In this document: one piece after another, positions 1-37,203 of the stretch
How positions within the stretch are numbered: position 1 is the stretch's first letter
Layout: each line of letters starts with the position of its first letter
Source of the DNA: a virus
Virus record (IMG/VR): IMGVR_UViG_3300046648_000165
Coordinates: 1 to 37,203 of that record
Direction: 5' to 3' (one strand)
Length of the DNA stretch: 37,203 nt
Position numbers and translations under genes: made by a program
Notes under the pieces: generated by a model
Databases searched by the model: none
Told to the model about the DNA's origin: nothing
Seen by the model: the letters and a program-made list of their open reading frames with translations, nothing else

Positions 1-332
1 ATCGCAGCAGCAAGATTGCCGGTCGCGGCAGCCTGATTGATCTGGCTCTGCTTGGAGGGCTTCGCGGGACTAGCCGCTGGCGCTGCGGTGTGCTGTTCGT
101 GTGGCTTGCGCTTGCCGCGGGCATAGCTGCGTGGCTGTTCCTGACCGGCGATCTCAGCGGTCATGGTCAGATTGAGCCCGGTCATCTTGCCGCGATACAT
201 CTGCGCCGTCTGAAGCGGCAGATTGTGCATCGCTACGCGCACGCGTTCCTCGCGGTCGCTGACCTTCACGCCCTTGCTGTCAAAGGTGGAGATCTGTGTG
301 ACCTGGTCATATTCGATGCTGTAAAGCTGCAT
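1..332 (-). CDS. Hypothetical protein, C-terminus cut by the window edge
   Basis: The reading frame opens with ATG at 332, after AGGAAAG six bases upstream, and stays open for 110 codons to the left edge, so the 3' end is missing. It starts MQLYSIEYDQVTQISTFDSKG and becomes rich in Ala, Pro, Gln and Lys after about residue 75, which suggests a folded N-terminal part and a flexible tail. I do not recognise the family. The last visible residues (INQAAATGNLAAA) closely match the extreme C-terminus of the 186-residue protein at 21363-21923 (LNQAAKTGDMAAA). A promoter of the phage class lies at 370-395, so this gene probably starts its own transcript. Confidence 0.75.
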   Translation of the reverse strand, partial: MQLYSIEYDQVTQISTFDSKGVKVSDREERVRVAMHNLPLQTAQMYRGKMTGLNLTMTAEIAGQEQPRSYARGKRKPHEQHTAAPAASPAKPSKQSQINQAAATGNLAAA

Positions 333-356
333 TGCGTTCTTTCCTGCGTTAAATCA

Positions 357-388
357 ATGACTTGCTACACAATAGCGCAGCAAGTCAT
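357..388 (-). terminator. Perfect 10-bp hairpin after the phosphoesterase gene
   Basis: ATGACTTGCT (357-366) pairs exactly with AGCAAGTCAT (379-388) around a 12-base loop. It follows the stop codon of the minus-strand phosphoesterase gene by 18 bases. The downstream run (TGATTT) is only moderately T-rich, so termination is likely but not certain. The -10 element of a putative promoter lies in the loop. Confidence 0.5.
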
Positions 389-395
389 GGGTTGC
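370..395 (-). promoter_or_regulatory. Putative phage-class promoter P1
   Basis: On the minus strand this reads GCAACCC, 13 bases, CTATTG, ending 38 bases before the start codon at 332. It belongs to the recurrent GCAACCC-N13-CTATTC family. It sits inside the terminator-like hairpin at 357-388. Confidence 0.5.
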
Positions 396-406
396 GGGAG
401 GGAGTA

Positions 407-1498
407 TCAGGCGTCTTCGACGACGGATCGGGCGGTGTTGAGCACGTCGGCGCACTCGATCTTGAGGCGAGCTCGATCAACCAGCGTCGAAATATCGGTC
501 GCGTTGTCGATGTAGCCGGCGACGGACTGGTCGACTGTGACGGTGCCCTTTGGTGCCGCGCCCGTTCGAGCGTTTGCAGCCTGCTTCTTCGGCGCCATGA
601 TGATCACGCCTTGCGCGCCGCTATCCTCGAGGAACCGGCGCAGCTCGGCGATCTCGGCAGAGGTCATTTCAGGACCAGCGAAGCGCACGTAGTTGCCGTC
701 GGCCGCAAGAGCCATGTCGCTTTCGTCCAAGCCCGAGACATCGACGAACCTCGGCGCGTGCGTCGCATGAAACGCCACTTTGCCGTTGTCATCGACGACC
801 AGGAAGCCCGCCTTGGTGCCAACATCGCCCCAGGTTTGATGCGTGGTCGCGCCGATCGACCAGACATTGCCCGGAAGCTCCTTGTGATTGTGGTAGTCGC
901 CGGCAAAGACGTTGCGAAAGCCGTAGTCGGCCAGCATTTCGGCTGTCAGACCGTGATCAGGCATGCCTGACAGCACACCATCGATACCGGCATGGATGAA
1001 GACGTCGCGCTTCTCTTTGTTCGGCATGCCGGAGAGGCATTCGAGATCCTTCAAAAGAAGTTCGCGTGTAGAGCGGTAGGGCACAAAGCCGACATATTGA
1101 CCGTCGATGCAATCATCACTGACCTGGTCGATGACGTTGAACGTGCCGTGATCGCTCTTGGTCTCGGCCAGCGTCTTGATGCCGTTGCCGAGAGTCGTCG
1201 TGTCCTTGCCGGACAGGTCGTGATTGCCTGGGATCGCATGGATCGTGATGCCCATGTCGAGGATCTCGCGGATCGTCTCCTGAAGCGGGTTCAGCACTTC
1301 AGGGTCGATCGAGCCACGGACGTGCATGACGTCGCCGGCGCAGATCATGACCTTTGCGCCGATGGACTTCGCATGATTGGCCGCGCGCTTCAGTTCGTCG
1401 AGGATGATCTGCAACCGACCGTTGACGCCATTGGCTGTGAAGGTCGAGAAGGTCGACCACTTGTGTGCGTGAAGGTCTGAAACGATGACGTAGCTCAT
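407..1498 (-). CDS. Metallophosphoesterase, SbcD/Mre11-type nuclease
   Basis: This 363-residue protein has the five signature blocks of a two-metal calcineurin-like phosphoesterase: D8-L-H10, GD at 55-56, GNHD at 91-94, HAG at 169-171 and GDYHNH at 200-205. In the SbcD/Mre11/T4 gp47 family such enzymes cut DNA ends and hairpins during recombination and repair. Length and order of motifs fit that group. No SbcC/gp46 ATPase is seen in the window, so it either acts alone or has a partner elsewhere. Its ATG overlaps the stop of the AT-hook gene (ATGA), which implies translational coupling and joint function. The metal-binding residues look intact. The exact DNA substrate is inferred only from the family. 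Confidence 0.85.
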   Translation of the reverse strand: MSYVIVSDLHAHKWSTFSTFTANGVNGRLQIILDELKRAANHAKSIGAKVMICAGDVMHVRGSIDPEVLNPLQETIREILDMGITIHAIPGNHDLSGKDTTTLGNGIKTLAETKSDHGTFNVIDQVSDDCIDGQYVGFVPYRSTRELLLKDLECLSGMPNKEKRDVFIHAGIDGVLSGMPDHGLTAEMLADYGFRNVFAGDYHNHKELPGNVWSIGATTHQTWGDVGTKAGFLVVDDNGKVAFHATHAPRFVDVSGLDESDMALAADGNYVRFAGPEMTSAEIAELRRFLEDSGAQGVIIMAPKKQAANARTGAAPKGTVTVDQSVAGYIDNATDISTLVDRARLKIECADVLNTARSVVEDA

Positions 1499-1896
1499 GC
1501 GGCACTCCGGTAAGATCCAGCCGGAACACGAACGCGCGGCTTCATTGGCACGACGTTGGTCGGGTCTTCGGTGACGATCGGGTTCTTTCTCGGACGACCG
1601 CGAGGGCGCTTGACGACACCGTCCTTGCGCTCGAGGTAGCGGACGCGAGCGCGAAGCTGGTCGATCTCGCTGGTCATTTCCTCATTGGCCAGGCGCACCA
1701 GTCGGTTTTCATCGACAAAGCCGTCAACAACGGTCTGCAGAAGCGACATGTCGCGGATGGTGAAGAAGAAATTCTCGCCGTCGATCTTCAACCGACGCTT
1801 GATATCGAGAGCCTTCTTGAGCCCACCGCCGAAGATGGTGCCGAACGTAGCTTGAGGAATCACCGTGCCGTCATCGAGGGTCTTCATCGCAGTCAT
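1495..1896 (-). CDS. AT-hook and coiled-coil DNA-binding protein
   Basis: The 133-residue product has a charged helical stretch at about 61-92, probably a coiled coil, followed by KRPRGRPRKN at 96-105, a textbook AT-hook that inserts Arg-Gly-Arg into the minor groove of AT-rich DNA. The N-terminal 60 residues are not recognised. ATG at 1896 is chosen because AGGAGA stands nine bases upstream; a second ATG at 1887 is possible. It is first in an operon with the SbcD-like nuclease and overlaps it by four bases, so it may tether that nuclease to DNA (inference). Operator copies O1 and O2 and promoter P2 lie upstream. Confidence 0.75.
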   Translation of the reverse strand: MTAMKTLDDGTVIPQATFGTIFGGGLKKALDIKRRLKIDGENFFFTIRDMSLLQTVVDGFVDENRLVRLANEEMTSEIDQLRARVRYLERKDGVVKRPRGRPRKNPIVTEDPTNVVPMKPRVRVPAGSYRSAA

Positions 1897-1909
1897 TTTG
1901 TTTTATCTC

Positions 1910-1929
1910 CTAAGTCAGTATTGATTGAC
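1910..1929. promoter_or_regulatory. Operator-like dyad O1
   Basis: CTAAGTCAGT-ATTGATTGAC matches the recurrent 20-bp dyad GTMAGTMAAT-ATTKACTKAC at 18 of 20 positions. It lies nine bases downstream of the P2 -10 element and just before the AT-hook gene ribosome-binding site, at the expected transcription start. Confidence 0.6.
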
Positions 1930-1937
1930 TAATATCT

Positions 1938-1963
1938 GAATAGCGCGACTCACATAGGGACGC
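1938..1963 (-). promoter_or_regulatory. Putative phage-class promoter P2
   Basis: Minus-strand GCGTCCC, 13 bases, CTATTC, with the -10 element 42 bases before the AT-hook gene start. Its -35 side touches operator O2. Confidence 0.5.
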
Positions 1964-1980
1964 AATCAATATTTACTTAC
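1961..1980. promoter_or_regulatory. Operator-like dyad O2
   Basis: CGCAATCAAT-ATTTACTTAC; the right half matches the consensus fully and the left half at 7 of 10. It is the upstream member of a pair with O1, centres 51 bases apart, bracketing promoter P2. Confidence 0.6.
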
Positions 1981-1993
1981 CGCTAAAGGGAAC

Positions 1994-2016
1994 TTAAAAG
2001 CCGCCCGAAGGCGGCT
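1994..2016 (-). terminator. Rho-independent terminator
   Basis: On the minus strand AGCCGCC-TTCG-GGCGGCT is followed by TTTAA. This is a seven-pair GC-rich stem with a stable TTCG tetraloop and a T tract, six bases after the TAA of the 150-residue gene. Confidence 0.85.
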
Positions 2017-2021
2017 CTCAA

Positions 2022-2474
2022 TTAGAAGCGAGCGAGAACCGTCTCCGCAAGCTCATCGAAATAGCCGACCTTGACCTCTGTCAGGAGATTTTTCGCTTTG
2101 GTGTCGGCAGACTGGTAGACGACACGCTCCTTCGAGCCACCCGTTGAGTCGGACTCGCTCGCAAGAATACGAATTATAGCGACCCGATCGCCCGAAAAGA
2201 TTGCAACGACACTGGTGATCCGAATTGAGCCAAGTTGCTTGTTGGCCCTGTTCACCATCTGAGTAAGAAGGTCGGAGCGGGAATGGGTGCTGAAGTAGTG
2301 AGAGTCAGCAGCGTCATTGTCGCCCAGCCGCGGTGTCAGTGCGACAAGAGCTTTCATAGCTGCCGTCTTCTCGTAGCCAATCGCGACATACGATGCATCA
2401 GCAGGTGGCTCAATGGTGTAAACGCCATCATGCATAGACATCGTTGCTTGCGGCTTGAAATAAAACCCTTCCAT
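2022..2474 (-). CDS. Hypothetical protein (150 residues)
   Basis: A complete frame with AGGGAG upstream of ATG 2474 and a strong terminator directly after its TAA. The protein begins MEGFYFKPQATMSMHDGVYTIEPP and has alternating hydrophobic segments (RITSVVAIFSGDRVAIIRILAS) that look like beta strands of a small soluble alpha/beta domain. No signal peptide, membrane segment or catalytic motif is visible and I do not recognise the family. It is last in the ASCH, 132-residue, 150-residue gene group, which lies between recombination genes and the nuclease operon. Confidence 0.7.
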   Translation of the reverse strand: MEGFYFKPQATMSMHDGVYTIEPPADASYVAIGYEKTAAMKALVALTPRLGDNDAADSHYFSTHSRSDLLTQMVNRANKQLGSIRITSVVAIFSGDRVAIIRILASESDSTGGSKERVVYQSADTKAKNLLTEVKVGYFDELAETVLARF

Positions 2475-2488
2475 GGAGATCTCCCTTG

Positions 2489-2887
2489 TCAGCGGATTTT
2501 TACTCTGCCGGGTATATGGTGGAAATGATTAAGCGGTAAATAACGCTGCGCAGCACCACCGCGGCGCTCGAAATTCAAATATTTGGTCTTCTTGCGGTCG
2601 AAGAAGTTTTCGATCCGAGTGATGTAGATATCGTCGTTCTGCTTTACGCGAACGCCAACCCAGACGATTTTGGCAAGACGGAGCTCGGTGATGGTTTCCT
2701 CATCGAGCGCCCAGGCCGCGACTTCCTTGCGCACGGCGTCGGAGTTGTTTTTCTCGCCGAACCGGAAGATCTGATCCAGCTTCCGGGCGGCGAGATAAAC
2801 GTCTCTATTCGCAAAGTGATAAATGTGGCCGTAGATTCGACGACCGCGACGGACGATGGTTGTCTTCACTTTGGGTTTGCGCGCCAT
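2489..2887 (-). CDS. Basic hypothetical protein (132 residues)
   Basis: ATG at 2887 (MARKPKVKTTIVRRGRR) is preferred because AAAGG lies eight bases upstream; an earlier start at 2947 would sit deep in the ASCH gene. Even so, its first 83 bases overlap the 3' end of the ASCH gene in another frame. The N-terminus is strongly basic, suggesting nucleic-acid contact, and the rest is a mixed alpha/beta sequence with an Arg/His-rich tail. Family not recognised. Overlap and spacing suggest coupled translation with the ASCH gene. Confidence 0.65.
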   Translation of the reverse strand: MARKPKVKTTIVRRGRRIYGHIYHFANRDVYLAARKLDQIFRFGEKNNSDAVRKEVAAWALDEETITELRLAKIVWVGVRVKQNDDIYITRIENFFDRKKTKYLNFERRGGAAQRYLPLNHFHHIPGRVKIR

Positions 2888-3314
2888 TCTCGAAGCCTTT
2901 CCATTCAAAAAGACCTTGTGCGCCTTTGATCGGGATCGGGTGCTCAAGACGCTCCGGCTTGGTCAGGCGCCAGGCGTAACCGCCTTCGACGAACCATCCA
3001 TACGAACGCTCCTCACGCGTAATGTCGTCGAGGAACTCCGGATCGACCTGCTCGAAACTATCGAGGATGACCGTTCCGAGAAGGTAGCCCTTGGGCAGCT
3101 CCTCGAAGGCCGGCAGGTCGAGCGTCTGATAGAAGAATTGGAACTCCTCTTCATTGAACGCCTTCACCTGCTTGGGCAGGACGTTCTTTGTCGCAGCGAT
3201 GCCAATTCTCTGTCCGACCACTGATCTGGGTGGCGCCCAGGTCCGTGTCTCAAAGAATTTGAAACCGTGGACGATGAGTGTCGCCCACGGTTGCCAGATC
3301 GAAATTACCTTCAT
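2805..3314 (-). CDS. ASCH-domain protein
   Basis: The 169-residue product starts MKVISIWQPWATLIVHGFKF and continues with FETRTW at 21-26, the hallmark of ASCH domains, whose cleft resembles PUA-type RNA-binding folds. The late block GYAWRLTKPERLEHPIPIKG is also typical. ASCH proteins are thought to bind RNA or modified nucleosides, and some are amidohydrolases acting on acetylcytidine; which applies here cannot be told. The start at 3314 follows GGAGAG; an upstream ATG at 3359 lacks such a site. The last 25 or so residues overlap the next gene and are low in conserved character. Promoter P3 is 28 bases upstream. Confidence 0.8.
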   Translation of the reverse strand: MKVISIWQPWATLIVHGFKFFETRTWAPPRSVVGQRIGIAATKNVLPKQVKAFNEEEFQFFYQTLDLPAFEELPKGYLLGTVILDSFEQVDPEFLDDITREERSYGWFVEGGYAWRLTKPERLEHPIPIKGAQGLFEWKGFENGAQTQSEDNHRPSRSSNLRPHLSLCE

Positions 3315-3341
3315 CAATTCTCTCCGATGATGCTGCGTCTT

Positions 3342-3367
3342 GAATAGACTGATTTTCATCGGAGACG
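3342..3367 (-). promoter_or_regulatory. Putative phage-class promoter P3
   Basis: Minus-strand CGTCTCC, 13 bases, CTATTC, ending 28 bases before the ASCH start codon. The -10 element is perfect and the -35 side is diverged. Confidence 0.45.
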
Positions 3368-3368
3368 C

Positions 3369-3391
3369 TAGCGAAAAAGCGAATTAGCGAA
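3369..3391. repeat. AGCGAA direct repeats (second regulatory motif)
   Basis: Three spaced copies of AGCGA(A) between the recombinase stop codon and promoter P3. The same word occurs as a dyad at 7318-7340 and 21308-21325, so it may be a second protein-binding site. Confidence 0.4.
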
Positions 3392-4498
3392 TTACGCCGC
3401 GATTTCCATCTCGGCATCTTCGTCGAAGCCTTCAGCTTCAGCAACGACAGGTGGCTCGAAGTTCGCCGGCAGCAGAGCCATCAGCTTCTTGAAGCCTGTT
3501 TCGCCTTCCGTCTCGATCTGACGGGCAAGCGTTTCCTTGGCGATCTGCTTGCCATCCCACATAACGAAGCCAGCCTGCTTTGCCTTGGTGATGAAGCCGT
3601 TGGTCTCGAGGAACTCGATCAAGGACCGCTGGCGATCGAACTTGCCGGTGCCGTCTTCCTGGAACATGAAGCGCCAGCTCGCCGACTGGAATGGTCGAGC
3701 GATCTTGTTCTTCTTGTAGGAGCCGGTCACTTCCATGCCGATAATCTCGGTGCCCTTCTTGATCTGAGCAGCCGACAGCCAGAGACGCTGCGAGAAGTAG
3801 AAGGCCGGCGAGTTGCCGCCTGTCGTCTTGCGCGGGTCGCCGAACTTGACGTTCAGATCCGTGCGCATCTGGTTGAGGAAGATCGCGCAGATGCCAAGCT
3901 CTTCGCAGTGCTGCGAGAAGGCAGGAAACGCATTCGACGTTGCACGGGCAAGCGCCGTGTTGTCGTTCATGTTGCGATCCTCGAGCGACTTGACGCCAAC
4001 CGCCTTGCCGTTCTTCATCTCGTAGTAGGCCGACTGCGGCACCATGGCTGCCAGGCTGTCGAACACCCAGCAGATCGGCGCGTCCTTCTTGATCAGCTTG
4101 TTCTTGCGAACGTGGCTGGCCGCGACGACGCAGATTTGAAGGCTTTCCTCAAATGTCTTCGGCGTCTTGAAGACGAAGCGACCGGGTGTCACGTCGAGAC
4201 CGAGGCGCGGTGCGAGCTTGAGCGAGAAGGAGCGCTCGTGGTCCATGAAGCCTGCAATGCCGCCCATCGACTGAGCGCCGGCCATGCCTGCGGTTGCGAG
4301 CGCTGTCTTGCCGGAGGACGGTGGACCGGCGATCTCGATCATGCGACCGACAGGAAACGCGCCCTGGTCCCAGTTCGAGTTGGATGCGTGGTCGAGAGGC
4401 GGAAAGCCCGACGGCAGGAAGGTATCAACCGTCACTTCCTGGTCGTTTGCTCCGATCGCTGCGGCGAGCGATGCTGCGATGTCTGCTGCTGATGCCAT
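3392..4498 (-). CDS. RecA/UvsX-family recombinase
   Basis: This 368-residue strand-exchange ATPase has Walker A GPPSSGKT at 58-65, Walker B CWVFDSL at 143-149, and a late block NQMRT...FGDPRKTTGGNSPAFYFSQRL matching the RecA segment NQIR...GNALKFYASVRL that forms loop L2. The C-terminus is acidic (EGFDEDAEMEIAA), as in RecA and UvsX, where it tunes DNA binding. It would coat single-stranded phage DNA and drive homologous pairing with the gp32-like protein at 6314-7264. ATG 4498 is chosen over 4537 because AAGGAG stands six bases before it and the longer version would overlap the upstream gene. An operator-like sequence lies about 90 bases upstream inside the preceding gene. Confidence 0.92.
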   Translation of the reverse strand: MASAADIAASLAAAIGANDQEVTVDTFLPSGFPPLDHASNSNWDQGAFPVGRMIEIAGPPSSGKTALATAGMAGAQSMGGIAGFMDHERSFSLKLAPRLGLDVTPGRFVFKTPKTFEESLQICVVAASHVRKNKLIKKDAPICWVFDSLAAMVPQSAYYEMKNGKAVGVKSLEDRNMNDNTALARATSNAFPAFSQHCEELGICAIFLNQMRTDLNVKFGDPRKTTGGNSPAFYFSQRLWLSAAQIKKGTEIIGMEVTGSYKKNKIARPFQSASWRFMFQEDGTGKFDRQRSLIEFLETNGFITKAKQAGFVMWDGKQIAKETLARQIETEGETGFKKLMALLPANFEPPVVAEAEGFDEDAEMEIAA

Positions 4499-4508
4499 TT
4501 TGGTCTCC

Positions 4509-5018
4509 TTACTTGTCATCAATGAAATCGACGTCATTCAGCAAATCGTCAGAAGGTCCGAGGCCGTCATCTTCCTCGTCACCGTCTAAATCAATGCTGA
4601 CTGACTGTGTTGGACGTGCGCGTTGCGCTTCCTTGGTGAGGCGTCCACCAATGTGTTTTGCCAGGGATCGGCCGTCCAGCGACGAAGGGTCGATCTGAAC
4701 CGGCATTTGCGACGGCAGGATCGGTCGCAGGCCAAGATTGCCGATGCCCGGCTGCCAGGTCATCTTCAGCGTTTCCGGCTCAACTGGAACTTCGATGCTG
4801 TCGAGCGAGAACTCGCCGGACGTTGCCTTGGCAACATCACGAACAATATCAACCTTTTCCCAGATCTTTCTGATCGTTTCGGTGAGGTAGTATTGCGCCT
4901 TCGTGTAGTCTTCCTTGCGGATATCGTCGCCGTGCTTTTCAGCAACGCGCAGCAGATCGGCATAGGACTTCGCAATCTTGCCGACTGCGACCTCAAGAGC
5001 TTTCTTAGCCTCCGACAT
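4509..5018 (-). CDS. Hypothetical protein with acidic tail
   Basis: A 169-residue protein. Residues 1-70 are helical and charged (MSEAKKALEVAVGKIAKSYA), the middle is Pro/Gly-rich, and the last 30 residues are strongly acidic (LDGDEEDDGLGPSDDLL). Such tails are common in DNA-replication partners that compete with DNA or dock to other proteins. It lies directly upstream of the recombinase and downstream of the FEN nuclease, so a role in recombination or replication is plausible but unproven. AAGGAT precedes the ATG at 5018. Family not recognised. Confidence 0.75.
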   Translation of the reverse strand: MSEAKKALEVAVGKIAKSYADLLRVAEKHGDDIRKEDYTKAQYYLTETIRKIWEKVDIVRDVAKATSGEFSLDSIEVPVEPETLKMTWQPGIGNLGLRPILPSQMPVQIDPSSLDGRSLAKHIGGRLTKEAQRARPTQSVSIDLDGDEEDDGLGPSDDLLNDVDFIDDK

Positions 5019-5220
5019 AGGTGCGATCCTTCTTCATGTCGTAGAGCGCGGCAATGACCACGTAGAGCCAGAAGATCGGCCAGAAGGTCGCGGCCAGCAC
5101 AATGCGCCAGTTTGAACCTCTACGTGTCGAAATCGCGTGGCAGACGCCGATATATACGGTGAAAACGAACATCACGGCGTAGATCCAGATGGCGCCGAGA
5201 CTCAAAATGATTGCGGTCAT
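5005..5220 (-). CDS. Small two-helix membrane protein
   Basis: The 71-residue product has two hydrophobic segments, about residues 3-28 (AIILSLGAIWIYAVMFVFTV) and 41-61 (IVLAATFWPIFWLYVVIAAL), separated by a short basic loop (STRRGSN), so it should be an inner-membrane hairpin. No signal-peptidase site is seen. Its ATG overlaps the FEN stop (ATGA) and its end overlaps the next gene by 14 bases, which strongly supports a real coupled gene. Function unknown. Confidence 0.75.
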   Translation of the reverse strand: MTAIILSLGAIWIYAVMFVFTVYIGVCHAISTRRGSNWRIVLAATFWPIFWLYVVIAALYDMKKDRTYVGG

Positions 5221-6173
5221 GCCGCGAGCTCCTCTTGCAGGTGGTGAAAGGCTGGGAAGACAGAAACGAAGCTCTCGAGATCCTTGGTGATCGAGCGGAA
5301 CATCAGCTTGTTGCAGAAGGTCCGGAAGCGCTCGAGGTCGGGCTCACCGGCGTCAACGCGCAGGTTGACCGGGTCCGGACGCATCTTCGTGCGCAGATCC
5401 ATAAGCTTGCGATTGCGGATGAAGGCGAGCTGCTTGTCCTCGCTCTCGGCGAAGTCGCGGAACTTCTTCGGCACCTTCTTCGGATCGAGCGTCTTGTCCA
5501 TCAGCATGTTGCAGAAGTTGGACGTCGAGCCGTAGGTGTTGAGGAAGTCGATCGCGCCCTTCTCACCGATACCACCGACACCCGGCACGCTGTCGCCCTG
5601 GTCGCCGGCCAGGCACTTCATTTCCACGAACTGCTCAAAGCTGTCGAGCTTGACGTCGATCGCCTTTTCCATATCGGCCGGCTTCATGATCTTGCGGTCG
5701 TTGATCGGATCGACCCAGATGATGTTTGGCGTGACGATCTGGACCCAGTCCTTGTCGCCAGAGACCAGAATGACCTTCGCGCCCTTGGCTGCGTAGCGAT
5801 CACCCATGATGGCAGCCAGGTCGTCAGCTTCCATGTTCGAAGCGCGCACCTGGGGCATGCCGATGAGCTGCATTGCCTTCCTGATCGCAGGCATCTGCTT
5901 CTCGGCAGCTTTCTTGTTCTCTGCAGCCTTGATCGCCGAAGGGGTATCTTCCTTCTTGCGCGCAGACTTGTAGTCGGGGAAATCCATGTAGCGCCAGCTC
6001 GCACCATCCCAGAGGACGGCAGGCTTGGCTGTCGGATAGATCGAGATCAACTTCCGGACGATCTTGATGAAATGGTAGATGGCCTGCACCTGCGTCTCGC
6101 CGACCTTGAGCGGCTTCGCGTTGCTGGCTGCATGAGCAATGTTCATGCCATCGATAAGCAAATATCGGCTCAT
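5217..6173 (-). CDS. FEN-family 5'-3' exonuclease (T4 RNase H-like)
   Basis: A 318-residue structure-specific nuclease expected to remove RNA primers and 5' flaps during lagging-strand synthesis. The acidic metal-binding set is present: D8 (LLIDGMN), D56 (LWDG), E115-A-D-D (115-118), D140 and D142 (SGDKD), and D191/D194 (GDQGD). A helix-hairpin-helix signature follows (VPGVGGIGEKGA, 196-207). The arch-like basic region YKSARKK is at 69-74. Length fits T4 RNase H (about 305 residues). GAAGG precedes ATG 6173. It heads the FEN, membrane peptide, acidic protein, recombinase run. Confidence 0.92.
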   Translation of the reverse strand: MSRYLLIDGMNIAHAASNAKPLKVGETQVQAIYHFIKIVRKLISIYPTAKPAVLWDGASWRYMDFPDYKSARKKEDTPSAIKAAENKKAAEKQMPAIRKAMQLIGMPQVRASNMEADDLAAIMGDRYAAKGAKVILVSGDKDWVQIVTPNIIWVDPINDRKIMKPADMEKAIDVKLDSFEQFVEMKCLAGDQGDSVPGVGGIGEKGAIDFLNTYGSTSNFCNMLMDKTLDPKKVPKKFRDFAESEDKQLAFIRNRKLMDLRTKMRPDPVNLRVDAGEPDLERFRTFCNKLMFRSITKDLESFVSVFPAFHHLQEELAA

Positions 6174-6182
6174 AATTGACCT

Positions 6183-6230
6183 TCAAAATAGGGGAGGGGC
6201 GTCAGGAGGTCGCGGAACGAACGGAGACAT
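6183..6230 (-). CDS. Possible 15-residue leader peptide
   Basis: AGGAGG lies six bases before an ATG that opens a 15-codon frame (MSPFVPRPPDAPPLF), ending ten bases before the FEN start. The very strong ribosome-binding site and Pro-rich product are suggestive of a leader peptide coupling translation to FEN, but a frame this short can arise by chance. Confidence 0.3.
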   Translation of the reverse strand: MSPFVPRPPDAPPLF

Positions 6231-6250
6231 GGCAACCTCCTGACGAACAA

Positions 6251-6309
6251 GCCCGGCAGCGCGACGTGCCGGGCCAGAGATCACTGCGCTGTTACGCGCG
6301 GCGCAGTGA
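6251..6309 (-). terminator. Tandem hairpins after the ssb gene
   Basis: Two perfect stems follow the single-strand-binding gene: TCACTGCGC/GCGCAGTGA (6281-6289 with 6301-6309) directly after the stop codon, then GCCCGGCA/TGCCGGGC (6251-6258 with 6267-6274) followed by TTGTT. The second is terminator-like with a weak T tract. Together they probably reduce read-through and protect the ssb transcript. Confidence 0.55.
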
Positions 6310-6313
6310 CGAC

Positions 6314-7264
6314 TTAGATGCTGTCCAGGTCTGCAAGGACGTCGTCGAGGTCGTTGTCATCGAGGACAACGTCTTCTTCAACGACAGCAGGCTTGGACGA
6401 AGCCTTCTGAGTTGTGGGAGCAGCCGCCTTGGTCGTGACGACTTCTTCCTTTTCTTCGGTCTCGAACGGTGCTTCGTCGAGATCAGCAGCGTCTGCCAGT
6501 GCGTCGGCGTCAACGTCCGGATCGACCTGAGCTGCACGCGAGGTCAGTGCTGCGGTTGGCGTCTTGTTGCCGAGACGCGGAATGCTGACCTGTGCGACCT
6601 GGGCGATGAAGTTCAGCGCCTTCTGCTCATCACCGCGGAAGAATTCCTTGTTGATGTGGCTGGTCAGGTCATGCACTTCCTTCAGGTGCGCCTTCGTGAC
6701 GGCCTTCGACGTGCCCGGCGCGATGTTGACCGTGTATTCGGTGTTGAGACCCTTGCCGGCGCGGGTGATGGAGATATCCATGCCCGAGTTCGGATCGAGA
6801 ACGTCTTCGCCTTCTTCGGCATACTGCTGAATGATGTTGAGGACAGAACCGAACGTGCCGGTCGTGATCTCGAGGATCTGCACCTTGTCCGGATCGGACG
6901 AGCCCTTCGAGCGGTCAAGAACGTTCAGGAGAACGGTCTTGCGAGCGCGCCAGGATTCGTAGAGCTTCTTGGAGTCTTCATCGATCGCGCCCTTCAGCGC
7001 TTCGTTGATCGCGGTGTCGATCTCGCAAGGCTGGCCGAAGACGACGTCGGAGCAACCGACAACGGCGATGGGCTTGCCCTTGCCGTCAACCTCAGGCTTG
7101 ATCCAGTGGACGCCGAGGTCAGCCCAGAACTGGGCATTCACGTCAGGCACGAGGATGCGGTATCGGTTGACACCTTCCTTCGGCTTGATGCGCTCGCCTG
7201 TGGAGCGAGAATACTTGTTTGCGCCTTGCGACACGAGCTTTTGCAGTGCGGGAGAGAGTGCCAT
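6314..7264 (-). CDS. gp32-like single-stranded DNA-binding protein
   Basis: A 316-residue protein with a folded core of about 220 residues (VNRYRILVP, FWADLGVHWI, SWRARKTVLLNVLDR, VQILEITTGTFGSVLNII) like the OB-fold core of T4 gp32-type proteins. A long Ala/Glu-rich linker follows and the protein ends in a very acidic tip (DDNDLDDVLADLDSI), the usual docking tail for polymerase, helicase and recombination partners. It is about the size of T4 gp32 (301). I do not see a complete gp32 zinc finger. AAAAGG precedes the ATG. It is a single-gene unit with its own promoter P4 and terminator, fitting a protein needed in large amounts. Confidence 0.82.
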   Translation of the reverse strand: MALSPALQKLVSQGANKYSRSTGERIKPKEGVNRYRILVPDVNAQFWADLGVHWIKPEVDGKGKPIAVVGCSDVVFGQPCEIDTAINEALKGAIDEDSKKLYESWRARKTVLLNVLDRSKGSSDPDKVQILEITTGTFGSVLNIIQQYAEEGEDVLDPNSGMDISITRAGKGLNTEYTVNIAPGTSKAVTKAHLKEVHDLTSHINKEFFRGDEQKALNFIAQVAQVSIPRLGNKTPTAALTSRAAQVDPDVDADALADAADLDEAPFETEEKEEVVTTKAAAPTTQKASSKPAVVEEDVVLDDNDLDDVLADLDSI

Positions 7265-7317
7265 TTCGAGCTTTTCCTTTTGTGAGCTTCGTAGGTTGTG
7301 AGCTTGTCTTTCGACGG

Positions 7318-7340
7318 TAGCGATTTCGCTAATTCGCTAA
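7318..7340. promoter_or_regulatory. TTAGCGA-type dyad ahead of ssb
   Basis: TAGCGA-TT-TCGCTA followed by a further TTCGCTAA, directly downstream of the P4 -10 element. The same dyad occurs at 21308-21325 and, as direct repeats, at 3369-3391. Confidence 0.4.
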
Positions 7341-7345
7341 ATGTA

Positions 7346-7371
7346 GAATAGACAGTTTCGGGTTGGGTTGC
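7346..7371 (-). promoter_or_regulatory. Putative phage-class promoter P4 (ssb)
   Basis: Minus-strand GCAACCC, 13 bases, CTATTC: a full match to the family consensus, 82 bases before the ssb start codon. Confidence 0.6.
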
Positions 7372-7392
7372 GTGTTATTTTTTGAGGATTGT

Positions 7393-7632
7393 TCAGGCGA
7401 ACGTTTCGAGCATCTTGGCGCGCTTGGAAGCAGCGGTAGATGCGGCGAGGGCGGCAGCGTCAGCAGCAGCTTCGGCACGCTTGATGGCGTCACGGTTGGC
7501 AGCGACCAGACCCTTCTGGGCGGCTTCGTGAGCTTCGAGCTTTGATGCGATCTTGGTGATCGGCGCCATGATCTTGTCGACGGTCTGCTCGGCGCCCACT
7601 GCTTTGCGGACGAAAGAAATGAGTTTGTTCAT
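7393..7632 (-). CDS. Small Ala-rich helical protein
   Basis: The 79-residue product (MNKLISFVRKAVGAEQTVDK) is almost entirely predicted helix, with a run of Ala-rich heptads from residue 30 to 70, so it may form a coiled coil or helical bundle. No family recognised. CGGAGA precedes the ATG, and the gene has both an operator dyad (O3) and promoter P5 immediately upstream, marking it as a regulated single-gene unit. Confidence 0.7.
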   Translation of the reverse strand: MNKLISFVRKAVGAEQTVDKIMAPITKIASKLEAHEAAQKGLVAANRDAIKRAEAAADAAALAASTAASKRAKMLETFA

Positions 7633-7654
7633 GTTGAGGTCTCCGGGGTTGGTA

Positions 7655-7674
7655 GTCAGTCAATGTTGACTGAC
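7655..7674. promoter_or_regulatory. Operator-like dyad O3
   Basis: GTCAGTCAAT-GTTGACTGAC, 19 of 20 matches to consensus, four bases downstream of the P5 -10 element and 22 bases before the start codon. Confidence 0.65.
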
Positions 7675-7678
7675 TGAT

Positions 7679-7704
7679 AAATAGACGAAGATTCGTCGGA
7701 CTGC
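7679..7704 (-). promoter_or_regulatory. Putative phage-class promoter P5
   Basis: Minus-strand GCAGTCC, 13 bases, CTATTT. Twelve of the 13 spacer bases form the dyad ACGAA-TC-TTCGT. Confidence 0.5.
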
Positions 7705-7711
7705 GTGAAAT

Positions 7712-8245
7712 TTAAGCGGCGTTTTTGTTTTTGACGCGCTCGAGGTAGCCGTTCTTCAGATCGTTGAGATCCTCTTCACGGGAGGAGCGCAGCTTTGTGA
7801 CCAGCTCGCCCTTCATTTCCTCGCGCTCGGTGGCGCCGTGCTGCACGAGCATGTCTTTCCGGTGCCGGAAGGACTCGACCGCGATCTTTGCGACCGCTTC
7901 GATCTGTTTGGCTTCGTTGAGCGCCTTCTTGACCGCGATCACACGCTCATGGCGCGTCACCATCTTGTCGAGCAGGGCTTCGGTCGTCTTCTCGCCGTTG
8001 GCAACCATCCGGTCACGCAGCGCGCGGTAGACGGCAGCCTCGGTGTTGTCCTGCAGCAGCTTGATATTGTCCACCTGGCGCGCGGCTTTCGCTGCGATCT
8101 CGCCATAGTGGGCAAACATCTGCGCCTGGCGCGACATTGCGCCGGAGAGGTCGGCCATCGAGTAGGCCAGATCCTCCTTCATCTTGGCGCTGTCGATAAA
8201 GTTGCGCACCGTGATCTTCTGGGTCTTTTTCTCTTCATCACTCAT
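7712..8245 (-). CDS. Coiled-coil protein, possible UvsY-like recombination mediator
   Basis: The 177-residue product is basic and almost wholly helical. After about residue 45 it follows the pattern of UvsY-type mediators: a helix with AAVYRALRDRMVANGEKTTEALLDKMVTRHERV, then a long helix ending in FRHRKDMLVQHG and an arginine-rich close. UvsY loads UvsX onto gp32-coated DNA, and both partners are encoded nearby, so the role fits the context. Similarity is by pattern only and UvsY proteins are highly diverged; it could instead be a structural coiled-coil protein. GAAGG precedes the ATG and promoter P6 is 26 bases upstream. Confidence 0.65.
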   Translation of the reverse strand: MSDEEKKTQKITVRNFIDSAKMKEDLAYSMADLSGAMSRQAQMFAHYGEIAAKAARQVDNIKLLQDNTEAAVYRALRDRMVANGEKTTEALLDKMVTRHERVIAVKKALNEAKQIEAVAKIAVESFRHRKDMLVQHGATEREEMKGELVTKLRSSREEDLNDLKNGYLERVKNKNAA

Positions 8246-8270
8246 GTTCGGTTCCTTCGATATATTGATA

Positions 8271-8296
8271 GAATAGCGCGTTCATGCGCGGATTGC
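8271..8296 (-). promoter_or_regulatory. Putative phage-class promoter P6
   Basis: Minus-strand GCAATCC, 13 bases, CTATTC, 26 bases before the start codon of the UvsY-like gene and just after the polymerase stop codon. Confidence 0.55.
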
Positions 8297-8302
8297 GGGC
8301 GG

Positions 8303-11300
8303 CTAGTCGAGGAGATCGATGACAGACGCAAAGACGTCGTCCATCAGTTCCTGCTTTTCTGGCGCATAGTAGATTTCGCCTGGGCTGAAGCCGATCACGA
8401 GGTTCGCATCGAGCTCCTTGTGGTAGACGATCTTGCCTGCCTGGTCTGACGCCTTGCCGGTGAAGTCTGGCAGGAAGTGTCGGACCACGGTCGAGCCGAG
8501 CAGCACGATGATCGGTGGCTTCAAGGCGTCGATCTCGCGCTCGAGGTAGGGCAGATACATGCGGATCTCGTCGCCCGTGATCATCTTGCCAGCCTTCGGT
8601 CGTTTGAGCAGCGCCGTCCAATAGACGTGCTTCCGTTCAAGCTGATGGCTCATGAGCGCATCGATGACAGGGGCCGACGCCTTGCCGATCGACATCTGAC
8701 CTTCCTGCTCTTCCGGATTGTTGGGCGCGTCCGTGATGATCATGAACTCGGCGTTCTTGCCAAACAGCGGCTGCACCATCATTCCGTCTTCCGACAGATC
8801 CGACTTGTAGTCCTCGATCACCTGCTCGATCAGATCCTTGGTCGCGCGATCGTTCTCCATTCCACGATTGACCGGCACCGTCGCTGTCACCAGGCCGGGC
8901 AGGAGCTCGAGCTGGTCACGGATGCGGCTCGCGTCGTTCGGTCCAAGCTGTCCAGGCTCGATGCGCGAGAATGCACCGACGAGATCGAGGTTCTCCTGGT
9001 GCTTCTTGTTGCACTTGGTCTTGTTGACGCGTGCGAGGAAGTCGGCCTTGTTGTCGAACAGACCAGTCTTTCGCGCCTCGAGAATGGCGTTCGTCGTGTT
9101 GGACGAGATCCCCTTGATGCGCTGGAACGGCATGACCATTCGAACATCGGTAACGATTTCAAAGTGTTCCGAGGAGATGTTGATATCTGGCATGTTGACG
9201 TCGATGCCGAAGCGTCCAGCATCGCGAAGCAGCGCCGGCAGCTTGTCTTCGTCCATCAGCGACAGTGCAGCCGCAAAGAATTCGACCGGGTAGTGCGTCT
9301 TCAGCCACATCGACTGCCACGAGATCAGCGAATATTCGACCGAGTGCGACTTGTTGAAGCCGTAGCCGGCGAAGCCTTCGATCTTGTCGAACAGTGATCC
9401 TGCCCATTCGTCAGTGCAGGCGATCGTGGCCACGCAGCCGTCGACGAAGTTCTGGCGCTCCTTCTTCATCTCCTCGGGCAATTTCTTACCCATGATCTTG
9501 CGAAGCTTGTCAGCTTGCGCGCCGGTGTAGCCGGCGATCACCTGGGAGATCTTCATGACCTGCTCCTGGTAGACGATAACGCCGAAGGTCTCGCGCAGGA
9601 CGTCTTCCATCAGCGGGTGGTCGTAGTCGGTCGTCTCATTGCCTTGCTTGCGGAGATAGTAGCTCTCCATCATGCCGGACTCCATCGGGCCTGGTCGATA
9701 GAGCGCGGTCGCTGCCGTGATATCGTCAAAGGAGATGCAGCCGTCGGCGCCGAGCTCGCGCAGCAGCTTACGCATGCCAGCGCTTTCGAACTGGAAGACG
9801 CCGGTCGTAAGACCAGCCGCGAAGTTCTTCAGCACCGCCTCGTCATCGAGCGGCACCTTCATCAGGTTCACCTTCTTGGCGTGGCGCTCGAAAATGTAGC
9901 GCTGGACAAGCGCGATCAGGTCGAGCGTGGACAGTCCGAGAATATCCATTTTGACCAGGCCCTGGTCCTCGACGATGCGCTTGTCCCAACAGACAACAGC
10001 ACTGTCGCCTTTCCGTCGCTCGATGACGGCGCGCTCCTCGAGATCGACGCCACCGACGACGATGCCGGCCGCGTGCTGGCTCATATTGCGAATGGTGCCC
10101 TCGATGCGCTCCATGATGTCCCAGTGCGCCGGATACTTCTGCGCAAATTCATCGATCTCGCCGACCTCGATGCGGCAGTCTGGCAGGGGAACGTTCGCGC
10201 CGTGCTTCTTGGGGACCAGCTTGGAGATCGAGTATTCCTTTTCAGGAATGGCGAAGGTGCGGCCGACGTCACGGATCGAGGAGGCTGCCGCAAGCGTGCC
10301 GAAGTTCGACACGCCGGCGACGCGCTTCTGGCCATATTTCTGGATCAGGTAATCAACAATCTCGTGGCGACGCGTCGACATGAAGTCCAAGTCGGCGTCT
10401 GGAAGGTCGAGACGCTCTGGATTGATGAAGCGCTCAAACAACAGCCCGAAGCGCAGCGGATCGCAGTCAGTGATGCCCATCAGATACGCAACGAGGGAGC
10501 CGCCCACGGACCCGCGACCAGGACCGACGAGAATGCCGTTCGACTTGGCGAATTTGACGACGTCCTCGACAAGCAGGAAGTAACCGGAGAAGGCCAGCTT
10601 CTTCAGAACGGACAGCTCATATTCAAGCCTTGGCTTGTAGACGTCGATCAGCTCCTGCCGCTCAGGCTTGTGACCGAAGCTTTCCTGACTGAAGCGCTCT
10701 TTCCAGCCGATCTTGCAGAGCTCCACCAGCCGTGCGAACTCATCCGCGGCCATGATCGGCAGCGACACCGGCTGCTTGGACCAGGTGTATTCGACCGCAT
10801 CGACCAGCCAGTCGGTGTTTGCGAGCCCTTGTTTGAACTGTGCGCCGGCACCGACGACACCGCGCAGAGCGACGTGCTTGGCCGCTTTGACGACTTCGAC
10901 GCCGAGGTCTGAAGCCTTCAGCACATGGAAGTCGCGGTTGAAGTTCGACTTGTGCCAGCCGTCGGCGATCTTGTTGCCATTGGCGATCGCATACATGACC
11001 TCGTGGGCGTCTGCCTGGTCGGCTTCGTAGTAGGCAGGTCGAATGACCAGCGGACGCGCCTTGAAGCGGCTGACGAGGTCGAGCGAGCGTTTGTTGACGG
11101 CACCGAAATAGGGCGTGTCGACCGGAATGAGCGGCGCGAAGACGTAATCGGGGTGCAGGTAGTCAACCAGCTTCTCGGTGATCTGTTCGACGTCCTTGCG
11201 CATGATGACGCCATGGGTGTCGCCCAGGTGGATCGCGAGGTGTCCGGCGCCAAGCTTTGCGAACTCTTCCCAGAGATCGTCGTAGCCGAGCTTTGCGGTG

Positions 11301-11689
11301 TAGTAGAAGCGTCCAGGCACCTTGTTGCCGGCTGCGTCCTCAGTGTCGCCGGTGTTGGCCTTCGACAGCAGACGGTAGACGCACTTCAAGCCCTCCTCGG
11401 TCAGCACGTAGGCTGTGAGAAAGTGCTCGGGCGGCATATGCTTTTTCTTCTGGCCCTTTTCAGGTCGCCAGGTCGGATCCTCGGACAGACGCAAGCGCAC
11501 GCCGATGACCGGCTTGATATCGGCCTTCTTGGCGCGGTTGGTGAAGTCAATCATGCCGGTCACGGACATGGTGTCGGTGATCGCGACGGACTTCGCCCCT
11601 TGGGTCTTGGCGATGTCGATCAGCTTCTCGGCCTTGAGAATGCTTTCGCCCAGTGAAAAGTCGGTTCGTGCTGCGAGAATGGCATGCAT
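8303..11689 (-). CDS. DnaE-type DNA polymerase fused to a UDG-like domain
   Basis: A 1128-residue replicative polymerase. Residues 1-250 form a PHP domain (TDFSL, VAITDTMSVTGMIDF, KPVIG) in which the usual HxH metal ligands read AAR, so proofreading or phosphatase activity is doubtful. The C-family palm and fingers follow: GPGRGSVGGSL at 389-399, catalytic PDADLDF at 430-436 (D431, D433), the third aspartate at D582 (KMDILGL), YRPGPME at 664-670 and FNKSHSVEYSLISW at 778-791. A helix-hairpin-helix segment is at about 845-910. Instead of the usual OB and clamp region, residues 979-1128 look like a family 4/5 uracil-DNA glycosylase. ATG 11689 overlaps the preceding stop (TAATG). Last gene of the CobS-sigma operon. 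Confidence 0.93.
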   Translation of the reverse strand: MHAILAARTDFSLGESILKAEKLIDIAKTQGAKSVAITDTMSVTGMIDFTNRAKKADIKPVIGVRLRLSEDPTWRPEKGQKKKHMPPEHFLTAYVLTEEGLKCVYRLLSKANTGDTEDAAGNKVPGRFYYTAKLGYDDLWEEFAKLGAGHLAIHLGDTHGVIMRKDVEQITEKLVDYLHPDYVFAPLIPVDTPYFGAVNKRSLDLVSRFKARPLVIRPAYYEADQADAHEVMYAIANGNKIADGWHKSNFNRDFHVLKASDLGVEVVKAAKHVALRGVVGAGAQFKQGLANTDWLVDAVEYTWSKQPVSLPIMAADEFARLVELCKIGWKERFSQESFGHKPERQELIDVYKPRLEYELSVLKKLAFSGYFLLVEDVVKFAKSNGILVGPGRGSVGGSLVAYLMGITDCDPLRFGLLFERFINPERLDLPDADLDFMSTRRHEIVDYLIQKYGQKRVAGVSNFGTLAAASSIRDVGRTFAIPEKEYSISKLVPKKHGANVPLPDCRIEVGEIDEFAQKYPAHWDIMERIEGTIRNMSQHAAGIVVGGVDLEERAVIERRKGDSAVVCWDKRIVEDQGLVKMDILGLSTLDLIALVQRYIFERHAKKVNLMKVPLDDEAVLKNFAAGLTTGVFQFESAGMRKLLRELGADGCISFDDITAATALYRPGPMESGMMESYYLRKQGNETTDYDHPLMEDVLRETFGVIVYQEQVMKISQVIAGYTGAQADKLRKIMGKKLPEEMKKERQNFVDGCVATIACTDEWAGSLFDKIEGFAGYGFNKSHSVEYSLISWQSMWLKTHYPVEFFAAALSLMDEDKLPALLRDAGRFGIDVNMPDINISSEHFEIVTDVRMVMPFQRIKGISSNTTNAILEARKTGLFDNKADFLARVNKTKCNKKHQENLDLVGAFSRIEPGQLGPNDASRIRDQLELLPGLVTATVPVNRGMENDRATKDLIEQVIEDYKSDLSEDGMMVQPLFGKNAEFMIITDAPNNPEEQEGQMSIGKASAPVIDALMSHQLERKHVYWTALLKRPKAGKMITGDEIRMYLPYLEREIDALKPPIIVLLGSTVVRHFLPDFTGKASDQAGKIVYHKELDANLVIGFSPGEIYYAPEKQELMDDVFASVIDLLD

Positions 11690-11883
11690 TAGCGTGTGAC
11701 CTCGATGAGCTGGAAGCTGAAGGTCGAGCAAGCAATGCCCATGTTTTCGGACAACGCCTTGTCGACGACGTCGATTTCAGCAGAGGAATTGATCGGACTG
11801 TCACGCTGCACGGTCGCGCGGCCGAAGCCTTTCTCATGCAAATAGGCGACCAGATAGACGTGTTTGGAATTGCCGCTTCTCAA
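11689..11883 (-). CDS. Small hypothetical protein, TTG start
   Basis: A 64-residue frame locked between two operon genes: its TTG start overlaps the previous stop (TTGA) after a strong GAGGAGAG site, and its TAA overlaps the polymerase ATG (TAATG). The sequence (SKHVYLVAYLHEKGFGRATV then FSFQLIEV at the end) suggests a small beta-rich domain with alternating strands. Family not recognised. The tight coupling argues that it is translated and used with the polymerase. Confidence 0.7.
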   Translation of the reverse strand: MRSGNSKHVYLVAYLHEKGFGRATVQRDSPINSSAEIDVVDKALSENMGIACSTFSFQLIEVTR

Positions 11884-12419
11884 AATTCTCTCCTCAGTGT
11901 GATCAAGCCGTCGACGTTCTCGACGGCACCAATATGTGTGAGCGCCTGGATTGCCATGCGCGCGTGACTGTCGGCCGTGCCATCGGTCCAGCCGAGCTTG
12001 GCTGTGAACGCGTAGGCGAGCGTCGGGCGATCGAGCGGCTTCGTCATCTTCAACAGCAGATGCGCCGCGATCTTCATGAAGGACATGCCGGGTTGGCTGA
12101 ACGGGTTTTCGCCGCGCTTCAGCTTCTCGGTCACAAACAGCGAGGAGTTGTCGAGCTTCTCGACCAGCGCCTGGACCTTCTTCGGCAGGGTGAGCTCAGC
12201 GGGAGCAGCCGCTGGCTTATCGACGACAAGCGGGTTCTTGGCGTTCTTGTTACCCTTGCCTTTCACGCCGACACGCTCTCTGAGGATCATCAGATTGCTT
12301 TCGTGCAGCGGCCGGCAGGCTTCAGCGAACTTGCACACCGAGCAGACCGGAGCCGCTTCCTCGAAAGCGAGTGCAGAGCCGAAGCAACCTGGCGCGAAAG
12401 AAGGGATAATGGCAGTCAT
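11880..12419 (-). CDS. Cys-cluster protein, WhiB-like cysteine spacing
   Basis: A 179-residue protein with four cysteines near the N-terminus, C12, C26, C29 and C35, spaced C-x13-CxxC-x5-C. WhiB-like iron-sulfur regulators have the pattern C-xn-CxxC-x5-C, and the local text (VCSVCKFAEACRPL) resembles them; a zinc site is the alternative. A Lys/Pro-rich linker follows, then residues 100-179 look like a winged-helix domain (FMKIAAHLLLKM, SHARMAIQALTHIGAVENVDGLITLRREF). Its ATG overlaps the sigma factor stop (ATGA). WhiB proteins bind sigma factors, so the neighbour is suggestive. Outside actinobacteria and their phages such proteins are rare, so treat this as a hypothesis. Confidence 0.7.
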   Translation of the reverse strand: MTAIIPSFAPGCFGSALAFEEAAPVCSVCKFAEACRPLHESNLMILRERVGVKGKGNKNAKNPLVVDKPAAAPAELTLPKKVQALVEKLDNSSLFVTEKLKRGENPFSQPGMSFMKIAAHLLLKMTKPLDRPTLAYAFTAKLGWTDGTADSHARMAIQALTHIGAVENVDGLITLRREF

Positions 12420-13048
12420 GCAGCGGTCCTTTGAACCTTTTCGGAGAGCTTGCGCAGCTCGGCGAGGATCTTCGTTCTCTCGGGGCGATCAGCGCCCATC
12501 AGACGGAAGACGAAGCCCGTCGTGATCTGGCTAATCAAAACATTCTGCGCGCCGATCTCTTTGGCGTAGTCAGCGCGGGCCTTCAGTTGACGCATTTGCT
12601 CGAGGAGTTCGGGCGGCTGTTCGTAGAGCAGCTTCAGGAACAGAGCAGAGCGGCTGCCGAGACGGCGCAGCGCCCAGGTGTAATGCGTGATCTCCTCGAC
12701 TTCAGCGTCGGGGAGGGGTTCGTTGCCCGGCATCATGTCGCCGAGGTTCGCGCTTTCGTCATCACGACCGGCAGGAGCATCGAGGCTTGATGCGCGCTCC
12801 TCGCCAATGCGGTTGAAGACCTTCCGGTTGATCGCAAGCTTGCTGCGCCGAATACCTTCAATGAGATAGGCCTTGAAGGGCACACCGAGCGTCGGATCGA
12901 ACGTGTCACGGGCGCGACACCAAACCATCCAGAGCTCTTGCTCGACGTCCTCATGGCTGAGCGATGTTGCGCCGGAGCCATGAAGCTTTCTTGCGATCGA
13001 CCAGGACATACGCCGGATCAGTTCGACGCTATCCTTGTGGTCGATCAT
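12416..13048 (-). CDS. RNA polymerase sigma factor
   Basis: The 210-residue protein carries a sigma70 region 2 signature at about 31-74: SHEDVEQELWMVWCRARDTFDPTLGVPFKAYLIEGIRRSKL, matching the DLVQEG...AAEKFDP..G..FSTYA...IRRAI pattern that binds core polymerase and melts the -10. A short acidic linker (90-120) leads to a C-terminal helical part (122-185, ALRRLGSRSALFLKLL then a possible HTH) in the place of region 4. It lacks regions 1 and 3 and is about the size of ECF and phage late sigma factors. ATG 13048 overlaps the CobS stop (TGATG); an upstream start at 13105 would overlap CobS. It may read the phage promoter family described here. Confidence 0.8.
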   Translation of the reverse strand: MIDHKDSVELIRRMSWSIARKLHGSGATSLSHEDVEQELWMVWCRARDTFDPTLGVPFKAYLIEGIRRSKLAINRKVFNRIGEERASSLDAPAGRDDESANLGDMMPGNEPLPDAEVEEITHYTWALRRLGSRSALFLKLLYEQPPELLEQMRQLKARADYAKEIGAQNVLISQITTGFVFRLMGADRPERTKILAELRKLSEKVQRTAA

Positions 13049-14280
13049 CAGGCGAAGTGCCTCTGAACGACCTGGTCGACAGTCACTTGGTCGATGCGTG
13101 AGCAACGATTGATGAATGCGAGACGGAAGCCGTAATTCGGATTGTTACCGAAGACGATTGTCAGCGAAGCGGCGTTGATCAGCTCGCGCGGCGAGATCGT
13201 CATCGACATTTCACCCTTGGCAAAGCTCTCGCGGATAGCACCCGCGACCTTGACGAACTTGTCAGCGTCGGGCTTGCCGAGACCGGCCTTCGAGCGCAGC
13301 ACCAGGCTTTCCTGCTTCGGATCCATGTATTTCACTTCCTTCGTGATATGGAATCGCGAGTAAGAAGCTGCGTTCTGGATCATCGTGCCTTGGTAGAGGC
13401 CAGTTTCGTCACCGACGCCGTTGGTGTTGCCGGTCGCAACGAAGCGGAAGTCGGGATGCGGATGAATGACGCGCTGGTCGATCGGCGCATCCTTGATAAC
13501 AAGCGGCTTGCCCTCGAGCACTGGCTGATAGAGCGCGATCACCGACGGCATGGCGAAGTCGTATTCGTCAGCGCAGTAGACCATGCCATACTTCATCGCC
13601 ATCGCGAGCGGGCCATACTGGAACTCGGTGACAGTCTGCGGTTTCTGGACGACAACGATCGAGCCGTCAGCTTTGAGCTCCTGGCTGTCGGCCATGACGG
13701 TGCGCACGACATACTGTCCGAGAATGTGGGCTTCTTCGGTGTTGCCGGTGTGCTGCACGCGCAAGAACGGGCGACCGGTGCGCGCGGCGCACTGTTCAAG
13801 CACGGTCGTCTTGCCTGTGCCGTGATAGCCCCAGAGATACGTATTCATCTTCAGTTCGAAGCCGAGGCAAACGACCTTCACGAGGTCGATATCGAAGACG
13901 TATTCGGGATCGGACTGACTGATGTAGGCATCAGCTTCGTGGTGATGCTCGGTCAGGCAGCGCAGAGCGATCGGGTTGCCGGTCGATGACAGACCGGTTG
14001 AGGGATCGAGGTCGAAGATTTCGGAGAGCGAGCGCTCGACGAAGGCGAACGGCTGCATCGGGTTGAAGGCGGTCGAGCCAGCAGCCTTGCGGTCAGCAGC
14101 TTCCTTGGCCTTCAGCGCTGCGCGCCTGCCTTTCGGAGACAGAACGGGCTCGCCAGGATAGGCTTCCTTGTAGCGCTCGATCGTCCAGTCTGCGTGATTT
14201 TCCTTGAGATAGAGCCTGATCGAGTGCGTCTTCCCGCCGTCGATGTGGCAAATGATCATGTCGTCGTTTTCAGTGGTCAT
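13048..14280 (-). CDS. CobS/MoxR-type AAA+ ATPase
   Basis: A 410-residue AAA+ ATPase. Walker A GYHGTGKTT is at 151-159, Walker B VYCADEYDF at 234-242 (CADE in place of DEIN), sensor 1 VATGNTNG at 281-288, and SYSRFHI with a following arginine-rich helix at the end. The N-terminal stretch HSIRLYLKENHADWTIERYKEAYPG matches CobS proteins, the ring ATPase subunit of aerobic cobaltochelatase. The gene upstream encodes a CobT-like VWA protein, so the two form a MoxR-VWA pair. No CobN or other cobalamin gene is seen, so remodelling of another target by the ring is more likely than cobalt insertion (inference). GGAG precedes the ATG. First gene of the CobS, sigma, polymerase operon. Confidence 0.9.
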   Translation of the reverse strand: MTTENDDMIICHIDGGKTHSIRLYLKENHADWTIERYKEAYPGEPVLSPKGRRAALKAKEAADRKAAGSTAFNPMQPFAFVERSLSEIFDLDPSTGLSSTGNPIALRCLTEHHHEADAYISQSDPEYVFDIDLVKVVCLGFELKMNTYLWGYHGTGKTTVLEQCAARTGRPFLRVQHTGNTEEAHILGQYVVRTVMADSQELKADGSIVVVQKPQTVTEFQYGPLAMAMKYGMVYCADEYDFAMPSVIALYQPVLEGKPLVIKDAPIDQRVIHPHPDFRFVATGNTNGVGDETGLYQGTMIQNAASYSRFHITKEVKYMDPKQESLVLRSKAGLGKPDADKFVKVAGAIRESFAKGEMSMTISPRELINAASLTIVFGNNPNYGFRLAFINRCSRIDQVTVDQVVQRHFA

Positions 14281-14322
14281 GCTTCAATCTCCGTTTGAAC
14301 CAGATCAGCGCTCTTTGTCGCT

Positions 14323-14342
14323 CTCAATCAATATTTACTTAC
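14323..14342. promoter_or_regulatory. Operator-like dyad O4
   Basis: CTCAATCAAT-ATTTACTTAC, second of a pair upstream of the CobS operon, 43 bases before the start codon. Confidence 0.6.
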
Positions 14343-14362
14343 TAACAAGCGCAGCGATGGGA
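14337..14362 (-). promoter_or_regulatory. Weak phage-class promoter candidate
   Basis: Minus-strand GCTTCCC, 13 bases, TTAGTA between O5 and O4. The -35 side fits the family but the -10 is poor. An alternative is TTGATT-N17-TTGTTA with its -35 inside O5. Confidence 0.3.
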
Positions 14363-14382
14363 AGCAATCAATATTTACTGAC
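14363..14382. promoter_or_regulatory. Operator-like dyad O5
   Basis: AGCAATCAAT-ATTTACTGAC; its centre is 40 bases from that of O4, close to four helical turns, which would favour cooperative binding. Confidence 0.6.
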
Positions 14383-14399
14383 CGCTTCGCATTCCCTGC

Positions 14400-16868
14400 T
14401 TATTTCGTGAGGATCTTTTTGAGTTCGCCCATGACGGCGCGCGGCAGCTCCTCGACCGAATTGAGGATGAGGTAGTTGTCGTAGAAACGAGCAACCGCGT
14501 CAGACTTGATGCCGACACCGACGAGGTCGAAGCCCTGGTCTGTCAGGCGCTTGACCATCATCTTCAGGTGTTCGTCGTCGTTCTCGGCGCCGGCAGGAAA
14601 GCCGTCTGACAGCACGATGATGACCTTGCGCTTCTCCTTGCGCTTGGCAAGACGCATCGCAGCATATTCGAGGGACTCGCCGTCTATATTGCCGCCCATG
14701 TGAGCCTGGACCTTGCGCTGATAGGCGAAGCGCTTCTTGACCTCGGCGTTGATGCGCTCGTTGAACTCCTTGAAGATCGGCATGTAGATCGGGTAGATGC
14801 GCGAGAACTTGACCCTCGACTTCGCCACTTCCTTCTGCAGCGCGTCATTGAACTCTTCCATCTGCGTTTGCGTCAAGACGCCACCCGAGCCCCACATAGA
14901 CGCTGTCGTGAAGCCCATGCACTCTGACGGAATGTTGCAACGCTCAAGCACCTGGGCAAGGGCGTATGAGGCTGACATCGCTGTTGCCATCGGCAAGCCC
15001 TTCATCGATCCGGAGCAGTCGGACAGCAGCGACACGGCTGTGTCTTTGGCGCGGATCTCTTCGCGCCGGCTGAAGACGCGGGCATCGCCGGCCGACAGAC
15101 GGTGCAGACCTGCGCTATTGAGCTTGCCCGAGCGCTGACCGGCGACGTTGAAGACGCGCGACTGCGCTGCCATCATGCGCTCGATGTCCTTCTGCATGAC
15201 GCCTGTGAGCGACCGGGTCTGCTCCTCGAGCTCGACCGTCCATCTGGACTTGTAGTCTTCCGGCACCGGCAAGATCTTGATCACGTCATACTCGCGGGTG
15301 AAGATCGAATAGTCGGACGCGCGGCAGGCTTCGATCGCCTGCTTGACGATGATCTTGACCAAGGCTGCCGACAGGTCTTTCTCGTCGAGGGCGTCATCGG
15401 TCATCTCTTCGAACGGGTTGACGTCCTTGTCGTAGCCGATACCACCGACCTCGATGTTGTCTTCCTCGTCCTCGGGCGTTTCTTCGCCTTCGGTCTCTTC
15501 CTTGCCGTCGTTGTCGTCCTCGATCGCGAGGTTGCTCAGATCAGGCTTGCCACCTTGCTCGCCGTCGTCTTCACCTTCCTCGGTGTCATCACTCTCGGCA
15601 TCAGCGCCTTCAGCGTCGCTACCGCCTGATTCAGGCTCTTCGCCAGTCCGATCCCCACCGGACTCAGCCTTGCCATCACTCTCCTCGGCTTCAGCGTCTT
15701 CCTCTTCGGGCGCACTTCCTTCACCATCGTCTGTGTCAGAAACTTCCGCATCGTTTTCGTCGCTGCTGTCATCAGGATCATCGGCTTCGCTGCCGGAACC
15801 ATTCTTATCGTCGGCATCGTCAGCGTCGCCTTTTTCGCTGTCGTCCTTGTCGCCAGAGCCATCGGCCTCGGCTTCGTCAGCCTCATCGTCATCGCTGCCG
15901 TCTGAGCTGTCATCGCCAGCGCCTTCGGTGCCCTCGTCGTCTTCGGTCTGCTCGCCTTCACCTTCAGAATCGCCTTCGCCGGCATCATCTTCCTTCTCCT
16001 CTTCGCTCTCGTCCTCGCCTTCACCGCCCGACGCTTTGTCATTGTCTTCGGTGTGCTCGCGCTCACCTTGACCTTCACCGTCGCCGGTCTGCTCTTCGTC
16101 GGAGTGGTCCTGATCGTCTTCACCTTCGGACTCGGGTTGCTCCTGGTCGTCGCTGCTTTCGCCGTCGGACTTGTCTTCTTCCTCTTCGGGCGGCTGCTCG
16201 GGAGGGGCAGGGGGTGCTGGCGGGGGTGGCGGGTAGAGAATGGCTTCGACCTCGACCGCGATATCGTAGGTCTGAGCCGTGTCAGCCAGGAGTGGCATCT
16301 TGTCTTTCGACGCCTGGGAGAAGCGCTGCAAGAACGCCTTCACCAGAGGGTGATCCCAGTATTTGTTGTCGTCCATGTAGTTCTGGAACTCGACGTGACC
16401 GGCGAGCGCGCGAAACATGACGACGATGAGGTAGTCGAACTCGTCCTGATTTGATTGGGCACTCTTAATCGCCGGCTCAGTGACGTTGCGCAGGAAGTAT
16501 TCGCGCAGCCGAGAGAAGTTGCGCTTCGAGCCGGGGAAGTCATCGCTCATAAGCCGCTCAATCATCGTATCCTCGATGATGTTGTGCAGGTTATGGAGAC
16601 GCCTGGACTTCTCACGCGCCTTGAACGTGAAGTCGGTGTAGAGGACGTGCGCGACTTCGTGGTCGATAAACCCTTGAATAGCCATGACAAAGTCAGGCTC
16701 TGCATTGTCTGGCAGAAGCGGAATGTTCACGCGATGGGGTAGACCAGTGACGGGGTGCGGCTGAACGTAGGCTTGTGTGCCGATTTGCGTAACCACCAAG
16801 CCTTTGCCCGCAAGCATCGGAATGATCTTCTTGATTGCTTCGCGCAGGATCACAATGTCGTTGTTCAT
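14400..16868 (-). CDS. CobT-like VWA protein with HExxH motif and acidic core
   Basis: An 822-residue partner of the CobS ATPase. Residues 55-110 contain H70-E-V-A-H74 (GFIDHEVAHVLYTDF) followed by IIEDTMIER with E99/E104, the arrangement of gluzincin metallopeptidases. Residues 217-500 are an extreme low-complexity acidic region of Asp, Glu, Ser and Gly after a Pro-rich start, as in CobT proteins. From residue 614 a VWA domain begins with the MIDAS motif DCSGS (617-621), then SDG at 754-756. In the MoxR-VWA and cobaltochelatase families the VWA subunit links a substrate to the AAA+ ring. CobT is usually about 600-640 residues, so this is longer. P7 and O6 lie directly upstream. Confidence 0.88.
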   Translation of the reverse strand: MNNDIVILREAIKKIIPMLAGKGLVVTQIGTQAYVQPHPVTGLPHRVNIPLLPDNAEPDFVMAIQGFIDHEVAHVLYTDFTFKAREKSRRLHNLHNIIEDTMIERLMSDDFPGSKRNFSRLREYFLRNVTEPAIKSAQSNQDEFDYLIVVMFRALAGHVEFQNYMDDNKYWDHPLVKAFLQRFSQASKDKMPLLADTAQTYDIAVEVEAILYPPPPPAPPAPPEQPPEEEEDKSDGESSDDQEQPESEGEDDQDHSDEEQTGDGEGQGEREHTEDNDKASGGEGEDESEEEKEDDAGEGDSEGEGEQTEDDEGTEGAGDDSSDGSDDDEADEAEADGSGDKDDSEKGDADDADDKNGSGSEADDPDDSSDENDAEVSDTDDGEGSAPEEEDAEAEESDGKAESGGDRTGEEPESGGSDAEGADAESDDTEEGEDDGEQGGKPDLSNLAIEDDNDGKEETEGEETPEDEEDNIEVGGIGYDKDVNPFEEMTDDALDEKDLSAALVKIIVKQAIEACRASDYSIFTREYDVIKILPVPEDYKSRWTVELEEQTRSLTGVMQKDIERMMAAQSRVFNVAGQRSGKLNSAGLHRLSAGDARVFSRREEIRAKDTAVSLLSDCSGSMKGLPMATAMSASYALAQVLERCNIPSECMGFTTASMWGSGGVLTQTQMEEFNDALQKEVAKSRVKFSRIYPIYMPIFKEFNERINAEVKKRFAYQRKVQAHMGGNIDGESLEYAAMRLAKRKEKRKVIIVLSDGFPAGAENDDEHLKMMVKRLTDQGFDLVGVGIKSDAVARFYDNYLILNSVEELPRAVMGELKKILTK

Positions 16869-16879
16869 GTCGCACTCCG

Positions 16880-16899
16880 TTAAGTCAACTTTGATTGAC
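16880..16899. promoter_or_regulatory. Operator-like dyad O6
   Basis: TTAAGTCAAC-TTTGATTGAC, 17 of 20 matches, between the P7 -10 element and the CobT-like gene ribosome-binding site. Confidence 0.55.
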
Positions 16900-16902
16900 T
16901 CA

Positions 16903-16928
16903 ATATCTCACTAAAAATCGTGGGTTAC
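16903..16928 (-). promoter_or_regulatory. Putative phage-class promoter P7
   Basis: Minus-strand GTAACCC, 13 bases, AGATAT, 35 bases before the CobT-like start codon and overlapping the end of the 80-residue gene. A TTGTAA-N17-GATATT reading is also possible. Confidence 0.4.
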
Positions 16929-17153
16929 AAAAGGCATGAGCAGGATCCCGTCACCAAACGCAGGGATGACGATGTGAATGTTGCCATGCTCTGAGTGGGT
17001 GCCGGTAAAGACCGTGACACCGTTCTTTTCGGTGCGCACGACGTTCACCAGTTTCGCACCTTCTTCCCATGCCACGTCATATGGCATGTCTTGAATGGCT
17101 TCGATCTGGGAACGCGTAGGGGTAGCAATGGTCGGGGCCGGCTGTTGATGCAT
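16911..17153 (-). CDS. Small hypothetical protein (80 residues)
   Basis: The start at 17153 (MHQQPAPTIATPTRSQIEA) is chosen because AGAGGAC precedes it and operator O7 lies just upstream; a longer frame from 17255 would run through the operator and the XRE terminator. The protein has a Pro/Thr-rich start and a compact beta-rich end (KNGVTVFTGTHSEHGNIHIVIPAFG). Family unknown. It is a single gene between the XRE regulator and the CobT-like gene. Confidence 0.6.
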   Translation of the reverse strand: MHQQPAPTIATPTRSQIEAIQDMPYDVAWEEGAKLVNVVRTEKNGVTVFTGTHSEHGNIHIVIPAFGDGILLMPFVTHDF

Positions 17154-17180
17154 AGTCTGTCCTCTAATGCAGCTAGAACA

Positions 17181-17200
17181 ATCAGTCAATATTGACTGAT
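17181..17200. promoter_or_regulatory. Operator-like dyad O7 (perfect palindrome)
   Basis: ATCAGTCAAT-ATTGACTGAT is a perfect 20-bp palindrome, 28 bases before the 80-residue gene and just after the XRE terminator. Confidence 0.7.
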
Positions 17201-17210
17201 GATTGGGGAT

Positions 17211-17246
17211 AAAATAAAAGCGATCCGGCATCATGCGCGGATCGCT
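17211..17246 (-). terminator. Rho-independent terminator of the XRE gene
   Basis: Minus-strand stem AGCGATCCG/CGGATCGCT (17238-17246 with 17219-17227) with a ten-base loop, then TTTATTTTA. It starts six bases after the stop codon. Confidence 0.85.
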
Positions 17247-17251
17247 CGGTT

Positions 17252-17662
17252 TCATTTCGATGCGGCGAAGAGTTCCTTCAGGCCCGCGGTCTGTCGATCG
17301 TTGACCTTCGGATCTTCACTGTCCGAGGCTTCACGAATGATGTTGATGATCTCGACCTCGTTTGCAGAGACCACAGCATCGATCATCTTGGCCGACTGAG
17401 GATCGTCTCCCATGAACTGCTCAAGGGCGAGCCGGAAGAGATACATCGGGTCGACGTCGATAGCACGAGCAAGCCCGGCGACACGGTCCAGGGGAAGCTT
17501 AGCGTCGCCCTTTTTGATCATCGTGACCATGTTAGACTGTGTCCAGCCAGCAGCCTGAGCAATTTCTCGATGGGACTTGCTGACCTTCTGGTCGATGTGC
17601 TTGTCGAGAAAACGCGCAACCTTCGTGTTAGCGTAGGGACGAACGTAGGTAGTGGTGGACAT
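17252..17662 (-). CDS. XRE/Cro-CI-type helix-turn-helix regulator
   Basis: A 136-residue protein with a Cro/CI-type HTH at about 28-78: SHREIAQAAGWTQSNMVTMIKKGDAKLPLDRVAGLARAIDVDP. The second and third helices (REIAQAAG, QSNMVTMIKKG) form the DNA-reading unit. The C-terminal 55 residues are charged and helical, probably for dimerisation; no RecA-cleavage Ala-Gly site is visible. It faces the plus-strand RHH-repC genes across a 404-base control region holding O8. As the only clear CI-like protein here it is the best candidate to bind the 13 dyads and to act as the immunity or maintenance repressor (inference). AAAGG lies 11 bases before the ATG. Confidence 0.85.
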   Translation of the reverse strand: MSTTTYVRPYANTKVARFLDKHIDQKVSKSHREIAQAAGWTQSNMVTMIKKGDAKLPLDRVAGLARAIDVDPMYLFRLALEQFMGDDPQSAKMIDAVVSANEVEIINIIREASDSEDPKVNDRQTAGLKELFAASK

Positions 17663-17735
17663 TTACTGGAACCTTTCTTCCTTTGACTTTTCATTTGCCT
17701 TCACTAACAGCGCGTTTTCTTGTTTTCTGCTGTTT

Positions 17736-17761
17736 AGATAGCAAGATTGTCTTGGGGTATC
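17736..17761 (-). promoter_or_regulatory. Putative phage-class promoter P8 (XRE)
   Basis: Minus-strand GATACCC, 13 bases, CTATCT, 74 bases before the XRE start. The 13-base spacer is itself the dyad CAAGA-CAA-TCTTG. Confidence 0.45.
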
Positions 17762-17769
17762 GCGATTTT

Positions 17770-17799
17770 ATATAGGCGAAATTTTTGGTAGTAAGTCAA
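17770..17799 (-). promoter_or_regulatory. Sigma70-like promoter of the XRE gene
   Basis: Minus-strand TTGACT, 18 bases, CTATAT, close to the rhizobial housekeeping consensus. The TTGACT lies in one half of operator O8, which would allow autoregulation. Confidence 0.45.
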
Positions 17800-17814
17800 T
17801 ACCTATTGATTAAA
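17791..17814. promoter_or_regulatory. Operator-like split dyad O8
   Basis: GTAAGTCAAT, then ACCT, then ATTGATTAAA: the two half-sites of the dyad separated by four extra bases, in the XRE/RHH divergent region. Confidence 0.45.
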
Positions 17815-17931
17815 AAAAGACAATTGTCCGTGAGGTGAGGTCTTTAATTTCCTTGCAGGAATCCTTGAAATGAAAGCGAAGTGAAAGGATTCGGGTCGGT
17901 CAAGAATATTTTCTGTGTCATTTCCTTACGG

Positions 17932-18007
17932 CAATCTAAGATTGTTCCATAACCTATCTTATGAAATCGTAGATTGTTGTTTATTTACGTATGAATCCTA
18001 AGGGATT
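17932..18007. promoter_or_regulatory. Three spaced AATC/GATT dyads upstream of the RHH gene
   Basis: AATC-TAA-GATT (17933-17943), AATC-GTA-GATT (17965-17975) and AATC-N6-GATT (17994-18007) have centres 32 and 30.5 bases apart, about three helical turns. They may be operators for the RHH protein or part of the replication control region. Confidence 0.4.
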
Positions 18008-18066
18008 GCCAAATCAGGAGAATCGGTGTCACTTGTGGCGTGCAACACCAAGGAGATTCGGCCTAC

Positions 18067-18267
18067 ATGTCCTCTTCCGAAAGAATGGCTAAGTCCCGCG
18101 AGAGACGCAAGCGGGAGGGTATGTCGGAAGCGACGATCTGGTTGACCAAGGACGACAGCGAGAACCTCTCGAGGTTCATGCAGGCGTGCAATATTCAATC
18201 GAAGCAGGACGCGATCTCCGCGGCGCTACGCAAAGCATTTGAGGGACAGACAGAAACGGCAATCTGA
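18067..18267 (+). CDS. Ribbon-helix-helix regulator
   Basis: A 66-residue protein, MSSSERMAKSRERRKREGMSE at the start, with a strand ATIWLTKDD (22-30) followed by two helices (ENLSRFMQACN and KQDAISAALRKAF), the Arc/MetJ-type ribbon-helix-helix plan in which the paired strands read the major groove. The ATG at 18067 is preferred because AAGGAG stands upstream; a GTG at 18040 would place that site inside the gene. It is on the plus strand upstream of repC, where repABC plasmids carry repB, so it may control repC expression or copy number (inference). Confidence 0.75.
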   Translation: MSSSERMAKSRERRKREGMSEATIWLTKDDSENLSRFMQACNIQSKQDAISAALRKAFEGQTETAI

Positions 18268-18275
18268 AGACGTGA

Positions 18276-18308
18276 AAAACCCCGGAAGCGGCAAACTTCC
18301 AGGGTTTT
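18276..18308. terminator. Bidirectional terminator-like hairpin
   Basis: AAAACCCC-GGAAG pairs with CTTCC-A-GGGTTTT around a seven-base loop, giving T tracts in both directions (TTTT on plus, TTTTT on minus). It can end the RHH transcript and a minus-strand antisense RNA. Confidence 0.65.
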
Positions 18309-18396
18309 GATATTCACGGAGACTGAGAAAACCCGATTAAAGGATTCACGTCTTTTGCGCAAATCGGTTTTCCCATGATTTCCTTGACCTGTCAAC
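18276..18396 (-). ncRNA. Possible counter-transcribed RNA against the repC leader
   Basis: repABC replicons have a small antisense RNA opposite the repC leader that limits copy number. Here the minus strand has a TTGACA at 18396-18391, the complement of hairpin B, and a GC-rich hairpin ending in TTTTT at 18276. A good -10 was not found 17 bases after TTGACA, so start and length are uncertain. Confidence 0.35.
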
Positions 18397-18446
18397 GTTC
18401 CGAAAGGAGCGAACGTAGAAGTTTTGCCTCGATTTAAGGAATCGAC

Positions 18447-19556
18447 ATGCAAACTCAGGGAAACCTGGGCTGGCGTAAGCTTGGAAAGCCAGTCCAGATA
18501 CATGATCAGCCGACTATAGAGGCGGATCGTCGCAAGCTCTACAAGCTAAAGAATCTTGCCGCGGTAGCATTAGGATTGTCTAAGAGCCAAATCGCGGTGC
18601 TGAATAGCCTAATTTCTTACTTCCAGGAGCCGATCGCAGGCCGGCTGTTGGTTTGGCCCTCGAACCAGTCATTGATGACGGCAACCGGATATAGTGAGCG
18701 AGCCGTTCGGTTGGCTATTAGACAGCTCATTTCTATTGGAATCATCCAGCCAAAGGATTCGGCCAATGGAAAACGATTCGCCGACCGATCGCCGACCAAA
18801 CAAATCCTTGATGCGTTCGGTTTCGACCTCGCCCCTCTCCTGCTTCGCGAGAAGGAATTCAAGGATTCAGTTCTTGAAATAGAGGCGCGCAAGGAAATGC
18901 AATCGCGCCAGCTCGACGACATCACCATCTGCCGGCGCCAGGTCCAGGAATTCCTTCGCGCCTTCGGAGAGCTCGACGCCTCGATCGACATGTCAACATT
19001 ACAGAGCGCTTTCGATCAAATGGTTGAGCGAACACCACGCCGGTCGCTCAATCGCTTCCCTGGCCCTCTTCTGGCCGAATGGAGCGCACTCCTGAAGGTC
19101 GCTGAGCATCAATATCATACCGCCTTTGCCGGCAATGATTGCCGTCACAAAGAGAACAACAACGATATACCTGAGCAGTCTTGTTCAAACGGCCAAGGAG
19201 AAATGGTTAGGGGCGAAACGGTGAACCTGGCCGACATGCGAGCCGCCTGCCCGGACGCTATGGAGCTGGCGATCGGCGTGCGCACGGAAGGCGACATGAT
19301 CAGGGAGGCCGCGCGGTTGCGTGGCGAGTATGGGACTCACCGGACGGCCTGGGAGGAAGCCTGCGACGATCTGGGTCGGCCGCGCGCCGCGGTTTTGATC
19401 TTCTATCTGCTTCAGCTCTACGTGGACGACCAGACGGGCCGGCGAACGATCAACAATTTCGGCGGGCTCTTCAGGAGCTGGGCGCGAAAAGTGGCAGCCG
19501 GCGAAGTCGATCTCGCAAAGGAGATCCACGTCATGCGGCGAAAGCGAGCGCACTAA
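18447..19556 (+). CDS. repC: RepC replication initiator (repABC-plasmid type)
   Basis: A 369-residue initiator. The N-terminal half (RRKLYKLKNLAAVALGLSKSQIAVLN, WPSNQSLMTATGYSERAVRLAIRQLISIGIIQPKDS) is the RepC winged-helix origin-binding part. The C-terminal 110 residues (DMRAACPDAMELA, WEEACDDLGRPRAAVLIFYLLQ, TINNFGGLFRSWARKVAAGE) are the other conserved RepC block. Residues 225-265 are a variable linker, under which the origin of replication usually lies. RepC is the essential initiator of low-copy alphaproteobacterial plasmids and megaplasmids. Length is a little below the usual 400. AAGGA precedes the ATG. No RepA or RepB is present nearby, so partition must be handled elsewhere or not at all. 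Confidence 0.95.
   Translation: MQTQGNLGWRKLGKPVQIHDQPTIEADRRKLYKLKNLAAVALGLSKSQIAVLNSLISYFQEPIAGRLLVWPSNQSLMTATGYSERAVRLAIRQLISIGIIQPKDSANGKRFADRSPTKQILDAFGFDLAPLLLREKEFKDSVLEIEARKEMQSRQLDDITICRRQVQEFLRAFGELDASIDMSTLQSAFDQMVERTPRRSLNRFPGPLLAEWSALLKVAEHQYHTAFAGNDCRHKENNNDIPEQSCSNGQGEMVRGETVNLADMRAACPDAMELAIGVRTEGDMIREAARLRGEYGTHRTAWEEACDDLGRPRAAVLIFYLLQLYVDDQTGRRTINNFGGLFRSWARKVAAGEVDLAKEIHVMRRKRAH
19090..19210. other. Probable origin of replication within repC
   Basis: In repABC plasmids the origin maps to the AT-richer variable middle of repC. The matching stretch here encodes the linker AEHQYHTAFAGNDCRHKENNN and is locally richer in A and T than the rest of the gene. This rests on family knowledge and position only. 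Confidence 0.35.
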
Positions 19557-19584
19557 AAAAAAGGGCGCTCGATGAGGAGCGCCC
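19555..19584 (-). terminator. Strong minus-strand terminator behind repC
   Basis: Minus-strand stem GGGCGCTC/GAGCGCCC with a six-base loop is followed by eight T residues. It shields repC from minus-strand transcription arriving from the ligase operon and would end any short RNA started at P11. Confidence 0.85.
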
Positions 19585-19633
19585 AAGTTACAAAGGAGAT
19601 TACAATGACGAAACGGAGGGGAACGTCGCTGTG
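19555..19633 (-). ncRNA. Candidate small RNA with anti-Shine-Dalgarno motifs
   Basis: Between a promoter-like element (P11) and a strong terminator lies a stretch of about 75 bases without a good frame on the minus strand. The RNA would expose CCCCTCC and CTCCTTT, complementary to ribosome-binding sites, before its terminator stem. It would also be antisense to an AAAGGAG-led 11-codon plus-strand frame at 19605-19640. Confidence 0.3.
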
Positions 19634-19639
19634 CTTATA

Positions 19640-19665
19640 GAATAGTCAGTATTCAGTCGGCTTTT
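19640..19665 (-). promoter_or_regulatory. Weak phage-class promoter candidate P11
   Basis: Minus-strand AAAAGCC, 13 bases, CTATTC. The -10 is perfect and the -35 side poor. A degenerate operator-like sequence (19641-19660) overlaps it. Confidence 0.3.
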
Positions 19666-19820
19666 CGTTTTTCTTTCGAAGAAACGGGAATTGGCCGAGT
19701 GATACAACACCAGCGCATATCCCAGCCCTGCTGCTCAAGCATGAGAAACAGGCTCAACGAAATGAACGTGCTGACATTGCCGTCCGGACTCCGCGGGTTA
19801 TAGCGCTCGCCTGGTGTCAT
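19653..19820 (-). CDS. Small hypothetical protein (55 residues)
   Basis: The ATG at 19820 overlaps the ligase stop codon (ATGA), so this short frame is probably translated by coupling. The product (MTPGERYNPRSPDGNVSTFI) has a mildly hydrophobic centre (ISLSLFLMLEQQGW), two adjacent cysteines and a basic end (SSKEKRKAD). No family recognised. It is the last gene of the WGR, ligase operon. Confidence 0.55.
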   Translation of the reverse strand: MTPGERYNPRSPDGNVSTFISLSLFLMLEQQGWDMRWCCITRPIPVSSKEKRKAD

Positions 19821-21352
19821 GCGGCCTCTCTCAGCACCTCGCCGGCCTTGTCGTCGCGGAATCGAACGGCTCGCGGGTGACGGAGTGAGCCGTCGGGCGT
19901 GACCTCGTTGAACTCGATTTCGAGCATGCGGCCGAGGAACTTGAAGCCGCGATCGTGGATCTGATCGGCCGGCAGCGAGTAGCCTGGTTTGAAGCCAACC
20001 TTCGGATCGATACCGAGGATAGCTGCGTCGTATTGCCAGTCTTCCCAGAGCTCGTCGCGCTGGTCGGATGACCATCCACCACCGATGCGCACGTTGACAC
20101 CCTTGTGGTCGACGATCGCGCCGCCCAGACGGTCTTCGTTCTCGGCGTTCTCCTCGCCGTTGAAGAAGCCGTTGATGAAGAGGTCGATTGTTTCCTCCGG
20201 CTTGATCTTCAGCCAGGTGTGCGACTTCTTCTTCTCGTAGGCGCCGTCATAGGTCTTCACCATCGCGCCTTCGAGGCACTTGAGCTTGCCGGTCGCCTTG
20301 TCGATCGTCTCCTTGTTGAGCTCCGCTTCGCGATCTTTGTCGCCACGGGCCAGATAGTTGGCGATCGTCTGGTTGATCAGCTTCTCGTAGATCGCCTCGA
20401 TCTCTTCGTGGCTGTTGGCCTCATAGAGGTCAGTGATGTAGACGGGCGCGTGCGTCACCGCCCTCACCTCACTGACGAAGGTTTGAAGCAGCGTGCGCCG
20501 CGTCTCCCAAGGCACCTGGTAGGGCAAGTTGCCGATGAAGCCGGAGTAGGGCAGCAGATCGAACGCATGCAGCTCGGCGTCGTAAGCCTGACCGTTCTTG
20601 CGCTTGACCGCGCCCATGTTCGCAAACAGCCCGTTGAGAGCCTCGCCGTCGAGCGTGAAGGTCGGATCGTCATTGTTGCCGTCGAAGAGCACCGTGGCCA
20701 GATCACGATAATGATCATCAACGTCGCCGTTGCGCGCACCATCGCGAATGTGTCGTGCTGCCTCGAGCAGCGGCTCTGCCAGTTCCTGGAACGCCGGAAT
20801 GGCCTTGCCTGACCGCGTGAAGAAGGCGCCCTTCCCTTCGGTCGCAATGAACGTGCATCGATAGCCGTCGAGCTTCGGCTCGACCGGAACCGGGAACTTC
20901 TTGACCCTCCCCTCTTCATAGGGATGAGCGCGCATGACGCCGAACGATGGTAGGAAGCCTGGCAGCACTGCCTCGATAGAAGTTGCTGCAATACCAGCCT
21001 TCAAGTCCTTGTTAAGCATCAAGAAAAGGATTTCGCGGGCCGGCTCTTCGAGAATAGCGAAGATGGTTTCGATCGCGTCTTTGGCAGAATTGCCGGACAG
21101 CTTGCGGGTTGCCAGGTCGTCGAGGAGCGAGCCCACGGTCGGATGATCGATACGGATGTAGAAATCGCCCTTCTCCATGGGCGGCATCTTCTTCAGCGTC
21201 ACGCCGTAGGTGACGAACGGGTCGTAGGTCCATTTGAGAATGAACTTGCCGAGGTCGTCGGCGAGCAACTTCTCAAGACCGGCCTGTTTGTCCAGGCGAC
21301 CGGGCGAATTAGCGATATCGCTAATCAGCGAAAGGGCTTCAGATGCGTTCAA
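19817..21352 (-). CDS. ATP-dependent DNA ligase
   Basis: A 511-residue ligase. The nucleotidyl-lysine motif I is EPK160-LDGYR, with later motifs III (TLDGEAL), IV (EGAMVK) and V (WLKIKP), then an OB-fold part (INGFFNGEENAE, GVNVRIGGGWS). It also has the N-terminal helical domain seen in T4-type ligases, and its size is close to T4 ligase (487). It seals nicks in the new phage DNA using ATP. The start is TTG at 21352, six bases after AGGAGA; the ATG-like starts further upstream overlap the previous gene. A TTAGCGA dyad lies within codons 9-15. Second to last gene of the WGR operon. Confidence 0.92.
   Translation of the reverse strand: MNASEALSLISDIANSPGRLDKQAGLEKLLADDLGKFILKWTYDPFVTYGVTLKKMPPMEKGDFYIRIDHPTVGSLLDDLATRKLSGNSAKDAIETIFAILEEPAREILFLMLNKDLKAGIAATSIEAVLPGFLPSFGVMRAHPYEEGRVKKFPVPVEPKLDGYRCTFIATEGKGAFFTRSGKAIPAFQELAEPLLEAARHIRDGARNGDVDDHYRDLATVLFDGNNDDPTFTLDGEALNGLFANMGAVKRKNGQAYDAELHAFDLLPYSGFIGNLPYQVPWETRRTLLQTFVSEVRAVTHAPVYITDLYEANSHEEIEAIYEKLINQTIANYLARGDKDREAELNKETIDKATGKLKCLEGAMVKTYDGAYEKKKSHTWLKIKPEETIDLFINGFFNGEENAENEDRLGGAIVDHKGVNVRIGGGWSSDQRDELWEDWQYDAAILGIDPKVGFKPGYSLPADQIHDRGFKFLGRMLEIEFNEVTPDGSLRHPRAVRFRDDKAGEVLREAA
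21308..21325. promoter_or_regulatory. Perfect TTAGCGA-type palindrome inside the ligase start
   Basis: ATTAGCGAT-ATCGCTAAT is a perfect 18-bp palindrome within the first codons of the ligase gene, sharing TAGCGA-NN-TCGCTA with the ssb leader. It is also coding (LISDIAN), so chance cannot be excluded. Confidence 0.35.
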
Positions 21353-21362
21353 GGGTATTCTC

Positions 21363-21923
21363 CTATGCTGCGATGTTGAGGGCAGCGGCCATATCGCCGG
21401 TCTTTGCTGCCTGATTGAGGGTGTCGTTCTTCTTGGCGACGACGGTGCGCTGGCGCGGTGTGTCGTCGGTCTCGTCACGAACGGTCATCGAGACCTTCTT
21501 CGGCGCGATGAACTGGGATTTACCTGGCGCCGTCTTGAGCTGCGCCTGGATACGCTCCTTTGCGCTGTAGAGCAGGTCGCGCTCGTTTGGCGTCAGACTG
21601 AATCGCTCGACCTCGCGGGCGATCGGAACGGTGTTGACGATGCGCTCAAGCACATCGGCGTGCAGCTTGCCCTGCTTTGGCTCCTTCGAGCCGTAGTCGT
21701 CAGAGACCTCGCCCTTGCCGTAGCTGATGTTCTTGACGATCTGGGCAGCCGGACACATCGAGCAGTTCATGGCAGCCTGACAGCCCTGGCGCTTCTCGAC
21801 GTGCTTGCCCATCCAGACGGCTTCGCGCAGCATCGTGCATGCGGCCATCTTGGTGTTGGCGTTGAAGACTGGGCAGGTGAAGGTGAACTGGTTGTCGGCT
21901 GCAAGCGTGAGGTAGTGCGCCAT
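21363..21923 (-). CDS. Cys-rich protein, possible zinc finger
   Basis: ATG 21923 (MAHYLTLAADNQFTF) overlaps the preceding stop (TGATG) and follows GGGAG; a longer frame from 22031 would overlap that gene heavily. The 186-residue product has C17, C29, C48, C54 and C57 (GCQAAMNCSMCPAAQ), likely to bind zinc or another metal. The rest is charged and helical, and the end LNQAAKTGDMAAALNIAA recurs in the gene cut off at the left edge. Function unknown; the operon with ligase and WGR protein suggests DNA end or nick metabolism. Confidence 0.75.
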   Translation of the reverse strand: MAHYLTLAADNQFTFTCPVFNANTKMAACTMLREAVWMGKHVEKRQGCQAAMNCSMCPAAQIVKNISYGKGEVSDDYGSKEPKQGKLHADVLERIVNTVPIAREVERFSLTPNERDLLYSAKERIQAQLKTAPGKSQFIAPKKVSMTVRDETDDTPRQRTVVAKKNDTLNQAAKTGDMAAALNIAA

Positions 21924-22189
21924 CAGAATCTCCCGAAGTTTTTGTGGACGGTTGTTTCGGCGTGCGCGACATCGGCGTGCGGCCCGAAACGTTTGCGATA
22001 GGCTCGACGGATAACCACACGACAGCGGCATTCGGCGACGGTCTTGAGCGAGAACTCCTGCCAGAGCGCCGGCATGTCATTGCGCGGGCTGATTTCCTCG
22101 ACGAGAGCATCCTTGGCCTTCTGCCAGCTATCGAGACGCATCTTGCTGATCCGTCGCAGGAGATCGCCGGAGAACTCGATTGTCTCCAT
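21923..22189 (-). CDS. Small basic hypothetical protein (88 residues)
   Basis: Both ends overlap neighbours by one base (TGATG), which supports translation. The protein (METIEFSGDLLRRISKMRLDSWQKAK) is helical and has a basic middle (CRCRVVIRRAYRKRFGP) that could contact nucleic acid. Family not recognised. Confidence 0.7.
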   Translation of the reverse strand: METIEFSGDLLRRISKMRLDSWQKAKDALVEEISPRNDMPALWQEFSLKTVAECRCRVVIRRAYRKRFGPHADVAHAETTVHKNFGRF

Positions 22190-22728
22190 CAGAACCGACC
22201 GAACATCGGGTTTGACGCGTAGGTCTTGACCGCTTCTTCCTGCTCGATCTCTTTCTCGGCAAGTTTCGCGGCTCTGATCTCCGCTTCCGAGAAGACCTTA
22301 GGCGCCGTGGGGATGAACTTGCCGTCCTCTTCGAAGCGCGGCGGGTTGAGCTCTTCCTTGCGGCCGGTCACTTTCATGCCCGGAACGATATGTTGCAGCG
22401 CCGGACCCGGGATCATCGGCCAGACCGAAGGACCGAACGCCATGCGCAGCTCGGGCTCGGAGTTGACCTGCCTCATGTTGGTGTTCTTGGTCTCGTAGCC
22501 CTTGCCGATCTTTGACTGAACGAGCTTATCGAACTCGGATTCGGCTTTCTTCTGGATCGCGAACCTATCGATCTTCATGTCGCCAAGCTGGCCGATCTTG
22601 CCCCAGCGGCGCACGATGATGGCCGAGCCATTCGCTGCGACGACCAGGCTGACGTTGTAGTGCTTGTTTGAACGATTACCGTCCGAATATTCGAGCGAAT
22701 AATGCGCGAAATCAAGGGGATAACTCAT
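22189..22728 (-). CDS. WGR-domain protein
   Basis: A 179-residue protein whose first 80 residues are a WGR domain: NKHYNVSLVV, then IIVRRWGKIGQLG (W42-G43-K44, WGK in place of WGR), then AESEFDKLVQSKIGKGYE. WGR domains occur in PARPs, bacterial regulators and ligase-associated proteins and bind DNA ends or nicks. The C-terminal half is Pro-rich and then charged helical, probably for protein contacts. First gene of the operon that ends with the ATP-dependent ligase, so it may deliver the ligase to breaks (inference). P9 and O9 are directly upstream. Confidence 0.85.
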   Translation of the reverse strand: MSYPLDFAHYSLEYSDGNRSNKHYNVSLVVAANGSAIIVRRWGKIGQLGDMKIDRFAIQKKAESEFDKLVQSKIGKGYETKNTNMRQVNSEPELRMAFGPSVWPMIPGPALQHIVPGMKVTGRKEELNPPRFEEDGKFIPTAPKVFSEAEIRAAKLAEKEIEQEEAVKTYASNPMFGRF

Positions 22729-22759
22729 TGCGTTGCTCTCGTTGTTGTCTGTGAAAATG

Positions 22760-22785
22760 ATATAGCGCGTTTCGCGCAGGGTTGT
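22760..22785 (-). promoter_or_regulatory. Putative phage-class promoter P9
   Basis: Minus-strand ACAACCC, 13 bases, CTATAT, 32 bases before the WGR start. Operator O9 overlaps the -35 side by two bases. The spacer holds the inverted repeat GCGCG-AAA-CGCG. Confidence 0.55.
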
Positions 22786-22803
22786 AAGTAAATATTGATT
22801 GAG
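22784..22803. promoter_or_regulatory. Operator-like dyad O9
   Basis: GTAAGTAAAT-ATTGATTGAG, 18 of 20 matches, between the primase stop and promoter P9. Confidence 0.6.
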
Positions 22804-22806
22804 CCG

Positions 22807-23931
22807 TCAAGATCCCTTTGCAGCTTTTTCTGCCGCTGCGAACGGGTTTCTAAGACGCCATTTGACGTCGATCGCCGGCGTCCAGAGGGTCGCGGCGTAG
22901 TAAGCCGCACGCACGACCTCGGCGATGACTTCGTTCGGGTCTTTCTTGTAGGGCAGCAGTGCGATGCGCACCTTGAGCCCGATTGACGTCAGGAGCTTGG
23001 CAGCGTCCAACGCTGCGATCGTCGCCTTGGGTTCCCCGTCCCACATGATCGTGACCGTCTTCACGCCCTGGCGCTTCAGTTGCAGGAAGCGGCCGAGCTG
23101 GTCGTCGCCGGTCGATGAGCCATAGGACAGATGCTTGCCGAAGGAGCCGACAGCGACGATCCGGCGCAGATCGACTTCCTCGTCGAACGCGATCTTGATG
23201 GCTGCGACGTCGAAGAAGCCTTCGCCCATGACGACTTCGTCGGTGAGCTGGACGTTCTGACCGTTCAAGAGGAACTTGCCGGTGCCTGGCAGGCCTTTCG
23301 GGAAGAGGTATTTGCGCTCGACCAGGGCAGCCGCCTCGCCTGTCGTCAGATCGCGGCCCTGGAACGTCTTCAGGGTGCCGTCGAGGTCGAAGACTGGGAT
23401 GATGACGCGGTTGGAGAACCACTGCTGCTGCAGAACGCCCTCGTCGTCTCTGAACGGCCATGAGCCATACTGGCAGTAGCGCAGCCCGAAATACTTGGCG
23501 TAGTCGCCGGTGATGCCGCGGTCCTCGAGATAGACCAGGTTCTCGCCGTCTTCCGTCGGCATGGGCGTCGAGAAGGGCAGCTTTACTTCGCCGTGGTCGA
23601 CAGCGACCGTGGCCATGCGCTTGGGGCGCCAGCCCTGCTCCTTCATGATCTCCTTGCACTTTTCGATCGTCTCGCGCCAGTTGTCATAGCCGAAGTGCAG
23701 CTTGACGAACTTGCCCTTGGAGAAGGTCTGATTGCAGACGAAGCAGTTCCCCTGCCCCGTGTCGGCATTGAGGTAGACGCGCGATCGGCCGTCACCACAG
23801 TCCGGGCAATACTTGGCGTTGATCTGCATGCCGGATGAGCCTCGCCCCATTTTGTAGGGCAAGCTCTCGCGGTCGAAGAAGAACTCGAGGTCGAGGTTCT
23901 CGGTGATCTCCTGGAAGATATTATCGGTCAT
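22807..23931 (-). CDS. DnaG-type primase
   Basis: A 374-residue primase. An N-terminal zinc ribbon has C42-x2-C45 and C63-x2-C66 (YCPDCGDGRSRVYLN, GNCFVCN), used to recognise template sites. A Toprim catalytic domain follows with EG..D at 237-241 (MGEGFFD) and WDGE at 297-300 (DxD reads DGE). It is shorter than bacterial DnaG (about 580) and lacks the helicase-binding C-terminus, similar to T4 gp61 in size. It makes RNA primers for the lagging strand. Its ATG overlaps the helicase stop (ATGA), so helicase and primase are made together as a primosome. Confidence 0.92.
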   Translation of the reverse strand: MTDNIFQEITENLDLEFFFDRESLPYKMGRGSSGMQINAKYCPDCGDGRSRVYLNADTGQGNCFVCNQTFSKGKFVKLHFGYDNWRETIEKCKEIMKEQGWRPKRMATVAVDHGEVKLPFSTPMPTEDGENLVYLEDRGITGDYAKYFGLRYCQYGSWPFRDDEGVLQQQWFSNRVIIPVFDLDGTLKTFQGRDLTTGEAAALVERKYLFPKGLPGTGKFLLNGQNVQLTDEVVMGEGFFDVAAIKIAFDEEVDLRRIVAVGSFGKHLSYGSSTGDDQLGRFLQLKRQGVKTVTIMWDGEPKATIAALDAAKLLTSIGLKVRIALLPYKKDPNEVIAEVVRAAYYAATLWTPAIDVKWRLRNPFAAAEKAAKGS

Positions 23932-25298
23932 ACACGACCCATGACTTTGGTAAGGAACTTGAGCTTTTCGCGGTCCTGTCGGATGAGCAGCGAGAAGCCG
24001 TCCTCGGTGTTGCGGGATGCGACCCAGGTCAGACGCGCTTCGCCTGACTTTTTCTCGGCGTCGGTCGCGTTAATGGCGATGACCACGTCGGCCGTTCTGA
24101 TCTTGTTGAAGTCTTCGGCAACGTCGGTCATTTTGGCCGTGTGCGCCGCGGCGCCGGCGCGGTTCGTCTGAGTGGCCGACAAGAGCGCCAGGTCTTCTTC
24201 GAAGGCGATCGCGCGGAGATCGATGTAGATTGAGCGCAGGTTGTCGATCTGGTTGTCGGAGCGATACTCGGCAGCCATGATATCCGCGTAGTCGACCGAG
24301 AGCAGGTCGAGGATGATGCCTTCAGAGCGCCACTTCTCAAGGATGCGCTTGATCTGCGATGGTTTCAGGGTGCCGGATGCGAAGTCGCGCAGGATCAGGT
24401 GGCCGGCCTTGGCTTCAGCAGCCTTGATGCGGGCCTTGACGGTCTGCGGGTCATCTTTAAGCAGGCGCATGGCCGTGTCTGAGACGTTGGCGTCGAGACG
24501 GTCGGCGATGATGGCCTTCGACACTTCGAGCGACAGATAGGCCGTGTTCATGCCAAGGAGCGATGCGTTCTTGGTGAACTCCCCGAGCCCGAGGGACTTG
24601 CCGGCCTTCGCAGCGCCCATCAGCAGCGACATTTCGCGACGGCCCCAACCACCGTGATAGAGATTGGCGTCGATCTCGGCATAGCCGGTCGAGATGCCGC
24701 GCTTGACGATCTTGCCGGCCTTCCAGTCTTCGCGAACCTGTGTGCGAGCCTCGATCTCTCCGAAGTAGTGATAGTCGCCTTCGTCCGTCGTCACGCCGAC
24801 ATTGAGCGCTGCCTTCTGAAGCTTCTCGATACCGGCGAAGTCACCACGCTGAAGCAGCTCGACGCTCTTCAGGATCGCCTGCTCCATTGCTGTGAACTTG
24901 GCGAAGTCTGAGACCTTCTCGGCGACATAAGACGAGTTCGACAGGTCGGTGCGCACCGCATCCTTGATGGCGATCTTGATCTCGGCCAGGCTGTCGTCGC
25001 GGATCCGCTTCTTGGCCTTCTCGTCCTTCAGGATCTGGGTGAGGATGCGCAGATCAGGCACCGACTTGTGGACCTGCAGGTGGTTCTTGATCAGGCTGAT
25101 AAGCTGGCCGTGGGCGTCGTTTGCGAAATAGGCCGGGTCGATCAGATCCTTGGTGCGGTTGGCAAACTGCGTGTCGCGCATGAACAGCGCCAGGGTCTTC
25201 TTCTGAAAGCCTTCGTCAAAGTCCCACTTGGGCGCTTCGGAGTCCGCGACTTCCTCGTCGTGATCTTCTGCAATTGCTGCTGCGGCCTGGGACATCAT
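23928..25298 (-). CDS. DnaB/gp41-type replicative helicase
   Basis: A 456-residue hexameric helicase. An N-terminal helical domain (25-165) is followed by a RecA-like core: Walker A GAAKAGKS at 228-235, Walker B LLSVDYADIM at 332-341, an LSATQTNRAG segment and an arginine-finger region near the end. The first Walker loop differs from the common GxPxxGKT. ATG 25298 (or the ATG at 25295) follows GAAAGG; a TTG at 25316 would lie within operator O10. It unwinds the fork and pairs with the primase encoded next. Confidence 0.92.
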   Translation of the reverse strand: MMSQAAAAIAEDHDEEVADSEAPKWDFDEGFQKKTLALFMRDTQFANRTKDLIDPAYFANDAHGQLISLIKNHLQVHKSVPDLRILTQILKDEKAKKRIRDDSLAEIKIAIKDAVRTDLSNSSYVAEKVSDFAKFTAMEQAILKSVELLQRGDFAGIEKLQKAALNVGVTTDEGDYHYFGEIEARTQVREDWKAGKIVKRGISTGYAEIDANLYHGGWGRREMSLLMGAAKAGKSLGLGEFTKNASLLGMNTAYLSLEVSKAIIADRLDANVSDTAMRLLKDDPQTVKARIKAAEAKAGHLILRDFASGTLKPSQIKRILEKWRSEGIILDLLSVDYADIMAAEYRSDNQIDNLRSIYIDLRAIAFEEDLALLSATQTNRAGAAAHTAKMTDVAEDFNKIRTADVVIAINATDAEKKSGEARLTWVASRNTEDGFSLLIRQDREKLKFLTKVMGRV

Positions 25299-25311
25299 GT
25301 TACCTTTCGAA

Positions 25312-25331
25312 GTCAATCAATATTTACTGAC
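25312..25331. promoter_or_regulatory. Operator-like dyad O10
   Basis: GTCAATCAAT-ATTTACTGAC, 19 of 20 matches, directly before the helicase ribosome-binding site. Confidence 0.65.
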
Positions 25332-25342
25332 TGATAGTGAGC

Positions 25343-25398
25343 TAAAAAACGCGCTATCTGCCCTCTATTGAGCTTCTTAACTCAGTAGAGAATAGCGC
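25343..25398 (-). terminator. Long hairpin terminator
   Basis: Minus-strand arms GCGCTAT...CTCTA...CTGAG and CTCAA...TAGAG...ATAGCGC form a long imperfect stem followed by GTTTTTT. It ends the PhoH operon. The -10 element of P10 lies in its 5' arm. Confidence 0.7.
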
Positions 25399-25415
25399 TT
25401 ACTGCATGGGATGCT
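25390..25415 (-). promoter_or_regulatory. Putative phage-class promoter P10
   Basis: Minus-strand AGCATCC, 13 bases, CTATTC, 92 bases before the helicase gene. The -10 is perfect and the -35 side weak. Confidence 0.35.
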
Positions 25416-26127
25416 ATTGGATATGTCTGTGGATCAGCTCAAGATGATGAGGCTCGAAACGGGCCTCGACCTTATCGAGCGGCAGCCGGTTCTGATTGAT
25501 GAACTGGGCCAGCACATACCAGGGATTTCCCCTGAGCTGCGCCTGTTTGAACAGCCATTCGTGATAGTCGTTCTGATGGGCAATGTCGTCGTAGTTTTCG
25601 ATCATGTAGGCCGGCTCGTCGGATAGATAGAGGCGAGCTCCCTGCATTTCTTCCCACTTAGCGACGGCCTTCTCGACGTCCTCCGACTTGTAGAGGTGAG
25701 CGGCCTGCGGCAGGTGGTTCTGACCCCAATAGCGAAGACGAAGCCCCATGACCGTGTGAATATAGGCCTTGTAGGGCATGCCGATCGCATCTGCGACCTG
25801 GCGACCGCGCCACATACCGGAGAAGGTGATCTTGTGCTTGTCCTCGTCGGCTGCAAGGCCTGCCCAGATCACTTCGATCGTCGGCACACGAATGAACTGC
25901 GAAGCTGCCTTGGAGATTTCGACCGCGAAATACTCGCGATAGACCTCACCAAAGGCCTCGATGTAATGACGGGTCGCCTGAAGCGGCGTCATCATGCGGT
26001 AGTCAAACCACTTGGTTCGAAAGAGCTCCGGGTCGATCGCCAGAAGCTTCTTATCGATGAATTTAAAAGCGACCAGATCATCATCAATTGGATCTGGTCG
26101 CGGGGTGTCGTCAATTGCTGGCTGCAT
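25414..26127 (-). CDS. Hypothetical protein (237 residues)
   Basis: ATG 26127 (MQPAIDDTPRPDPIDDDLVAFKF) follows AGG and overlaps the PhoH gene by 17 bases; earlier starts would lie deep in PhoH. The protein has conserved-looking aromatic and charged blocks (FRTKWFDYRMMTPLQATRHY, FSGMWRGRQVADAIGMPY, RLRYWGQNHLP) and an all-helical feel, but no motif I can name. Co-transcription with PhoH suggests a nucleic-acid or stress role. Function unknown. Confidence 0.7.
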   Translation of the reverse strand: MQPAIDDTPRPDPIDDDLVAFKFIDKKLLAIDPELFRTKWFDYRMMTPLQATRHYIEAFGEVYREYFAVEISKAASQFIRVPTIEVIWAGLAADEDKHKITFSGMWRGRQVADAIGMPYKAYIHTVMGLRLRYWGQNHLPQAAHLYKSEDVEKAVAKWEEMQGARLYLSDEPAYMIENYDDIAHQNDYHEWLFKQAQLRGNPWYVLAQFINQNRLPLDKVEARFEPHHLELIHRHIQ

Positions 26128-26956
26128 CCAAAAACCTGTCGAGTCCTTCACGAGCTTCTTCATCACTCGCTGAATAGTCAGAAATCGATTGGTCTTCATA
26201 CAATTCGACAATTTTTTGAATGAGACCGTGCCGAACGATGTCTTCGCGGCCAAATTCGACCACGCTGACCTCGCGCAAACGACCGAGCAGATGGATCGCG
26301 CGAGCAAGACCAGAGCGGATGCCGCGGTCGATCTGACGCAGGTCGCCGTTGATGATGAATTTGGCATCTTCGCCGATACGGGTCAGTGCCATCTTAAATT
26401 CGGTATCGGTCGCGTTCTGCATTTCGTCGAAGATAACCCATGCGCGCTTGAGCGTGCGACCACGCATGAACGCGAGCGGGACCGGAACGATGATCTCGGC
26501 CTCGACCAGATATTCATATTTGGCCTGGCCGAAGGCGTCGTGGAAGGCCTCCTCGAGCGGCACCAGGTATGGGCGGAACTTCTCCTTCAGGTCGCCCGTC
26601 AGGAAGCCGAAGCTGCGCTCGACCTCAACATTCGGACGGCTGACATAGATCTTGTCGATCAGACCGGCTTCGAGCGCCTCGGCTGCGCGCTGAACGGCGA
26701 ACCAGGTCTTGCCAGTGCCGGCAGGTCCGGTGCCAAAGACGATATCGGAAGAGCGAATAGCGGCGTCATAGCGGCGCTGACCGTCGTTGAGAGCGGTCAC
26801 GAGGCCTGTCTTGGTCTTTGCGCGGGAGGGTTTGCGACGATTGGCCTGATCTTCCAGGACTGCTGCAAGGAGGCTGGCGTGCTGGTCGGGCTTGGACCGA
26901 GCGCCGCGGCGCTCCTGTCGGCTCGAGGGCTTTGAGGTGCGGTTGGCCTTGGTCAT
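26111..26956 (-). CDS. phoH: PhoH-family ATPase
   Basis: A 281-residue protein with the PhoH core: Walker A GTGPAGTGKT at 75-84, the RPNVEVERSFGFLTGDLKEK segment at 107-127, Walker B AWVIFDEMQN at 172-181 and FIINGDLRQID. About 50 basic residues precede the core. PhoH proteins are P-loop ATPases often found in phages and linked to RNA metabolism or phosphate stress; the phage role is not settled. GGGAG lies five bases before the ATG but sits inside a stable hairpin, so translation may be controlled. Confidence 0.9.
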   Translation of the reverse strand: MTKANRTSKPSSRQERRGARSKPDQHASLLAAVLEDQANRRKPSRAKTKTGLVTALNDGQRRYDAAIRSSDIVFGTGPAGTGKTWFAVQRAAEALEAGLIDKIYVSRPNVEVERSFGFLTGDLKEKFRPYLVPLEEAFHDAFGQAKYEYLVEAEIIVPVPLAFMRGRTLKRAWVIFDEMQNATDTEFKMALTRIGEDAKFIINGDLRQIDRGIRSGLARAIHLLGRLREVSVVEFGREDIVRHGLIQKIVELYEDQSISDYSASDEEAREGLDRFLDAASN

Positions 26957-26961
26957 GATAA

Positions 26962-27003
26962 CTCCCGATGTATGCGACTGACATTAGTCTATGTCATCGG
27001 GAG
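26962..27003 (-). promoter_or_regulatory. RBS-sequestering hairpin before phoH
   Basis: In the minus-strand RNA, CTCCCGATG (27003-26995) pairs perfectly with CATCGGGAG (26970-26962). The second arm contains the whole GGGAG ribosome-binding site, five bases before the phoH ATG. An inner GACAT/ATGTC stem can add stability. Transcripts that start between the arms would leave the site free. Confidence 0.6.
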
Positions 27004-27006
27004 CTA

Positions 27007-27026
27007 GTAAGTAAATATTGATTGAT
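27007..27026. promoter_or_regulatory. Operator-like dyad O11
   Basis: GTAAGTAAAT-ATTGATTGAT, 18 of 20 matches, just upstream of the phoH hairpin. A weak TTTACT-N18-TAGACT promoter would have its -35 in this site. Confidence 0.6.
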
Positions 27027-27030
27027 GAGT

Positions 27031-27612
27031 CTAGTCAGATTTTTGCACCCACCACTTTTCATCGGTGAAGTCGCCCGGCTTCGGCGTCATGGCTTTAAGC
27101 ACCCATGAAGCCTTGTATTGCGACTCCACCCACGAGGAGCCGAGGACGAACACGAGAAGCATCTGCTGTGGCGTCAACTCTCTGTCCTGGTTCAACGCAT
27201 CGCGGAAGACCATGCTCGAGGTATCGCCGACAGCGATCTTCAATTGAGCTGCCTGGGCGCGCGCATTGAGATTGATCTGGTCAACCTGCCTGCCCTGCAA
27301 CGGCACGCGCCCGTAGCCAGGAATGTCGATGGTAGCGCCGGCCTCGATCCGGCGATCACGCTCGGCGTTGATCTCAGCATCGGTCGGTTCGGTAACGGGC
27401 GTCTCGGAAGGAGGCGCATCCGGATCGGAGATGCGAGCATAGCCCCAGGTGCCGCTCTTCCACACGATGATGTTGTCTTCAGCCGGCGCGGGCGGCGCGA
27501 TACGCGTCGAGTTTGCCGGATCGAGGAAGATGCCGGGCTCGAGCGGACTTTCATCCGCTTCGCCAGGACCGAGATATTCCCCAGTAAGTCCGTCGTAATT
27601 ATAGATTTGCAT
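27031..27612 (-). CDS. Tail fibre assembly protein (DUF4376-like)
   Basis: A 193-residue protein starting MQIYNYDGLTGEYLG after GAGGG. The front resembles phage tail-fibre assembly proteins (short strands, IFLDPANSTRIAPP, VWKSGTWGYARI), and the end TDAEINAERDRRIEAG followed by LTPQQMLLVFVLGSSWVESQYKASWVLKAM fits the DUF4376 pattern often found after fibre genes. Such proteins help fibres fold or attach. It directly follows the collar-domain fibre gene and overlaps none of it. Confidence 0.75.
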   Translation of the reverse strand: MQIYNYDGLTGEYLGPGEADESPLEPGIFLDPANSTRIAPPAPAEDNIIVWKSGTWGYARISDPDAPPSETPVTEPTDAEINAERDRRIEAGATIDIPGYGRVPLQGRQVDQINLNARAQAAQLKIAVGDTSSMVFRDALNQDRELTPQQMLLVFVLGSSWVESQYKASWVLKAMTPKPGDFTDEKWWVQKSD

Positions 27613-27619
27613 GTGACCC

Positions 27620-30256
27620 TCAGTATTTGATGCAGGCGAGAAGAGCGACGTTACGCATGCGGGCTTCGGTGCCACCAGATGCAACGATAGTCAGACCGGT
27701 CACATGATTTGCGATAGAGATGCCGGTGCCCGCTGCGTATATACCGATGCCCGTGCCGACCGCGTTGGTATAGCCGTTGATGTCGTTCGCGGTGCCCTTG
27801 ATGCTCGTGAACGAAGCACCGCTCGCCGTTCCACTAGAGCCGATGGTCGCGTGTGCGTGGCCCGGATCTGCGACGCCGTGCGCGTGACCCGGATCGCTGA
27901 TGCTATGGATATGGCCAGGATCAGACGTGCCGTGCGTGTGCGTCAGGTTCTGGCTGTCCTGGTAGGAACCGAGAACGCGGCTCGTGTCGAGACCGCGACC
28001 GTCATCGAGACCGCGCGGGACCACGCCGCGCATGTCAGGCACGTTGAACGTCGTCGAGCCGTCGCCTGCGCCATGGGTAGTGCCGATCGCTGCAAAGAGA
28101 GCCGCGTAGGTCGTGCGAGAGATGGCAGCGCCATTGGCTTTCATGTAGCCGGTGGGTGCGGTTGCTCTCGCCGTATAGATGACGGTGCCTTCAGGAACGC
28201 TCGAGAATGCCGCGAGTGCTGCTTGCACGAAAGCGGTCGTGGCGATCCGGGTGTCGTTGGCGCCGGCCGCAGCCGTCGTTGAATTGGTCGCAAAGGTCGC
28301 CGTGCCGCTGATGTCGATCGGCCAGATAGAGTCGTAATTCGCGGCATCGATCTGAACGAGCAGCTTGGTGCCTCCCCAGCCGATCTTGACGGCGTTCGAA
28401 CCCTGACCGGTTCCGGTGCCCTGCTGGACAGGCGTGAAGCCGAGGCTGTTTTGTTTGCCCGCGAGCTGGTTCGTGATCGTCGTCACGAAATTCGGGTCGT
28501 TGCCAAGGGCCGTGGCAAGCTCGTTGATCGTGTCGAGAGCACCAGGCGCACCGTTAATCAGCGCATCGATTGCATTCTTGACGAACGCGGTCGTGGCGAT
28601 CTGCGTCGTCACGGTCGTCGTGGGTGCCGTCGGCGCAGTCGGAGCTCCTGTCAGAGCCGGCGAGTCCAATGGAGCCTTCGTTGCGATCGTAGTCTGCAGC
28701 GCGTCAACGTTAGCCTGAATACCGTCCAGATCGCCCTGCAGGCCAGTGACGTCCGCGACAGCGTGCTGGTGTGCGATCGGCGCAGCGTAAGCCGCAACGG
28801 CCTGGGTGACGCGCTGTGCTGTCCACAGACGTGCGTCCGTGCCTACACCGGCCTGTGCCTCGTTGGCAGCGACCACGTCCAGCTTGATCTGAAGGCTCAG
28901 ATTGGTTCGGAACTGCGCCGGATCTGTGAAGTCCGAGCCGTTGTTCTCCTTAAGCACATAGCTCTGCGGATTGGCGCCGGCGACAGCATCAGCCGAATTC
29001 TTGGCAGCCTGCGCGGATGCAGCGGCAGCAATTTCGGATCCGCTTGCAGCCTGGGCAAAGCCCTGCGCGTTATTGGCCGCATTGATGGCGTCGGTCTTGG
29101 CAGTTTCAGCCGTCGTCGTCGCGGCCAGGATTTCGCCCCGTGCCGTGTCAACATCGTTCTTGGCAGTCGTCGCGCTCGTGTCGGCCGATACCGCATCGTT
29201 CTTGGCCGTCTCGGCGCCGGTTTTCGCAGCGATCGCGTCGGTCTTTGCCGTAACGGCGTCATCCTTGGCCTGGCCGGCGACCGTAGCCGCATCGCCCGCG
29301 TTCGTCGCTGAGGTAGCAGCGGCGATCTTTGCGGCTTCAGCGTCTGTTGCGGACTGGGCGGCAGCAAGCGCTTTTGCATCGGCGTCGGAAGCCGAGGCTG
29401 CGCTATCGGTCTGGGAGCCGGAAGCGGCATCGCGGGCAGCTTCTGCGGCAGTCTTTGCGGTCTGCGATGCCGTCAGCGCGGTCTCCGCAGCGGTCTTTGC
29501 AGTTGCGGCGTCGGTCTTCGACTGAGCAGCGTTGGTCTCGGACGTCTTGGCGTTCTGTTCGGACGTCTTCGCATTGGTTTCAGAGGTTGCCGCGGCGTTC
29601 TTCGAGGCCAGGGCAGCCGCTGCAGATGCGGCAGCGTCCGTCGCCGACCCTGCAGCGGCCGTCGCCTTGTCGATCGACGTCTGCGTCGAATTCGCGACAT
29701 TCGTCTCGCTGGTCTTCGCATTGGTCTCGGATGTTTTGGCGTTGGTTTCCGAGGTCTTCGCGTTGGTCTCGGATGTTTTTGCGGCAATCTGGCTCGCGCC
29801 GGCAGCCGTTGCGGAAGCAGCAGCGTCCGTCTTCGATTGAGCAGCGTCATCTCGGGCAGAGAGCGCCGTCGTGGTCGCAGCGTCAACACTCGTCTTCAGG
29901 GTGATAACGTCGCCCTTGAGCGTCTGTGTGTCACTCTTGGCCGTTTGCGCAGCAGTCGCACTGGTGCTGGCCGCTTGAGCCGACGCTTGAGCATTGTCCT
30001 CCGATGTCTTTGCAGCAACGCCGGCAGCGCCCGCGGCATCCGACAGGGCCTGGGTCTGGTCACGCAGCGCAGTCATGGTCGGCGTGATATCACCCTGCTC
30101 GCCCTTTGGACCAACGGCATAGGCGACGATTTGCGGCGCGGCTTCGGCGCCGGAATAGATCTCGATGACACCTTCGTCGCCCGAGATTTCGAGGATCGTG
30201 GTGATGGTCGGGAATTCGACCTCGACGTCACCCGCTTCGATGATGATCTGATCCAT
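27620..30256 (-). CDS. Tail fibre with coiled repeats and collar domain
   Basis: An 878-residue fibre. A short head (1-60) ends with GPKGEQGD. A very long Ala/Thr/Ser/Lys/Asp-rich shaft follows to about residue 420, including tandem TSETNAK heptads, expected to form a trimeric coiled fibre. A middle section (NPQSYVLKENNGSDFTDPAQFRTNL and repeats of TTAFV) leads to a phage tail-collar domain (GYMKANGAAISRTTYAALFAAIGTTHG, FNVPDMRG) and a C-terminal cluster of HxH motifs (THTHG, GHIHS, GHAHG, GHAHA), as in metal-binding tips of T4-type fibres. It probably contacts the host surface. GAGGT precedes the ATG. Confidence 0.9.
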   Translation of the reverse strand: MDQIIIEAGDVEVEFPTITTILEISGDEGVIEIYSGAEAAPQIVAYAVGPKGEQGDITPTMTALRDQTQALSDAAGAAGVAAKTSEDNAQASAQAASTSATAAQTAKSDTQTLKGDVITLKTSVDAATTTALSARDDAAQSKTDAAASATAAGASQIAAKTSETNAKTSETNAKTSETNAKTSETNVANSTQTSIDKATAAAGSATDAAASAAAALASKNAAATSETNAKTSEQNAKTSETNAAQSKTDAATAKTAAETALTASQTAKTAAEAARDAASGSQTDSAASASDADAKALAAAQSATDAEAAKIAAATSATNAGDAATVAGQAKDDAVTAKTDAIAAKTGAETAKNDAVSADTSATTAKNDVDTARGEILAATTTAETAKTDAINAANNAQGFAQAASGSEIAAAASAQAAKNSADAVAGANPQSYVLKENNGSDFTDPAQFRTNLSLQIKLDVVAANEAQAGVGTDARLWTAQRVTQAVAAYAAPIAHQHAVADVTGLQGDLDGIQANVDALQTTIATKAPLDSPALTGAPTAPTAPTTTVTTQIATTAFVKNAIDALINGAPGALDTINELATALGNDPNFVTTITNQLAGKQNSLGFTPVQQGTGTGQGSNAVKIGWGGTKLLVQIDAANYDSIWPIDISGTATFATNSTTAAAGANDTRIATTAFVQAALAAFSSVPEGTVIYTARATAPTGYMKANGAAISRTTYAALFAAIGTTHGAGDGSTTFNVPDMRGVVPRGLDDGRGLDTSRVLGSYQDSQNLTHTHGTSDPGHIHSISDPGHAHGVADPGHAHATIGSSGTASGASFTSIKGTANDINGYTNAVGTGIGIYAAGTGISIANHVTGLTIVASGGTEARMRNVALLACIKY
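29530..29790 (-). repeat. Tandem 21-bp repeats in the fibre gene
   Basis: Several near-identical 21-bp units encode the heptad TSETNAK, in two clusters (about 29530-29588 and 29700-29783). Slippage here could change fibre length. Confidence 0.7.
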
Positions 30257-30258
30257 GA

Positions 30259-30606
30259 TTAGATACCTCGCGTGATGGCGCGACGGACGGGAACGGCGAG
30301 CAGGAAGCCGAGGTGCTGCTTGAGACCTCCGTCATTGCGGACCACGTCGAGGTAGGCTGTGCGGTCGGGCCAGTCGGCCGTCATAGTGCCCGGAATGCGG
30401 ATCTGCAGGATCTTGTCGGTGATCCGAGTGATGTTAGCATTGGCCGTTGAGATCGTGCAGAGCACGTCATCCGCAGCAGGATCTTTGCGGACCTGGGCGA
30501 TAAACGTCGCGCCCACCGGGAACGTCACAGGCGAGTTCGCGAAGCTCAACTGGATTGCCCAGTCGTAGCCTGCCGTGATGATTTGACCCTTGAACTTCTG
30601 CAGCAT
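30259..30606 (-). CDS. Hypothetical tail-associated protein (115 residues)
   Basis: The ATG at 30606 (MLQKFKGQIITAGYDWAIQLSF) follows GGAAGG; a start at 30633 would lie in the promoter. The sequence alternates strands and turns (TFPVGATFIAQVRKDP, ILQIRIPGTMTADW) and is probably an all-beta virion or baseplate part. It is the first gene of the fibre operon, two bases before the fibre start. Family not recognised. Confidence 0.7.
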   Translation of the reverse strand: MLQKFKGQIITAGYDWAIQLSFANSPVTFPVGATFIAQVRKDPAADDVLCTISTANANITRITDKILQIRIPGTMTADWPDRTAYLDVVRNDGGLKQHLGFLLAVPVRRAITRGI

Positions 30607-30632
30607 CGAATTTCCTTCCTGATCGAGGGTCA

Positions 30633-30661
30633 ATTATCCCTTGTCATGTGTAGTCAGTCAA
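30633..30661 (-). promoter_or_regulatory. Sigma70-like promoter of the tail-fibre operon
   Basis: Minus-strand TTGACT, exactly 17 bases, GATAAT. The TTGACT is part of operator O12, so a bound regulator would block polymerase. Confidence 0.65.
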
Positions 30662-30672
30662 TATTGATTGAC
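30653..30672. promoter_or_regulatory. Operator-like dyad O12 (full consensus)
   Basis: GTCAGTCAAT-ATTGATTGAC matches the dyad consensus at every position and covers the -35 of the tail operon promoter. Confidence 0.7.
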
Positions 30673-30676
30673 CATA

Positions 30677-32536
30677 TCAGGCACGCCACGCGCCATTCTG
30701 GTAGGTCACGAGCGTGCGCTTGCCGTTCTTGTATTGGACCGTGTCAGTGACGGTCCAGCCAGACGGACCCTTGTTGTATCCCTGCTGCAGGTTCTTGACG
30801 CCCGATACATAGATTTCGTCGAGGATCTCGGACGAATGCTTGTCGCCGATATTCATCGGTCGGCCGAGCGCTGCATAGCCGGCGACCGTTCCTCGAGCAC
30901 CATTGGCGCCACGGAAGCCGTGATGGCCACACTCGACGCCATTGATGACGTGGCTCTGGCCATCATGAATCCACATGACGCCGTCCACATTGATGTCGTT
31001 CTTGTCGGCGATCCACCTGACCGCATATTCGAGCAGCGAGAAGGAGCGCGGTTTGCGGCCGGCGTCGAGTTCGTGAGCGACCTCTTCGCGCCAGGTGAGA
31101 TAGGCATCCTCGAGCTGCAGGCCGAAGCGGACATTGATGCCGTCGTTGCGATAGCGCCCTTCCCTCACATAGCGCTCAAGAGCGATATCGTGGTTGGATT
31201 CGATCACGGTGATATGGGTAAACTCGCTCATCTCCTCGAGCAGCTTTGCAACGCCCAGCACTTCGTCAGCCACGCTCTCGCGGTTACGCACGGCGACTTC
31301 GTAGCTCATGGCATTGTCGTGGACGTTGTGATGGTTGCGCCGATAGTTGTCGAAGATGTCATGAACGAGAAAGCGCTTCGGATTGAGCGTGCGCACCAGG
31401 CTCGTTGAGGCCCGGAAGGTTGCGTCGTAGTTCTTCTTGTCTTCCTTGTCGTTGTGGAAGTCGCCACCGACGACCAGATCAACGCTCTCCTCATCGATAT
31501 CGACGACGCCGTCTTTGACGAAGAACTCGAGGTCGTAGAAGGAGCCGTCGGTGTCAGCGAGCAGATGACGGCAGAAGGGATCTCCGGCCTGGTTGAATTC
31601 GACGATGACAGCGCCGAGCTTGTGATAGCTGAGCGCCTTGATGCCTGCCTTGCGCGGAATGATCTTCGGACGCGTGACCATGCCCGTGGTCATGACCTGG
31701 TGCGCCTGCTTCGTGGGATCGAGCGTCGGCACGGACTTGAGCTGGATCTTCGCATGCGGGAAGATGGTCCACTTGCCGCGCGAATAGGTCGTGAGATCGC
31801 CGATCGGACGGTTCGCGGTCGGCAGCATGTTCATTTCGCCGGCAAAGACGAAGTTGTCGCCGATCTGCATCTGACCGAAGCAGAGGAATTCCTGGATCTC
31901 GGCCGCATAGGAGCGCACAGCCGGGTTGTTCTCGCTCCACCACTGCGTCTCATAGGTGCCTGGACCGATGACAATGTCGGCGTCGAGGAAGTTGGCGTAG
32001 GCCTGAAGGTTGAGCCAGAAATCGGGATCAACTGGGCTGTCGTTCTGAGCGCCGGTAAGCAGGAACTTACGTCCGCGTGGATCCTCGACGCCCTCGACCT
32101 TGAGGAGGCCTGTCAGCCAGGTGCGCGGCACGCCTTCGGTCTTGTCACGATCGCCCGATGTCCGGTTGTATCTGCTCGACAGCGAGCCCTCGACCATGAC
32201 GACATCAGGATTGACGACCGGGTAGCGCGAGCCGGTGAGCAGCTTGTGCAGATCCTCGCGCAGGTGATCGGCGCGCTTGTTGGCGTGAATGACCGGATCG
32301 ACGGCAGGTTTCTGTTCGGAAGGATTTCTGACACCGACACGGCTGATCAGAGCCGGAATGTCTTCACCTCTACGTTTACGACCGCGCAGGACCGCTGCTT
32401 TATTCCGGACTGTCTGATACGAGAGTTCGAGCTCGTAGGCGACGTCAGCAAGAAAAGGATAAGTTTCGCGGTCGTTGTAAACCTCAAGAAAGCGTTTGTC
32501 TGAGGCTGAAGTAGTTTCCGGTCCGACTTCGTTCAT
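30677..32536 (-). CDS. Phosphoesterase-like protein, possibly T5 A1-like
   Basis: A 619-residue protein. An N-terminal segment (28-58, FLADVAYELELSYQTVRNKAAVLRGRKRRG) reads as a helix-turn-helix with a basic tail. From residue 355 it has metallophosphoesterase-like blocks: GGDFHN 357-362, HDIFDNYRRNHHN 392-404, SNHD 447-450 and CGHHGFRG 536-543. From memory this plan resembles the T5 first-step-transfer protein A1, which is needed for DNA entry and host shut-off; this must be tested by comparison. It lies between lysis and fibre genes. The ribosome-binding site is weak, and TATAAT (minus strand, 32546-32541) lies just upstream. Confidence 0.7.
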   Translation of the reverse strand: MNEVGPETTSASDKRFLEVYNDRETYPFLADVAYELELSYQTVRNKAAVLRGRKRRGEDIPALISRVGVRNPSEQKPAVDPVIHANKRADHLREDLHKLLTGSRYPVVNPDVVMVEGSLSSRYNRTSGDRDKTEGVPRTWLTGLLKVEGVEDPRGRKFLLTGAQNDSPVDPDFWLNLQAYANFLDADIVIGPGTYETQWWSENNPAVRSYAAEIQEFLCFGQMQIGDNFVFAGEMNMLPTANRPIGDLTTYSRGKWTIFPHAKIQLKSVPTLDPTKQAHQVMTTGMVTRPKIIPRKAGIKALSYHKLGAVIVEFNQAGDPFCRHLLADTDGSFYDLEFFVKDGVVDIDEESVDLVVGGDFHNDKEDKKNYDATFRASTSLVRTLNPKRFLVHDIFDNYRRNHHNVHDNAMSYEVAVRNRESVADEVLGVAKLLEEMSEFTHITVIESNHDIALERYVREGRYRNDGINVRFGLQLEDAYLTWREEVAHELDAGRKPRSFSLLEYAVRWIADKNDINVDGVMWIHDGQSHVINGVECGHHGFRGANGARGTVAGYAALGRPMNIGDKHSSEILDEIYVSGVKNLQQGYNKGPSGWTVTDTVQYKNGKRTLVTYQNGAWRA

Positions 32537-32540
32537 AGTT

Positions 32541-32569
32541 ATTATATTCTCTGTTTGTATTTAATACAT
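32541..32569 (-). promoter_or_regulatory. AT-rich promoter-like leader of the A1-like gene
   Basis: TATAAT lies about ten bases before the ATG on the minus strand, preceded by the dyad TGTATTAAATACA. No -35 is clear, so a late or special promoter is possible. Confidence 0.3.
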
Positions 32570-32588
32570 AGAAGAGAGACGGACCGGA

Positions 32589-32924
32589 TTACTCTCCGGT
32601 CGCGGCCAAATTTGCGCGCAAGGCTTCGTAGTAGCCAATCAATGCCGAGTTGGTCTTCCGGCACATAACGAGACGTGTCCGGTCCTTGCGCCAATACTTC
32701 TCGACCTCTGTCTGGTCGATATCCCGGTCAGGAACGACGACTGGATTCGGGCAAGGCGGCTTGCAGGTCTTGTCGCCCTTGACGCAGGGTAGCAGTTCGG
32801 CCGGCAGTTCCGGCAGGTTGATCGGAACCTTAGCGGATGGCGTTGACACGCTGCACGCTGCCACGCTTGATGCCACCAGTGTGAGCATCAGGATCTTTGT
32901 CAGCTTCGGCATCGAGGCGAGCAT
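32589..32924 (-). CDS. Outer-membrane spanin (Rz1-like lipoprotein)
   Basis: A 111-residue lipoprotein. The signal peptide MLASMPKLTKILMLTLVASS ends in lipobox VAAC (21-24), so C24 would be lipidated. The mature part is Pro-rich at first (STPSAKVPINLPELPAELLP), as in o-spanins, and has further cysteines (CVKGDKTCKPPC). It starts inside the i-spanin gene in another frame after GGAAG and runs on past it. Together with the i-spanin it would fuse inner and outer membranes in the last step of lysis. ATG 32930 is an alternative start. Confidence 0.8.
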   Translation of the reverse strand: MLASMPKLTKILMLTLVASSVAACSVSTPSAKVPINLPELPAELLPCVKGDKTCKPPCPNPVVVPDRDIDQTEVEKYWRKDRTRLVMCRKTNSALIGYYEALRANLAATGE

Positions 32925-33159
32925 TTTCATCTTCCAGATTTTCCTTTTCGACGACGAGAGCGGCGATATCCTCGCGCAGGCCCTTTTCAGCAGAGGCGAT
33001 CGCGACGTTGTTCGCCTTGACCATCGCGGCTTCGTCAGCTTCGTGTTTTGCGGATGACGCGGAATAGCCGCGGTCATAGATCTTGTCGTAGACGACGACG
33101 CCTGCCCCGATGAGGAGCAGTGCGCCGACGGCGAAGGCGATGAGCTTGATCTGGTTCAT
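32830..33159 (-). CDS. Inner-membrane spanin (Rz-like)
   Basis: A 109-residue protein with one N-terminal membrane helix (IKLIAFAVGALLLIGAGVVVY, about 4-24) and then a charged coiled coil (40-85, AEKGLREDIAALVVEKENLEDE), the plan of i-spanins. Its ATG overlaps the endolysin stop (TGATG). The last 95 bases overlap the o-spanin gene in a different frame, as in other Rz/Rz1 pairs. Confidence 0.82.
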   Translation of the reverse strand: MNQIKLIAFAVGALLLIGAGVVVYDKIYDRGYSASSAKHEADEAAMVKANNVAIASAEKGLREDIAALVVEKENLEDENARLDAEADKDPDAHTGGIKRGSVQRVNAIR

Positions 33160-33788
33160 CACTTCACCTCGGTGTTGAGGCAGACCTCGGCTTCGCCAAC
33201 GCGGCTGTCGCCCATGCCACGACGCTTCACGAGACCGTCCAGCGTCCGGCCACCGGCCTTGACGAAGTTGGTGAGCGCAGAGCAGGCAGCAGTCCACTTG
33301 TGCTCGCCGATCGCGTCGGCAGCCTTGGACTTGCGAATGGCGCCCGTGCCGATGTTGTAGGCGACCGAGATCGATGCGCCCTGCAGGCTGTCCGGCGCCT
33401 TAACGAAGTCCTTCACGTTGTCGACCAGCGGCAGGTAGAAGTCGCGGGTGACGCGTCGGACGAACATTGCCTTGCACTCGTCGACCGTGAAATGCATGCC
33501 GAGCCGGACGGGGTGGCCGTTGATCAGCGTTTCGCCAATGCAGACGGTCGGCTTGCCGATCGCGTCGAGGTAGGCTTCGGTGCGAAGGCCTTCCCAGGGT
33601 TCGATCAGCGCGATGGCGATCTCGACGGCCGGAGGCGTGATGCCCTTATCGACCGCTTGGTGAATGGAAGCGGGCGTGATGGTGTGCGAGGCGACAAAGC
33701 CCTGCCAGCCGGTTGCGGCTGCTGCAAGGATACCGGCAAGGACCATTGCCTTCCCGCGCTTGGTAGGGGCGATCTTATTGATTGGCAT
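33159..33788 (-). CDS. SAR endolysin, GH24 lysozyme
   Basis: A 209-residue muramidase. The T4-lysozyme triad E-x8-D-x5-T is E66, D75 and T81 (EPWEGLRTEAYLDAIGKPTVCIGET). The N-terminal segment AMVLAGILAAAATGWQGFVA (14-33) is only mildly hydrophobic and rich in Ala and Gly, as in signal-anchor-release endolysins that leave the membrane when the holin collapses the potential. It cuts cell-wall glycan. AGGAGA precedes the ATG, which overlaps the holin-like gene by 14 bases. Confidence 0.92.
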   Translation of the reverse strand: MPINKIAPTKRGKAMVLAGILAAAATGWQGFVASHTITPASIHQAVDKGITPPAVEIAIALIEPWEGLRTEAYLDAIGKPTVCIGETLINGHPVRLGMHFTVDECKAMFVRRVTRDFYLPLVDNVKDFVKAPDSLQGASISVAYNIGTGAIRKSKAADAIGEHKWTAACSALTNFVKAGGRTLDGLVKRRGMGDSRVGEAEVCLNTEVK

Positions 33789-34011
33789 CAGGGTCTCCTG
33801 AGATGGACTTCTGCAGGCGCACGCGCAGATAGGGGATTGAGAGACCGATCAGGCTCGACACGATGCCCATGGCCCACGGAGGGATCGGCGCGTAGCCGAT
33901 GAAGAACCAGTAGGAACAGTCGAGACCATTGAGGAAGACGAGCGCGTAGCCGGCCCATGCCACGTAGGAATGGGTCAGGATCTTCTTGGTCTTGGGGTGA
34001 AACTTGCTCAT
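33775..34011 (-). CDS. Holin-like membrane protein (78 residues)
   Basis: A short basic start (MSKFHPKTKK) is followed by two hydrophobic segments, about 15-39 (SYVAWAGYALVFLNGL) and 45-63 (PWAMGIVSSLIGLSIPYL), and a basic tail. Size, topology and place directly upstream of the endolysin fit a holin or pinholin. Its ATG overlaps the previous stop (TGATG). No family signature is visible, so the call is from context. Confidence 0.7.
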   Translation of the reverse strand: MSKFHPKTKKILTHSYVAWAGYALVFLNGLDCSYWFFIGYAPIPPWAMGIVSSLIGLSIPYLRVRLQKSISGDPDANQ

Positions 34012-34388
34012 CAGCGCCGCGCCTCGATCATCAGACCAGGCGGGAGTGCCGAAAGCGGAAGCGCTGGACCGATGTATTCGGCCTTTCGGGCGTTTTGACC
34101 GGCTTCGATCACGGCGGTAAGCTTCACCACCGCGTCCTTGAGGTCGCCGGTCTTGTTGGTCAGTTCCTTGACGTTTTCTTTGAACGTCGCGCCGTCCTGG
34201 TCGAGACGACCGATGCGATTGTCTTGCTCGACGTTCTTCATGATCACGGCCTGGACGACGGGTGCGTTTTCAGCACGTCCAGCCAAAAGCCAGTTGTAGC
34301 CACCGATAAGTGTGACAACCAGGCCGATTGCGCCTGTGCAGAGACCGATGGTCTCCTTGTTCAGCGAAATGGAAGGGAGGGTTGCCAT
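34011..34388 (-). CDS. Membrane-anchored coiled-coil protein, possible holin or antiholin
   Basis: A 125-residue protein with one membrane helix (TIGLCTGAIGLVVTLIGGYNWLL, about 13-35) and a long helical part (45-100, VEQDNRIGRLDQDG...DLKDAVVKLTAVIEAG). First gene of the lysis cassette. A second holin-type protein next to the 78-residue one is common in phages, where the two may act as holin and antiholin. The ATG lacks a strong ribosome-binding site, so low expression is possible. Confidence 0.65.
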   Translation of the reverse strand: MATLPSISLNKETIGLCTGAIGLVVTLIGGYNWLLAGRAENAPVVQAVIMKNVEQDNRIGRLDQDGATFKENVKELTNKTGDLKDAVVKLTAVIEAGQNARKAEYIGPALPLSALPPGLMIEARR

Positions 34389-34416
34389 TTAACCAGATCC
34401 AGTGCTTTGTGTGTGG

Positions 34417-34436
34417 GTAAATCAATATTTACTTAC
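34417..34436. promoter_or_regulatory. Operator-like dyad O13
   Basis: GTAAATCAAT-ATTTACTTAC, 19 of 20 matches, one base downstream of the lysis promoter -10, where a bound repressor would block initiation. Confidence 0.65.
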
Positions 34437-34437
34437 C

Positions 34438-34467
34438 AGTATAACAAAGGCACATATCCAATGGCAA
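34438..34467 (-). promoter_or_regulatory. Sigma70-like promoter of the lysis cassette
   Basis: Minus-strand TTGCCA, 18 bases, TATACT (5 of 6 matches each), followed at once by operator O13. Confidence 0.6.
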
Positions 34468-34488
34468 CCGTCTTGTTCTTGGTGTGTT

Positions 34489-34905
34489 CTATTGCGCCAG
34501 AGCTGCGATATCGGACCATTCGACCTGGCTAGCAGCTCTTGCCTCAGCGACCGTAAATGCTGCTGCCACCTTGGCTTTTGTCGTCAGCCGGCGATCCTCG
34601 ATCAGCGGTGAAACGGCTGCCCACTGCTGACGAACAGTCAGAACAACAACGGCCATATCGTAGCGCGTGACGCCATTTGTTGCCGCTTCTCGCGTTAGGT
34701 GTGGCGTTTCGGTATCAGCGACGTTGGCGCCCTGCCCCGGATCAGCAGCGATCAGCTCGGCTTCGGTCTGCTTTGCCGCATAGACCATTTCCTGGCCGGC
34801 GCCGGTCGAGATGAAGAGCTGGCGCGCGAAGCCCGCCTCGGCATCGATCTGAGCGTTCAGCTCTGCCTTGATGGTTGCAAGACCCTTTTGGATGTTAAAC
34901 TGCAT
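34489..34905 (-). CDS. Hypothetical tail-region protein (138 residues)
   Basis: The ATG at 34905 follows an excellent AAGGAGG. The product (MQFNIQKGLATIKAELNAQI) is helical, with the segment DAEAGFARQLFISTGAGQEMVYAAKQTEAELI. I have the impression that similar segments occur in small proteins encoded near tail-fibre genes of alphaproteobacterial phages, but their function is unknown. Last gene of the tail-tip operon, overlapping its neighbour by 11 bases. Confidence 0.75.
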   Translation of the reverse strand: MQFNIQKGLATIKAELNAQIDAEAGFARQLFISTGAGQEMVYAAKQTEAELIAADPGQGANVADTETPHLTREAATNGVTRYDMAVVVLTVRQQWAAVSPLIEDRRLTTKAKVAAAFTVAEARAASQVEWSDIAALAQ

Positions 34906-35332
34906 GGATGATGACCTCCTTGTTGCAGTAGCCGACCGGCGTCCAGAAGAAGAACCGGTAGTCGCCGGGTGTGTCCGTGGTGAAGCCGAAGCTGTTGCCT
35001 GCGTCGTGGAGCTCGCTCCTGTAATCGATCCTCGTGTCAGCCGGCAGCGTGAAGGAAACGCTCGCGACACCATCGGCAGCGATCGTGTATTCGGCTTCCG
35101 CCTCGAGGTTGGCCTTGGTGACGACATTGCCATCGACGACATAGAACTTGGCGTCGAAGAAGAGATCCGGCTCCTGGTCGAGCTTAAGCACGGTGTCACC
35201 CATACCCTGCAGTGCCAGCCAGCTCTCCGGGCAGTTGCCATGACGAAGGATCTGACCCGATGCGTTATGCACCAGGTAGAAGACCGTGTGATCCTGTGAC
35301 AGCTCTTCTGCTACTTCTGTTTCATCCGACAT
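34895..35332 (-). CDS. Hypothetical tail-associated protein (145 residues)
   Basis: An acidic 145-residue protein (MSDETEVAEELSQDHTVFYLVHNASG) with many short beta strands (KFYVVDGNVVTKANLEAEAEY, VASVSFTLPADTRI, DYRFFFWTPVGY), probably a small virion or fibre-linked domain. AGAGGT precedes the ATG, three bases after the tail-tip gene. Family not recognised. Confidence 0.75.
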   Translation of the reverse strand: MSDETEVAEELSQDHTVFYLVHNASGQILRHGNCPESWLALQGMGDTVLKLDQEPDLFFDAKFYVVDGNVVTKANLEAEAEYTIAADGVASVSFTLPADTRIDYRSELHDAGNSFGFTTDTPGDYRFFFWTPVGYCNKEVIIHAV

Positions 35333-35335
35333 GAC

Positions 35336-37203
35336 TTACCTCTTGAATGCGGTTGCGATGAGCAGGCGGTTGGAGACCGTCAGCGAGTAGTTCTGTGGCA
35401 GGAGCTGGAACGAATAGGTGTTGCCGCCAGCAGCCGGTCCCTGGTCGATAAAGACGAAATGCAGGATGCCGCCCGCATAGGACTGATAGGTGGTGGTCTG
35501 ACCCGTGCCGTTGCTGCCGCTCGAGCCGGAGACGCTAATGACGGTGCGCGTCATCGAGATCCAGTCCTGCGCCGCGTAGATGGCCGTGCCATTGCGGTAG
35601 AGATAGATGGCGCAGGGGATCGAGCTTGAGTTGTTGATGTCGCGCTCCGAGATGACTGCAGAGCCCCAGATGACGCAATAAGAGCCACCGACGGTGTTGA
35701 TGCCAACGGCCTGGACCTGCGACAGACCACCTGCGCCGATACCCTGCGCTTCACCCGACTGGGCAGCGGCAGCAGCCGTGCAGGCGCCGAGCGAAAGCGA
35801 GTCCGTTGTCACTCCGCCGATCGTCAGAAGGTCGGTCGTGATCGAGTGCGCCCTGATGGTCGTCGCATCGATCGCGCCGGCTGCGATCTTGTCCGCGGTG
35901 ATTGCACCGGCAGCGAGCTTGTCGGTCGTGATCGCCGAGGCCTGCAAGCTAACCGTTGCGATCGAGTTTGCCTGCATGTGCGTCGCGTTGATCACGTTGG
36001 CGCCGATCTGATCAGCCAGAACCGTGCCTGTCTTGATCGTCGAGCCGTCGATGACCGTGCGGCCATAGGTGGCGTTGAGAACAGACCCGCCGCGGTAAGT
36101 CGCAAGCACGATGCAGTTGGATGCGAAGGCCGTCGCGACATTGGTCGTAACCGACAGCGTCGCTGCATCCTTGACCCAGTAGATATAGATCGTGCCAGAG
36201 GTCCAGGCGGCCGAGTTGCCGGCAGCAATCGCAACCGAGGTCGGAACGCCGGCGTCATTGATGTAGCTGACCGAGCCTGCAGACCACTTGGCCTGGTTGA
36301 TGGCCGGTTGGTTGTAGTCGAAGATCAGACCGTCGAGCGTGATGTTGCGCAGACCAACGACGACAGAGTTTGCCTTGACGGTGCCGGTCGCAAGCGCTCC
36401 ACCGTTGATCTCGGTGCTATCACCGCCCATTGCCCAGTTTGCGAGCGTGCCGGTGTTGGAGACCTTGATGAAGCCAGGCTGGATCAGCGTGGAACCACGG
36501 TTGATCGTTGCAGCGGGATTGGCCGCATTGTCGGAGATCGTGCCGAGCGAGTTGCCATTGACGATGATCTCGTCCGACATGGTCGTGCCGGCTCGGATCT
36601 GCGCCGCGTCAAGATCGATGATCTTGGCCGAGGTGATGACAGCATCCTTGAGCTGCAGGCTATTGGTGATGATCGCGTCGTTAACCACAAGCTGATTGGC
36701 GCCGACGGTGCCGGCGATCAGGTTGTTGCCGTCCATCATCGCCTTGCCGTCGGCCGTCTGCACATCAGCACCACCGCGGTAGACAGCGACCATGTAGCCG
36801 TTGTTGCCGAAGAGCTCGTTGATCGATGTCGTGGAGCGAAGCGCGGTGTCGCCGGCGACGTAGTAGAGATAGAGCGAGCCAGTCGTCCACTCAGCACTGC
36901 CAGCCTCGACAGTCGCAGTGACAGGCGGAACGACTGCTGAGCCAACCGTCGCCTCAAACTCGCCCCAGGAGACGGAGTTGGTCAGCGGATCGTTCGGCGT
37001 CAGCACGAGACCCGTGATCGAGAAGCGGTTTGCATCCGGCAGTGCAGACGTCTTGGCGAATTCGACCTCAGTCGTATCGGACAGGTTGCCCGAGGTATCG
37101 GCAGCGCGCAGCCAGTAATAGCGCGTGACGAAGTTCGGCAGACCGGTGCGCGGAAAGCTCTGGCCGATCGAATAGGCAATGACGGTCGCGTTCAGCGGAT
37201 CAT
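35336..37203 (-). CDS. Tail-tip/host-specificity protein (gpJ-like), N-terminus missing
   Basis: The frame is open to the right edge, so this is the last 621 residues of a longer protein. The first visible part (NFVTRYYWLRAADTSGNLSDT) looks like the end of a fibronectin-III domain. Two related units follow (EWTTGSLYLYYVAGDTALRST...VAVYRGG and AAWTSGTIYIYWVKDAATLSV...LATYRGG), clearly an internal duplication. Runs of ITADKIAAGAI-type repeats, seen in lambda J-like central fibres, come next, and the last 160 residues are a beta-rich tip. It should sit at the tail end and help recognise the host. Confidence 0.82.
   Translation of the reverse strand, partial: DPLNATVIAYSIGQSFPRTGLPNFVTRYYWLRAADTSGNLSDTTEVEFAKTSALPDANRFSITGLVLTPNDPLTNSVSWGEFEATVGSAVVPPVTATVEAGSAEWTTGSLYLYYVAGDTALRSTTSINELFGNNGYMVAVYRGGADVQTADGKAMMDGNNLIAGTVGANQLVVNDAIITNSLQLKDAVITSAKIIDLDAAQIRAGTTMSDEIIVNGNSLGTISDNAANPAATINRGSTLIQPGFIKVSNTGTLANWAMGGDSTEINGGALATGTVKANSVVVGLRNITLDGLIFDYNQPAINQAKWSAGSVSYINDAGVPTSVAIAAGNSAAWTSGTIYIYWVKDAATLSVTTNVATAFASNCIVLATYRGGSVLNATYGRTVIDGSTIKTGTVLADQIGANVINATHMQANSIATVSLQASAITTDKLAAGAITADKIAAGAIDATTIRAHSITTDLLTIGGVTTDSLSLGACTAAAAAQSGEAQGIGAGGLSQVQAVGINTVGGSYCVIWGSAVISERDINNSSSIPCAIYLYRNGTAIYAAQDWISMTRTVISVSGSSGSNGTGQTTTYQSYAGGILHFVFIDQGPAAGGNTYSFQLLPQNYSLTVSNRLLIATAFKR

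Follow-up and report, generated by a model that had tools for sequence, protein, structure and literature searches.

A window of 37,203 nucleotides from a viral sequence record, representing part of an RHEph10-like Rhizobium phage-plasmid, carries a real, non-random two-box motif (GCAACCC-N13-CTATTC) that very probably constitutes a family of promoters recognized by the sigma factor that the phage itself encodes. The motif, its position, its conservation, its match to the sigma lineage and the predicted sigma domains were all computed. From these sequence data, it is likely that the motif is a promoter recognized by the host core RNA polymerase carrying the phage-encoded sigma factor.

The two-box motif in the window

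With up to three mismatches allowed, the window has 18 matches to the motif, with 16 falling on the minus strand, while shuffled versions have 7.45 ± 2.83 (100 shuffles; 18 was reached in 0/100). Equal numbers at random positions and on the plus strand, which the original prediction had named as the counter-case, are not seen. Nine copies had been predicted, each with exactly 13 bases between the boxes, and eight of these are good copies (beginning at 370, 1938, 3342, 7346, 7679, 8271, 17736, and 22760; Table 1), located 25–81 bases from the gene start. The ninth, 16903-16928, was rejected: its second box is AGATAT, and a CTAT box occurs at 0/6 orthologous starts (CGATAA or CGATTA in five, and an unrelated CTAGTC as the best-scoring candidate in the sixth). 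The spacer is not always 13 either, as both 12 and 13 occur across the window's clade. The copy at 25390, previously considered weak, is among the best (18.0 bits) and has a counterpart in 4/4 orthologues found. For the two other copies described as weak, the outcome is mixed: at 14337 (14340 in Table 1), the first box is kept in 6/6 orthologues (GCATCCC or GCGTCCC) but the second box is divergent, and palindromes overlap both sides of the site; at 19640, there is no gene start behind the copy, and both boxes are nonetheless present in 6/7 class-A sequences scanned (class A being the window's clade), the seventh, L016, not reaching this place. A match at 21087 (one mismatch) and several others are located within genes and appear to be chance matches.

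Table 1. Positions in the window of the predicted promoter copies and of the associated features.
Feature	Position	Strand	Remarks
Promoter copy GCAACCC-N13-CTATTG	370..395	-	37 bases upstream of gene 3-332
Promoter copy GCGTCCC-N13-CTATTC	1938..1963	-	41 bases upstream of gene 1495-1896
Promoter copy CGTCTCC-N13-CTATTC (or GCGTCTC-N14)	3342..3367	-	27 bases upstream of gene 2805-3314
Perfect promoter copy	7346..7371	-	upstream of gene 6314-7264; conserved in 6/6 orthologues
Promoter copy GCAGTCC-N13-CTATTT	7679..7704	-	upstream of gene 7393-7632; 3/4 orthologues found exceed score cut
Promoter copy GCAATCC-N13-CTATTC	8271..8296	-	25 bases upstream of gene 7712-8245; 6/6 orthologues
Phage sigma factor, domain 2 and predicted domain 4, proposed reader	12416..13048	-	Pfam, models, fold comparison
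Variant GCTTCCC, N13, divergent TTAGTA	14340..14365	-	upstream of cobS-like gene 13048-14280
Helix-turn-helix regulator	17252..17662	-	weak Pfam and PHROG regulator matches
Promoter copy GATACCC-N13-CTATCT	17736..17761	-	upstream of helix-turn-helix gene 17252-17662
Candidate small RNA, about 75-79 nt	19555..19633	-	from 19640 copy to intrinsic terminator
Conserved copy AAAAGCC-N13-CTATTC	19640..19665	-	without gene start behind
Promoter copy ACAACCC-N13-CTATAT	22760..22785	-	upstream of gene 22189-22728
Promoter copy GCATCCC-N12-CTATTC	25390..25414	-	91 bases upstream of gene 23928-25298 (DnaB-like helicase)

Most of the individual sites recur in relatives. The 370 site is also found in Y2_11, N1_15, and L026 (its RHEph10 counterpart is below the score cut); the 1938 site, flanked on both sides by operator-like palindromes, is present in the sole orthologue found (Y2_11), with a similar site at RHEph10 50518; and the 3342 site has candidates in 6/6 orthologues, five of them at or above the score cut. 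The 17736 site is kept in 5/5 orthologues found, there with N12, while at 22760 the first box is identical in 4/4 orthologues found and the second box is CTATCA, which places these just under the score cut. The RHEph10 orthologue of gene 6314-7264 is annotated as a single-strand DNA-binding protein, and the cobS-like gene is the one just before the sigma gene. Overall, 33/52 orthologous starts reach the score cut, a total that includes the 16903 locus (0/6) and the 14337 locus (0/6, with the window row there in the wrong register). Box identity of the orthologous sites to the window is 277/312 and spacer identity 194/308, a comparison that is biased in that the sites were chosen by box score.

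De novo two-box expectation maximization (EM) on the upstream regions of single genomes did not place the motif first, and palindrome-like motifs ranked above it: the second-ranked motif of the window (GcAt.Cc with TATT.A at 13–14) resembles it, and for RHEph10, N1_15, and X66 the three top-ranked motifs listed include none that is clearly the two-box motif. Recovering the motif required a seeded refinement. A pattern scan of the window's own record, with the spacer set one base too long, gave no match.

Conservation in related phages and the neighboring palindromes

Using a matrix trained on the window (threshold 12), sense intergenic matches no more than 120 bases from a gene start number 7 in RHEph10, 9 in Y2_11, and 8 in N1_15, with 0 antisense in each, and all near-start matches are oriented along the gene. 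Five of the RHEph10 matches correspond to window sites, and the other two (65252 and 93034), like 3/9 of the N1_15 intergenic matches, lie outside the window's region. Refined models gave sense/antisense counts of 8/0 (RHEph10), 9/0 (N1_15), 24/0 (X66), 15/0 (LM21), and 12/0 (V1VFA-S), although all five genomes contributed to the refinement, which was seeded and hence is not an independent discovery. In Y2_11, which was left out of the refining but is close kin, there are 8 intergenic matches 27–93 bases before starts. Distances beyond 25–93 bases occur in N1_15 (201) and X66 (152, 347, and 476); the X66 matches at 74815 and 74827 are a single site counted twice. Model A has 0 matches on X66, and model B has 2 on RHEph10. 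The unrelated Rhizobium phage RHEph02 yielded 0 sense matches and 1 antisense match with the refined models; together with the strand bias, the placement upstream of genes, and the conservation, this supports the proposal of a phage-specific promoter family. Chance matches in a G+C-rich genome are hardly a credible explanation: although matches inside genes occur near the shuffled rate (4/11 sense matches in RHEph10; shuffles 2.8 per strand), placement, strand bias, conservation, and the control phage all argue otherwise.

The layout common to relatives, from Rhizobium to Methylobacterium, is a GCAnyCC-like box, N12-13, and CTATnn. Unseeded anchoring on CTATAA alone also recovers an upstream box, GC..TCC, which keeps a constant spacing and is seen on the sense strand. 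This −10 anchoring is clear for class B, L028, and Methylobacterium but weak for class A, where CTATTC is common inside genes too (104 sense and 16 antisense matches) and no clear upstream box is seen. In a host sigma70 promoter, 17 bases separate a TTGAC-type −35 box and the −10; the consensus here instead has another box at 12–13 and no TTGAC, and the first box was thus rightly described as unlike TTGAC. The structural part of RHEph10 and X66 has no intergenic sites, and six starts picked by eye (not a survey) show TTGnnn, 17 bases, and a −10-like box, consistent with the proposed use of sigma70-like boxes by tail and lysis genes.

Several promoter copies adjoin operator-like palindromes (one is immediately downstream of the 7679 site), whose count was seeded by eye without a shuffle control and is supported by their intergenic placement; as a guess, the helix-turn-helix protein could be the repressor of these dispersed palindromes. 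This proximity would fit boxes to which a phage repressor or another regulator binds and which are not promoters themselves, a reading we regard as improbable given that the boxes are asymmetric, are gene-oriented in all near-start matches, and lie mostly 25–93 bases before starts, a promoter-like spacing, and that the palindromes already look like an operator set. Hairpins within the spacer are striking by eye in several copies. An element formed by a hairpin between the boxes, whether of RNA or of single-stranded DNA, like the N4 virion polymerase promoters, is less probable still: class-A spacers do show a small excess of inverted repeats, with stems of at least 4 in 6/30 cases (1.4 expected, p 0.008), but most spacers are without an inverted repeat, and class B has no clear excess (4/42 against 1.7 expected, p 0.09).

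The 19640 copy may drive an RNA of ∼75 nt, the candidate terminator of which comprises a GC hairpin and T8. No Rfam match was found in the window at the gathering threshold.

The phage sigma factor and its lineages

The sigma gene product matches Pfam Sigma70_r2 (PF04542; E 2.6e-08, 34 bits against a cut-off of 24) and PHROG 351, RNA polymerase sigma factor (3.6e-17), and the fold of its domain 2 agrees with that of known sigma structures (3ugo: Z 8.5, rmsd 1.8 over 67). Taken on its own, the C-terminal domain (model pLDDT 83, pTM 0.70) matches sigma region 4 with a best Z of 7.6, against 3.1 for the best unrelated structure, and sigma factors, aligned in their C-terminal part, fill the top 16 of the 23 rows listed (Z 5.4–7.6); Foldseek alone on domain 4 gave E above 5. 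The protein is therefore predicted to be a sigma factor with domains 2 and 4, region 4 being recognized by fold only, and only these two domains are seen among the helices of the predicted models (whole-sigma model modest: pLDDT 67, pTM 0.40).

The final letters of the −10 box vary with the sigma lineage: class A has CTATTC (exact in 31/59 sites counted), its sister has CTATTA (L028, TA in 3/5 sites; sister position support 100/99), and the other lineages have CTATAA or CTATAn. With genes masked by a rough in-house gene caller, the fifth letter is A in 6/59 class-A sites vs. 93/103 other sites. In the sigma tree (5/19 forks open; long branches L034, L035, AMS5, and L021), only about two changes are needed, and a Fisher p does not test for independent events. 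Because the whole sigma differs between lineages (31–37% identity), the correspondence cannot be assigned to region 2.4 specifically. Other regulators also diverge along the lineages. Together with the predicted domains, this lineage pattern indirectly favors the phage sigma as the candidate reader, as originally suggested.

Since both −10 types occur in phages of Rhizobium phaseoli (N1_15 and X66, from different strains, which may not share the same sigma70), the host sigma is an unlikely cause of the difference. Within the limit set by the difference in strains, the same observation would also speak against a second scheme, in which host sigma70 would read the −10 while a phage activator on GCAACCC near −30 stands in for the missing −35 contact, by analogy with MotA/AsiA at T4 middle promoters. 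The CTATAA of most relatives is close to the host −10 box, and MotA boxes resemble the first box in spacing and position; against this, the phages encode a sigma with a predicted domain 4, and the T that host sigma70 wants directly after CTATAA is rare there in class B (5/68; antisense CTATAA in class B 1/14). The missing-T argument is limited to class B, since T follows CTATTC in ∼70% of trained class-A sites and the next base is T in 5/29 cases in the Shinella set, 5/27 in the Methylobacterium set, and 2/5 in the Ancylobacter set. On balance, we consider this activator scheme rather unlikely.

In the preferred reading, recognition by the phage sigma, this protein would join the host core RNA polymerase, with domain 2 recognizing CTATTC as the −10 box and domain 4 recognizing the GCAACCC box, whose center would lie near −30 because the spacer is only 12–13 bases. 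Under the control of these promoters would be genes for replication, recombination, and nucleotide metabolism, genes of unknown function, and perhaps one small RNA; structural genes would not be served and appear to use host-type promoters. We infer sigma binding to the boxes, the start sites, the timing, and any interplay with the operator-like palindromes.

Known systems and biological meaning

Among known systems, T4 middle promoters (MotA box) likewise have a non-sigma70 box at about −30 and a short spacing to the −10, but depend on host sigma70 and an activator, whereas here the phage sigma is the likely reader; the T4 late sigma gp55 likewise redirects the host core, but reads a −10-like box only and has no known region 4. 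Bacterial ECF sigma factors and their GGAAC-type promoters, to which the original prediction had likened the first box, are alike in two-domain layout, size (about 210 residues), and the AAC in the first box. This layout fits, but the rest of the ECF assignment does not: the ECF superfamily model TIGR02937 does not match the window's sigma (P0001) at E values of up to 1, no NCBIfam family exceeds its cut-off for this protein, three relatives score 28.2, 19.8, and 21.8 bits with TIGR02937 (cut-off 42.9), and the boxes are not GGAAC/CGTC, the −10 being CTATnn.

Phage-encoded sigma factors with their own promoters are already known, and the closest case is Salmonella phage 7-11, in which sigma gp47 (C-terminal part said to be homologous to region 4) directs the host core to two-box late promoters, GTAAtg-(16)-aCTA, before phage genes (PMC8948821). 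Both boxes and spacer differ here (GCAACCC, 12–13, CTATTC), as do the genes that follow, which are late genes there and replication and metabolism genes here. In the same account, phiEco32 gp36 similarly directs host core to phage genes, but through a single box (tAATGTAtA), without region 4 homology or a −35 element (PMC8948821). The 7-11 case is also a warning for sequence-only promoter work: a prediction from sequence reported a TGATGT core (PMC4331800), unlike the promoter later found by experiment (PMC8948821).

Literature searches by title or abstract, with subscription journals mostly outside their coverage, found no paper treating the promoters described here. To our knowledge, few phages have had the promoters of their own sigma factors characterized, and a predicted promoter map is now at hand for a group of Rhizobium phage-plasmids. 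Within one sigma family, related phages and phage-plasmids, some of them from the same host species, show no fewer than three natural −10 types, and a rule linking sigma residues to promoter letters is therefore testable by simple swaps; the sigma-promoter pairs could also serve as orthogonal promoters in alphaproteobacteria. Tentatively, and as a speculative reading, the CTATAA, CTATTA, and CTATTC types might be natural sigma-promoter pairs that changed step by step and exclude one another in viruses of the same host species, perhaps to keep relatives residing together from exploiting a foreign sigma. In this reading, the dispersed repressor sites would have changed lineage by lineage as well, and a small RNA dependent on the sigma would target ribosome-binding sites.

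Motif copies in the window and close relatives

The family of paired boxes, GCAACCC and CTATTC, is real and conserved. With up to three mismatches, the motif has 18 matches in the window, 16 of them on the minus strand, which carries most of the window's genes, versus 7.45 ± 2.83 in shuffled sequences. A matrix built from nine window copies (eight good N13 copies and the copy at 25390) was applied to other genomes at a threshold of 12. In phage RHEph10, it yields 11 sense matches, seven of which are intergenic and all seven of these within 120 bases of a gene start, and three antisense matches (one intergenic, none within 120 bases of a start), compared with 2.8 per strand in shuffles. The corresponding total, intergenic and near-start counts are 12, 9, and 9 (antisense: 2, 1, and 0) in Y2_11, and 12, 9, and 8 (antisense: 3, 1, and 0) in N1_15. 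Five of the seven intergenic matches in RHEph10 correspond to window sites; the other two, and three of the nine in N1_15, lie beyond the region covered by the window.

The original prediction of a spacer of exactly 13 bases requires widening: N13 occurs, but the clade uses 12 or 13, and the supposedly weak copy at 25390 is a full member with a spacer of 12. The copy at 16903 was dropped, as a CTAT box is found at none of six orthologous starts. The copy at 14337, which precedes the cobS-like gene directly before the sigma gene, retains a GCATCCC-like box in 6/6 orthologs, but its second box reads TTAGTA. An inverted repeat (ATGACTTGCT...AGCAAGTCAT, 357-388) surrounds the -10 box of copy 370, and related dyads were seen by eye at this copy's gene in other phages.

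Predicted promoter classes and the sigma factor

Phage X66 has six sense matches to the window matrix and none is intergenic, which raised the question of lineage. Seeded refinement gave GCAACCC-N12/13-CTATTC for class A (RHEph10, N1_15, Pararhizobium, and the window; 31 sites, some within genes), GCACTCC-like-N13-CTATAA for class B (X66 and its close kin V1VFA-S, and LM21; 55 sites), GCAACCC-like-N12-CTATA for Shinella (10 sites), and an AAACnCC-like box with GCTATAA for Methylobacterium (36 rows, including overlapping registers). When the -10 box alone served as anchor and box 1 was given no seed, box 1 emerged at a fixed distance on the sense strand in class B (68 CTATAA anchors), Methylobacterium (27 CTATA[AGT] anchors), and the related sequence L028 (seven CTATTA anchors). 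No box 1 appeared on the antisense strand of class B (14 anchors) or Methylobacterium (7 anchors), and none was clear at the 104 class A CTATTC anchors, which are mostly inside genes. A T follows CTATAA at 5 of 68 class B anchors; the other sets differ.

Intergenic sites were counted in 25 sequences. Class A sites have A as the fifth letter of their second box in 6/59 cases (six sequences, omitting Y2_11 as a close copy; CTATTC in 31), versus 93/103 sites in 15 other sequences (omitting the near copies L013 and L042, with L028 kept apart; CTATAA in 70). The Fisher value of 1.6e-25 expresses the size of this contrast rather than independent events, because the tree needs only about two steps for the change. 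L028 has CTATTA in 3/5 sites; its sigma shares 44% identity with P0001, the window's phage sigma factor, and is sister of the CTATTC clade in the tree of 22 sigmas (support 100/99). The host's sigma factor might instead have set these letters; this is unlikely, as N1_15 and X66, which differ in -10 type, both come from strains of R. phaseoli. The region 2.3-2.4 helix is GIRRSKLAINR-like in class A and mostly GMRxHINRxIEK-like elsewhere, although the rest of the sigma differs as well. With the -10 letters tracking sigma lineage, the proposal that the phage sigma reads the motif gains indirect support, and the copies are most likely its cognate promoters.

Region 2 of P0001 is clear by Pfam and fold. 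The C-terminal part, modeled alone (18 sequences), has a pLDDT of 83 and five helices; the first 16 of 23 listed fold matches are sigma factors aligned via their C-terminal part (Z 5.4-7.6; next, 3.1), and Foldseek by itself was weak on this domain. With region 2 and the modeled fold taken together, P0001 is predicted to recognize two boxes. The earlier likening of the -35 box to the ECF type holds only in part: the predicted two-domain layout fits, but P0001 is not classed as ECF and has no match to the ECF model. On the Methylobacterium AMS5 plasmid, which bears a sigma homolog (43878-44504), a second protein (47897-48937) is annotated as sigma factor-like helix-turn-helix.

CobT-like and CobS-like (AAA, MoxR-type) genes (13048-16868) lie directly before the sigma gene. 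The pair is so placed in the phages and most plasmids examined, with the VWA gene farther away in AMS5; the cobalamin name may be misleading.

Genes downstream of the motif, a candidate small RNA, and palindromes

With refined models, all 24 intergenic matches in X66 (23 sites) fall at 50.1-119.0 kb and none in the structural/lysis part (14.2-50.1 kb), despite 14/61 gapped plus-strand starts there; in RHEph10, 7/7 fall at 27.4-77.3 kb, leaving the structural part without a match although it holds 17/67 such starts. Matches lie mostly 26-93 bases upstream of starts (exceptions: 201 in N1_15; 152, 347, and 476 in X66), and genes 3' of them include a DnaB-like helicase, single-strand binding protein, rIIA, and the helix-turn-helix gene ortholog. 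Six starts chosen by eye, within or close to the structural and lysis regions, show TTGnnn separated by 17 bases from a -10-like box.

As originally noted, no gene begins behind copy 19640, which is conserved in 6/7 class A sequences scanned (the seventh, L016, begins past this position). A GC hairpin ∼45-52 bases past the expected start, then 6-8 T, occurs in 6/6 sequences, and TCTCCTTT, a ribosome-binding site complement, in 5/6 (L027 has TCTCCTGT). The ligase and repC genes flank this candidate small RNA, each with its 3' end toward it; an Rfam search of the window gave no matches at the gathering threshold.

The 20-base palindrome GTCARTCAATATTGAYTGAC occurs 14 times in the window (13 intergenic, 14 within 150 bases upstream of a start), 39 times in RHEph10 (34 and 36), and 40 times in N1_15 (38 and 37), and X66 has a different one, TAAGTAA-n4-TTACTTA (38/38 intergenic), in genomes with coding fractions of 0.91-0.94. 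In three late RHEph10 promoters, GTCARTCAATATTGAYTGAC exactly fills the 17-base spacer. In P1 and mycobacteriophage L5, the prophage repressor has dispersed operators; by analogy, the palindromes look like such operators, which would explain why they adjoin some sigma promoters.

Candidate small RNA and palindromes in the window
Feature	Position	Strand	Remarks
Candidate small RNA	19555-19633	-	own phage promoter, intrinsic terminator, conserved anti-ribosome-binding-site stretch
Palindrome GTCARTCAATATTGAYTGAC	1910, 1961, 4586, 7655, 14323, 14363, 16880		20 bases each
Palindrome GTCARTCAATATTGAYTGAC	17181, 17791, 22784, 25312, 27007, 30653, 34417		20 bases each

The phage-plasmid group and known systems

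The window, a viral record of 37,203 bases from IMG/VR, is 81.7% identical to Rhizobium phage RHEph10 over 75% of its first 25 kb, and RHEph10 relatives match too. The window contains repC, and RHEph10 has ParA-like and ParB-like genes. Plasmids of 115-119 kb carry homologs of P0001 in Pararhizobium (81% identity) and, at 30-35%, in Sinorhizobium LM21, Shinella, Methylobacterium (two), and R. beringeri; five of six sigma-bearing plasmids were examined, each in part. B1VFA and V1VFA-S have been described as phage-plasmids (PMC12509600), and another paper terms pLM21S1 and RHEph10 plasmid-like prophages (PMC4447125). A 114-kb contig of the Ancylobacter rudongensis genome (NZ_FMTP01000010.1) bears the sigma gene and CTATAA sites, and is perhaps a resident phage-plasmid.

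Phage 7-11 is a known case of a phage sigma with cognate promoters (PMC8948821); an earlier sequence-only promoter prediction for it was not borne out (PMC4331800). The kind of system predicted here is shared with phage 7-11; the novelty lies in the sequences, the host group, a predicted role at replication and metabolism genes, and -10 letters that change by degrees.

Follow-up and report, generated by a model that had tools for sequence, protein, structure and literature searches.

A predicted RHH–antisense RNA–repC replicon in a fragment of a probable phage-plasmid of the Rhizobiaceae

Results

A repC gene is embedded in phage replication genes

The DNA analyzed here (the window), 37,203 bases long, makes up an entire IMG/VR record. 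Since the whole record lacks terminal repeats, it represents a fragment of a larger genome. At positions 18447–19556 of the plus strand it contains repC, encoding a replication initiator of 369 amino acids (Pfam RP-C and RP-C_C; PF03428, E = 1.2e-39). The reading frame is intact, starting with ATG and having no internal stops. Both conserved blocks named in the initial annotation of this DNA were recovered by Pfam, RP-C at residues 23–172 (E = 3.5e-37) and RP-C_C at residues 264–362 (E = 2.2e-11). No PDB entry matched the RepC profile.

The repC cassette is the sole rightward unit amid leftward phage replication genes. Its left neighbor, transcribed divergently, is an XRE-family regulator (17252–17662, minus strand; weak matches to BetR and phrog regulators), followed by genes for a CobT-like protein (14400–16868), a CobS/MoxR protein (13048–14280) and a DnaE-type DNA polymerase III alpha subunit, used as a backbone marker (8303–11731, minus strand; Pfam DNA_pol3_alpha, PHP and UDG; 86% identical to its counterpart in Rhizobium phage RHEph10). 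To the right lie an ATP-dependent DNA ligase (19817–21379, minus strand; Pfam DNA_ligase_A_M; 77% identical to RHEph10) and, as parts of the phage backbone, a primase (22807–23931, minus strand; phrog_47; 89% identical to RHEph10) and a DnaB-like helicase (23928–25316, minus strand; homologous to RHEph10 gp032). A terminator-like hairpin with an 8-bp stem followed by T8 is found between the convergent repC and ligase genes (19563–19584, minus strand). Tail genes are located beyond 27 kb and a lysozyme gene at 33159–33788. Coordinates and domain matches thus agree with the earlier description of RepC as lying between phage replication genes on one side and XRE, CobT-like and polymerase genes on the other, with tail and lysis genes less than 20 kb away.

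Several other genes of the window have features of their own. The uracil-DNA glycosylase domain of DnaE (Pfam UDG, E = 4e-11) is fused to the C-terminus of a protein that also has a PHP domain, and the fusion is kept in RHEph10. The CobS/MoxR ATPase and the CobT-like vWA protein (13048–16868), the latter with a long acidic low-complexity middle, are both present in the whole group. The pair is annotated as cobalamin genes; because CobN is absent, a non-cobalamin MoxR–vWA function looks as likely. A T5 A1-like DNA transfer protein is encoded at 30677–32536 (phrog_1745, E = 2e-160). RHEph10 and LM21 have one, and the portions of plasmid p5 and of the Shinella plasmid that were read showed none, which points to two-step injection of DNA in only part of the group. 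Tail-fibre-like genes at 27031–30633, between PhoH and A1, show no or partial similarity to RHEph10, where the position differs, and likely form a host-range module.

A small RHH-like gene precedes repC

Directly upstream of repC lies a small gene of 66 codons (18067–18267, plus strand; alternative GTG start at 18040), described earlier as encoding a ribbon-helix-helix (RHH) protein. Weak profile and fold matches uphold this assignment as RHH-like. An alignment of the protein (n = 28) compared with the PDB matched NikR (E = 2e-5) and EndoAI, and weakly CopG and ParD. An AlphaFold model (pLDDT 86), for which the alignment was built from the window and loci from IMG/VR and genomes, found mostly RHH proteins among its best PDB fold matches, with weak E-values. 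Pfam assigned RHH-type families to some members and gave no match in the window's own copy. The gene product is a candidate autorepressor that may repress the promoter of the RHH–repC operon. The putative promoter region (17993–18059, plus strand) contains GANTC sites at 17993, 18020 and 18055 and a conserved block, TTGCCAAATC..AGAATCGGTGTCACT. Of operator palindromes upstream of the RHH gene, none was conserved and none stood out.

An antisense RNA is predicted between the RHH gene and repC

Replicons of the repABC and repC kinds are known to encode an antisense RNA ahead of repC (PMC10194956), and by sequence prediction the window has one as well. In the gap of 179 bp between the RHH gene and repC we predict a countertranscribed antisense RNA (ctRNA) on the minus strand (18276–18360), starting near 18360 and ending in a terminator-like hairpin. 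The hairpin, read from 18308 to 18276, comprises 33 nt and is followed by a T run (-20.7 kcal/mol, z -4.5). Compensatory changes were observed in 7 of its 12 pairs among 12 sequences, a covariation score reached by none of 500 shuffles, and across the phage loci the terminator region folds with a median z of -3.1. The predicted ctRNA promoter (18367–18395, minus strand) consists of TTGACA at 18390–18395, a 17-nt spacer and GAAAAC at 18367–18372. Of 40 phage loci, 30 have TTGACA in antisense orientation, with 1.2 expected from shuffles, and the 17-nt spacer is nearly invariant. A generic sigma-70 scan detected no promoter at threshold for the antisense RNA, because the -10 box matches at only three of six positions; the promoter is predicted from its conservation. 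Neither in the whole window nor in the gap (18230–18460) did an Rfam family reach its gathering score. The best sub-threshold hit in the gap, the sar antisense RNA (23.6 vs 43 bits), was treated as a chance resemblance of terminators. We infer that the ctRNA may exert antisense control over RepC.

A candidate origin and a cluster of GANTC sites

In p42d the origin lies within repC, near an A+T-rich stretch at 450–850 bp (PMC3155836). Among phage relatives, the 100-bp segment of repC with the lowest GC content starts at about 600–800 bp in 39 of 44 genes. The corresponding A+T-rich dip in the window (19097–19246, plus strand) is, by analogy, a candidate origin region inside repC; with 48–52% GC it ranks second in this gene, in which the lowest 100-bp segment lies at about 80 bp.

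GANTC is the methylation site of CcrM. Outside the RHH–repC cassette the motif is scarce in the window, where 48 sites compare with 244 expected from shuffles (five times rarer). At least two sites occur in the RHH promoter region of about 150 bp in 39 of 41 phage loci, which is three times the shuffle expectation, versus 0.25 times in the flanks. The densest 500-bp bin coincided with the cassette in 9/9 genomes, of each of which 34–115 kb were read. The window has a weaker GANTC cluster near 1.9–2.4 kb. The composite motif GANTC-N2-6-T[CT]ACT was present upstream of the RHH gene in 28 of 41 phage loci versus 0.16 expected, a flattering expectation, some of the same loci having served to define the pattern. 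The repABC loci are GANTC-rich and their expression is controlled by CcrM and GcrA in Agrobacterium (PMC11514494); the phage cassette may be wired to the same CcrM cell-cycle clock.

Relatives exist as phages and as circular plasmids

By megablast and per-gene comparison, the window is collinear with about 18–52 kb of RHEph10 (115 kb) and also with the circular plasmid p5 of Pararhizobium qamdonense (115.7 kb). Protein identities to RHEph10 and p5 are 86% for DnaE, 87–89% for the primase, 86–89% for the helicase and 85–86% for CobS, and the phage replication, lysis and tail genes follow the order of RHEph10. With 37.2 kb, the window covers roughly one third of a genome of the RHEph10 kind (about 115 kb) in conserved gene order; the genes for terminase, capsid and partition lie beyond its limits.

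The search of RepC against repABC plasmids and phage-plasmids that had been proposed for this gene returned both phage and circular plasmid relatives. Among the closest replicons, those listed as phages are RHEph10, RHph_Y2_11, RHph_N1_10, RHph_X66, B1VFA and V1VFA-S, and listed as plasmids are P. qamdonense p5, pLM21S1, pRlX6, pAMS5a and replicons of Shinella zoogloeoides and Methylobacterium oryzae. The same gene order is found in plaque-forming phages (RHEph10, RHph_Y2_11, B1VFA) and in complete circular plasmids of 115–120 kb (P. qamdonense p5, pLM21S1 and those of Shinella and Methylobacterium), which occur in at least six sequenced strains. The annotation of pRlX6 (L014, L025) shows split genes, repC and dnaE among them, reflecting decay or sequencing errors.

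In 30 relatives of 110–122 kb, RepC, ParA and ParB were each detected in 30/30, a serine recombinase in 1/30, and a tyrosine integrase and the RepABC-type RepB (PF07506) in 0/30. In RHEph10, ParA (102.5 kb) and ParB (106.2 kb) are about 70 kb away from repC (33.3 kb); in p5, ParA (45.4 kb) and ParB (49.0 kb) are about 45 kb from repC (92.9 kb). Partition in the group is therefore present yet detached from repC. The claim that no RepA/RepB pair lies near repC stands, as none occurs in the window; partition as such is not missing, since the relatives encode a ParA/ParB of non-RepABC type far from repC. Two ParB-domain genes stand close together in nearly all 30 relatives (106.2–107.4 kb in RHEph10, and equivalents); in RHEph10 and p5 a helicase gene lies between them and ParA. 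The window being a fragment, we infer from these relatives that the complete phage has ParA/ParB, a terminase and capsid genes and no integrase, and the phage would itself replicate as a plasmid.

Plasmid-like prophages of the RHEph10/pLM21S1 group have been in the literature since 2015 (PMC4447125), and a 2025 report describes B1VFA and V1VFA-S as having parA, parB and repC (PMC12509600). These genomes of about 115–122 kb, with separate ParA/ParB and no integrase, share gene order and RepC with the window. The idea of a phage kept as an extrachromosomal replicon is hence supported but not new. Against the temperate cycle presumed for the group, the plasmid pLM21S1 was not induced by mitomycin C (PMC4447125; also PMC5537653).

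Distribution of the RHH–repC cassette

We collected 46 viral and 80 bacterial loci with RepC relatives, added annotated ones, and scored their surroundings. The bacterial relatives were found with an alignment query; a single-sequence search of genome contigs found none. In 41 of the 45 distinct phage-like loci the gene directly preceding repC encodes an RHH protein; RepA plus RepB lie nearby in 0/45. Phage-like loci of the group without a detectable RHH gene or RepAB upstream of repC are L052, L054, L057 and L070; the record of L054 contains a serine recombinase. Among non-phage loci (n = 87), 56 have RepA and RepB, 25 have the RHH gene and 3 have both. In Methylobacterium and Microvirga, L079, L085 and L099 combine the RHH–repC cassette with RepA/RepB within 5 kb and are possibly double replicons or transitional forms. 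The RepC proteins of small fecal records named 'Bacteriophage sp.' (24–32% identity) fall outside the group.

Most non-phage loci of the RHH type belong to replicons of Microvirga and Methylobacterium; some are on conjugative plasmids of Rhizobium. The latter are plasmids of Rhizobium leguminosarum/beringeri (L017 and hits H62–H69; e.g. pRlX1, 318 kb), and the RepC of their RHH cassettes is 62–70% identical to that of the phage-plasmids. The RHH–repC cassette of pRlX1-type plasmids represents traffic between phage-plasmids and conjugative plasmids.

The cassette moves between phage backbones

The window and RHEph10 belong to the same backbone clade and differ in the type of their RepC cassette. 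Their RepC proteins are 42% identical, versus 76–89% for the neighbors on either side, and identity at the DNA level is reduced from about 17.8 to 19.6 kb, rising again on both sides. The window's cassette type is common to P. qamdonense p5 (RepC 69% identical) and IMG/VR 2802428818. The RHEph10-type RepC, in turn, resembles that of the distant LM21/X66/B1VFA backbone (68–71% identity; DnaE about 65%) more than that of its own backbone sisters (42–45%). For tree tests, groups were picked from identity tables ahead of tree building. The RepC tree rejects the backbone clade (p-AU 3.3e-4), and the RepC grouping is rejected by the trees of DnaE (8e-38), ligase (1.7e-5) and primase (3.4e-3). The tree of the short XRE protein does not reject it (p = 0.068). 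XRE was considered as part of the swapped cassette and discarded, its identity following the backbone (76% to RHEph10), although its tree is indecisive. A second, independent swap was found in L036, which has a backbone of the LM21/B1VFA group (primase 79–81%, ligase 68–73%) and a RepC 87% identical to that of L037, to which its primase is 59% identical; rejection was obtained in both directions (p of 3e-4 or lower). By these comparisons and trees, the cassette was swapped in two cases without the phage backbone. It has been proposed in general terms that plasmids and phage-plasmids often trade genes for replication and partition, perhaps as an escape from incompatibility (PMC10879196). The swaps in the window's group are a sharply bounded instance of such trade, and escape from incompatibility is probably their reason as well.

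The low RepC identity might instead reflect fast divergence in place under selection for new incompatibility. Such a process would fit the co-divergence of RHH and RepC (rank correlation 0.71) and the nature of ctRNA and RepC as incompatibility determinants, able to diversify. Acceleration, however, cannot bring RepC closer to a distant backbone, which is what both the RHEph10-type RepC and the pair L036 and L037 display, and the AU tests reject in both directions; we therefore regard divergence in place as very unlikely. That a repC plasmid and a prophage were joined by misassembly or by chance is hardly credible. The contig is metagenomic, the step in identity at RepC is steep, and the third-position GC of repC is lower (0.65 compared with 0.73–0.83), yet the same cassette is present at the same place and in the same orientation in isolate genomes and 40+ phage loci. 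Moreover, the independent contig L021 (IMG/VR 3300046538) spans both junctions with 95–100% identity, except for the variable XRE–RHH stretch (17801–17950). With the junctions spanned, RepC present in all 30 relatives scanned and the tyrosine integrase absent from them, nothing was found of the kind that had been named as speaking against a phage-plasmid.

Another rival reading is a strictly lytic phage whose RepC acts only as lytic initiator, the plasmid copies in genomes being occasional or defective carrier states. In its favor, RepC is surrounded by the phage replication genes, plaque-forming isolates of the group exist, pLM21S1 was not inducible (PMC4447125), and pRlX6 has several split genes. 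We nevertheless consider a purely lytic phage unlikely. ParA and ParB in all relatives scanned, the complete circular plasmids, the predicted copy-number type of antisense control and the same cassette on ordinary plasmids together argue for stable low-copy maintenance.

Discussion

Several features of the window cassette are common to the repABC replicons of Alphaproteobacteria: the N- and C-terminal domains of RepC, an A+T-rich region in repC, the upstream antisense RNA and the enrichment of GANTC. In repABC replicons, however, repA and repB are located directly upstream in the operon, where the window cassette has the RHH gene, and the ParA/ParB of the RHEph10 group are unrelated to RepA/RepB in size and position. 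Replicons of the pRmeGR4a-type repC family (PMC10194956 and work cited there) resemble the window in having repC outside a repAB operon and a TTGACA antisense promoter upstream. We rejected this family as the home of the window, since the window RepC is closer to repABC RepC (32% identity, score 305) than to the orphan RepC of pRmeGR4a (28%, score 155), upstream of which no RHH gene was detected (best score 3.3 bits). The RHH–ctRNA–repC organization is distinct from both the repABC operon and the repC-only replicon of pRmeGR4a.

A small RHH gene, an antisense RNA in the gap and then the initiator gene are also arranged in this order in the copG–RNAII–repB region of pMV158 (PMC4485353). That rolling-circle streptococcal plasmid uses a RepB unrelated to RepC, and the likeness is an analogy of working, not of kinship. 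Extrachromosomal mycobacteriophages with parABS/RepA (PMC7157519) and P1 are, like the window's group, temperate, with a plasmid initiator, ParAB and pressure to avoid incompatibility, although their initiators and phage backbones are unrelated to those of the window.

In the open-licence papers searched, neither an RHH gene preceding repC nor such a cassette, its mapped swaps or its GANTC cluster is described; a search limited to such papers argues only weakly for novelty. A far-reaching proposal, possible although on balance doubtful, is that RHH–ctRNA–repC forms a separate, undescribed class of RepC replicon. In this class an RHH autorepressor would replace RepA/RepB, control of the alphaproteobacterial theta initiator would be dual as in pMV158, expression would be gated by CcrM methylation, and phage-plasmids and plasmids would trade a plug-in incompatibility cassette whose choice decides co-residents. 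If true, the choice of cassette, rather than capsid or immunity, would decide which co-resident plasmids and phages a phage tolerates.

We consider it quite probable, taken as a whole, that the window is a fragment of a temperate Rhizobiaceae siphophage of the RHEph10/pLM21S1 group, maintained as a low-copy circular plasmid by a swappable RHH–antisense RNA–repC replicon whose initiator gene was taken over from rhizobial plasmids. In the proposed working, RHH and repC would be expressed on a single transcript, and the RHH protein would repress its promoter. The antisense RNA from the gap would block RepC synthesis and so set copy number and incompatibility, while RepC made in cis would open the origin inside repC. 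The promoter GANTC sites may tie firing to host CcrM methylation and hence to the cell cycle, and ParA/ParB, encoded tens of kilobases away, would partition the copies. Phages of the group would exchange the whole cassette apart from the rest of the genome, probably escaping incompatibility, and the choice of cassette probably decides which plasmids and viruses share a cell.

By these results the window belongs to a group of rhizobial phage-plasmids that is on record yet has received little study, and its replicon is defined to a clonable region of about 1.7 kb. Should the proposed wiring hold, plasmid replication of these phages would be timed by the CcrM/GcrA cell cycle of the host, and exchange of a single small cassette would change their incompatibility group; the reasons for coexistence or exclusion between related phage-plasmids and symbiosis plasmids in rhizobia would then become testable.
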